Source: a virus. From it: a stretch of 35,521 nucleotides of DNA. The position numbers and the translations under genes were made by a program. The notes below the pieces were generated by a model. The model was not told the origin of the DNA. It ran no database searches and saw only the letters and a list, made by a program, of their open reading frames with translations. This document shows positions 1-35,521 of the stretch, piece after piece. The number at the start of each line of letters is the position of its first letter. Position 1 is the stretch's first letter. Location: positions 1 to 35,521 of the IMG/VR virus record IMGVR_UViG_3300009285_006890; one strand, given 5' to 3'.

Positions 1-426
1 GTTGGCAACGCGGCTGTGAATCTGCTGCCCGCTCTTCGTACTTTGCACAACGACTGCGGCGAGCTCGCAGGTGTGTTAGGTCAGTCCGACGGGATCTTCA
101 CTACGCAGACTGTAGCGGAGGCACTCGAGGCTCTCGTTGTGCCCGCGGTGCGGTATGGGGCGAAGGACAAAGGGGAGTTGTCCATCACGCCTATGTTCCG
201 TAGCTCGGAGATCAACTGGGAGGCTAAGTGCTCCTCCGGGGTGCTTTACCTCCTGAACTCGAACCACGTCTTCTGGTTCGTGCACAAGGATGCGAATCTG
301 ACGCAGGTGAACGAGGGGTTCCAGCGGCCCGTGAATCAGGACGCTTACGTCGAGCAGATCCTGTTCCAGGGGAACATGGGCACGAATCTGCGGGCGGCCT
401 TGGGCAAGCTCACGGGGATCGCGTAA
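1..426 (+). CDS. Probable major capsid protein, C-terminal part (5' end outside window)
   Basis: The reading frame is open from base 1, so the true start lies upstream; a GTG at 16 is probably internal. About 141 residues are visible. The end of the protein (…LFQGNMGTNLRAALGKLTGIA) resembles the C-terminus of phage coat proteins, which often finish with a 'GN..TN.R..LGKLTG' type tail, and the genes that follow look like capsid decoration proteins. The fold cannot be proven from this fragment, so capsid identity is inferred from tail resemblance plus position at the head of the virion block. It ends 14 bases before the next ATG, which has its own SD (GGGGAGGAG). Confidence 0.6.
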   Translation, partial: VGNAAVNLLPALRTLHNDCGELAGVLGQSDGIFTTQTVAEALEALVVPAVRYGAKDKGELSITPMFRSSEINWEAKCSSGVLYLLNSNHVFWFVHKDANLTQVNEGFQRPVNQDAYVEQILFQGNMGTNLRAALGKLTGIA

Positions 427-440
427 GGGGAGGAGCTTAG

Positions 441-722
441 ATGGCCGCCGGGGATATTAGTGGACGGATCGTTAGCAGATTCGGGGATTGGACCATTTGT
501 TGTGGGTCAGCGGAGGTGAGTGATACGGCGCAGGCGTTTGCTATCTTCGACAGCCGCACGCATATTTTGTTCGCGGCTGTGACGAATGAGGATGGGGCGA
601 ACGCGATTCGGTGCACCCTCAATTCCGACGACGGCACAGCAGATACGTTGGAAGGTTCTCTCTGGATGGATAACGCTAACGCGAGTACCGATACCGTGCG
701 GTTCTTCTGCATAGCTCGATAG
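441..722 (+). CDS. Small virion-associated protein, paralogue 1 (MAAGDI family)
   Basis: This 93-residue protein starts at an ATG preceded by GGGGAGGAG with 5-base spacing. It has no signal peptide, no membrane segment and a beta-rich composition. It aligns end to end with the next gene: both start MAAGDI and share a central 'V.(D/N)EDG…' block, an 'LN.D/A..GT' block and a C-terminal 'RF' segment, so the pair arose by tandem duplication. Its place directly after the coat protein suggests a head decoration or stabilising protein. That role is inferred; I recognise no named family. Confidence 0.7.
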   Translation: MAAGDISGRIVSRFGDWTICCGSAEVSDTAQAFAIFDSRTHILFAAVTNEDGANAIRCTLNSDDGTADTLEGSLWMDNANASTDTVRFFCIAR

Positions 723-732
723 AGGAGACGAG

Positions 733-1017
733 ATGGCTGCGGGAGACATCACCCGGGACACCGGCTTCCCTCGCGTGACAGGGAACATGAGAGTGCTCTC
801 TGGTACGATAGAGGTTGACGATGCAACCAGGGCGTTCGCACTTACGAGCACCGGTTCTCGCCTCATCAGCTGTCAGGTGGTGGACGAGGACGGAGTTGGG
901 AGTGCTCGGGTTGCGTTGAACGTGAACGCTGCTGGGACAGAAACTCTTGGTACGATCGCAGTGTACGGAAACAGCAAGACTGTGCAGACGTACCGCTTTC
1001 TAGCGTACTACGCGTAG
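733..1017 (+). CDS. Small virion-associated protein, paralogue 2 (MAAGDI family)
   Basis: This 94-residue protein starts at an ATG with a GAGGAG SD five bases upstream, 10 bases after the previous stop. It is a diverged copy of the preceding gene (MAAGDI start, VVDEDGVGSARVALN in the middle, YRFLAYYA at the end). It is soluble and beta-rich with no cysteine pairs or membrane segments. Two retained copies beside the coat protein would fit decoration of distinct lattice positions or a heteromer, but this is inference. Function unknown. Confidence 0.7.
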   Translation: MAAGDITRDTGFPRVTGNMRVLSGTIEVDDATRAFALTSTGSRLISCQVVDEDGVGSARVALNVNAAGTETLGTIAVYGNSKTVQTYRFLAYYA

Positions 1018-1028
1018 GAGAAACGAGG

Positions 1029-1475
1029 ATGTTTACACAGACGGTCAATAAGTCCGATCCTGAGGTGATGTATGGGAACTTCACCAATGGAGAGGGTGCG
1101 ACGATTACGCTGGGACACGCGGTGGCTCTTACGGTCACCGTGGCTAGCGCGGCGAGTTGGGGGAATCTGGGTGTCAGCCCTGCCTCCACCAATACGCGAC
1201 TCTTTCTAGGAGTCGCGGACGAGGATGTGGCGGACAATGCTGTCGGTCGCTACATCGCTTACGGGTACTGCGCGAGTATCTTCTACTTCGGTGAGGCGAC
1301 AAGTGTGAGTGTGACTGCGGCGAATCATGCCGCAGGGCCTGGGGTAGCAACGAGTCTCGGTGTGGGATATACTGGGCTGACGGTCTTGTTCGGTCCCATC
1401 ATCCTTATGGAGTCTCTGTCCGGTCTCGTCCGCAGCGCGGGTGGGTACGTCCGCGGCTTTGTGAGGGCGATGTAG
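1029..1475 (+). CDS. Probable capsid decoration / structural protein
   Basis: This 148-residue protein has an AGGAG SD eight bases before the ATG. It is rich in Gly, Ala, Val and Thr with many short beta-prone stretches, as in small phage head proteins encoded directly after the coat gene. The segment GYCASIFYFGEATSVSVTAA is followed by a Gly/Ala-rich region suggestive of a compact beta fold, similar in character to DUF2190-type decoration proteins, although I cannot assign it to that family. It is the last gene before the glycosylation island, so this or its neighbours could be the glycosylated surface proteins (inference). Confidence 0.6.
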   Translation: MFTQTVNKSDPEVMYGNFTNGEGATITLGHAVALTVTVASAASWGNLGVSPASTNTRLFLGVADEDVADNAVGRYIAYGYCASIFYFGEATSVSVTAANHAAGPGVATSLGVGYTGLTVLFGPIILMESLSGLVRSAGGYVRGFVRAM

Positions 1476-1476
1476 G

Positions 1477-1664
1477 ATGTATCAGCACTTCGACAAGTTC
1501 CTCCATGTCGAGGCGCTGGTGAGGAGCGCCCGCCCCCGGTTCGTGCTTGAGCTGGGGGCGGGCCGAGGGGATAACACGCGGCTGTTGAGGCCGCTGTGCG
1601 CGGCTTCGCGTTGGTGAAAGAGTCCGTCGGCTCGGCAGGAGCGATGGCACTGAGGAGGGTATGA
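1477..1664 (+). pseudogene. Class I SAM-methyltransferase remnant with an apparent 1-base frameshift
   Basis: An ATG one base after the previous stop opens a 46-codon frame (1477-1617) containing FVLELGAGRGDNTRLLRPL, a convincing class I methyltransferase motif I (the SAM-binding E-x-GxGxG loop). It then stops. Another frame carries on with protein-like sequence (RGFALVKESVGSAGAMALRRV) to a TGA at 1662-1664 whose last base is the first base of the next gene's ATG. A one-base loss near 1588-1594 explains the switch. Even when repaired it would be only about 62 residues, against roughly 200 or more for a working enzyme, so this is a deletion remnant. Alternatives are a sequencing error on top of a remnant, or a short expressed ORF. 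Confidence 0.5.
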
Positions 1665-2044
1665 TGAGCACTCAGGAGAATATTTCCCTGGAGTGGGAAG
1701 ACATGAGTGCGGAGCAGAGAGTGGAGCATCTTTCTAGCGCGCTTTTGGACGCCCAGCGGACCGCCCTTTCCTTGGGAGACGCTTTGCGAGAGGCTCGCGG
1801 GCGGCTGGAAAGCGTGTTGCCTGTGTACGAGAGGTTGTATAAGAAGTGGTGGATAAGGTGGTTCTTCGCTCCGTGGGATCCTGTACTGGAGAGAAGGAAG
1901 CTGATGCGCTGTACCACGTGTGGAGGACTGTTCTTTTTTGGAGGGGAGAAGGAGTTCACATCGCATCGAGGGCATAAATACTCCGTTTGCAGAGAGTACG
2001 GTCTTCGAGAGCATATCCGCCTTCTGGCAGGGAGGGTAGAGTGA
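1664..2044 (+). CDS. Hypothetical protein with a zinc-binding-like Cys/His cluster
   Basis: A protein of 126 residues. Of the two adjacent ATGs (1661 and 1664), the second has better spacing to AGGAGG. The N-terminal half (about residues 10-60) is helical and probably coiled coil. The C-terminal half carries a C-x2-C pair (CTTCGG) followed by a HRGH pair and a further Cys (YSVC), a plausible single-zinc site. It sits at the front of the glycosyltransferase run and overlaps the next gene by GTGA, so it is co-translated with it. I do not recognise a family. It may be a partner of the sugar enzymes, but only position supports this. Confidence 0.6.
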   Translation: MSTQENISLEWEDMSAEQRVEHLSSALLDAQRTALSLGDALREARGRLESVLPVYERLYKKWWIRWFFAPWDPVLERRKLMRCTTCGGLFFFGGEKEFTSHRGHKYSVCREYGLREHIRLLAGRVE

Positions 2045-2877
2045 AGGTAACAAGAGTTGCGTTGGGGTATCCTTGGTACGTTGGACCGGATGTAGACTGT
2101 TTCTCGTCGTACCAAGGGATGCTGTTCTACTTCGGAAGGTTGAGAGAGCGTAGTTTGTGGTACCAGCAGATTGCGGAGAAGGGAGTGGATGCGAGTAAGG
2201 TGGAGCTGCCCGCTCTGGATACGTGGGAGGGGGATCCACGAGCCGAGGTTCTTCCGGAGGATGGAGTGTTCGAGTTTTCTCAGGCTGTGGAGACTCGTTG
2301 CAGCCTGCCTGGGCTCGCTCGAGAACGCCTTGCGGACATGGCCTTATCTGTCGGCGCTGACTGGTTGTTCACGTGGGATGCTGATATGCGCTTTCCGCTC
2401 TCAACATTCCTCCGTCTTTGGCGGCATCAGAAGCCTATAGTGAACGCGCTTGCGTTCACCTCTCGGGAGCCTATACTTCCATGTGTGTATCGAATTCGGT
2501 GTGGATGGGACTCTAGAGGGAATAGAGAGAAGTACACGTCCGAGACAGCTTTGGACTTCCCTGACGATACGCTTGTTGGAGATGAGGAGATTGGAGGCCA
2601 GCTCGCTTTCGGGGCTGGAGTGGTGTTGATAAACACGAACGTGTTTCGGCAGATCTCGAAGCCTTGGTATCACAGCACGGGGTGCGGTGAGGATTGGATG
2701 TTCTGTGTCAGAGCGGCGCAGTTTGGCATCCCTCGGTATGTGGATACGAGCTTCGATATACAACATAAACGGAATGAGGCAAGATGGGCGGACAAGGAGT
2801 CGTATAGGAAGGCTAGGGAGGAGCATCCAGAGGAGTACGAGCGGTGGATGAAGAAGGAGAAGGAAGAGAACGTATGA
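2041..2877 (+). CDS. GT-A type glycosyltransferase-like protein
   Basis: This 278-residue protein starts at a GTG overlapping the previous stop (GTGA) with GGGAGG five bases upstream; an in-frame upstream TTG would give an unsupported extension. GADWLFTWDADMRFP (about 106-118) holds a DxD motif (D113-A-D115), the metal/nucleotide-sugar site of GT-A glycosyltransferases. Later elements fit the fold: GAGVVLINTNVF (191-202), a GEDWMF acidic pair (E217/D218) and an IQH histidine (H242), the usual trio after the DxD. The C-terminus is lysine/glutamate rich. The likely role is sugar transfer onto a phage structural protein or host surface glycan. Donor and acceptor cannot be read from the sequence. 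Confidence 0.75.
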   Translation: MKVTRVALGYPWYVGPDVDCFSSYQGMLFYFGRLRERSLWYQQIAEKGVDASKVELPALDTWEGDPRAEVLPEDGVFEFSQAVETRCSLPGLARERLADMALSVGADWLFTWDADMRFPLSTFLRLWRHQKPIVNALAFTSREPILPCVYRIRCGWDSRGNREKYTSETALDFPDDTLVGDEEIGGQLAFGAGVVLINTNVFRQISKPWYHSTGCGEDWMFCVRAAQFGIPRYVDTSFDIQHKRNEARWADKESYRKAREEHPEEYERWMKKEKEENV

Positions 2878-4130
2878 CGCCTCTTGTGACCCTTCTGATT
2901 CCTACGTTCCGTAACTATCAAACGTTCTTCCAATGTTTTGTGTCGTTGATTAAGCACACAGAGTACCCGTATAAGGTGCTCGTGTTGAATAACGATCCCA
3001 CGCCTGGGGGGAAGGCATTGTACGACGCGCTCGTGGCGGAGACCGACTTCAACGACATCGAGGTTCTGCATCTAGGAGCAAATGTCGGTTGGATGGGAGC
3101 GATTAACGCCGGGATGAAAAGGGTAGACACACCGCAAGTCTGCCTTATGAACGATGATCTGCTTTTCGTGCCGGGGCAGAAGGCGTTCTGGCGAGTACTT
3201 GCTCGGCATCTTGGAGGGGAGGTAGCAGCCGTTGGCCCCTCTAGCAACTTTGTCACGGGACCTCAATCCCTCTTCCATTTGGAGACTCCTCCTGCTTTCC
3301 CTGTAAAGTTCCTTATAGGTTTCTGTATGATGCTGCGAACGGACCTATTTCGTCAGGTAGGGCTGCTGGACGAGACACTGCCTGGAGGGGACGACTTCGA
3401 CTTGAGCATCCGACTTCGCAGTCTCGGATACACGCTTGTGGCGGAGAAGAACGCGTACGTGCATCATATTGGGAGTGTGACGGGGAAGCAGGTTTGGGGC
3501 CAGCACTGGGATAGCGCGCAACATCAGGACGACACGAATAATGCCTTGATTCGGAAGCATGGATTGAGGGTGTGGTACGACACTCTGGACTACCAGCCCT
3601 TTTCTAGATCGAATGCATCTCCAGGGCTGCAGGCCGCTCTCTCCGAGGAGGACGATTGGTGGAAGGTATCTCTTCCAAGGGAACAAAGGGGCTTCAACGT
3701 CGGATGTGGGGACTGGGTGCTGGAAGGCGTGCCGGGTCTTGACTTGTCCAAACAAGGTGAACGTGCCGCGGGCGGGCGGAAGTTCACCGGAGCAGAGCCG
3801 GATGTGACGGGTGATGCGTCTACTCTACCTCTTCAGGATGCGAGCCTAGATTTCTTGGCGGCCCGGCACGTATTCGAGCACTTGGTAGATCCGGTGGCGG
3901 CGTTGCGGGAATGGCAGCGTGTTCTGAAGCCTGGAGGGCTTCTACTCGTGTCTTGCCCTGATTATGATGGGATAGACACGATGTTGATAGACTATACACA
4001 CCTACACGCATATACGCTGCCGAGTTTGCTGAATCTCTTGAGCGTCGTCGGCTTCGAGGCGGAAGACTTCAGGACGTTCGCGGTGGGCAGCTTTGGAGTG
4101 AAGGCGAGGAGTCTGAAATGCCCGGCCTGA
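2874..4130 (+). CDS. Bifunctional family 2 glycosyltransferase - SAM methyltransferase fusion
   Basis: A protein of 418 residues. The ATG at 2874 overlaps the previous stop (ATGA), which is preferred to an in-frame ATG at 2844 inside the previous gene. Residues 1-240 form a GT2 domain: VTLLIPTFRNY, VLVLNNDP, NVGWMGAINAG, LMNDDLLFVP (acidic motif 93-95), a GGDDFDLSIRLRSLGY acceptor-side motif (about 171-186) and the HH pair near 197. Residues about 270-418 form a class I methyltransferase: NVGCGD (motif I, 275-280), the LPLQDASLDFL strand, HVFEHL (332-337) and LKPGGLLLVSCPDYDG (351-366). The fusion implies a transferred sugar that is methylated by the same polypeptide. The next gene overlaps its end by 13 bases. 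Confidence 0.85.
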   Translation: MTPLVTLLIPTFRNYQTFFQCFVSLIKHTEYPYKVLVLNNDPTPGGKALYDALVAETDFNDIEVLHLGANVGWMGAINAGMKRVDTPQVCLMNDDLLFVPGQKAFWRVLARHLGGEVAAVGPSSNFVTGPQSLFHLETPPAFPVKFLIGFCMMLRTDLFRQVGLLDETLPGGDDFDLSIRLRSLGYTLVAEKNAYVHHIGSVTGKQVWGQHWDSAQHQDDTNNALIRKHGLRVWYDTLDYQPFSRSNASPGLQAALSEEDDWWKVSLPREQRGFNVGCGDWVLEGVPGLDLSKQGERAAGGRKFTGAEPDVTGDASTLPLQDASLDFLAARHVFEHLVDPVAALREWQRVLKPGGLLLVSCPDYDGIDTMLIDYTHLHAYTLPSLLNLLSVVGFEAEDFRTFAVGSFGVKARSLKCPA

Positions 4131-4957
4131 GCGTTGCCGTGATTACGTATATGAACTCTGGGCTGCTCTATCGGTGTTTGTCCTCTCTCGTGTGTTACAC
4201 GAGGGGCGTTGATAGAATCCTCGTCGTGAACAACAATCCTGGGGAGGTGGATAGGAGGGCAGTGGACTTGGAAGTTGCAAAGATTCCGTGGCCGGTGGAG
4301 GTACTTCATCAGAAGTACAACCGCCGCGCGTCCGGTGGGATCAATGCAGGGTTGGAGGCCTCTATCGGAGCGGATTACTTCTGCGCTGTAAGCGACGATG
4401 TGATGTTCGTGCCTGGGAATCCCTTTTGGCCTAGCATGAAGATGATCGCGTCCGTTTCAGAAGTAGGGCTTGTGGGACCGACGATAGATAGAGGCAGCAG
4501 CCCTCTTCAACTCGCTGCTACCGTCATCCCCTCGGAGTTTCTTCAGACGAACTACATCATGGGGATGCTTCTCTTCGCTCGGAAGGGCGTATGGGATCAG
4601 ATCACTCCTTGTGATGAGACACTGGAGGGAACAGAGGAGGCGGATCTTTGTCTCTCTTGTATGGCGAGGGGGTACAAGGTCATCATAAATAGGCAGGTGT
4701 ATATCTATCACGAGGGGGCGGCTACTATGAGGAAGCTTTACAACCATGAGGAGTACCAAGCTCGAGGATTGAGGGCAGGAGAGCAGGTGATTGCGAAGCA
4801 CGGAGAGGATGTATTCTTCAATCCCTCATCTCTCTCGGGTTTCCCTCGATTGCCGAGTGGTGAGCCGGCTCCAATGACTCGAGTAGACCCAAGCAGGAGA
4901 ACGGCTATGCATATAGCTCTTTCGTACTTTCCTCAGTATCCCGTATGGGTAGCATGA
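4118..4957 (+). CDS. Family 2 glycosyltransferase
   Basis: A 279-residue protein starting at an ATG with GGCGAGGAG six bases upstream, overlapping the fusion gene. GT2 hallmarks in order: LSVAVITYMNSG (4-15), ILVVNNNPGE (34-43), NRRASGGINAGL (68-79), an AVSDDVMF acidic site (S92-D93-D94), YIMGMLLFARKGVWDQI, ETLEGTEEADLCLSCMARGY (acceptor/catalytic segment) and a YHEGAA histidine near the end. It resembles the GT domain of the preceding fusion without its methyltransferase half, suggesting duplication and divergence (inference). It is probably cytoplasmic, as no membrane segment is visible. It overlaps the next gene. Confidence 0.85.
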   Translation: MPGLSVAVITYMNSGLLYRCLSSLVCYTRGVDRILVVNNNPGEVDRRAVDLEVAKIPWPVEVLHQKYNRRASGGINAGLEASIGADYFCAVSDDVMFVPGNPFWPSMKMIASVSEVGLVGPTIDRGSSPLQLAATVIPSEFLQTNYIMGMLLFARKGVWDQITPCDETLEGTEEADLCLSCMARGYKVIINRQVYIYHEGAATMRKLYNHEEYQARGLRAGEQVIAKHGEDVFFNPSSLSGFPRLPSGEPAPMTRVDPSRRTAMHIALSYFPQYPVWVA

Positions 4958-5874
4958 TGTCCGTCGCGTTGGTGTATTCCGCGGAGATTCGGAACAACGG
5001 AACGCCGATCCTGTGTTTGGACGCGACGAAGCGTGGGTTGGGCTTTGGGGAAAACGTTCGGCGATACACCCCTTTGGGGGAAGTACCTGAGCATGAGTTG
5101 TACGTGTATATAGACGATGGGAGAGACGGATTAGAATGGGAGTGCCCCCATCCCTGTGTGTATTGGGCCGTTGATACGCATCTGGGGTATGACTGGAGAC
5201 TGCATAAGGCGAAGCAGTTCGATTGGGTGTACTGTGCACAGAAGGAAGGGGCGGAGCGGATGAGGGCGGATGGGGTGGAGAAGGTGGAGTGGCTGCCGCT
5301 CGCGTGTCATCCGACAGCGCATCCGAACTTGCAGGAGCTAATGGTGCATCCAGAGCGGGAGAGGTTGGCGGCTCTGGGTTTGGACAAGTGTTGGGATGTG
5401 GTGTTCGTGGGGTTTATGAACACTGGAATGGGGCTTGGGACGAATGATAGAGTGGAGTATCTTGATGCCTTGTTCAAGGCGGTTCCGAACTTCTGGTGTT
5501 CGGTAAGTTGCTTCTTTGAGGAAATGGCTCTACGCTACGTGCGCGGCCGCGTTGGTGCGAACTTGAGCATCAAGCAGGATCTCAACATGAGGTTCTTCGA
5601 GGTCCTCTCCACTGGTACATGCCTTTTGACGAACAGAGATGTAGTCGGGTGGAAGGAACTGGGCTTTGTAGAGGGGGAGGACTTTGTAGGGTATCAGGGA
5701 ATTGAGGAGATGATTGAGAAGACGAAGTGGTGTCTCCACCATCCGGAGGAGCGAGAGGTTATAGCAAAGCGCGGCCATGAGAAGGTCCGTGCGTCGCACA
5801 CGTACGTCCACCGAATGAGCCGCATTTTCGAGGCGGCAGGAGTGAAGATTCCGAATGTACCAGGCACCGTTTAG
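4954..5874 (+). CDS. CgeB/YkvP-like glycosyltransferase (GT-B fold)
   Basis: A protein of about 306 residues. Possible starts are ATGs at 4945, 4954 and 4957; 4954 forms an ATGA overlap and no start has a strong SD, so coupling is likely. The second half is typical of the CgeB-like/glycosyltransferase group 1 family: WDVVFVGFMN, LSIKQDLNMRFFEVLSTGTC (donor-site loop with the E of 'RxFE'), LLTNRDVVGWKELGF, then LHHPEEREVIAKRGHEKVRASHTYVHR, the standard end of these proteins. The N-terminal half is divergent. It is the fourth sugar-transfer enzyme of the island, and its stop lies 20 bases inside the next gene. Confidence 0.8.
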   Translation: MMSVALVYSAEIRNNGTPILCLDATKRGLGFGENVRRYTPLGEVPEHELYVYIDDGRDGLEWECPHPCVYWAVDTHLGYDWRLHKAKQFDWVYCAQKEGAERMRADGVEKVEWLPLACHPTAHPNLQELMVHPERERLAALGLDKCWDVVFVGFMNTGMGLGTNDRVEYLDALFKAVPNFWCSVSCFFEEMALRYVRGRVGANLSIKQDLNMRFFEVLSTGTCLLTNRDVVGWKELGFVEGEDFVGYQGIEEMIEKTKWCLHHPEEREVIAKRGHEKVRASHTYVHRMSRIFEAAGVKIPNVPGTV

Positions 5875-6163
5875 CGAAACCGCCGCCGGGACGACTGATG
5901 GAGCGACGGCGACGAAGGCCGCTCGTGATGGGCATTACCATGTGGTGACGTCGATTAGTGGACACGCGGACGAGGACTCCATCATCCAGATCCTGGACGG
6001 ATCCAGCGTCGTTTGGGAGAGCAGCATAGATATTAGTCTGGAAGGCTTCAGTTTCAACTTCCCGGGTCTGAACGTCGTCTGCTCTTTGAGCGCCACCGCC
6101 GCCGGGACGTTAGCCGGAAGCTTGGCGGATTGTCAAGTGAACATCAGCGGGTATACGTTGTAA
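5855..6163 (+). CDS. Small beta-rich structural protein
   Basis: A 102-residue protein whose ATG lies inside the end of the CgeB-like gene, with CAGGAG about 12 bases upstream. FSETAAGTTDGATATKA and HYHVVTSISG followed by ILDGSSVVWESSI recall small phage beta-sandwich proteins placed between head and neck genes. It has no Cys cluster or membrane segment. A role as a virion decoration or neck-associated protein is inferred from position and composition only. The gap after it holds a conserved hairpin element that includes the SD of the next gene. Confidence 0.6.
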   Translation: MYQAPFSETAAGTTDGATATKAARDGHYHVVTSISGHADEDSIIQILDGSSVVWESSIDISLEGFSFNFPGLNVVCSLSATAAGTLAGSLADCQVNISGYTL

Positions 6164-6194
6164 CACTCGCGGGATAATTTCTCCTGAGGGGAGG
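6164..6194 (+). promoter_or_regulatory. SD-sequestering hairpin element, copy 1
   Basis: Core CGGGATAATTTCTCC at 6170-6184. The inner GGGA/TCTCC-type stem and the outer CTC/GAGG pairing fold into a stem-loop, and the 3' arm GAGGGGAGG is the SD of the gene at 6201. It lies exactly in one of the few gaps in this packed region. Related copies occur at 9596, 16970, 21496, 26587, 30385 and 32711. Confidence 0.6.
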
Positions 6195-6200
6195 ATCAAG

Positions 6201-6848
6201 ATGCCGGTCGTTCTTGATGTGAGTAAGGAGCAGCAGGTTCCGAAGCGCGTGTTGGAGGATGGAGTTCCGCTGGATTTGGGAGATATTACGAGGGAGGTTG
6301 TGATGACGAAGTATGTCTCCAACGATCCCCTCCACGCAGATTGGCAGCCCTTGGACATTTGGGACGAGGAGGTTACAGCGGACATTGCAGCTCCTGGGGC
6401 GCGTCCTCGAATACAGTTTGTGGACGACACAGGAGCAACTCGGCGTGTGTCGGATGACGACGGTCTCATCATCAAGATACGAGGTACGTTGGCTCGTATC
6501 GTGGGCATGGTGCCAGGGCTGCCGCCGATGAGTGAGGAGGATATTGATAGATATAAGGAGGCGAATCCTCGAGTGTCTATCCCTCTATATCAACAGTGGG
6601 ACTTTCGAGTGCGAGAGGTTCTCAAGACGAATGGGCCGGAGGGACGTAGGAACCTTTTGAAGGGAGAAGATCAAAGGCGCCTATCTGCACAGACGGATCT
6701 CTTCCAAAAGCAGGAGGAGGTGTTCAGCCGTATTCTGGCCATGTTCCAGGCAGGAATGGAAGCGATGCAGAAGCAGGGGACTGTCGCGCCGAATGCGCAG
6801 GCTGTAGTTGATGCGGGGGCGAAGGTGCTCGGAGTGAGGAAAGCGTGA
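6201..6848 (+). CDS. Hypothetical virion/assembly protein
   Basis: A 215-residue protein with GGGGAGG six bases before the ATG; this SD is the 3' arm of the upstream hairpin element. The first 110 residues are acidic and mixed alpha/beta (VLDVSKEQQVPKRVLEDGVPLDLGDI). The C-terminal third (about 155-205) is helical, with QKQEEVFSRILAMFQAGMEAMQKQ likely coiled coil. Its place just before the adaptor-like gene suggests a head-tail joining, scaffolding or tail assembly role. I recognise no family. It overlaps the next gene by GTGA. Confidence 0.6.
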   Translation: MPVVLDVSKEQQVPKRVLEDGVPLDLGDITREVVMTKYVSNDPLHADWQPLDIWDEEVTADIAAPGARPRIQFVDDTGATRRVSDDDGLIIKIRGTLARIVGMVPGLPPMSEEDIDRYKEANPRVSIPLYQQWDFRVREVLKTNGPEGRRNLLKGEDQRRLSAQTDLFQKQEEVFSRILAMFQAGMEAMQKQGTVAPNAQAVVDAGAKVLGVRKA

Positions 6849-7840
6849 CATACCGCGACATCAAGGACGCAATCATATCGTTCTGCGGACAGGAAGCAGG
6901 CGGGGACTTCGAGACTCTTGTAGGAGTCGTGTGCAATGGCGTCTATCGACGCGTGCTGGATGTAGCGGATGTCTCGTTGGAGCAGCGAGTATTCACATTG
7001 ACGACCGCCGTCGGCACGTCACAATACGGGATGCCCTTGTACGTGCGGAAGGTGTTCAACATTGAGGATCCTACGAACGACCGTTTCGTCTGGAGCACGA
7101 CGGCGAGGGCTTTTGACCGCTCGCTTCCTGGAGACGATGCCAGCGGGACACCGACTCAATCTTTCCCTCTTGGGGCGAGAGGTGTGCAGACGCTACCTGC
7201 TAGCGATGGGACGCTGACGTTGGTGAGCGATAGTGCGAACGACGCGGGAAGTAATTACAAGGTGCGGGTGACAGGCTTCAACACCGCCGGCGTGCTTGTG
7301 TCGGAGCTTGTTACAATGAGCGGGGTGACCGGGGTAGCTACAGCAAATAGCTACGACTCCACACTTGGTGTGGAGCGCGTGACGAAGCACCCGGCCGCTA
7401 GCTTAGCGTTTAGTGGGAATGTAACGGTGACAGACGACGACAGTAACACCCTCGCGGTAATCCCGGTTTGGTGGGACTCTCCGGACTACGAGTGGGTTCA
7501 GTTCTACCCGATACCGGATGCAATAGTGTCGTACAACGTGCGCTGTGCAATGCGGAAGCCGCCGCTTGTAAACGACTCGGACTGGCCCGAGTTCGATCAA
7601 GAGTATCACGATCTGCTGATCTGGGGCACGTCTCAGGATCTTCTCCCGACAGTCGGAAAAGGATCTACCGCAGACCGCCACCGTCTGACCTTCCGAGATC
7701 GGATGAAGGACTTTCTCGGGACATCTCGGTACGACTCGAACGCCCTCTGGGTGTTTTCCAACGTGCAGAACGCCGTTGGAGTCCAGAACAGACCGCATAG
7801 ACCCCTCATTGAGGGGGTAGATGTAGGGCTCGCGAGATGA
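6845..7840 (+). CDS. Probable head-tail adaptor / neck protein with an inserted beta domain
   Basis: This 331-residue protein begins at a GTG overlapping the previous TGA, with GAGG five bases upstream. The start (TYRDIKDAIISFCGQ…YRRVLDVADV) is helical like phage adaptor proteins. Residues about 105-200 are a Ser/Thr/Gly-rich beta insertion (LTLVSDSANDAGSNYKVRV). WVQFYPIPDAIVSYNVRCAMRKPP then EFDQEYHDLLIWGTSQDLL (about 218-262) matches the pattern of phage adaptor/connector proteins that pair an 'x-F-P-x-P-d' strand with an 'H.LL…A' helix. Assignment as adaptor is inference from this pattern and from its position before the tail gene. Confidence 0.55.
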   Translation: MTYRDIKDAIISFCGQEAGGDFETLVGVVCNGVYRRVLDVADVSLEQRVFTLTTAVGTSQYGMPLYVRKVFNIEDPTNDRFVWSTTARAFDRSLPGDDASGTPTQSFPLGARGVQTLPASDGTLTLVSDSANDAGSNYKVRVTGFNTAGVLVSELVTMSGVTGVATANSYDSTLGVERVTKHPAASLAFSGNVTVTDDDSNTLAVIPVWWDSPDYEWVQFYPIPDAIVSYNVRCAMRKPPLVNDSDWPEFDQEYHDLLIWGTSQDLLPTVGKGSTADRHRLTFRDRMKDFLGTSRYDSNALWVFSNVQNAVGVQNRPHRPLIEGVDVGLAR

Positions 7841-8058
7841 ATACGTCCGATGGTAGTGTGACCGATTCTGTGCTGCGTACGGTAGTACAGAATGAGAAGC
7901 ACCTCGTTCTCATTGTATTAAAAGGGAAGGAGCATGGGGATGGCTTCGAGTGGGGAGGCACCTTCACTTGCCATTGCAAGGGGATGCCTAGTGGGTGGAA
8001 GACTATAGCGCAAGTCCTCCAACAGGCCGCGAGCACAATGGATGGTAATGATGGCTGA
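7837..8058 (+). CDS. Small hypothetical protein
   Basis: A 73-residue protein with an ATG overlapping the previous stop (ATGA) and no strong SD of its own, so probably translationally coupled. It is acidic to neutral and has one C-x-C pair (FTCHCKG). The last 17 bases overlap the start of the tail gene at 8042. No membrane segment is visible. Its location between the adaptor-like and tail genes suggests a neck or tail assembly factor. Function unknown. Confidence 0.6.
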   Translation: MNTSDGSVTDSVLRTVVQNEKHLVLIVLKGKEHGDGFEWGGTFTCHCKGMPSGWKTIAQVLQQAASTMDGNDG

Positions 8059-9595
8059 GCCGCGGGTTACAGACGCCGAGGTAGCCACAAGCCCGATATA
8101 TCGCATCAAGGGACAGAGATCAAGGTGGAGGTATCCCGACGAGCGTCTGACCGCGGAGCATTGTGAGGTGCTCAGAGATGTGAATATCTCGGAGCGAGGG
8201 GTGGTGGAGAGTCGGAATGGATACACGTATTATAATACTGCTCAAATAGATGGAGGGGAGAGAGCTACAGGGCTGTACCAGGCAACTTTCTCTAGTGGGA
8301 CTACAGCGAGTCTTGTCGTTACTCCGACGAAGGTGTATACGGACGACGGGACGACGCGTACGGATGTGACAGGGACGGCTCTTAGCGGTGGAAGCGATGA
8401 TAGGGTGGAGTTCGCTTTTCTGAAGGACAACATCCTCATCAATAATGGAGTGAACCAGATTCGTATGTATAGCGGTGCAGGGAATACTGCGAATCTCACG
8501 GGGATGCCTTGGACTAAAGCCAAAGGCCTGATGGTGCATAAGAACCTCCTATTCGCGTGGGGGACGACTGAAGGAGGTGTGTACTATCCAACGAGACTCC
8601 GTTGGTGCGATATTAACAGGCAGACATACGTTGTGGACATCACGAAGTGGTTAGACGCAAATAGGTACGAGGTCTACGACGGCGGCCCTGCCATCGTTGG
8701 AGCTGTTGACAATTGGGGAAAGGCGTTGGTTTTCAAGGAGGATGGTCTTTATCCGGGGGAGATCGTGTACGGACAGACTGGCGCATACGACTTTAACCTT
8801 GGAGAGCCTAGAAGAGGCTTCTCTCCCGTGTCGAAGATGAGTCTTGTAGCTCGTCCAGAGTTTGTCTTCGGTGCATCGAGGGAAGGCGCGTTTATCGTCC
8901 TTCCAGATATGAGCGTGAAGATAGTCACGCTGGACGATTCGGAGGAGTGGCTCGGTTTGAGTAAGACGCGCTTGCAGTACGCACAGGCGTTTGTAAGGGA
9001 GAGCGATCACCAGATTCGGGTACTTGTTTCATCTAGCGCGAACACGGATGGACACGACTACGTCATGGTTTACGACTGGGAAATGGGGGATTTGTGGATA
9101 GATAGGCCGAAGCACGTGATGAGCTTCGGTGCTTCTCTAAGGATCAGCGGTCAGGAGCTGGACTGGTTGGCTTCCGTTGGAGGGTATGTGTATAAGGGTA
9201 ACGATAGCACGTATGAGAACGATGCTGGAACGTCGTTCGACTGGCGGATAAAGATGAGCCCGAATGATCTAGGGATGCCTGGAAAACAGAAACATGTGCT
9301 GAACATACGCACTCTGTATAGAGAGAAGGTAGGGTATCAAACGGTTGCGGTGAATGTTTACGTGGACGAGGGGAGGCAAGGCACTGTACAAGGAAGTATC
9401 GGGGTCTCGGACGGCGCGACTTGGGATGACGACGCGTCTACATGGGACTCCGGGCTGAAATGGGAGGGCAGCGGCGCGCAGAGATTCGACACATTCGTGA
9501 ATCGAATCTGCGAGACCGTCTCTCCAGAGTGGACGGGCAGCAACCCGGCTGGGATTGAGGGGTACATAGTTGAGTTCATCCCTCTCGAGGCCTGA
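8042..9595 (+). CDS. Large tail protein (tail tube/nozzle or stabilisation type), probably beta-propeller-like
   Basis: A 517-residue protein; ATGs at 8042, 8048 and 8051 are all possible starts, none with a strong SD. ERGVVESRNGYTYYNTAQ (about 50-67) matches a pattern recurrent in phage tail proteins ('G.l..R.Gyt.yn'). It is followed by many short W/Y/G/D-rich strand repeats (VKDNILINNGVNQ-like, FAWGTTEGGVYYPTRLRW, GKALVFKEDGLYPGE, FVFGASREGAFIVL, YDWEMGDLWIDRP) spaced like propeller blades, as in podovirus tail nozzle and neck-stabilising proteins. It lies between the adaptor-like gene and the fibre gene. The exact family is not certain. Confidence 0.6.
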   Translation: MVMMAEPRVTDAEVATSPIYRIKGQRSRWRYPDERLTAEHCEVLRDVNISERGVVESRNGYTYYNTAQIDGGERATGLYQATFSSGTTASLVVTPTKVYTDDGTTRTDVTGTALSGGSDDRVEFAFLKDNILINNGVNQIRMYSGAGNTANLTGMPWTKAKGLMVHKNLLFAWGTTEGGVYYPTRLRWCDINRQTYVVDITKWLDANRYEVYDGGPAIVGAVDNWGKALVFKEDGLYPGEIVYGQTGAYDFNLGEPRRGFSPVSKMSLVARPEFVFGASREGAFIVLPDMSVKIVTLDDSEEWLGLSKTRLQYAQAFVRESDHQIRVLVSSSANTDGHDYVMVYDWEMGDLWIDRPKHVMSFGASLRISGQELDWLASVGGYVYKGNDSTYENDAGTSFDWRIKMSPNDLGMPGKQKHVLNIRTLYREKVGYQTVAVNVYVDEGRQGTVQGSIGVSDGATWDDDASTWDSGLKWEGSGAQRFDTFVNRICETVSPEWTGSNPAGIEGYIVEFIPLEA

Positions 9596-9623
9596 CCTCA
9601 GGGGAGCATTTCTCGTAAGGGTG
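9596..9623 (+). promoter_or_regulatory. SD-sequestering hairpin element, copy 2 (divergent)
   Basis: GGGGAGCATTTCTCG at 9601-9615 aligns with the shared core. The inner pairing is GGGA/TCTC and the outer arms are CCT/AGG. The 3' arm TAAGGGTG is the SD of the tail fibre gene (ATG at 9628, spacing about four). It starts immediately after the stop of the tail gene. It is the least similar copy. Confidence 0.45.
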
Positions 9624-9627
9624 AAGC

Positions 9628-11424
9628 ATGGCTACTGTCACGAGACCGAGTGAAGCGCTTCCAACCGCAGGAGCAAGGATCAAGTCCGCTCAGGTGACGG
9701 ACTGGATCACGAACATCCTGTCGTTCTTGGAGAGTACAAGCATTGACGAGGCGAATGTAGACCTCAGTGGATCGGATGGGATTGTAGGGAAGTCCACGTC
9801 GCAAACTCTGACCGGGCTGAAAACGTTCGAGTGCACCTCGGCCGCCGCTGGTGGTGTGAGGGAGGTTGTGCAGCTCGGGATAGATCCCGCGTCCGGGACG
9901 GCGGCGGATGGAGATGGCGGCCGTGTTGTAATGTATGCGGATGATGATGGAGGTACCGAAACCGACCTCGTCCATATGGATTGGGTTCTCACGGACGCGT
10001 CTAATGGATCGGAAGATGCCAAAGTTGATATATCCGCTATTGTCGCGGGAACGATGGGGACTGTGTTGGAGCTTGGGTATGATAGCTCAGGAAATGCAGT
10101 CAACACGATTCGGACGAGGGAGGCTATAGCAGCCGCTGTTCGAGACGTTCTTACTTTGGAGTGGGATCCGGACGGCGGGGGCAACGCGACGGACAACTCT
10201 ACTGGGGCGGCGCTGGCCTTCAAGCTGCCAGGGGACGATGACACGCAGGACGTATTCGCTCGAATTGCGATGCTGTGCGTGTCGGACGTGGCTGGGGCTG
10301 AGGAGGGGGAGTTGTCATTCCGACTGGTCAAAGCCGGCACGATAACGGAGTTGCTGACGCTGGCTCCGACCACCGGCCTGACGCTGGGGGTGGATGATAC
10401 CGGCTACGACGCCAAGTTCTTCGGGGCTACGGCGGGCAAGTACATGCAGTGGGATGAGAGCGCCGATGCCCTGCTAGTGCAGGGCTTGCTCTCGGCCGGG
10501 GCGAACGACGGTTGCGCGCTCGGCAGTGCAACGGTGGGCTTCAGCGACGCCTTCTTTGCCAGCGGCGCGGTGCTGAACTTCAATAACGGTGACGTAACGG
10601 TCACCCACGCGGCTAACACGCTGACCTTCGCCGGGGCAACTCTCGGTTACCAATTCAATGGAGCTGTGAACAACGCCATGCTGATCGGCTCCCACGCTAC
10701 CGACGGAGTAGGAGCCAAGATTTACCCCACCACTGCCGCACCAAACGCCATTCCTCTATGGGTGTATCCTACATACAGCGGGGGTAACGGCGAGGACCGC
10801 ACGGTCTACGCCTACAGCATTGCCAGTGTGAATAACTCGGGGTCTATGCAAGGGTTGCGGACATTCGGGTTGATAAATGCGGGGGTCACGTTAGCTACAT
10901 ATTACGGAGCTTACATAGCCAACCCCACGGTCTCTGGAACCCTGACGAACAACTACGGTATCTACCTTGAGAATCAGACGTCCGGCGGCACGAACTACTC
11001 TATCTACTCGGCCGGCGGCGCCGTCAACATTCAGAGTCTTGGCGCTTCGGCGGATGTGCAGACGGACGGGAGCAAGAACCTCACCACGGTATCCGACATG
11101 CGCTGGAAGAACGATTTGGGCCCGATCGAAAAGGCCAGCAAAGTGCTGCGCGCCCTGAAGCCCCACTATTTCACCTGGAAGCGCGATATGACGGGCGACA
11201 ATCAGGAGAGGTCGCCTGAGAAGTTTGCGCGTCGTCCCCGGCTTGCTGGCTTCTTCGCACAGGAGGTCTACGAAGTACTCCCTGAAGGCTCGCCCGGAGG
11301 GGCCAACCTGGATGAAGAAGGCAACGAGCGCTGGGGGTTGAACACTCACGCTATTATGGCCTATATCGTGTCAGCATGGCAGGAGCTTGATGCCCGCGTT
11401 GCGACACTGGAGAAAGTGGCATGA
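9628..11424 (+). CDS. Tail fibre/spike with C-terminal peptidase S74 intramolecular chaperone
   Basis: A protein of 598 residues. Residues 1-70 are probably the virion attachment part. Residues 70-480 are Gly/Ala/Thr/Asp-rich beta repeats with blocks such as GRVVMYADDDGG and VLTLEWDPDGGG, as in trimeric fibres. The C-terminal 110 residues are a peptidase S74/chaperone domain: SDMRWKNDLGPI (predicted catalytic Ser489, with Lys494 nearby), KPHYFTWK, GFFAQEVYEVLPE, LNTHAIMAYIVSAWQELDARVATLE. In this family the domain trimerises the fibre and then cuts itself off. Base use from roughly 10300 onward is richer in GCC/CTG/GGC codons than the first part, which suggests a module exchange. It overlaps the next gene by ATGA. 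Confidence 0.85.
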   Translation: MATVTRPSEALPTAGARIKSAQVTDWITNILSFLESTSIDEANVDLSGSDGIVGKSTSQTLTGLKTFECTSAAAGGVREVVQLGIDPASGTAADGDGGRVVMYADDDGGTETDLVHMDWVLTDASNGSEDAKVDISAIVAGTMGTVLELGYDSSGNAVNTIRTREAIAAAVRDVLTLEWDPDGGGNATDNSTGAALAFKLPGDDDTQDVFARIAMLCVSDVAGAEEGELSFRLVKAGTITELLTLAPTTGLTLGVDDTGYDAKFFGATAGKYMQWDESADALLVQGLLSAGANDGCALGSATVGFSDAFFASGAVLNFNNGDVTVTHAANTLTFAGATLGYQFNGAVNNAMLIGSHATDGVGAKIYPTTAAPNAIPLWVYPTYSGGNGEDRTVYAYSIASVNNSGSMQGLRTFGLINAGVTLATYYGAYIANPTVSGTLTNNYGIYLENQTSGGTNYSIYSAGGAVNIQSLGASADVQTDGSKNLTTVSDMRWKNDLGPIEKASKVLRALKPHYFTWKRDMTGDNQERSPEKFARRPRLAGFFAQEVYEVLPEGSPGGANLDEEGNERWGLNTHAIMAYIVSAWQELDARVATLEKVA

Positions 11425-11597
11425 CCAAGGAACAGGCGGAGCAGCAGATCAACGAGATTCAGCAGCAGATCCGGCAGCGCATGGATCAACTGGCCCAGGC
11501 CGACCCCACCTGCGGAAGGCTGCTGGGCCGCCTGGACGTGCTAAAGGAGATCGTGAACGAGAAGCCGGCAGAGCCGGCAGAGGAGAAGAAGACATGA
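11421..11597 (+). CDS. Short helical/coiled-coil protein
   Basis: A 58-residue frame with stop/start overlaps at both ends: its ATG overlaps the fibre stop and its TGA overlaps the next ATG. The first 30 residues (EQAEQQINEIQQQIRQRMDQL) form a strong heptad-type helix, followed by a short second helix and an acidic/lysine tail (EKPAEPAEEKKT). The double ATGA overlap and fitting codon use argue that it is real. Small coiled-coil proteins after fibre genes can be fibre assembly chaperones or lysis accessories. Function unknown. Confidence 0.65.
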   Translation: MTKEQAEQQINEIQQQIRQRMDQLAQADPTCGRLLGRLDVLKEIVNEKPAEPAEEKKT

Positions 11598-11791
11598 GCG
11601 CCGTAAGTTTTCTGGGCAGCAAGGTGAAGTCTCTGATCTCGAAGAAGGTGGCAGCTACTGTCGTTGGTGCGAGCGTTGTCGGCGCACAGGATCCGCAGCT
11701 GGCGGGGGCCGCCCTCATCGTCTACGTGATAGTGCAGGGGGCGCTTGATGGGTGGCAGTACTACGTGGACCGGCGTTGGCCGATGGGGTAA
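11594..11791 (+). CDS. Small membrane protein, holin-like
   Basis: A 65-residue protein whose ATG overlaps the preceding stop. KVKSLISKKVAATVVGASVVG followed by QLAGAALIVYVIVQGALDGW resembles a common class of small phage membrane proteins ('SkKfwa…vvG … yvigqGlaD'). One clear hydrophobic segment (about 39-55) and a weaker earlier one (about 19-31) are visible. Position between tail fibre and another membrane protein favours a holin or holin-like role, but the endolysin is encoded far away on the other strand, so this remains tentative. Confidence 0.55.
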   Translation: MSAVSFLGSKVKSLISKKVAATVVGASVVGAQDPQLAGAALIVYVIVQGALDGWQYYVDRRWPMG

Positions 11792-11795
11792 CTCT

Positions 11796-12191
11796 ATGCT
11801 AATCGACCACGGGGCCCTTCTCCAAGTCGGCGCTATCGTTGCTCCGCTGATGGCAACTGGTCTAGTTGCCTGGAACCACCTTTCAAACAAGGTGGGGCGG
11901 GTAGAGGAGCAAATGCGGGCGCAAAATGGGCGTATCGGTAGATTAGAAGAGGGAGTGGTGTATCAAGACACCTTCTCCATTATTCAAAAGGCTGCTGACG
12001 CGAACGCGCGTCGCGTTGAGATGTGGATGACCGAGTCACGGACGGATCGCCGGGGGCTAAGCGAGCAGATGGTGCGACTGCAGGAGGAGATGGCGACCCG
12101 GACCGGGGAGATCGCCAGGATGCTGGAGGAAACCAGAACTCGACGATTGGCTCGAGGCCTGCCCGAGGACTATCCTGAGAAGGGTGTATAG
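11796..12191 (+). CDS. Membrane-anchored coiled-coil protein
   Basis: A 131-residue protein starting at ATG 11796 (TGGGG upstream); an in-frame ATG at 11745 lies inside the previous gene and is less likely. One N-terminal transmembrane helix (about 8-26, LLQVGAIVAPLMATGLVAW) is followed by a long charged coiled coil (about 30-115: NKVGRVEEQMRAQNGRIGRLEE, LSEQMVRLQEEMATRTGEIARMLEETRTRR). This layout is seen in phage XhlA-like/holin partners and some inner-membrane spanin-like proteins. No lipobox or partner gene is visible, so lysis involvement is only a suggestion. Confidence 0.6.
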   Translation: MLIDHGALLQVGAIVAPLMATGLVAWNHLSNKVGRVEEQMRAQNGRIGRLEEGVVYQDTFSIIQKAADANARRVEMWMTESRTDRRGLSEQMVRLQEEMATRTGEIARMLEETRTRRLARGLPEDYPEKGV

Positions 12192-12193
12192 AG

Positions 12194-15100
12194 ATGGCTC
12201 TTACGTTGTCGGGAAGTGTTGCGGCTGTTCCGAATAAGACATACTCTGCTCTTAGAGTGAAACCCCCGAAACCGGTGGGGGATTATGTGTGGGACGATGT
12301 GTCGTGGTCCTGGAAGCCTGCGCCGGCCTCGGCGGTTGCTCCTCCTTCGACAGAGACAGCTCCGGCGTACAACGCGCTTTTGACCTATGCTCCTACTCCC
12401 ACAACGACGCAACAGTCATTCGATTCTATCAAGGCCGCTTATCCAGGCCGTCTTCCTGATCAGTATGCGAACGCCCAGGGAGCGTACAACTCGCAAGGAG
12501 CGGAGGCAGCTAAGAGGTATCTTGCCGGGATTCCTGCGTATGTAGCGCCTACGCATACACCCGCGCCTACGCATACACCCGCGCCTGCGTCTGCACCGCC
12601 TCCGGAGGCCACTCCGGCTCCCCGACCTTTGGGGGGTCGGCCTAGAGTTAATCCTATGGATCCTCTAGGCAACGCCGCGAAGAAGTATACCGGCTACGTT
12701 CTGGCCGGGATGTCTGATGCAGACGCTCGGGCAGCAAGCGGCTATACAGGTCCGGATTTAGGAGTGAGGCCTCCCCCAGCTGCGATAGATCCTACCACTG
12801 ATCCAGTCCGGAGGATGGAGGCTAGAGACGCCATTTTCGAGGCTACCAGGAGAGAGCCGACGGATGTGGAAGTAAACACATACCTCCGTACGGGGGCTCT
12901 ACCCACTCCGCAGAATCCTTCTGCAACAGTGGTAAACGCTCCGGCGAATCAGCAGGGAGGGCAGACGGTCGCTCCGGCGGCTCTAACTGTGCCGACGGTA
13001 TCGTCCGGTCCTCCTCCTTCTGATGTAACTGAGAATCTTCCGCCACTACCTCCAGGATGGGAGTATGGACCTGGAGGCAAGCCTCGACGTGTTGGAGATA
13101 CTGGACAGGATGTGTATGCTGCGGTGAATCGAGGGAATCCGCCCTCCGCTGCACATGTGTGGGACGATGCTACTTCATCCTGGGTATTGCCTCAGCAATA
13201 TCGAGCGGACCCGATGATAGACAAGGCTAAGTCTCCTGGGGCTGGGTACGTTTGGAGCGTTCAGCAGGGTAGGTGGGTGCAGGGAGTTGAGTCCTCGGAG
13301 TCTGATAGATCAGGGGCTACGTTCCAAGATGCTCCGCATGGAACTACAGGAGATGAGCAGGACACCGTAAACGTAGTCGTTCCGCCGTACACACCGGAGC
13401 CTCCGAGGGCTGGGCAGCCGCCTGTTGTATCTCCTTCAGAAGAGCCCGGCCCGTCGTCCAGTCAGGATATGTACAACGCACGGCTTCGTATTGGAGAGGT
13501 CCTTGCTGCTGGAGAGGAGCCGTCACAGGAGGACATCGTCGCCGGATTCGGGAATGATCTGCAAGCATATCTAGCGTATAAACAACAGGTGTTAAGTCAA
13601 GCGGCTACCGCGGCGCTTGGAGGAGGTAAGAAAGAACCTCCTCCTGTAGAGGAGCCTCTTCCCACGGAAGAGTCTCCTGACTTCGGCTCTACCGCCGCGG
13701 GCTTTCCATGGCTGTTGCCGGACCAGGTAGAAAACGCTAGAAAGGTATTCGAGAAATACGGACTCGATGCCGCTATCCGATACATGAGGGGGATTCCTAG
13801 AACTGGAGAGCCTCCTCCAGAGGAGCTGCCTCCTGTAGAAGATTGGTGGGACAAGCTTCCAGAAGCACAGCGTCGGCTCGTAGACGCCCTCAAGCGGGGA
13901 GAGACTATCTCCGACGCAGACTGGGTGAGGCTCGATCCGAGACTCCAGCAGTGGCTCATAGATCAGGGGTACCAACCCCCGGCGGCGGATGTAGCAGGAG
14001 GTAGATACGTATACGATCCGGGTACTGGAGAGTATGTTGAGGAGGAGTCTTTTGGCTTCGGAGAGGAAGTAGGAGAGGAAGTAGGAGAGGAAGCAGAGCC
14101 ACCTTCTGGGTGGACGGACGATTTCGACGCGTGGATTAGCCAGGTAGACCCAGGCTACCGTCTTAGCGAGGAGGAAGCGCTAGATGTTCTAGCCGTGTAT
14201 CAGGAGAGGGGTGTAGACTCGGCTCGGAGAGTAGCAGAGGAGAAGCTGCGTTACTCTGCGAATGTGTCTCCCTCTGGTGAGGGCGCTCCAGACGATCCCA
14301 CACTCTACTACAAGAACTACAAGTATCCTATCTACGAGGATGACGGCGGTAGTGTAGTGTACGAGACTCCATTGGGAGGCGTGGAGTACAGATACAAGGA
14401 TGGACGACCAATCGTAGACGAGGAGGAGCTAGCTCTTCTTAGAAATAGATCTATAAAAGCGATTGTGGAGAGTAACGACGCCACATCTCTTCTACAAACG
14501 AAGGGCATTGAAGCATACATATCATGGGTGAAGGAACAGACGGATAGATTGAATCCGCAGGCTCCATCTCCAGATGGAGGGTATGAAGGACTGAAGACAG
14601 GCATGCGGGCTCTTCAGGCAGCAGAGGATGCAGTGGGTTGGGCTGAGGGCTTCTTAGGGGACGATAACTCCTTGGCGACAACAATAAGCAACACTGTATC
14701 GGGTATGGTGAATGCTCTGGGGTTCGATCCTGCCGAGGAGAAGCGTTCTAGAAGAGCTGTCCTTGACGCGGATTTCGATGAGGCGCGGGAGAGGATCTCT
14801 CGACAGTTCGCCATAGATCCAGAGGGGGCATTAGGTGGCGGCGCCCAAAGAAGCACGGAGACTCTGGAGAGAGAGCGCATGAGGGCGTATAGTGCTCTTG
14901 ACGCAGAGATAGCAGGTAAGATGGATACAGTCAAGCAGCAGAATCTAGCTAGCGCCGTATCTGCTCTGTCCTCTTTAGCTGGATACGAGCTTCAGGTAGC
15001 GAGTTTGGAGGAGACCTCTCGTCAGTTTAACCTGACGTATAACCAAACTGCAAAGCAGTACGCTAGAACCATGGGACTGGATGAGGCTAAGTTCCTTGAG

Positions 15101-16969
15101 TCTGCTCGACAGTGGGACACTAGCACGTACGATCAAAGAGTGGTCTTCGCTACCCAAATGGGACTGAGCTATCAACAGCTCTCTCAGAGCGTTAGCCAAT
15201 TTAACTCTGGGATGGATCTGGAGAGGGACAAGCTCCTAGAGGCTGCTGGCCAGTGGAATACTAGCACCGTTCTGCAAAGGCAGCAGTTTGCTGAGCAGCT
15301 GGGGCTGAGCTATGACCAGTTGAAGGAGACTGCTAGACAGCTAGATGTCCAGGCCACTCTAGACACCAACAAGCTCAATGAGATGTCTAGACAATACGCG
15401 GGGACCTTAGGTCTGGATAGAGATAAGTTCAGCCAAGCCGTTCTTGAATGGGATGTTAGCACCGACACCCAGAGGCGGCAGTACGCGTCTCAATTGGGTC
15501 TGAGTTACGCCCAGCTCAAGGAAACCGTTCGTCAGGCCAATCTACAGTTCAGTGTGGACAAAGCAGGATTGGAGATGGAGGCGAACAAACTAAACGAGAC
15601 AGCGAGGCAGTTTGATGAGACACTGGTTCAGCGTGTGGAGGAGTTCGCGAAGACGTATGGGCTGAACGAGATGCAGACTCAAGCCGTCGTGAAGCAGATA
15701 TACACGGAGATTGGGAATAGCACGAGACAAGTAAGCGCACAGATTGGACAGGGATGGGCGGAGATTCTTGGGTTTGCCGGGACGGAGTCAGGAACTCTCG
15801 GTGCCCAGGATCTTGGGGTTCAGGCGGTAGACCCCTCCAGGAAAATGTTGGACGCGGAGCTTCGACGGAGGCCGGAGTACGCTGCTACTAGAGGCTCGTA
15901 TGAGGCACTGACGGGAACCGCTCTAAGTGATGCGGATGCGTTGAGACTGCTGCGTGGGGAGAGTATCCAAACCTCGAGCATGCCCACAATGGAGGCCCGG
16001 AAGTTGGCGGTTGACGTTACGCAAGGGAGTTTGGAGAGGATTGCGAAGTACGACGCTATTGCGAAGGAGCATGGACTGGATACCGCCAAGTTCAACGAGT
16101 CTACAGAGCAGGCGGATAGAGCCTGGGATCTGGAGATAGGGAACATAGCGAGCGCGTTCGGGATGGATAATTGGAAGTTTCGGGGCGCGTTGATGACGTA
16201 TGAGGATGTCGTGGACGTAGGGGAGAGTGAGTCTGTTGCGGCGACGAACGCAGCGGCCTCGCTCGGGGTCTCTGTAGGCACGTTCCTGCAGGCGAAGGAT
16301 CAGTTTGATATAAGGTACGGGAACGCCTTGAAGCAGCAGGCGCATCAGCTCGGGATTAGCGAGGAGCAGTACGTGCTGGCTCAGAGGTCTGCGGATAGGG
16401 TGGATAGACTTCAGGTTGCAACATTGGCGTCAACCTTTGCCGGGGCACAGCGGCACCAAGATTGGTACCTGGAGATGCCTCCAGAAGGAAAACTGCCGGG
16501 GAAGTCTCAAGAGATTATATGGGCGACAAAGGAGTTAGATGGATTCTTCGGGGAACAGATTAAGCCTCCTACTACTGTAGACAAGTTCGGTAGGGAGATC
16601 TCTACAACTTACACTCAAACTCCAGAGCAGGCGGTGGAAGCGCTTCTATCAGACGAAAGCTCTTCGCAGGCAATGGGAGACATGAGGCAGAGAATCGCTA
16701 CAAGGATAGGAGCTTTCGCCACAGAGTCGGAGTGGCAGGGCTTCTTGGTTAATTACGTCGCTGCTCGTCGGGCCGGAAGCTCAAAGCTGAGCAATGTCAC
16801 GTATCTAGGCAACGATTGGTACGAAGACATGGACCCCAACGTTATGAACGCCCTTCTCCAGATCGCTGGGATGAGCCCAGCGGCGCAGTACGCGCCTGTT
16901 GAGGCGGCGTGGTGGGAGTCTTTGGTTACTGGAGTAGTCACTGCAGGCGGACAGTTAGCAAGCAAGTAA
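12194..16969 (+). CDS. Giant internal virion/tail protein with Pro-rich N-terminus and helical repeats
   Basis: A protein of 1591 residues. Residues 1-500 are Pro/Ala/Thr-rich and probably disordered. They include a repeated 'WDD…SW' motif (YVWDDVSWSW, HVWDDATSSW, YVWSVQQGRW), two copies of an 18-bp repeat (PTHTPA units) and three copies of a 12-bp repeat (GEEV). Residues about 880-1170 are degenerate helical repeats built on 'GLSYxQLxExxRQ…TSTxxQRxxFA'. The remainder is helical. No enzyme motif is recognised. The size, the repeats and the position before two further large helical proteins suggest an ejected internal virion protein or tape-measure-like protein. Confidence 0.6.
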   Translation: MALTLSGSVAAVPNKTYSALRVKPPKPVGDYVWDDVSWSWKPAPASAVAPPSTETAPAYNALLTYAPTPTTTQQSFDSIKAAYPGRLPDQYANAQGAYNSQGAEAAKRYLAGIPAYVAPTHTPAPTHTPAPASAPPPEATPAPRPLGGRPRVNPMDPLGNAAKKYTGYVLAGMSDADARAASGYTGPDLGVRPPPAAIDPTTDPVRRMEARDAIFEATRREPTDVEVNTYLRTGALPTPQNPSATVVNAPANQQGGQTVAPAALTVPTVSSGPPPSDVTENLPPLPPGWEYGPGGKPRRVGDTGQDVYAAVNRGNPPSAAHVWDDATSSWVLPQQYRADPMIDKAKSPGAGYVWSVQQGRWVQGVESSESDRSGATFQDAPHGTTGDEQDTVNVVVPPYTPEPPRAGQPPVVSPSEEPGPSSSQDMYNARLRIGEVLAAGEEPSQEDIVAGFGNDLQAYLAYKQQVLSQAATAALGGGKKEPPPVEEPLPTEESPDFGSTAAGFPWLLPDQVENARKVFEKYGLDAAIRYMRGIPRTGEPPPEELPPVEDWWDKLPEAQRRLVDALKRGETISDADWVRLDPRLQQWLIDQGYQPPAADVAGGRYVYDPGTGEYVEEESFGFGEEVGEEVGEEAEPPSGWTDDFDAWISQVDPGYRLSEEEALDVLAVYQERGVDSARRVAEEKLRYSANVSPSGEGAPDDPTLYYKNYKYPIYEDDGGSVVYETPLGGVEYRYKDGRPIVDEEELALLRNRSIKAIVESNDATSLLQTKGIEAYISWVKEQTDRLNPQAPSPDGGYEGLKTGMRALQAAEDAVGWAEGFLGDDNSLATTISNTVSGMVNALGFDPAEEKRSRRAVLDADFDEARERISRQFAIDPEGALGGGAQRSTETLERERMRAYSALDAEIAGKMDTVKQQNLASAVSALSSLAGYELQVASLEETSRQFNLTYNQTAKQYARTMGLDEAKFLESARQWDTSTYDQRVVFATQMGLSYQQLSQSVSQFNSGMDLERDKLLEAAGQWNTSTVLQRQQFAEQLGLSYDQLKETARQLDVQATLDTNKLNEMSRQYAGTLGLDRDKFSQAVLEWDVSTDTQRRQYASQLGLSYAQLKETVRQANLQFSVDKAGLEMEANKLNETARQFDETLVQRVEEFAKTYGLNEMQTQAVVKQIYTEIGNSTRQVSAQIGQGWAEILGFAGTESGTLGAQDLGVQAVDPSRKMLDAELRRRPEYAATRGSYEALTGTALSDADALRLLRGESIQTSSMPTMEARKLAVDVTQGSLERIAKYDAIAKEHGLDTAKFNESTEQADRAWDLEIGNIASAFGMDNWKFRGALMTYEDVVDVGESESVAATNAAASLGVSVGTFLQAKDQFDIRYGNALKQQAHQLGISEEQYVLAQRSADRVDRLQVATLASTFAGAQRHQDWYLEMPPEGKLPGKSQEIIWATKELDGFFGEQIKPPTTVDKFGREISTTYTQTPEQAVEALLSDESSSQAMGDMRQRIATRIGAFATESEWQGFLVNYVAARRAGSSKLSNVTYLGNDWYEDMDPNVMNALLQIAGMSPAAQYAPVEAAWWESLVTGVVTAGGQLASK
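12545..12580 (+). repeat. Two tandem copies of an 18-bp in-frame repeat
   Basis: GCGCCTACGCATACACCC is present twice in direct succession, with a partial degenerate third copy after it. It encodes repeated Ala-Pro-Thr-His-Thr-Pro in the disordered N-terminal part of the 1591-residue protein. Confidence 0.8.
14060..14095 (+). repeat. Three tandem copies of a 12-bp in-frame repeat
   Basis: GGAGAGGAAGTA is present twice, with a third copy ending GCA. It encodes Gly-Glu-Glu-Val repeats in an acidic linker of the 1591-residue protein. Confidence 0.8.
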
Positions 16970-17001
16970 GACCCCTTACGGGATCATTTCCCCCAAGGTG
17001 G
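16970..17001 (+). promoter_or_regulatory. SD-sequestering hairpin element, copy 3
   Basis: Core CGGGATCATTTCCCC at 16979-16993, starting directly after the TAA of the giant gene. The inner stem GGGA/TCCC, a 2-by-2 internal loop and the outer CCTT/AAGG pairing form a stem-loop. The 3' arm AAGGTGG is the SD of the gene starting at 17009. Confidence 0.6.
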
Positions 17002-17008
17002 ATGACAC

Positions 17009-18529
17009 ATGGCATGGTGGAAGAAGTTAGCTAGCGCAACGGGAACAGGGCTCACCGCCTTCAGCCAAGGATACGCGCAAGGGCAGCAGCTCGGTGTGCA
17101 GCAGGAGGCTAATCTACGAGCACGGGAGGCGTCGGATAGGGATAAGGCCGAGTCCGTCGTCGGAGAGTTGCGTCGAGCGGTGGAGGTCGCGGGATATAGC
17201 CCTGAGGCTATCCAGCAAGTGGAGGATAGCATGGCTCTAACCCTTCAGAACGTTCCGAAGAGTCAGCAGGACTACGTTCGGCAACAAGTCGCCTCCATGC
17301 GGACAGGGGTGACAAGTCGGGTCTCTGGACAGATTACTGGAGCGGCAGCCGCCGTCGGTGCTATCAAGCCTGGAGATATGTCTCCAGAGGGTTTGCAACA
17401 GTTCACCGCCTCCAAAAGGCAGGCCTTGGAAACGGGCCGCGGCGTCTCTGGGCTGTATGGACAGGGAGCTCCAGGTGCTCAAAGTCTTCAGACGGCTTTA
17501 GCGGCTGGAGAACAGGAGCTCACAGCCGCTCAGGAGGCCTTGCAGCTTCTCGCCCTCGATCCTCTAACCGCCACGTTGGAGCAGCGCACGGCTGGGGAGA
17601 ATAGGTTGAGAGAGCTTGGAACACAGTGGGGTATGAACCCTGCCCTGCTGGAGGCATCGTTGAGGAGAGTGAGGGATCAGGAGAGGCGCAAGGCTGTAGA
17701 GCTTTTCACGAATGTCATAGCGCCGATGGCGCAGGACTCCACCTTCTTGTACGACACGGCCGCAAAGCTCGGTGTGTTGCAGGATACCTTCGCGTTCCGT
17801 GTGGCAGATGCAAGGGCTAGGGAGCTTTCGTACCGAGAAGATACGACTCTGAATGATGTAGAGAGGGAGGTCCGAGCGAACTCCAGAATGCTTTTAGAGC
17901 AGGCAATGTCGGCCGCGAGGATGGGGGACATGGAGGGAGCGAAGGACTTCGGAGCGAAGGCGGTGGAGACCGCTATGGGACCGAATGGAGATCCTTCACT
18001 AGCGGTACAGTATCAGGCGATTCTGCCGAAGCTGCTTTCTCTATCTTTCGGCACTAATAGACGAGAGTGGGAGGAGCATCTAAACAGTGTGCAGGTGGGA
18101 AGGGACGAGCTGCTCTCTATAGCTAGCTCCTGGGGAATGGATGTATCCTCATATAACAATGACCCGGATTTACGCATCCCGCAGGAGCTCCGCTCCGATA
18201 TTCTCAAGGCACGCTTTGGGAGCGAGGGGGAGGAGAAACAGACAGACGCGGATGTTCTAGCAGAGTGGACGAAGAGGATTCTCGGGGCTGCCAAGCAAGG
18301 GAGGGCGTTCCTTAAAACGGAGATAAAGGCACTGGCGGATCTTCCTTTCGAGTCTAGGGAACTTGTCTTTCAAAGCCTTCGGGAGCTCGGATGGGAGCTG
18401 GATGTGGACAACGGAATCCTGCAGCCCCTCTCCGGTCCAGGGCCTCAGCCGTCTCGCACCGGCGTTGACATGAGCACTCTGCTCGGTGCTCCTCAAACGT
18501 CTCTCATGGGAGCAGCCCCCGCGCGATAA
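17009..18529 (+). CDS. Probable internal virion protein
   Basis: A 506-residue protein with AAGGTGG seven bases before the ATG, inside the hairpin element. The start MAWWKKLASATGTGLTAFSQGYAQGQQLGVQQEANLRAREA looks like a short amphipathic or weakly hydrophobic helix followed by a long Gln/Ala-rich helix. Most of the protein is predicted helical and charged, with no cysteine and no enzyme motif I can identify. The C-terminal 40 residues are Pro/Gly/Ser-rich. Its position between two very large helical proteins suggests the middle member of a set of internal, DNA-ejection-type virion proteins (inference). Confidence 0.55.
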   Translation: MAWWKKLASATGTGLTAFSQGYAQGQQLGVQQEANLRAREASDRDKAESVVGELRRAVEVAGYSPEAIQQVEDSMALTLQNVPKSQQDYVRQQVASMRTGVTSRVSGQITGAAAAVGAIKPGDMSPEGLQQFTASKRQALETGRGVSGLYGQGAPGAQSLQTALAAGEQELTAAQEALQLLALDPLTATLEQRTAGENRLRELGTQWGMNPALLEASLRRVRDQERRKAVELFTNVIAPMAQDSTFLYDTAAKLGVLQDTFAFRVADARARELSYREDTTLNDVEREVRANSRMLLEQAMSAARMGDMEGAKDFGAKAVETAMGPNGDPSLAVQYQAILPKLLSLSFGTNRREWEEHLNSVQVGRDELLSIASSWGMDVSSYNNDPDLRIPQELRSDILKARFGSEGEEKQTDADVLAEWTKRILGAAKQGRAFLKTEIKALADLPFESRELVFQSLRELGWELDVDNGILQPLSGPGPQPSRTGVDMSTLLGAPQTSLMGAAPAR

Positions 18530-18538
18530 AGGAGAGAA

Positions 18539-21490
18539 ATGACTACATTCACAGATCCCTTCGATGCTCTCCGTCAGGCGCTCCAGCACCCGAGGGTGCC
18601 AACGTCAGGCTCCTTCCTGGATCAGCTCCTTGCGTTGCAGCCTGATACAAGGAACCTCCGTCCACAGCAGAGGGCTGCAGAGCGTGGAGCGAAGACCGAG
18701 ACCCGCAGATTGGAGAGGGCGTTCTATCGGATGGGGAAAGGGGAGGAGTGGGAGAACTATGCGAAAAGCGGTGGGAAGAACACGGGGGTGTTTGGGAGGC
18801 TTGATTACTCCTTGGAGGATGTGGTCACTCCCGTGTTCGACCTTCTCTCCGTCGGGCAGTACACGGCGGCCGGTGCTGTTCAGGAGATGCTTCGCACGGG
18901 CAGCGCTTGGGAGGGCCTGCGTCAGGCTGGGATTGAGTTCCTCAACTCACTCCCTGGAGTTGAGATGGAGGAGGCTCGGAAACCCAGCTACCGAGACATT
19001 TTTAAGGACTATGGACGAAGCAACTGGATGACGTGGACCGCCGGCACGGTCTTGGACATCTTAGCCGACCCTATCAATATTGTGCCTGGGATGGCGATTG
19101 CTGGGGGTATGAGGAAAGCCGGAGCCGCAGGCCTCAAGGCCTCCGGCCCCCTTGGGAAGTCGTTTGCGAGGAAGTTCCTTGCTATGCACGCGGTAAAGAC
19201 GGATGCTCCAGCGTTTATGAAACACTTCAGAAAGTTTGCCGCGCGGCAAGAGAACGCTCCGTTTGAGGTCGAGAACGCCATGGACACTTTGGTGGGAACG
19301 CTCAAGCCGAATGAGTTATACATCCTTGGCGCGTTTCAGGACTCCGCGAATCTGCAGAAGTATCTAGATGACGCTGTCTCTGCTGGAATGATAGAGGCAG
19401 AACGCATCCCTGCACTATGGGATACGAGCGATGAGTTGTGGAGGGTCGCTCGTAAGCAGTGGGCGGAACTCCAGGACCACGGCTTGGTCGTGCCTTCGGT
19501 GGATAGACTCTTCTACACCTTCCATACAGGAGCAACTCTTGGATCGAGACAGTGGAGAGCGCAGAGGAAGTTTCTGGAGAAGAACTTTCCGCACCTCGCG
19601 GAGCGGATGGAGGAGTTTCCTATGAAAGGAGTGGGGAGCGTGGGGGAGGCTTTGAATCCGGGAGTGATGCCCGCCTTGATGGAGAGAACGTACGACACGT
19701 TGTGGGACCGTGTTATGGCCATGACGAAGGGGGATCTCGGCAGGACAACGGAGCTGAATATCAGAGGCATTGTGACGAAACGCTCCGTAATGCAGGAGAG
19801 GTGGTTAGCGTATAGAGAGTTGGAAGAGGGGGTGATGTCGGATAAGAACATCGCCGTGGCTGTGGGAGCCGATATGCTTGGGGGTTCGGAGAAAGCCTGG
19901 CTCTCTCTAATTCAGGATCCTGTGAAGTGGGGTCGTCTCAAGAGCGATCTGCTGAAAAAGTGGGAACCGGAGGGATACACGATTTGGGAGGTGCTGGACA
20001 ACACAGAGGTTGGATCTGTGGTGCGCGGGGCGTATAGGGTGCCTCAAGTGGTGGCGGATGTCCTTGGTAGAGCGGACAAGGCATTTCGCGGACACGATGA
20101 GGTGTCGGGGTTCCTCCAGACCTTTTCGGAACTGACGAACATTTGGAAGGGGTGGGCAACTGTCGGTACCGCGTACAATATGCGGAATATGATCTCCTCC
20201 GCAATCACCTCCTGGATACATGGTGTCGGTTCCAGTTACAAGATGGGGGACATTCTGAAGGGGGGTTTTCCCTTTCCCGGGAAGGGCTTCTCCTTGAAGT
20301 ATCTCCAGGGCTTCAAAGTGCAGATGCACGCGTTGAGAGCCGGAAGGATGCCACCAAAAGCGAAGGCAGCAACGGAAGCAATCATGCGGAAGTTGGGGAT
20401 TGAGGATTGGGACTCCATCCCTTTGCCTAAGGTTCTGGATGATAAGGGGAAGCTCGTAAGCAGCTGGGATGAGATGGCGCGTCTGGGGGAGGACTGGGGC
20501 GTTCCGCAGACTGCTTCCAGAGTGTACGACTTGCCTGTCGACGTGGAGAAGAAGATATGGGAGGATCTAGACCTCACTGTACCAATGGGTGCCTCGGGTA
20601 ATCTCAAGCTCTTGAGTGAGCTCTCTGGTCAGGGGATGGGATCGTCGTTCGCTGATAAGATGAGACGAATTGTGGGGAACGAGAATCCTCTCCTAAAGAT
20701 CAACCGTGCGTGGGCGCAGATGATCGAGAATCAGGCACGCTGGGCCACGTGGTTCGACGCGGCGGAGAAGGGAATGTCGCCATACGAGGCGGCGGAGTTC
20801 GTCAAGACGGTGCATTTTGACTATAGATTCCTGACGGACTTTGAGAAGCGATTCATGCGGAACTTGCTTCCTTTCTATGCGTGGCAGAGATTCAACCTAC
20901 CTAGACAGATCATGGCGATGGTGGAGAATCCCGGGAGGTACGCGAAGATACCGAAGCTCAAGGCCGCGTTGGAGAGCATCGCACCGGAGGGATGGGAGGA
21001 GATTCCGACACCGGACTACTTTGACGAGGTCCAAGCGATGCAAACAGGGGCGTTGATACGCGATCGGCCTCTCTTCATGCAACTCGATCTACCTCACATG
21101 GATTTGAATAGGCTCGGTGCGAGGGATCTCATGTCCTCTATGCACCCTCTCGTAGGCGCCACGCAGTTCATGCCGCGCGCTGGATATAGCTACTTCAAGG
21201 AAGCACCAATCGAGAACTTCCCTGGAGAGCGCAGTGAGGGGCTGTCCTTCATATCTAAGCGCACAGAGGCGAAGGTGGAAGCAGCCGTGCCCTTTCTGGG
21301 TAAGTTCACTCGAGGAGCGAAGGCGTACAAGCGGGGAGAACTGCCGGAGTATCTCGCGAGCGAGCTTGCCGGGATTAAGTTCCGTGCGCTGGATGTGCGA
21401 AGGATTATGAGGGCAAGGACGCTTCAGCGAAGGTCGTTGGCAAGAGAGTTCAGGAAGAGGCTGGAGCAGGAGTCGGGGGTTGGGTTGTAG
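18539..21490 (+). CDS. Large internal virion protein
   Basis: A 983-residue protein with AAGGAG before the ATG. The N-terminus is charged. Hydrophobic, glycine-rich stretches occur near residues 160-200 (TAGTVLDILADPINIVPGMAIAGG) and 535-570 (AYNMRNMISSAITSWIHGVGSS). The block VHFDYRFLTDFEKRFMRNLLPFYAWQRFNLPRQ (about 759-791) is a pattern I associate with large phage virion proteins encoded at the end of structural modules, as is 'FMPRAGYSYF' later. The two hydrophobic regions may insert in the host envelope during genome delivery (inference). No catalytic motif seen. It is the last gene of the plus-strand unit and is followed by a strong terminator. Confidence 0.6.
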   Translation: MTTFTDPFDALRQALQHPRVPTSGSFLDQLLALQPDTRNLRPQQRAAERGAKTETRRLERAFYRMGKGEEWENYAKSGGKNTGVFGRLDYSLEDVVTPVFDLLSVGQYTAAGAVQEMLRTGSAWEGLRQAGIEFLNSLPGVEMEEARKPSYRDIFKDYGRSNWMTWTAGTVLDILADPINIVPGMAIAGGMRKAGAAGLKASGPLGKSFARKFLAMHAVKTDAPAFMKHFRKFAARQENAPFEVENAMDTLVGTLKPNELYILGAFQDSANLQKYLDDAVSAGMIEAERIPALWDTSDELWRVARKQWAELQDHGLVVPSVDRLFYTFHTGATLGSRQWRAQRKFLEKNFPHLAERMEEFPMKGVGSVGEALNPGVMPALMERTYDTLWDRVMAMTKGDLGRTTELNIRGIVTKRSVMQERWLAYRELEEGVMSDKNIAVAVGADMLGGSEKAWLSLIQDPVKWGRLKSDLLKKWEPEGYTIWEVLDNTEVGSVVRGAYRVPQVVADVLGRADKAFRGHDEVSGFLQTFSELTNIWKGWATVGTAYNMRNMISSAITSWIHGVGSSYKMGDILKGGFPFPGKGFSLKYLQGFKVQMHALRAGRMPPKAKAATEAIMRKLGIEDWDSIPLPKVLDDKGKLVSSWDEMARLGEDWGVPQTASRVYDLPVDVEKKIWEDLDLTVPMGASGNLKLLSELSGQGMGSSFADKMRRIVGNENPLLKINRAWAQMIENQARWATWFDAAEKGMSPYEAAEFVKTVHFDYRFLTDFEKRFMRNLLPFYAWQRFNLPRQIMAMVENPGRYAKIPKLKAALESIAPEGWEEIPTPDYFDEVQAMQTGALIRDRPLFMQLDLPHMDLNRLGARDLMSSMHPLVGATQFMPRAGYSYFKEAPIENFPGERSEGLSFISKRTEAKVEAAVPFLGKFTRGAKAYKRGELPEYLASELAGIKFRALDVRRIMRARTLQRRSLAREFRKRLEQESGVGL

Positions 21491-21495
21491 ATTCT

Positions 21496-21541
21496 GGAAC
21501 AGCCCCTCGGGGGATAATTTCTCCCGAGGGGCGTTCCTTTT
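21496..21541 (+). terminator. Rho-independent terminator ending the late operon (hairpin family member)
   Basis: Left arm GGAAC-A-GCCCCTCGGG (21496-21511) pairs with CCCGAGGGGC-GTTCC (21523-21537), 15 pairs with one bulged A. The loop is GGATAATTTCT, followed by TTTT (21538-21541). It lies six bases after the last plus-strand gene and just before the end of the converging minus-strand gene, so the hairpin may also serve the other strand, although no T-run follows there. The loop-proximal part is the same GGGATAATTTCTCC core found at the six other sites. Confidence 0.9.
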
Positions 21542-21544
21542 GTT

Positions 21545-21706
21545 CTAGTCGAGAGTCGTTTGCGCCGTGTCCATCCTCTCACGCAGAATATCCACTTCCT
21601 CGGCGATTAGCAGGAGGATCTTGCGTAGATTATGGGGAGCGGCTTCACTCCTTTGGCGATCTATCTCGTTGTCTACTCTGTCTTTCAAGGACTCGAGCCT
21701 GTTCAT
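21545..21706 (-). CDS. Small hypothetical protein
   Basis: A 53-residue protein; the ATG at 21706 overlaps the endolysin stop (ATGA), while a longer in-frame extension to 21763 would sit inside the endolysin gene. It is mostly one charged amphipathic helix (NRLESLKDRVDNEI…NLRKILLLIAEEVDILRERM), likely coiled coil. It is the last gene of the leftward unit and ends against the convergent terminator. Possible lysis accessory because of its neighbour. Function unknown. Confidence 0.55.
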   Translation of the reverse strand: MNRLESLKDRVDNEIDRQRSEAAPHNLRKILLLIAEEVDILRERMDTAQTTLD

Positions 21707-22248
21707 CCCAACGCTCCTACGTCCTTGAGGATCTGCTCTATCATATCCGCGTGCCCTGCCCACTGCTTCATGGGACTAGACGCTGTATAAAGCTGCACAT
21801 GCGGCATCTCTCGAAACGATACCCACTCTCCTGCCCACGTCAGTCCTACGTGCTTTGCCGCGGAGCCGTACACCTTCCACGCCGGATCATCCCCATCCCA
21901 TACAGCTTTGCCCAGCCGCACCAGAACGCAGTCGGCAGCCATCGCGTATTGATGCCAGCTCTCTCCTGGCCCAGCCTTCGTAACGTGCCTCCCAAGGGCT
22001 CCCGGCTGCGGTCCCACATCTAGAAGGATCTGAGCGAGGAAACCGAAACCTCTATCTCTCAAAGACTGTACCCGCTTTTCTATCTCCTTCAATGCTCTCG
22101 ACTGCCGGAAGAGCTTCGCCTGCTCGCTGCACAAGCGGATACCGCAGTAGGGCAAGATAGTCACTCCATCCTCCAAGCAGATACGAACGAGCTCTCGCGT
22201 CTTGAGCCGGAACTCGGAGTGAAGGGGGGCGAGTATGTCGTTAGGCAT
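21703..22248 (-). CDS. M15-family peptidase, probable endolysin (L-Ala-D-Glu / D-Ala-D-Ala type)
   Basis: A 181-residue protein; the ATG at 22248 has AGGAGG eight bases upstream and is preferred to an in-frame start at 22296 inside the upstream gene. SWHQYAMAADCVL (97-109) is the M15 zinc motif SxHxxxxAxD (His99, Asp106), and FREMPHVQL (145-153) supplies the second half (Glu147, His150). ILPYCGIRLCSEQAKLFRQS is the usual substrate-side region before the motif. No signal peptide is seen, so export would need a holin. It would cut cell-wall peptide at host lysis. It is unusual in sitting with replication genes on the opposite strand to the virion genes. Confidence 0.85.
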   Translation of the reverse strand: MPNDILAPLHSEFRLKTRELVRICLEDGVTILPYCGIRLCSEQAKLFRQSRALKEIEKRVQSLRDRGFGFLAQILLDVGPQPGALGRHVTKAGPGESWHQYAMAADCVLVRLGKAVWDGDDPAWKVYGSAAKHVGLTWAGEWVSFREMPHVQLYTASSPMKQWAGHADMIEQILKDVGALG

Positions 22249-23413
22249 TTGGAACCTCCTCTTTAGTATATCGAATCGTGCGAGCCACCGCGTCATGCTG
22301 TACGTGCCCCATCTGTGCTAAGCTACTAATAGCCTCCCCAAACTGTGTATATCCAGCGTCGTTGCTGAACATGGAGGCGAGTTCTCGAATAGGCATCTGT
22401 TTCCGTTGCGCTAGAACACGGGAGATACGGAGCTGCAGACCCGCCAAGGGGTTCTGACCCACTCCCGCAAACACGCTAGGCATTTTCCTCTCCGCGAGGG
22501 ACAGAACCGAGATGGCCCTTTGCATGTCCGTTGATGTGATGATCCTCTCGCTCGTGCGCGCGGCGCTGAAGATAGTGCTCATTTTGAATAGATGCGTTGG
22601 ACGACGTTGGATGTAGTAGTCCAAACGGGGCTCTGGAAAGAGTTGTCTGCCTTCTCCTTCTTTTCTCCACTCCGCGTACATATCTCGCGCGTCTGGTTCC
22701 ATGTGGAAGGGGCCGTAGATCCCGTGGATCTCTCCAAGGTCCAGTTGGAGATCCTCCTCCATCTCCTCATCAAGAGTGGGCTCTATAATCATTCGCTCTT
22801 TATCCTCCTCATACACAAACACAACGCGGCTTGTAAAGCCCGAGCCAACCGCTCCTTCCGGCAAAGCTGCTTGAAGTTGGCTTGGAGTCGTAGCCCCGAA
22901 AAGATTCACCCATACGTTCGGAACTTCCTCCTTTCCTCTCGCATACGTGTCGTACTTAAAGCGATCTGTGCAGTCGTACCAGTCACAAAGAGCTGAAAGA
23001 AGCTCTCTAGACTCATACCCGAGAAACACCGTCAGCTCCGTACTGACGATGTTCATAGAGGCGTGCATAACCATTTTGCCATCTGGGCCTTGTCCTGTTT
23101 CGATCTGTTCCTTCAAAGATCCCACGAGCTTTTGCCAGCTCGAGGCGTTCGCTGATGTGTATATGCCGAGCTTGTTCAGGAGGTCACGTCCTGGGCGCAT
23201 TGCCGAGCCTTTGCGGCTTGCTGGAGGGCCGACTAACACGATATACATATTAGGGTAGAACGTCTCGCTACCCCAACGAAGGAAGCACTTCCTCTGCAAG
23301 ACAGCCGCCACCGTCGAGAGTGCAGTCCACCTTCTGAAACTCTCTCTCGGTTCCGTGTTCTGTGTGTATCGTACGAAGGCCTCAATCCAATCATCTCCCG
23401 TGCGTCTCGACAT
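22241..23413 (-). CDS. DUF3987-like ATPase, putative replicative helicase/primase-helicase
   Basis: A 390-residue protein starting at ATG 23413, 23 bases inside the polymerase gene, with GGAGGAG upstream. VLVGPPASRKGSAM (59-72) is a P-loop variant with Lys68 followed by Gly-Ser rather than the usual Gly-Lys-Ser order. NLFGATTPSQLQAALPEGAVGSGFTSRVVFVYEE (about 174-207) matches the 'l.GatqP..l' and 'GF..R' sensor/arginine-finger region of DUF3987-type phage and plasmid proteins, which often stand in for the replicative helicase. The C-terminal 100 residues look like a winged-helix (RISRVLAQRKQMPIRELASMF). Next to a PolA gene, a replisome ATPase is the best reading. Confidence 0.7.
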   Translation of the reverse strand: MSRRTGDDWIEAFVRYTQNTEPRESFRRWTALSTVAAVLQRKCFLRWGSETFYPNMYIVLVGPPASRKGSAMRPGRDLLNKLGIYTSANASSWQKLVGSLKEQIETGQGPDGKMVMHASMNIVSTELTVFLGYESRELLSALCDWYDCTDRFKYDTYARGKEEVPNVWVNLFGATTPSQLQAALPEGAVGSGFTSRVVFVYEEDKERMIIEPTLDEEMEEDLQLDLGEIHGIYGPFHMEPDARDMYAEWRKEGEGRQLFPEPRLDYYIQRRPTHLFKMSTIFSAARTSERIITSTDMQRAISVLSLAERKMPSVFAGVGQNPLAGLQLRISRVLAQRKQMPIRELASMFSNDAGYTQFGEAISSLAQMGHVQHDAVARTIRYTKEEVPNA

Positions 23414-25802
23414 AGCGTCGAAGCTCCTCCGATAGATGATCTGGATTAGCGAAGTCGGTCTTATTCCATTTCCATTTCAGCATCGCGCGCTCGTCTAGCG
23501 TGAATCCGATCTTGGTATCTACAGGGATGCTGAATCGGTGACCCTTGATTGTAAGAGGAGCCTCAAGACGGGTTTTCACGAGGATTATGACGTGGACGAT
23601 TCGGTCATAGCCCGCGCTTAAAGGCATCCAATACCAAAGGCTGTCATGCACCGTATTAGAAAACTGCGCTTCTGGGAAGAGATCCTGACGATAGTATAAG
23701 TACTTTACTCCATCCTCGTTCATCTTCGTCGCGACGGTGGATTGAGGTTTGTAGTCGTATGCCTTCTGATAGAGCTGCGGACCCTCTGGGTCTAGAAAGC
23801 GTCGCGCCCTGCCGTAGCAGTTTGTCAAAATACGGTTATTTCTGGCTAGCTCCTCTCTAATGGACGCGTGCCATTCACGCACTCCAGGATATACCTGATG
23901 ATACCGCTCGTACACATACGTACCGTGCCGCCACTCTAGACTGTAGTGAAGAATGAAGTTCTGCACGCCGAGACCGAAGTTCAGCCCATGATTCGCAACC
24001 TTTCCATCCTGACGGATCTCCTCTGTGCATTTATCTAAAGCCACGTTATGAATCAGGCATCCGGTGAGGCTGTGAATGTCCACGCCAGCCTCCAGTGCCT
24101 CCATCATTCTCGGATCACACGCCTCATACGCGACGATTCGATTCTCCGCCTGGGCTAGATCCTGAGATATGTAGATGCCTTCAGGATCCGCCAGCATAGC
24201 TCGGAGGGTGTCAGAGGGCTGATTCTGGAGATTAGCCCCAGTCCCCCAAATAGTCTTGGAGCTGGAGATCCGTGCCTGCACGGTGCCGACGGGATTGTAG
24301 GAACAGCGAAGGCGGCCATCCTCGTCTACCTTCATTTCGTAGTACGTGGAGAGCATCTTCTGTTCTTTACGAATCATCGTAAGGATCTGGGCCTCACGCA
24401 CCCCATGCGCTGCCATGCGCTCGAGGGCCTTGTCATCTACGGAGGGGCTGCTGTATCCCCCCTTCCTCCATCTCGTGTATGGCTTTATGCCCTTCTCTGT
24501 GTAGAAGTACGCGACGAGCTGCTTGTTGGAGTTGAAGTTCAGCTCCGGGCCGACGATGGCTCGGAGATCCCCCTCCATCTGCACGATGCGCTCGCGGCAG
24601 CTTGCAGCCGCCGCCCGCAGATACTCCCGATCCATCAAGATCCCGCGATCGCTGGCGTAGACAAGCGGGTGAATCAAGGCGCTTTGTTTTAGGTACGTGT
24701 CCCAGTTCCCCGCCTTGATAAGTTCTGCCTTCTGTTGAGGGAATATCTCTAGCAGGACGGCAGAGTCCATCGCGTTGTAGCGACGGAAGAGCTCCTCGGA
24801 GGCAAAGGGATTCTTTCTCCACTCCTTCCCATCCGCTTTGTAGTACGGCTCTCCACCGCAGTATATGGAGGTGAGGAAGTCCAGACCCTTCGGGAAGTCG
24901 GGAAAGAGAATGGCGGCTGCTATCATCGTATCGTGCACGGGACGGACGTAGATGCCGTAACGTCGAAGCATGAAAGTGCAATCAAAGGAGATGTTCTGCC
25001 CGAGCTTCGTTACACTATCACATTCTAGCACCTTCGCAACGAGGAGCATAATCTCCGTCTCGTCATCCGGATTCCATACGTCCTGCCCTCCGCTGATGAG
25101 AGGGATGCAAAGGACATCGTTTGGGGAGACGGCGAAGGAGATATGGCTTAGATGCAAGCCTCGAGTTTCAATATCGTACGAGATGAGGTGTTGGCGGAGA
25201 CATCGAGATAGAAAGGAGCGGATGTCCTCCAGAGTTGGCGCAAGAATCATATCCCGATGTCGAAGGCGGATCTCTGGGAAGTCGCCTTGCCCCTTCGCCC
25301 GCATGAGATCCCGTGTGATGTAGTATCCAAAGAGGGGGTCTCCCTTGAGCGTCGCGCTAGGATGGATGCTGGGGAGGCACTTTCTCTCGGGAAGGAGCGT
25401 GCTAGGAAGGAGAGAGCCTCTCCACTTCGTGATATTCCCGACAATACCAGTGAGCGCGTATGTACTGATAGCGCCAAGAGGCACGAACACGTTGGCGTCG
25501 CACTTCTCAAGGCGCTCACGGAGCGCCGCAACATGCTCGTCGTACGTGGGAGTAGTCCTGACGTTCTTCGTCCCGAGTTTGATGTACGGATCAAGGTCAT
25601 CGTTCTTCGGGAAGAGTTGAAAGAGGTTCTCCAAACGGCAGGCTTGTCTATTCAGGCCTGCGGCAGCACAGAACCTTGTCAACTGCCGCCCGGCTGGACC
25701 GACGAAGGCACCTCCAGAAGCGTGCTCCTCTGCGCCAGGAGCTTGGCCAATGATGCAGACTTTCGCATCTAAAGGGCCCGCTGTATACGGAGCTTGGATC
25801 AC
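23391..25802 (-). CDS. Fusion of uracil-DNA-glycosylase-like domain, 3'-5' exonuclease and family A DNA polymerase
   Basis: An 803-residue protein with a GTG start overlapping the previous stop. Residues 1-175 resemble family 4/5 UDG: VCIIGQAPGAEE (16-26), GAFVGPAGRQL (31-41), FVPLGAISTYAL (106-117), SIHPSATL (145-152). The Cys-x2-Cys pair expected at the N-terminus of iron-sulphur UDGs is absent. Residues about 200-360 are a DEDD exonuclease: SYDIET (Asp210, Glu212), NISFDCTF (Asp274), YNAMD (Tyr342, Asp346). Residues 380-803 are PolA: ARISSS…NLQNQPS, motif A DLAQAENR (Asp548, Glu553), O-helix Arg597/Lys601/His605/Phe609, motif C VHDS (His719, Asp720). His605 stands where E. coli Pol I has Phe762. 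It is the phage replicative polymerase. Confidence 0.9.
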   Translation of the reverse strand: MIQAPYTAGPLDAKVCIIGQAPGAEEHASGGAFVGPAGRQLTRFCAAAGLNRQACRLENLFQLFPKNDDLDPYIKLGTKNVRTTPTYDEHVAALRERLEKCDANVFVPLGAISTYALTGIVGNITKWRGSLLPSTLLPERKCLPSIHPSATLKGDPLFGYYITRDLMRAKGQGDFPEIRLRHRDMILAPTLEDIRSFLSRCLRQHLISYDIETRGLHLSHISFAVSPNDVLCIPLISGGQDVWNPDDETEIMLLVAKVLECDSVTKLGQNISFDCTFMLRRYGIYVRPVHDTMIAAAILFPDFPKGLDFLTSIYCGGEPYYKADGKEWRKNPFASEELFRRYNAMDSAVLLEIFPQQKAELIKAGNWDTYLKQSALIHPLVYASDRGILMDREYLRAAAASCRERIVQMEGDLRAIVGPELNFNSNKQLVAYFYTEKGIKPYTRWRKGGYSSPSVDDKALERMAAHGVREAQILTMIRKEQKMLSTYYEMKVDEDGRLRCSYNPVGTVQARISSSKTIWGTGANLQNQPSDTLRAMLADPEGIYISQDLAQAENRIVAYEACDPRMMEALEAGVDIHSLTGCLIHNVALDKCTEEIRQDGKVANHGLNFGLGVQNFILHYSLEWRHGTYVYERYHQVYPGVREWHASIREELARNNRILTNCYGRARRFLDPEGPQLYQKAYDYKPQSTVATKMNEDGVKYLYYRQDLFPEAQFSNTVHDSLWYWMPLSAGYDRIVHVIILVKTRLEAPLTIKGHRFSIPVDTKIGFTLDERAMLKWKWNKTDFANPDHLSEELRRYVETHGR

Positions 25803-25984
25803 CGGGAGCTTCGTGCCTTGACTGCCCCCTCCACCACGCAGACGGCAGCCATGAGACGGGTGCGGATGAGCATGTAGAGACGGTTCTCCTTGTCCAGGGC
25901 TCCTCTGAGATCATGCCCAGAGAAGATCACCTGCACAATCATAGCATCCTGGTCATGAGGCCAGATGATCTCGATTTCTTGCAT
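25799..25984 (-). CDS. Small hypothetical protein
   Basis: A 61-residue protein starting at ATG 25984 with GGAAGGG upstream; its TGA overlaps the GTG of the polymerase gene, so the two are translationally coupled. It is mixed alpha/beta (IEIIWPHDQDAMIVQVIFSGHDL then a basic helix LYMLIRTRLMAAVCVVEGA). No Cys cluster or signal. Its tight coupling to the polymerase suggests a replication accessory, but nothing in the sequence names the function. Confidence 0.55.
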   Translation of the reverse strand: MQEIEIIWPHDQDAMIVQVIFSGHDLRGALDKENRLYMLIRTRLMAAVCVVEGAVKARSSR

Positions 25985-25985
25985 C

Positions 25986-26171
25986 TTATCCCTTCCTTTC
26001 TAGCTGTATCTCAAGAACCTTCTCCTCCAAACTCAAGAGCCTCTCGTAAACCATCCTCTTAAACGCGAACAGGCAGTCTATTCCATGCGTCATTGACTCG
26101 AGTTTGCCGGTGTGGCCGCAATCACTGCATAGCCAGAGTAGCGATTCTCCGTCTCTCTTAAGAGTGCTCAT
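25986..26171 (-). CDS. Small protein with a CxxC motif
   Basis: A 61-residue protein; its ATG at 26171 lies 14 bases inside the upstream gene, and its stop lies one base before the next gene's start. LLWLCSDCGHTGKLE (11-25) has a C-x2-C with a nearby His, and a later Cys (DCLFAF), compatible with a small zinc ribbon. The C-terminal half is a charged helix (ERLLSLEEKVLEIQLERKG). Probable nucleic-acid-associated or regulatory protein. Function unknown. Confidence 0.6.
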   Translation of the reverse strand: MSTLKRDGESLLWLCSDCGHTGKLESMTHGIDCLFAFKRMVYERLLSLEEKVLEIQLERKG

Positions 26172-26478
26172 GTCTCACCCACTCTCTCATTCCATAGTAT
26201 ATGGGTATGCCCTGTTCTCTAGCTGCCCCTACCTCTCTATCCGCCCCCTCGCTCTCCCCCTCCAGACGAATGAGCGCGTCTGAAACGCGAACGAGCGCGA
26301 GGTCCATCTCGAGCCAACGATCCCATGGACGCTGGCTGAGAAGATGGAGGAAATGGCTCAGGTGCGGGACGAGGGGCGTGTGTCCGTGGTCTAGGATCGT
26401 GAGTCCTGCCCACATGGCCTGCTGCACGTTGGCAGCCACGTCGCCCTTGGTATATGGACCGGAGATGTATACGATCAT
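26158..26478 (-). CDS. DUF4406 / nucleoside deoxyribosyltransferase-like protein
   Basis: A 106-residue protein. The ATG at 26478 has AAGAGG eight bases upstream and overlaps the stop of a preceding micro-gene; an ATG six bases earlier is too close to the SD. MIVYISGPYTKGDVAANVQQAM (1-22) is the substrate-loop start typical of the nucleoside 2-deoxyribosyltransferase fold. HGHTPLVPHLSHFL and DLALVRVSDALIRLEGESEGADREVGAAREQGIPIYY give the acidic strand, the 'S.Ga..E…A…GIP' motif and the final strand. DUF4406 proteins are common in phages and are presumed to act on nucleotides. The actual substrate is unknown. Confidence 0.8.
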   Translation of the reverse strand: MIVYISGPYTKGDVAANVQQAMWAGLTILDHGHTPLVPHLSHFLHLLSQRPWDRWLEMDLALVRVSDALIRLEGESEGADREVGAAREQGIPIYYGMREWVRHEHS

Positions 26479-26582
26479 TTCCATAGCCTCTTGTTCTGAA
26501 GGGACGATAGCTCGCAGTGGAGGGTAACTAGAAGCGCGAATCGAAAGCGTCTATTCCGGTAAGAGAAGGGCTCGTCGGTCAT
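26475..26582 (-). CDS. Micro-gene, 35 residues
   Basis: A short frame from ATG 26582 with AAGGAG five bases upstream; its TGA overlaps the ATG of the DUF4406 gene (ATGA). The predicted peptide begins MTDEPFSYRNRRFRFALL and is basic with a hydrophobic centre. The SD is the 3' arm of the conserved hairpin at 26587-26618. Good SD, stop/start overlap and a gap otherwise empty make it credible as a leader that couples translation to DUF4406. The peptide itself may have no function. Confidence 0.5.
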   Translation of the reverse strand: MTDEPFSYRNRRFRFALLVTLHCELSSLQNKRLWK

Positions 26583-26586
26583 TTCT

Positions 26587-26618
26587 GCTCCTTGCGGGAT
26601 ATTTTCTCCTGAGGGGGC
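26587..26618 (-). promoter_or_regulatory. SD-sequestering hairpin element, copy 4
   Basis: Core CGGGATATTTTCTCC on the plus strand (26595-26609), in the gap right after the ParB-methyltransferase stop. Read on the transcribed minus strand, its 3' arm CAAGGAG is the SD of the micro-gene at 26582. Pairing is partial in the minus-strand RNA and better, using G-U pairs, in plus-strand RNA. Confidence 0.5.
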
Positions 26619-27998
26619 TCAAACCGCCGAGTAGCTCTTATACTTCTTTGGTTCCCCTTCCATCACTTTCCTCACATACGCGGGCTTGTACTCGTTGTTC
26701 TTGTCCAGATCGAACCCGTAGCCCCACATACCAAGGTTCGCTGCCGCGAGCAGTGTGTTCCCACTTCCAAGGAAAGGCACCATCACACACCCATCTGGGA
26801 CGGAGAAGGTCTTGATGATCTCCTCCATCAGCTCAATAGGTCGCTCCGTCGGATGGACCTTGCGGGCGGGCGAGACGGGAGCGTAGTTGAAGACGTTGCT
26901 CCTTCCCTGCTGACGAATAACGGCGTAGGTTCCCTTCCGTGCGTACATGAAGGACTCGTATGTGCTAGAGAGATACAGGTCCGGATGCCATGTTTGACCC
27001 GCAAAGCTGGGCTTGTTCCAGATCGCTGAAACGTTTCCAACAGCGAACCCAGTTTCTAGAAGCAAGTTCTTGATTACCTCATACCATTGTTGCACGTACC
27101 AACAGAGGAGCCAACCGGAAGACCCTATCATCCTGTAGCTCTCCTTGAATACGCGACGCATGAACGCTATATACTCATCGGCGGGAACATCTGTGTATCC
27201 CTCCATTACCTGCGAGTTGGAGTCCTTCACTTTCTGGAGGTCTATTCCATATGGTGGGTCGATCTCAACTAAGGAGGCGTTTCCTCCTGGGAGCTCCGCA
27301 CAACGCTCGAAGAAGTCCCCTTGTGTGTATGCGTTTCCAAGACGGTACTTGATTCGCCCCACTCCGTCGCTTTGAACTACCTTGTCAAAATGCTCCTGCG
27401 CGGCCCTGTCCTCCTGCGTGCGCCGCAGCTTCCGCAAGATGTTCCTTGCCTCGGCCTCATTCTTCGCGGCTACCAGCTCCGGATGATCGTCCAGAGCGTT
27501 CGCTAGAGCGATGCTCTTGCCGACGCTGGTGCGCTCCTTGCCGAGGATGGCGGCTGTATCCGCTATACTATGTCCGCGGTCCATGCCTCCAGGCCCACCG
27601 CTAGTCGCCTCCCCGTACTTCTCCACGAAGAGCTCGTGAATCTCCCTCTCCAGACGGGACTTCTCCTGCCACCGCATGTCCTTGCGATAGATATTCTCAA
27701 CGAGCTCAATCTCCTTTCTATCAAGCTCGTCCATATCTTTCGGAAAGACTCGAGCAGGGATCGGCATGAGCTTCGCTCGAACCATCGCCGCGAAGCGTCT
27801 GCCCCCCGCAAGGAGGAGGAACATCTCCGGATCCTCCGTTTCTTGCACGGCAATAGGCTGAATGAGACCCTTGTCCTTGATAGTCTCCGCCAACTCGTCT
27901 AGATCCTCGTATATCTCCCTTGCCCGATCCTTCATAATAATTTGGAGGGGGTTGAGATTGGCGAAGCGGGCCTCGGAGAGCTGCGTCCACTCTGTCAT
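26619..27998 (-). CDS. ParB-like domain fused to an N4/N6 DNA methyltransferase
   Basis: A protein of 459 residues. Residues 1-120 are a ParB/sulfiredoxin-type domain: NPLQIIMKDRAREI, LAETIKDKGLIQPIAV, LLLAGGRRFAAM (61-72), ELVENIYRKDM (98-108). A KorB/ParB-type helix-turn-helix follows (HSIADTAAILGKERTSVGKSIALA, 143-166). Residues about 215-459 are a methyltransferase: EIDPPYGID (245-253, catalytic DPPY), KVHPTERPIELMEEII, then VPFLGSGNTLLAAANLG (407-423, SAM-binding FxGxG). DPPY before FxGxG is the beta-class order. It probably methylates phage DNA at a sequence chosen by the ParB part, protecting it or marking it. Such fusions are known in phages and plasmids. Target base not determinable. 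Confidence 0.9.
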   Translation of the reverse strand: MTEWTQLSEARFANLNPLQIIMKDRAREIYEDLDELAETIKDKGLIQPIAVQETEDPEMFLLLAGGRRFAAMVRAKLMPIPARVFPKDMDELDRKEIELVENIYRKDMRWQEKSRLEREIHELFVEKYGEATSGGPGGMDRGHSIADTAAILGKERTSVGKSIALANALDDHPELVAAKNEAEARNILRKLRRTQEDRAAQEHFDKVVQSDGVGRIKYRLGNAYTQGDFFERCAELPGGNASLVEIDPPYGIDLQKVKDSNSQVMEGYTDVPADEYIAFMRRVFKESYRMIGSSGWLLCWYVQQWYEVIKNLLLETGFAVGNVSAIWNKPSFAGQTWHPDLYLSSTYESFMYARKGTYAVIRQQGRSNVFNYAPVSPARKVHPTERPIELMEEIIKTFSVPDGCVMVPFLGSGNTLLAAANLGMWGYGFDLDKNNEYKPAYVRKVMEGEPKKYKSYSAV

Positions 27999-28231
27999 GT
28001 AGTCGCCTTCAACTGAGAAAGGAGTTCCTGAACCTGCTCAAGGGTGAGCCGCTTCACGGGATCTTCTTTTGAGGAAGCCTTTGGCTTCCGCTTGGCAGCG
28101 ACTTCCTGTCGCTTCTGAGTCACTGCTTCGAGAATGGCGCGGCGCTGACGACGGATCTCGAGGATGTAGTGAAGCGCCTCGAATCCATCCATCTGTGTGA
28201 TGGAGTAGGAGGAGCTACGCAGATCCGCCAT
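27995..28231 (-). CDS. Small basic hypothetical protein
   Basis: A 78-residue protein; the ATG at 28231 has GGAGG with about six-base spacing, which is better than an in-frame TTG at 28252. Its TGA overlaps the ParB-methyltransferase ATG, so the two are coupled. The middle is strongly basic (RRQRRAILEAVTQKRQEVAAKRKPKASSK), and a helix at the end (LTLEQVQELLSQLKATT) may be a short interaction module. It is probably a nucleic-acid-binding accessory to the fusion gene (inference). No family recognised. Confidence 0.6.
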   Translation of the reverse strand: MADLRSSSYSITQMDGFEALHYILEIRRQRRAILEAVTQKRQEVAAKRKPKASSKEDPVKRLTLEQVQELLSQLKATT

Positions 28232-28490
28232 CCTCCTCCTCCGGTAGTCCAAGAGCCGTTCCTAGATCCCACGTCTTATGCACCATAGCCGTCAGCGTCC
28301 GGACGTGGTCCTTCGTCAATTGCTTTGCTAGACCTTCTATCACCGCTCTATACACATGCTTCCGCATTCCCCAGGGGATATGTGCGGCGAGCACGTCCCA
28401 AGTATCTCTATCTATACTGAATGTCAGACGAACCTGAGCCGGTGGCGCTTTCGTCGGATCGTCTGGCGGTTCTGCGATGAACTTAAGCAT
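28215..28490 (-). CDS. Small hypothetical protein
   Basis: A 91-residue protein that overlaps its neighbours at both ends (eight bases upstream, 17 downstream). After a Pro-rich start comes VRLTFSIDRDTWDVLAAHIPWGMRKHVYRAVIEGLAKQL (20-58). This strand-helix-helix arrangement resembles ribbon-helix-helix-like phage proteins, but the similarity is weak. The end is acidic. It could be a regulator. Function unknown. Confidence 0.55.
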   Translation of the reverse strand: MLKFIAEPPDDPTKAPPAQVRLTFSIDRDTWDVLAAHIPWGMRKHVYRAVIEGLAKQLTKDHVRTLTAMVHKTWDLGTALGLPEEEDGGSA

Positions 28491-28746
28491 CGTGACCCGC
28501 TCTTTTCATTGCCTCCGCCTCTTCTGGGGGCATGGACTTCTGCGTAGAACAACTCTTTAGAAGCGCCTCCGTAACAGGAGAGATGTGCTCTCGAAGGAGG
28601 AGCAACGCATCCGCCATCTGTTCGAGGAGGGCTAGGAGCTCATGCGTCTGAGGCTCCTTACGTGTTCGCGTGCCCACGAACCTCCACCCACCCTGCGTTC
28701 TGTGGTATCCCGCGAATGTCCACAACGCACTCGTCTCCGCGCTCAT
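28483..28746 (-). CDS. Small hypothetical protein under a hairpin-controlled SD
   Basis: An 87-residue protein with an AGGAGG SD eight bases before ATG 28746, inside a short hairpin. The N-terminus (SALWTFAGYHRTQGGWRFVGTRTRK) looks like a small beta sheet. The rest is a long helix (HELLALLEQMADALLLLREHISPVTEALL) and an acidic/basic tail. No enzyme motif. The unusual leader (see the terminator at 28762-28789) suggests its dose is controlled separately from the genes before it. Confidence 0.6.
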   Translation of the reverse strand: MSAETSALWTFAGYHRTQGGWRFVGTRTRKEPQTHELLALLEQMADALLLLREHISPVTEALLKSCSTQKSMPPEEAEAMKRAGHDA

Positions 28747-28754
28747 ACTTCCAA

Positions 28755-28770
28755 CCTCCTGAAAAGGAGG
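28755..28770 (-). promoter_or_regulatory. SD-masking hairpin (alternative to the adjacent terminator)
   Basis: In the minus-strand RNA, CCTCC-TTTTCA-GGAGG forms a five-base-pair hairpin whose 3' arm is the SD of the gene at 28746. Its 5' arm CCTCC (28766-28770 on the plus strand) is also the 3' arm of the terminator hairpin just upstream, so the two structures exclude each other. Confidence 0.55.
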
Positions 28771-28789
28771 GCCTATACAAGCGCCCTCC
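28762..28789 (-). terminator. Intrinsic terminator between the ssDNA-binding-like gene and the gene at 28746
   Basis: On the minus strand GGAGGGC pairs perfectly with GCCCTCC across a 10-base loop (28766-28789), followed at once by TTTT (28762-28765). It lies 13 bases after the stop of the gene ending at 28802. The stem is short (7 bp) but GC-rich, so partial termination is likely. Confidence 0.65.
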
Positions 28790-28801
28790 CTATGATACGC
28801 A

Positions 28802-29212
28802 CTATGCCCGACTCACTAAGCACCGGCGGATGGTGTTCCTCATCTTGCCCGTGCGATCGTCCTTCTCCTCCCCCACAATGCACCATCCCTGCCTGCCCAC
28901 GCAGGCGGCAGAATTGATGGGGAATCGAATGTCGAAGGCGCGGCAGAACTCGTCGATACGGTTCACTGCGTACTGATACGAGCGTGCGTCGTCGGCCTTC
29001 CACTCCGGAGAAGGCACAGGCATGTAGTAGTATATGCTCTCCACGTCGGTTGCTTCCGCCTGGAGGATCACCTTGAGGTTCCTTCTGCCCTCCGTGCTCT
29101 TGGAGTCAACAATATCAACCTGGCTGATGGTGAGGTGAACCTCGTCGTTGTCGGCCAGAGTACGGAAGTCCTTTGCGTCGCTGAGATTGATGTCAAGCAG
29201 GCTTTCGCTCAT
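28802..29212 (-). CDS. Putative single-stranded-DNA-binding / recombination accessory protein
   Basis: A 136-residue protein. VHLTISQVDIVDSKSTEGRRNLKVILQAEATDVESIYYYMPVP (about 25-67) has the strand-rich pattern of small phage ssDNA-binding or DUF669-like proteins, which commonly sit next to a Sak4-type ATPase and a Cas4-like nuclease as here. SVGRQGWCIVGEEKDDRTGKMRNTIRRCL-type sequence near the end is also OB-fold-like (a G.R.g…v…e…g…n.i..f pattern). The SD is weak (GAGAGTGA). The assignment rests on pattern and neighbours. DNA binding is not proven. Confidence 0.5.
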   Translation of the reverse strand: MSESLLDINLSDAKDFRTLADNDEVHLTISQVDIVDSKSTEGRRNLKVILQAEATDVESIYYYMPVPSPEWKADDARSYQYAVNRIDEFCRAFDIRFPINSAACVGRQGWCIVGEEKDDRTGKMRNTIRRCLVSRA

Positions 29213-29223
29213 TTGTTCACTCT

Positions 29224-29243
29224 CGTGTTTGTGCGTGTTTGTG
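29224..29243. repeat. Two tandem copies of a 10-bp repeat in a leader region
   Basis: CGTGTTTGTG occurs twice in direct succession, with CGTGG following, in the 82-base gap before the gene at 29212. No hairpin or promoter is clear in the gap. It could be an operator or a slippage product. Confidence 0.7.
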
Positions 29244-29294
29244 CGTGGTTGTTCCTTCCTCGATCTCGTTGACCTCTCTATTCGCTCTCAGCGG

Positions 29295-30131
29295 TTATGG
29301 TTTGTGTAGCAAGGGAGGGCGGTCCGTCCAAGATTCCTTCGGCGCTCCCGCTTTCTTCATAAGCCCTCGCACGTCGGGATTCTCCAGCATGGAGAACTTA
29401 GAGCCGCCGATGCGACTCTTTGCTTTGTGGTATCCATCCGCGTGTACGAGGACTTTGAAGACAGGGCCGGCGGAACTCTGCTGCGGCCGCATGATCCAAC
29501 ACTCATCGAAGGCAATAGGGAGCTTGAGAGCAAGCTTCCCATACATCAGAGGTCCGGTCTCGATTCTTCCAGTAAGCTCATCCTTGTCTATACCCATATG
29601 GGCAGTCACGACGACGTTGCAGGAGAGGGACATGAGCTGACCGATCCAGTCCACCGCGGTGAGTTGTTGGACGAGATAGTCCTGAAGCTCTGGATTCTGT
29701 CCTCTTCTGGTTTTCCCTCCTTTGTCCTTAGTGCCGGCTATGATAGCGAACATGAGGCTGTCGCTCCACTTGGAGCCGCTGTCCAGCGCGTACGTGGCGA
29801 AGTAGTCGAAGAAGCCTTCCTTCTTACGCTCCGCCATTTCCATCTCCCACTCCCGGAAAGCGAAGGGATCTTTCCAGGAATCCTTCTCCCATCTCGTCTC
29901 GCACACGAGATCCCCCCGCTCAATGAGCGGCTGAAGTACCTGAGTCTTCGTACCGCCTGAATCGAAGGAGTCGATGAAGATGGGGGTTGGGCACGTGGCG
30001 AGCGTGGCGGTCTTGCCTGAGCCGCTATCTCCGAGGAGGAGAATGTTGAAGTAACTGCTCTGGCTCTCGCGATACCGGGCGGCCACGGCTTCCGCGCGTT
30101 GCTGAACCTTCAGGAATCTATCCTCAGGCAT
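29295..30131 (-). CDS. Sak4-like P-loop ATPase (RecA-fold recombination/replication protein)
   Basis: A 278-residue protein; the ATG at 30131 has AAGGAGGG upstream and overlaps the previous gene by eight bases, while an in-frame upstream extension to 30206 is not supported. FNILLLGDSGSGKTATL (28-44) is a clear Walker A. IFIDSFDSGG (51-60), YALDSGSKWSD (Walker B-like Asp followed by Ser) and NVVVTAHMGIDKDE (sensor strand) follow the order of the Sak4/AAA_24 family, which handles ssDNA annealing and strand exchange with phage ssDNA-binding proteins. Its neighbours (ssDNA-binding-like protein and PD-(D/E)XK nuclease) fit this role. Confidence 0.8.
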   Translation of the reverse strand: MPEDRFLKVQQRAEAVAARYRESQSSYFNILLLGDSGSGKTATLATCPTPIFIDSFDSGGTKTQVLQPLIERGDLVCETRWEKDSWKDPFAFREWEMEMAERKKEGFFDYFATYALDSGSKWSDSLMFAIIAGTKDKGGKTRRGQNPELQDYLVQQLTAVDWIGQLMSLSCNVVVTAHMGIDKDELTGRIETGPLMYGKLALKLPIAFDECWIMRPQQSSAGPVFKVLVHADGYHKAKSRIGGSKFSMLENPDVRGLMKKAGAPKESWTDRPPLLHKP

Positions 30132-30420
30132 CTTTTCCCTCCTTGTGCTCCACGAACCAACATGCCTTGCTAACTCCGTTACTCTCATCAAAGTCTCGAA
30201 GCACACGCATTACCATACCACAGGCCTCAGTGATCCTAGCGCGCTCTGCAGGCGTGGCGGCTAGGGACTTTCCCCGCAAGTGAGCCCTGCGAAACGTGAA
30301 GCCTACGAAGGCCGTCAAGACTCCCTTGAGCATCCTCCTCTCAAGTTGCCACTCCTGTGCTGGTGTACGACGCACACGCTTGCGTTGGGGGAAATTATCC
30401 CGGAAGGGTTTCTGTGTCAT
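30124..30420 (-). CDS. Small basic hypothetical protein carrying the hairpin core in its first codons
   Basis: A 98-residue protein with an ATG overlapping the previous stop (ATGA). The first 30 residues are strongly basic (QRKRVRRTPAQEWQLERRM), followed by mixed helices (GVLTAFVGFTFRRAHLRGKSLAA; AERARITEACGMVMRVLRDF). The codons for residues 4-13 contain CGGGATAATTTCCCC, the core of the dispersed hairpin family, so the element is translated here as Phe-Arg-Asp-Asn-Phe-Pro. It may be a nucleic-acid-binding partner of the nuclease and ATPase on either side. Function unknown. Confidence 0.6.
   Translation of the reverse strand: MTQKPFRDNFPQRKRVRRTPAQEWQLERRMLKGVLTAFVGFTFRRAHLRGKSLAATPAERARITEACGMVMRVLRDFDESNGVSKACWFVEHKEGKDA
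30385..30412 (-). promoter_or_regulatory. Hairpin element, copy 5, inside a coding sequence
   Basis: Minus-strand core CGGGATAATTTCCCC (30388-30402) with outer CCTT/AA pairing, nearly the same as copy 3 (16970). It begins about eight bases after the ATG of the gene at 30420. Because it is close to the start codon it could still affect translation initiation, but unlike the other copies it does not contain an SD. Confidence 0.45.
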
Positions 30421-31397
30421 ACGGTTAGCTCCTCCTTATGATACTGCCTTCGAGGATCCCACGTGTCGGTGACAAACCCACTTGGGATCTCTTCTACATG
30501 CTGAAGAGGATTGGTCCACACGCTACAGTAATCCAAGAAGGGGCAGACTCCATAGCCCGTACAGCTCTCCGTATTCTTCGGGAACGCAAGCATCACATCC
30601 TGCCCTTCCATCTCTGATGTGAGAATATCGTGCTGCATCTCGATCTCGTCGAACCAATGCACGGCCTCGGCCAGCCACGCGTCCATCTGCCTCGAGTTCT
30701 TCCTAATAGGCACACGGTGAAACTCGTTATCTGTGGCGTTTGCGTACGGCGTTCCATCGCGCTTTATGCGTGGAGCATTCTGCACGAACACGCCATTGAT
30801 GAGGACTCCATATACCTCCTCTGGAGGGAAGAGGCAGTACAGCACGTGAGTGTACGCGCCTCCCTGCATCTTCTGCCTCCACTGCGCGGCCCACTTCCCT
30901 GTGAAGTGACTGGAGGTCTTGTGCTCCAAGCTGAAGTAGCCCCGTTCGTCGTAACAGATGAGGTCCGTCTTGAAGTGAAGCACTCGCGTGCTAGAGATAG
31001 GCACCGTGCCCGCGGTCTCTACATGCAGCACATCGAAGCAGTCCTCTCTATGATGCAGGACGTATTGCTGCAAGGCGCGAAGCGCGTTCTCTGGAGTCTT
31101 TGGGGCGTTCGCCTCCGTCTCCTCAGGGCTGAAGCTCTTCTCGTATTCCGTGTAGAAGGCCATGAAGGCTTCTGAGAGGAGGGATGGTAGGTCCTTGCCT
31201 ACCTGTGTGTAGCGAGGTGTCGAGGCAGAGTAAAGAACCTCCATTGCTAAGTGCCAGGCGCGGCCGAAGACGAGATGCACGTTAGGCTGCGCCCATTGCC
31301 AGTGAAGCACGCGCTCGAAGAAGTAGCGACGCGGACAGGTCATGTAGTTCTGGATCTTGGAGGCGTCGAGGACGCTCCATATTTCCTGCTCTTTCAT
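30417..31397 (-). CDS. PD-(D/E)XK nuclease, Cas4/RecB-like with iron-sulphur cysteines
   Basis: A 326-residue protein; AAGGAG precedes ATG 31397. SKIQNYMTCPRRYFFERVL (13-31) gives the first iron-sulphur Cys (21) in the usual 'S.i..y..CP..f' motif. FGRAWHLAMEVLY (44-56) is motif I (His49). FKTDLICYDERGYFSLEHKTSS (142-163) supplies the catalytic Asp145 and Glu158-x-Lys160. MQGGAYTHVLY (177-187) is the QxxxY motif. CTGYGVCPFLDYC (279-291) gives the last three Cys. This is the complete AddB/Cas4-type layout. It probably resects DNA ends for recombination with the ATPase and ssDNA-binding-like protein downstream. Confidence 0.9.
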   Translation of the reverse strand: MKEQEIWSVLDASKIQNYMTCPRRYFFERVLHWQWAQPNVHLVFGRAWHLAMEVLYSASTPRYTQVGKDLPSLLSEAFMAFYTEYEKSFSPEETEANAPKTPENALRALQQYVLHHREDCFDVLHVETAGTVPISSTRVLHFKTDLICYDERGYFSLEHKTSSHFTGKWAAQWRQKMQGGAYTHVLYCLFPPEEVYGVLINGVFVQNAPRIKRDGTPYANATDNEFHRVPIRKNSRQMDAWLAEAVHWFDEIEMQHDILTSEMEGQDVMLAFPKNTESCTGYGVCPFLDYCSVWTNPLQHVEEIPSGFVTDTWDPRRQYHKEELTV

Positions 31398-31401
31398 CTT
31401 C

Positions 31402-31716
31402 TCACTCCTTGTTCAAACATAGCTTATGATGCACATATCTATCCTTCCCATCTTTCTCGAACTTCCATAGAAGCAGATTCAACCTTCCGTGCATAGCGGC
31501 AAAGACCGCACACGCAACGCTGCACATGACTGTGGGACCCGAGACGAGGATGTAGTCCTCTGGCGTAGAGTGTCTCATGCAGGTACGGAACGTGCGGTGC
31601 ATGGTAGTCACCGCGAACTTGTCTACAAGCCCCACAGTCATGTGGATTAGATTCCCGTAGCGTTCGGCATCAGCCATATAGTGACCGCTGTCGTTCACCA
31701 CGAATACGCTCGGCAT
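31402..31716 (-). CDS. Conserved phage protein of unknown function
   Basis: A 104-residue protein; the ATG at 31716 directly follows the previous stop and is preferred to an in-frame extension to 31734. The pattern MPSVFVVNDSGHYMADAERYG, then EDYILVSGPTVMCSVACAVFAAMHGRLNLLLW, is one I recognise from phage genomes: a small alpha/beta protein with a 'N.(s/g)GH' start and a 'Llsg…n..a….f…hg.vnlLi…' core. Its biochemical role is not known to me. It lies in the recombination module next to the Cas4-like nuclease. Confidence 0.7.
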   Translation of the reverse strand: MPSVFVVNDSGHYMADAERYGNLIHMTVGLVDKFAVTTMHRTFRTCMRHSTPEDYILVSGPTVMCSVACAVFAAMHGRLNLLLWKFEKDGKDRYVHHKLCLNKE

Positions 31717-31718
31717 GG

Positions 31719-32180
31719 TTAGTCCTGAGACCAAGTAGCGAGGACCTTCTCCATATGCTCTTTACTAACGCGAAGAGCGAAAAGCTCCTGTTCGTGTAGG
31801 CGCGTTTCATACGTCCGCAGGACATCCTCGATATTGGCCGCGAGACCTGCCACACGCCACTTCGCGGAGTTGCGCTGCTGTGCATCGGAGAGGCACACGC
31901 GACGCTGCGCGCTCATCTTCTTTCCCCTTTTTTCGTCACCGACCTGCTCACACTTACGGCAGATCATTCCGGTGATCCTCTCAACCATATTCGGCATCCG
32001 CCACTCATTGGCCCCACAAGATGGGCAGGAATGATCTAGTCGATGCACGTTCCACGGTGGGGCCTCATCTTCAGGAAGGCGTGCTTCCCATGCCTCGACG
32101 ATCTGGGTCTTGCTCATCAGGCTGGCATTGAAACGCTCGACCTTCGTCAGCTTCGTCCGTTTCGTCTGCCTGTTACTCAT
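31719..32180 (-). CDS. Hypothetical protein with a zinc ribbon
   Basis: A 153-residue protein starting at ATG 32180, with GGAGG nine bases upstream. The frame stays open to 32516, but that extension is Arg/Gly/Pro-rich and lies across another gene and a hairpin, so it is not coding. HSCPSCGANEW … GMICRKCEQVG gives two C-x2-C pairs 20 or so residues apart, a classic zinc ribbon. The flanks are basic, and a C-terminal helix follows (NIEDVLRTYETRLHEQELFALRVSKEHMEKVL). Likely a DNA- or RNA-binding accessory. Family not recognised. Confidence 0.65.
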   Translation of the reverse strand: MSNRQTKRTKLTKVERFNASLMSKTQIVEAWEARLPEDEAPPWNVHRLDHSCPSCGANEWRMPNMVERITGMICRKCEQVGDEKRGKKMSAQRRVCLSDAQQRNSAKWRVAGLAANIEDVLRTYETRLHEQELFALRVSKEHMEKVLATWSQD

Positions 32181-32215
32181 TGCAGCGCCTCCATAAATAC
32201 CCTCGAAACCTCGAC

Positions 32216-32251
32216 GGAAGCCGCCCGCTCCCGGTAGTGCGGGCGGCTTCC
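32216..32251 (-). terminator. Very strong 13-bp hairpin in the intergenic gap (possible terminator or RNA-processing site)
   Basis: GGAAGCCGCCCGC and GCGGGCGGCTTCC pair perfectly around a 10-base loop in the 113-base gap between the genes starting at 32180 and ending at 32294. No T-run follows on either strand, so a classic rho-independent terminator is doubtful. It may be a rho- or factor-assisted stop, an RNase III site or an mRNA-stabilising stem. Confidence 0.5.
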
Positions 32252-32293
32252 CTGATACTAGCGAAGTTACAGCGCCGGGCGCTAGCTCCTTCC

Positions 32294-32686
32294 CTACACC
32301 TCCACGCCCTGGAGGGCTGCCAACTGCGCCTCCAATTGGGCCTTGAGGTCTTCCAGCGTAATCTTCTTGGAAGTCACCATCGTGACCAACTGCGCGATGG
32401 GGTCTATTGCGACGCGGGTGCGGTGGGTCACGCCGGGGACGTAGTTCTGACCGGCCGCGATGGCGTCCGCGGTGCTCGCCCCCTTGTCCAGAAGGGTTCG
32501 GACAATGGACTGGCACTTGATGACGGCCTGCTGCTCGTAGAGGTTGAACACAACGTCCTCTCCTACGAGGGCAATAGCATCTGCCAGGTTGAGGCCGAAA
32601 GACTTTTCAAACTCCACAGTGCGCCCGGACTTCACCGACTTGACCTGGATGAGGTTCTGCACAGCCTGCTCAGTTTGTTCGGTCAT
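32294..32686 (-). CDS. Hypothetical early protein (first gene after the leftward promoter)
   Basis: A 130-residue protein with GAGG six bases before ATG 32686. The N-terminal half (NLIQVKSVKSGRTVEFEKSFGLNLADAIALVGEDVVFNLYEQQAV) looks alpha/beta with a short helix-turn segment. The middle (TADAIAAGQNYVPGVTHRT) and C-terminal helix (ITLEDLKAQLEAQLAALQGVEV) suggest an oligomeric protein. As the first gene after a consensus promoter it should be made early and in quantity, fitting a DNA-binding or host-takeover role, but this is inference. No family named. Confidence 0.6.
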   Translation of the reverse strand: MTEQTEQAVQNLIQVKSVKSGRTVEFEKSFGLNLADAIALVGEDVVFNLYEQQAVIKCQSIVRTLLDKGASTADAIAAGQNYVPGVTHRTRVAIDPIAQLVTMVTSKKITLEDLKAQLEAQLAALQGVEV

Positions 32687-32921
32687 CTTGTTCCTCTCTC
32701 GGTATGTGTCGTCCTCGCGGGATATTTTCCCTAGAGGGTGAGATCGCGAGAGGGGAGGCTGTTTCTCTCCCCAGAGACTGCGTCTGCCGTGGGACTGTCA
32801 AATGGCTGTTGCAGAGATCCTCCCCTCTCGCTCGCCGCACACTTCTTGTCACGACATAGGCCTGTTCTCCTTATCAACGTGTCGAGTTCCTCCCCTTCAC
32901 TACTCTGTATCAACATGATGT
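32687..32921 (-). promoter_or_regulatory. Long structured leader between the leftward promoter and the gene at 32686
   Basis: About 235 bases without a convincing gene. It holds a perfect 13-bp inverted repeat, GCGAGAGGGGAGG (32746-32758) against CCTCCCCTCTCGC (32819-32831), with a 60-base spacer, and hairpin family copy 6 at 32711-32740. A short frame could open at the ATG at 32916, which would be nearly leaderless, or at an SD-preceded TTG near 32877. Composition does not support either strongly. Confidence 0.45.
32711..32740 (-). promoter_or_regulatory. Hairpin element, copy 6
   Basis: Plus-strand core CGGGATATTTTCCCT (32718-32732) with CCTC/GAGG outer pairing and a 2-by-2 internal loop. 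It lies about 25 bases upstream of the ATG at 32686. In minus-strand RNA its 3' arm reads CGAGGAC, SD-like, but no start codon follows at the right distance, and the gene has a separate SD. Confidence 0.5.
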
Positions 32922-32950
32922 AATATATAGCAGGGGAGTCGAGTTGTCAA
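32922..32950 (-). promoter_or_regulatory. Consensus sigma70-type promoter, leftward
   Basis: On the minus strand TTGACA (32950-32945) and TATATT (32927-32922) are separated by exactly 17 bases. The -35 is a perfect match and the -10 matches five of six. The predicted start is near 32915. The -35 overlaps the stop of the gene ending at 32947, so it opens a new unit: the replication/recombination module. Confidence 0.8.
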
Positions 32951-33348
32951 GAAAACTCTTCATCGCCTTTCTTCCACATCGGATGAGCGTCTACGACGCG
33001 CTGTAGAATGTCGTGCTCGTGACGGAGATACCCAACGGCGGCGGTAAGACGACTGTCCGCTGCCTGCATATCTCGAATCACTTCCTCCACAAGGGAGATG
33101 CGCTGTCCAAGGCGGCTGAGGCGCCTGTGTGGATTGACCTCCACAATCTTGACCATCCACCCCGCCACGTGCGGTTTCACACGAGAGGACTGCACCGCGA
33201 GATCTGCAAGGATCTTGAACTGAGCGATGGCCTCCGGAGGAATGTCTCCAGAGACCTCCCACTTCGAGTTCAGATCGTCTAGAAGACGCGCCTCTGGAGT
33301 GGAAGGAGCTTGGACTCCGACACCTTCTATCGCCTTATCTGCACACAT
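32947..33348 (-). CDS. Hypothetical coiled-coil protein
   Basis: A 133-residue protein; the ATG at 33348 overlaps the RlpA-like gene's stop by 14 bases. An in-frame upstream extension to 33417 is less likely. It is helical: residues about 45-70 (IPPEAIAQFKILADLAVQSSRVKPH) and 82-120 (LSRLGQRISLVEEVIRDMQAADSRLTAAVGYLRHEHDILQRVV), the latter coiled coil. The N-terminal Cys (MCADKA) is not a lipobox. Its own end carries the -35 box of the next transcription unit. Function unknown. Confidence 0.6.
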   Translation of the reverse strand: MCADKAIEGVGVQAPSTPEARLLDDLNSKWEVSGDIPPEAIAQFKILADLAVQSSRVKPHVAGWMVKIVEVNPHRRLSRLGQRISLVEEVIRDMQAADSRLTAAVGYLRHEHDILQRVVDAHPMWKKGDEEFS

Positions 33349-33748
33349 ACACTTGTACCTCCGAAAGACCTCTACGCTCCATGTGAAGGCGACGAGCAGC
33401 CTCTCTCGAAAGATCAAGCACCCTCCCGTCGATGTAAGGGCCTCTATCGTTCACTCTCACATCCACGGAGGCGCCTGTATCTAGACGGCGAACGCGGATA
33501 GATGTGTGGAGAGGGAGACGGCGATGAGCAGCCGTCACGCCCCATTGATCGTACACTTCTCCGCTACTAGTCAGCCGTCCATGGAATCCAGGTCCATACC
33601 ACGAGGCGGTGCCTGTTTGGTATGGGACGCAGGAGGGGACGATTCGGAAGGGCCGGTTTCTTGACACCCTCCATTGGTCGATTGTGGAAGGGACGATGCT
33701 TCTGGAAAAAAGGGTGAGGGCTGCTGCAAGGACGGCAACTCGTCGCAT
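33335..33748 (-). CDS. RlpA-like double-psi beta-barrel protein, secreted, probable peptidoglycan lytic enzyme
   Basis: A 137-residue protein; the ATG at 33748 has AGGAG eight bases upstream. Residues 1-22 look like a signal peptide (MRRVAVLAAALTLF). The rest is an RlpA-like domain: GTASWYGPGFHGRLTSSGEVYD (46-67, with Glu64), VTAAHRRLPLHTSIRVRRLDTG (71-92), VRVNDRGPYIDGRVLDLSREAARRL (97-121, with Asp101), VQVYV at the end. RlpA enzymes are lytic transglycosylases acting on stripped glycan strands; the Asp in NDRGP is conserved. As a phage protein it may help lysis or wall penetration. Its first 178 bases overlap another gene in a different frame. Confidence 0.8.
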   Translation of the reverse strand: MRRVAVLAAALTLFSRSIVPSTIDQWRVSRNRPFRIVPSCVPYQTGTASWYGPGFHGRLTSSGEVYDQWGVTAAHRRLPLHTSIRVRRLDTGASVDVRVNDRGPYIDGRVLDLSREAARRLHMERRGLSEVQVYVCR

Positions 33749-33897
33749 GATGCGTGCTCCTGTGTGTGAGCGCACACGGGCCTCTCCTTCATAATCACCT
33801 CCCGCGGTGCGTAGGGATGGAGATAGTACGCGAGAAAGTACAAAGCGCGACCGAGCTCGGCGACAGCGTTAGAAAGAAGGCGGCGCGCCTTGGTCAT
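33571..33897 (-). CDS. Hypothetical protein overlapping the RlpA-like gene out of frame
   Basis: A 108-residue protein with GAGGAGG seven bases before ATG 33897, and with that ATG overlapping the previous stop (ATGA). Residues 1-35 form a basic-then-hydrophobic helix (ARRLLSNAVAELGRALYFLAYYLHPY). Residues 40-108 are Pro/Ser/Gln-rich and largely encoded by DNA that also encodes the signal peptide and N-terminus of the RlpA-like protein in another frame. The start is well supported. The C-terminal part could be a by-product of the overlap. The arrangement recalls embedded lysis genes, though it shows no lipobox. Confidence 0.5.
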   Translation of the reverse strand: MTKARRLLSNAVAELGRALYFLAYYLHPYAPREVIMKERPVCAHTQEHASCDELPSLQQPSPFFPEASSLPQSTNGGCQETGPSESSPPASHTKQAPPRGMDLDSMDG

Positions 33898-34061
33898 GTG
33901 TCCTCCTCTGATTCCAGCAGCTCGCGCACGCTGCTGGCGGTGTAGGGGAGGCTGCGCCGGCTGCAGCGAGCGCGCCATGCGTCGTAGAGCACAGCGGCGA
34001 GGCCCATTGCGATGGCCAGCAGCACGCCAGGGACGGCCAGTAGATCATACTGCCATTGCAT
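33894..34061 (-). CDS. Small single-span membrane protein
   Basis: A 55-residue frame from ATG 34061 with AGGAG seven bases upstream; it overlaps the gene before it by 17 bases and the gene after it by ATGA. The first ten residues are [10 protein letters not shown], then a clear hydrophobic helix (PGVLLAIAMGLAAVLYDAW, 11-29), then a charged cytoplasmic or periplasmic tail (RARCSRRSLPYT…). Its size and single span fit a holin, antiholin or small phage membrane protein. Next to the RlpA-like gene a lysis role is plausible (inference). Confidence 0.65.
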   Translation of the reverse strand: MQWQYDLLAVPGVLLAIAMGLAAVLYDAWRARCSRRSLPYTASSVRELLESEEDT

Positions 34062-34866
34062 AGCCTAACTCCTGCGGGCCGGTGGGGAGAACCACCTCGG
34101 CCCCGGACCTATACGCCGCGCGTATGCCAGTAGTCGCACGGAAGGGATCTCCCCCTATCCATCCCTTCCGGGAGGCGTAGAATATCGTTAGCGCATCCCA
34201 CGCATCCCACGCAGCCCACGCATCCCGCGCATCCCGCGCAGCCCACGCAGCCCACGCAGCCCACGCAGCCCGCGCATCCCGCGCAGCCCACGCATCCCAC
34301 GCAGCCCACGCATCTCGCGCAGCCCACGCAGCCCGCGCACCCCGCGCATCCCACGCATCCCACGCAGCCCGCGCGGAATCGTACCGATGAATGCTCCATT
34401 TGGCCAGATCGCGCGCGGTCAGGGCGTCTTGCAGGGCGGCTTCCACGAGTTGGGGGTCCCGCCTGGGCCGGCCAAAGGCGACCCTCCATTCCCATTGTTC
34501 TGCTGCCATCGCGTCGGCTAGATCGCCGAAGGGCCTGGAGAGCGTAACAATGCCGTCCTGCACTTCCTCCGTGGTAGCCTCGCGAAGCAAGCGCAACTGG
34601 GCACACCGTTTTTTGTCCCCCCTGGTCACCACCTCACCCATGGGCTCCACGACCAGGGCTACAGCGGGACGTCCGAAGGGCCACAGACCGGCGACGCGGA
34701 AGCCCGTGCCCAAGTCATCGACGAAGTTCCATCCGGCGCCGCACTCCAGGTCCGAGGTGTCTAGCGACACCAATGGCAGGGTCAGGGGCAGGTCCTCGGT
34801 CCGGCATAGGGGCTCGCCCCCCTGAATGGGGGGGCGCCAGTCGTGAGTCAAAATCTTCCAGGGCAT
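34045..34866 (-). CDS. Hypothetical protein with a (W/R)(D/A)A triplet-repeat domain
   Basis: A 273-residue protein; the ATG at 34866 has GGAGGAG eight bases upstream, and the in-frame extension to 35073 runs through another gene and is rejected. Residues about 1-160 are an ordinary mixed alpha/beta domain ([20 protein letters not shown] …). Residues about 166-225 consist of 20 exact three-residue repeats, Trp or Arg, then Asp, Ala or (once) Gly, then Ala, likely a continuous alpha helix with a Trp/Arg-studded face. About 45 more residues follow. Ala/Trp/Arg/Asp repeat tracts occur in other phage and bacterial proteins of unknown function; I cannot name a family. Confidence 0.7.
34192..34371. 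repeat. Twenty tandem copies of a 9-bp unit
   Basis: Unit CGCATCCCA, varying mainly at position 5 (T/G, once C) and position 9 (A/G), with one copy CGCATCTCG. On the coding (minus) strand every unit gives Trp or Arg, then Asp/Ala/Gly, then Ala. The array is in frame and uninterrupted. Confidence 0.95.
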
Positions 34867-34889
34867 GTGCTTTCTCCTCCGTATGGTCC

Positions 34890-35081
34890 CTATCTTAGCA
34901 GGGCGTCGCACAACTCTACGTCGGCGTCGAACGACTCGTCCTGCCGTTTGAGATCTTCCAGGTGCTCGCGCAGGGCAAAGTAGAGCTCTCCGGCCCGTTG
35001 CAGATCGACCAGGCGCCCCACAGTGCCGGGCGTGCTGTGTCCGTCCACTATATGCTTGCGAATCGCTTCCCATGCGGTCAC
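34890..35081 (-). CDS. Small hypothetical helical protein
   Basis: A 63-residue protein with a GTG start at 35081 overlapping the previous stop (GTGA) and AAGGAGG about eight bases upstream. It is charged and helical (WEAIRKHIVDGHSTPGTVGRLVDLQRAGELYFALREHLEDLKRQ), with no membrane segment. Together with the two small genes before it, it forms a compact early-type block. Function unknown. Confidence 0.6.
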   Translation of the reverse strand: MTAWEAIRKHIVDGHSTPGTVGRLVDLQRAGELYFALREHLEDLKRQDESFDADVELCDALLR

Positions 35082-35161
35082 TGGTCTTCCTCCTTGCCCT
35101 GAGCGGCCTGCCAGACGATTAGACCGTCCGTCACATTGGTACGGCGATGGTGTGACTTCAT
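35078..35161 (-). CDS. Micro-gene, 27 residues
   Basis: A short frame from ATG 35161 with GGAGG seven bases upstream, ending in a TGA that overlaps the GTG of the next gene. The peptide (MKSHHRRTNVTDGLIVWQAA…) is basic then neutral. Correct SD spacing and stop/start overlap fit the packing style of the whole window. It may be a real small protein or a translational coupler; length alone cannot decide. Confidence 0.45.
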   Translation of the reverse strand: MKSHHRRTNVTDGLIVWQAAQGKEEDQ

Positions 35162-35195
35162 CTCGCGTCCTCCACCATGGCGTATCCCAATTCCT

Positions 35196-35492
35196 TTACT
35201 CAACGGACTCGTAGGTGGTGGCGAAGATGTCGGGCGTGCAGGGATAGAGCTCTCCCTTGACGCCTTGGATGATCCAGTCCCACCAGGAGACGATGTGTTG
35301 GCCTTCGAGCGTGCCGATCGACAAGGTTCCCGTCTCTGTGCCCTTCTCGGTCGGATATAGTGCTCCAGGAGTCTCGCGCTCCATCTGCCAAGCCTTGTTC
35401 ATCCACTCAGGCCAGTCGCGGTGACTGACTCGACGCGCCGGGGTCATCTGGAACGCCTCGATCACGACGGGCTTCTTGCGGAACTTGGGCAT
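35196..35492 (-). CDS. Conserved phage protein of unknown function
   Basis: A 98-residue protein with GGAG six bases before ATG 35492. The pattern MPKFRKKPVVIEAFQMT at the start and LEGQHIVSWWDWIIQGVKGELYPCTPDIFATTYE at the end is characteristic of a widespread small phage protein ('…G D wii.GvkGE.ypckpdiF..tYe'), usually in early or accessory regions. Its function is not known to me. The gene is complete; 29 bases remain to the right edge of the window. Confidence 0.8.
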   Translation of the reverse strand: MPKFRKKPVVIEAFQMTPARRVSHRDWPEWMNKAWQMERETPGALYPTEKGTETGTLSIGTLEGQHIVSWWDWIIQGVKGELYPCTPDIFATTYESVE

Positions 35493-35521
35493 TGCCTACT
35501 CCAGTGTTGCGGGACCAATCG

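Follow-up and report, generated by a model that had tools for sequence, protein, structure and literature searches.

The whole stretch of DNA analyzed here, a 35.5-kb IMG/VR phage fragment (the window), contains at least eight copies of a 25-bp dyad that probably act as dispersed operators, that is, as sites for one putative dimeric DNA-binding regulator, which is most likely encoded by the phage itself. A rightward structural block (positions 1 to 21490) converges in the window with a leftward early block encoding an endolysin, a DUF3987 primase, a UDG-PolA polymerase, a ParB-N/methylase fusion, a Sak4-like protein, and an exonuclease. Seven copies had been described in a sequence-only reading as a dispersed hairpin family, and all seven were recovered as exact 25-bp units (0.00 expected in dinucleotide shuffles). 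Their consensus in the correct register was CCTY-NN-GGGA-TAWTT-TCYC-NN-RAGG, and the layout attributed to them, with inner 4-bp half-arms flanking 5 AT-rich bases, a 2-by-2 mismatch, and outer CCTY/RAGG arms, was confirmed on the sequence. An eighth copy at 1670 to 1694, missed in that reading, scored 20.0 with a symmetric matrix (shuffle maximum, 13.2), and the unit of the window lineage is the dyad CCTY-NN-GRGA-WAWTW-TCYC-NN-RAGG. Seven of the eight copies were wholly noncoding, with the gene that follows the copy at 1670 taken to start at ATG 1703, compared to 2.7% of 25-nt positions in the window; the exception, at 30383, falls inside the start of an ORF (30124 to 30420). Copies were found in either orientation relative to genes. 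They are listed below with orthologous positions in related IMG/VR contigs of two further groups, a third group and one that we take to be marine from its sample numbers.

1670 to 1694, no strand assigned: copy 8 (new; symmetric matrix scan and orthology table), ACTCAGGAGAATATTTCCCTGGAGT; GGAG arm 8 nt before ATG 1703; orthologous interval in marine G17 (19810) and third-group G20 (10599) and L046 (10179).
6165 to 6189, plus strand: copy 1, ACTCGCGGGATAATTTCTCCTGAGG; after stop 6163 and 11 nt before ATG 6201; orthologues in third-group G20 (13929), G21 (31113), and L091 (2361).
9596 to 9620, plus strand: copy 2, CCTCAGGGGAGCATTTCTCGTAAGG; boundary of amidase-like and tail-fiber genes; orthologues in marine G7 (24055), G17 (27125), L051, L063, L070, and L092.
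16974 to 16998, plus strand: copy 3, CCTTACGGGATCATTTCCCCCAAGG; after the 1591-aa gene; orthologues in marine L057 (3203) and third-group G21 (18614).
21505 to 21529, plus strand: copy 4, CCTCGGGGGATAATTTCTCCCGAGG; between the convergent late (plus) and early (minus) blocks.
26590 to 26614, plus strand: copy 5, CCTTGCGGGATATTTTCTCCTGAGG; just past the stop (26619) of the minus-strand ParB-N/methylase gene and 7 nt before a 35-aa ORF at 26582.
30383 to 30407, minus strand: copy 6, CCTTCCGGGATAATTTCCCCCAACG; weakest outer arm; after the exonuclease stop 30417.
32713 to 32737, plus strand: copy 7, CCTCGCGGGATATTTTCCCTAGAGG; 26 nt upstream of ATG 32686 (minus-strand 130-aa early gene); orthologues in marine L058 (3077), L060 (321), L077 (5186), and others and in third-group G21 (1207).

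The downstream arm had been read as the Shine-Dalgarno sequence of the following gene, which is plausible for ATGs 6201, 9628, 17009, and 26582 (the last opening only the 35-aa ORF), and also for ATG 1703, but is not general. The copy at 21505 scored as a terminator (13-bp stem with 10 GC pairs; tail GTTCCTTTTG), and the suggestion that one copy doubles as the convergent terminator was upheld; in the terminator scan, which covered the copies at 21505, 26590, 30383, and 32713, a weak overlapping match was obtained at 26590 and none at 30383 or 32713. Tight spacing is probably why the dyads overlap Shine-Dalgarno sequences and one terminator.

Three versions of the dyad, with the common layout 4+2+13+2+4, were found in related IMG/VR contigs: GRGA in the window, L012, and L026; TAACA/TGTTA in the marine group; and GTGA/TCAC in the third group. 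A scan of viral contigs with the window pattern returned three copies in L012 and one in L026, both of which carry terminase-large and portal genes (L012 also the scaffold gene); because L012 and the window have little gene content in common, their kinship is judged from the element that both carry and from synteny with the other groups. Single matches in L008 to L011, L013 to L025, L027, and L028 were at chance level, and weak homology to these phages was found among those contigs only in L014 and L023. Seventeen further portal relatives (57 to 64%) lacked the window version, and many of them carried a different 25-bp dyad, ACTC-YR-TAACA-NNN-TGTTA-YR-GAGT, at the terL-portal boundary, where it was likewise one of several dispersed copies. 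This marine motif is restricted to the lineage: searched by sequence alone in IMG/VR viral contigs, it gave 34 stretches, all on contigs with homologues of window or L012 genes, and in 84,980 bacterial and archaeal species genomes it gave two isolated matches, about the chance number, neither in a relative. The third-group dyad, CT-NNN-GTGA-NNNNN-TCAC-NNN-AG, was reached through two protein searches, with six copies in G20, seven in G21 (exact or one-mismatch), two in L046, and one in L091. Relatives of the window were not found among phage records (megablast) or in a phage collection (portal search), and portal alignment against genome contigs gave no match. The nearest named phage was Desulfofustis phage OP947158 (about 35% in the polymerase), in which a scan for such dyads found none. 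The scans used detected no dyad of any version in AT-rich relatives (L102 to L109); one of them, L105, has dispersed near-identical promoters (TTGACAACTTTnTATAATGTATTATATT) at 234 to 285, 2159 to 2210, 4119 to 4170, and 6235 to 6286.

Sites of different versions occupy orthologous positions, as judged from flanking-gene homology plus gene calls. All three versions were found at the terL/portal boundary and in the interval after the MFMQTVN gene (window 1670). The boundary between the tape measure gene and the next gene carries a dyad in the window (16974), marine L057, and third-group G21, and the position upstream of the 130-aa early gene does so in the window (32713), many marine contigs, and G21 (1207). 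The amidase/tail fiber boundary is occupied in the window (9596) and the marine group, with a degenerate two-mismatch copy at G21:27645, and the boundary of window copy 6165 is also occupied in three third-group contigs. Dyads were shared by the marine and third groups at the FmdB/scaffold boundary and by the marine group and G20 (position 62) in the late leader upstream of terS. Some sites were private to one group (21505 and 30383), and overall density was about one copy per 3 to 9 kb over both genome arms. In G20 (L118, 2903 to 3394), an HNH endonuclease gene separates the terL-portal dyad from the portal gene.

A promoter module, TTG-N20-TAYATT (17-bp spacer), was found 14 to 69 nt downstream of the marine early and late control-region copies, with a chance of 0.0015 to 0.0115 per site for a module that was chosen after inspection of these flanks. 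Third-group control-region copies likewise lay upstream of TTG-N20-TAYATT promoters, and because the copies in both groups are upstream, these promoters do not transcribe them. A promoter scan of the window, G21, and G20 (at least 11 of 12 matches) gave only one strong promoter in the window, as follows.

32922 to 32950, minus strand: sigma70-like promoter TTGACA-17-TATATT, pointing toward copy 7 and the 130-aa gene.

G21 contained one promoter, reading toward the orthologous copy at 1207, and G20 contained one, directly after the late-leader copy. One promoter type is thus found beside dyads of different versions. At the 130-aa early gene the site is downstream of the promoter, unlike the marine and third-group control-region copies, and since the distance elsewhere varies from 14 to 69 nt, no single promoter geometry applies. 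No recognizable promoter was found at copies inside operons; this and the variable geometry weigh against the operator reading. Just upstream of the marine late-leader dyad is a second conserved inverted repeat (CAGCTCCTAAAAATTTCTGAGCT plus a T run; L037, about 2100 to 2200; L043, about 1330 to 1400), which is perhaps the terminator of the opposite block.

The dyads had been proposed to act as RNA hairpins that mask Shine-Dalgarno sequences or guide RNA processing. In all three versions, several boundaries have the right arm where a Shine-Dalgarno sequence would lie, and RNA folds of single copies reach -4.5 to -18 kcal/mol; however, changes in the arms were not compensatory. Among 38 distinct marine copies, 1 cell was changed on both sides, compared to 10.8 in shuffles, and covariation was 0.065, compared to 0.111 in shuffles (all 500 shuffles equal or higher), values from related, nonindependent contigs that are indicative in strength and opposite in direction to an RNA stem. 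Pairing at variable pairs in the small window-lineage and third-group sets was no better than chance. The most variable pair read U-G 11 times and C-A 12 times; therefore, the sense strand was not favored. The 2-by-2 mismatch positions were unpaired in most copies, both orientations were used, the marine and third-group control-region copies lay upstream of promoters, and no Rfam family matched above the gathering score. The inner arm took three sequences, one per group, with architecture and location constant. A shared RNA fold under selection was not supported, and the translational or RNA-processing mechanism, already largely refuted, is very improbable; of the conservation anticipated in relatives, the element itself was kept at orthologous sites, but paired changes were rarer than in shuffles. 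Each half fits a half-site consensus independently, and copies deviating in both halves were few and avoided, the pattern that would be expected if a protein needed at least one good half.

The main rival to the operator reading, although an unlikely one, is that the dyads are maintenance or architecture sites, at which a phage DNA-organizing protein would be loaded (parS/KorB-operator-like, for replication, condensation, or packaging) at gene boundaries free of coding constraint. The spacing of the copies on both arms, their independence of orientation, the flexible promoter distance, and the absence of visible lysogeny signs are consistent with such a role. Against it, specific orthologous boundaries are occupied, and copies lie next to the early and late promoters and that of the 130-aa gene, a placement that suggests expression control; the ParB-like protein of the window is a ParB-N/methylase fusion; and OP947158, a distant relative with an annotated gene for a ParB-like partition protein, lacks such dyads. 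Binding by a host transcription factor, with the three versions reflecting different hosts, is highly unlikely: the third version loosely resembles what we take to be a CRP-type site (TGTGA-N5-TCACA), but the outer arms are common to all versions, and the two genomes with the marine motif have it once each, far short of a host regulon. CtrA sites in phages of Alphaproteobacteria are a precedent for dyad operator sites in phage genomes, although these serve a host regulator and cluster in promoter regions, (PMC9437464), whereas no host regulon of marine-motif sites was found here. Retention of boundary (linker) sequences for homologous recombination between modules would account for near-identical short sequences at several module boundaries, but dyad symmetry, independent half-sites, and coherent change within lineages would go unexplained, and this possibility is extremely remote.

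Under the operator reading, the early and late control regions would carry sites, as would block boundaries within operons. Half-sites read inward are CCTY-NN-GRGAWA in the window, WCTC-YR-TAACAW in the marine group, and CTY-RT-GTGAWW in the third group, so that an outer CT(C) contact would have been kept and an inner contact changed at all sites together. We infer a protein, dimeric binding, and an effect, of which the most likely would be stoperator-like control of transcription per block: sites beside promoters would set initiation, and sites inside operons would slow or stop elongation. Such block control appears to fit the site positions best. Tentatively, and with less confidence than in the operators themselves, the dyads may form a genome-wide operator network without visible lysogeny genes, in which the recognition sequence would have undergone at least two coherent switches across several orthologous sites while the outer CT stayed constant; this could be an immunity-group-like self/non-self or timing system in lytic phages. 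The dyads give an uncultured, widely recovered phage group a regulatory code legible in the sequence itself: a site, the logic of its half-sites, and, at matching boundaries, three specificities. The long-standing puzzle of start-associated inverted repeats in phages becomes testable, because one protein should show changes in its recognition part that accompany the natural specificity switch.

Among known systems, the dyads would seem to work most like the extended start-associated sequences (ESAS) of cluster K mycobacteriophages and also like L5 stoperators and SPBRE/MrpR. The sequence-only reading had likewise seen a phage-specific family placed block by block with the start-associated logic of cluster K, and this comparison stands. 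ESAS are inverted repeats upstream of start codons, conserved gene by gene, with a subcluster-specific consensus and arms without compensatory changes, and their authors, too, took them for a DNA-binding site, given the lack of covariation between the arms (PMC3203893). Arms that do not covary and a group-specific consensus were both found here, and the ESAS are a closer analogue than the start-associated repeats themselves. ESAS have 17-bp arms with a variable spacer of 4 to 13 bp, are tied to a 13-bp SAS, and are confined to the nonstructural half (PMC3203893), whereas the dyads have a fixed 25 bp and occupy both genome arms, including structural boundaries and control regions; the repeat search reported no accompanying 13-bp SAS-like repeat. 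L5/D29 stoperators share the many intergenic copies, with one near the main promoter, and a consensus that varies among related phages (PMC5712189), and multiple dispersed intergenic copies of one operator-like site were found here. Stoperators, however, are 13-bp asymmetric sites oriented with transcription in temperate cluster A phages with a known repressor (PMC5712189), whereas the dyads are symmetric and unoriented, and no integrase or repressor was seen on the incomplete contigs. Stoperators are known from temperate phages, and the lack of any lysogeny sign in these incomplete contigs counts against the operator model. Because it is symmetric, of fixed length, and without an SAS, the dyad is a member of neither ESAS nor stoperators. 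SPBRE of Bacillus phage SPbeta, a repeated intergenic element found in silico, was proved to be the operator of the master regulator MrpR; it is a 15-bp motif in prophage promoter regions, and no MrpR-like binder was found here (PMC10516654).

Searches for the binder covered HTH_3, integrase, and resolvase families in 12 contigs, all incomplete, and found none; HMM searches with small early proteins gave weak or no matches. These negative results also weigh against the operator reading. One small protein was considered as a binder.

28215 to 28490, minus strand: small protein with a predicted strand-helix-helix order (ribbon-helix-helix-like).

Its RLTF strand is identical in the window, marine, and third-group proteins, but the structure model was of low confidence and matched no PDB fold or CopG profile, and the protein was not supported as the binder. 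The 130-aa early protein gave a poor structure model, and the first marine early gene product, e3833, showed no significant domain.

Other ORFs of the window encode fused or combined domains. The fusion at 26619 to 27998 joins a ParB N-terminal domain to an N4/N6 DNA methylase (kept in marine relatives at 45 to 46%), and the ORF at 23391 to 25802 carries a uracil-DNA glycosylase domain N-terminal to a family A DNA polymerase with a 3'-5' exonuclease (Pfam). A single structural-block gene (2844 to 4130), kept in relatives, combines glycosyltransferase family 2 and methyltransferase domains. An array of 9-nt repeats (GCGCATCCC/ACGCAGCCC) at 34191 to 34379 lies within a minus-strand ORF (34045 to 35073), where translation of the reverse strand gives a short periodic peptide repeat.
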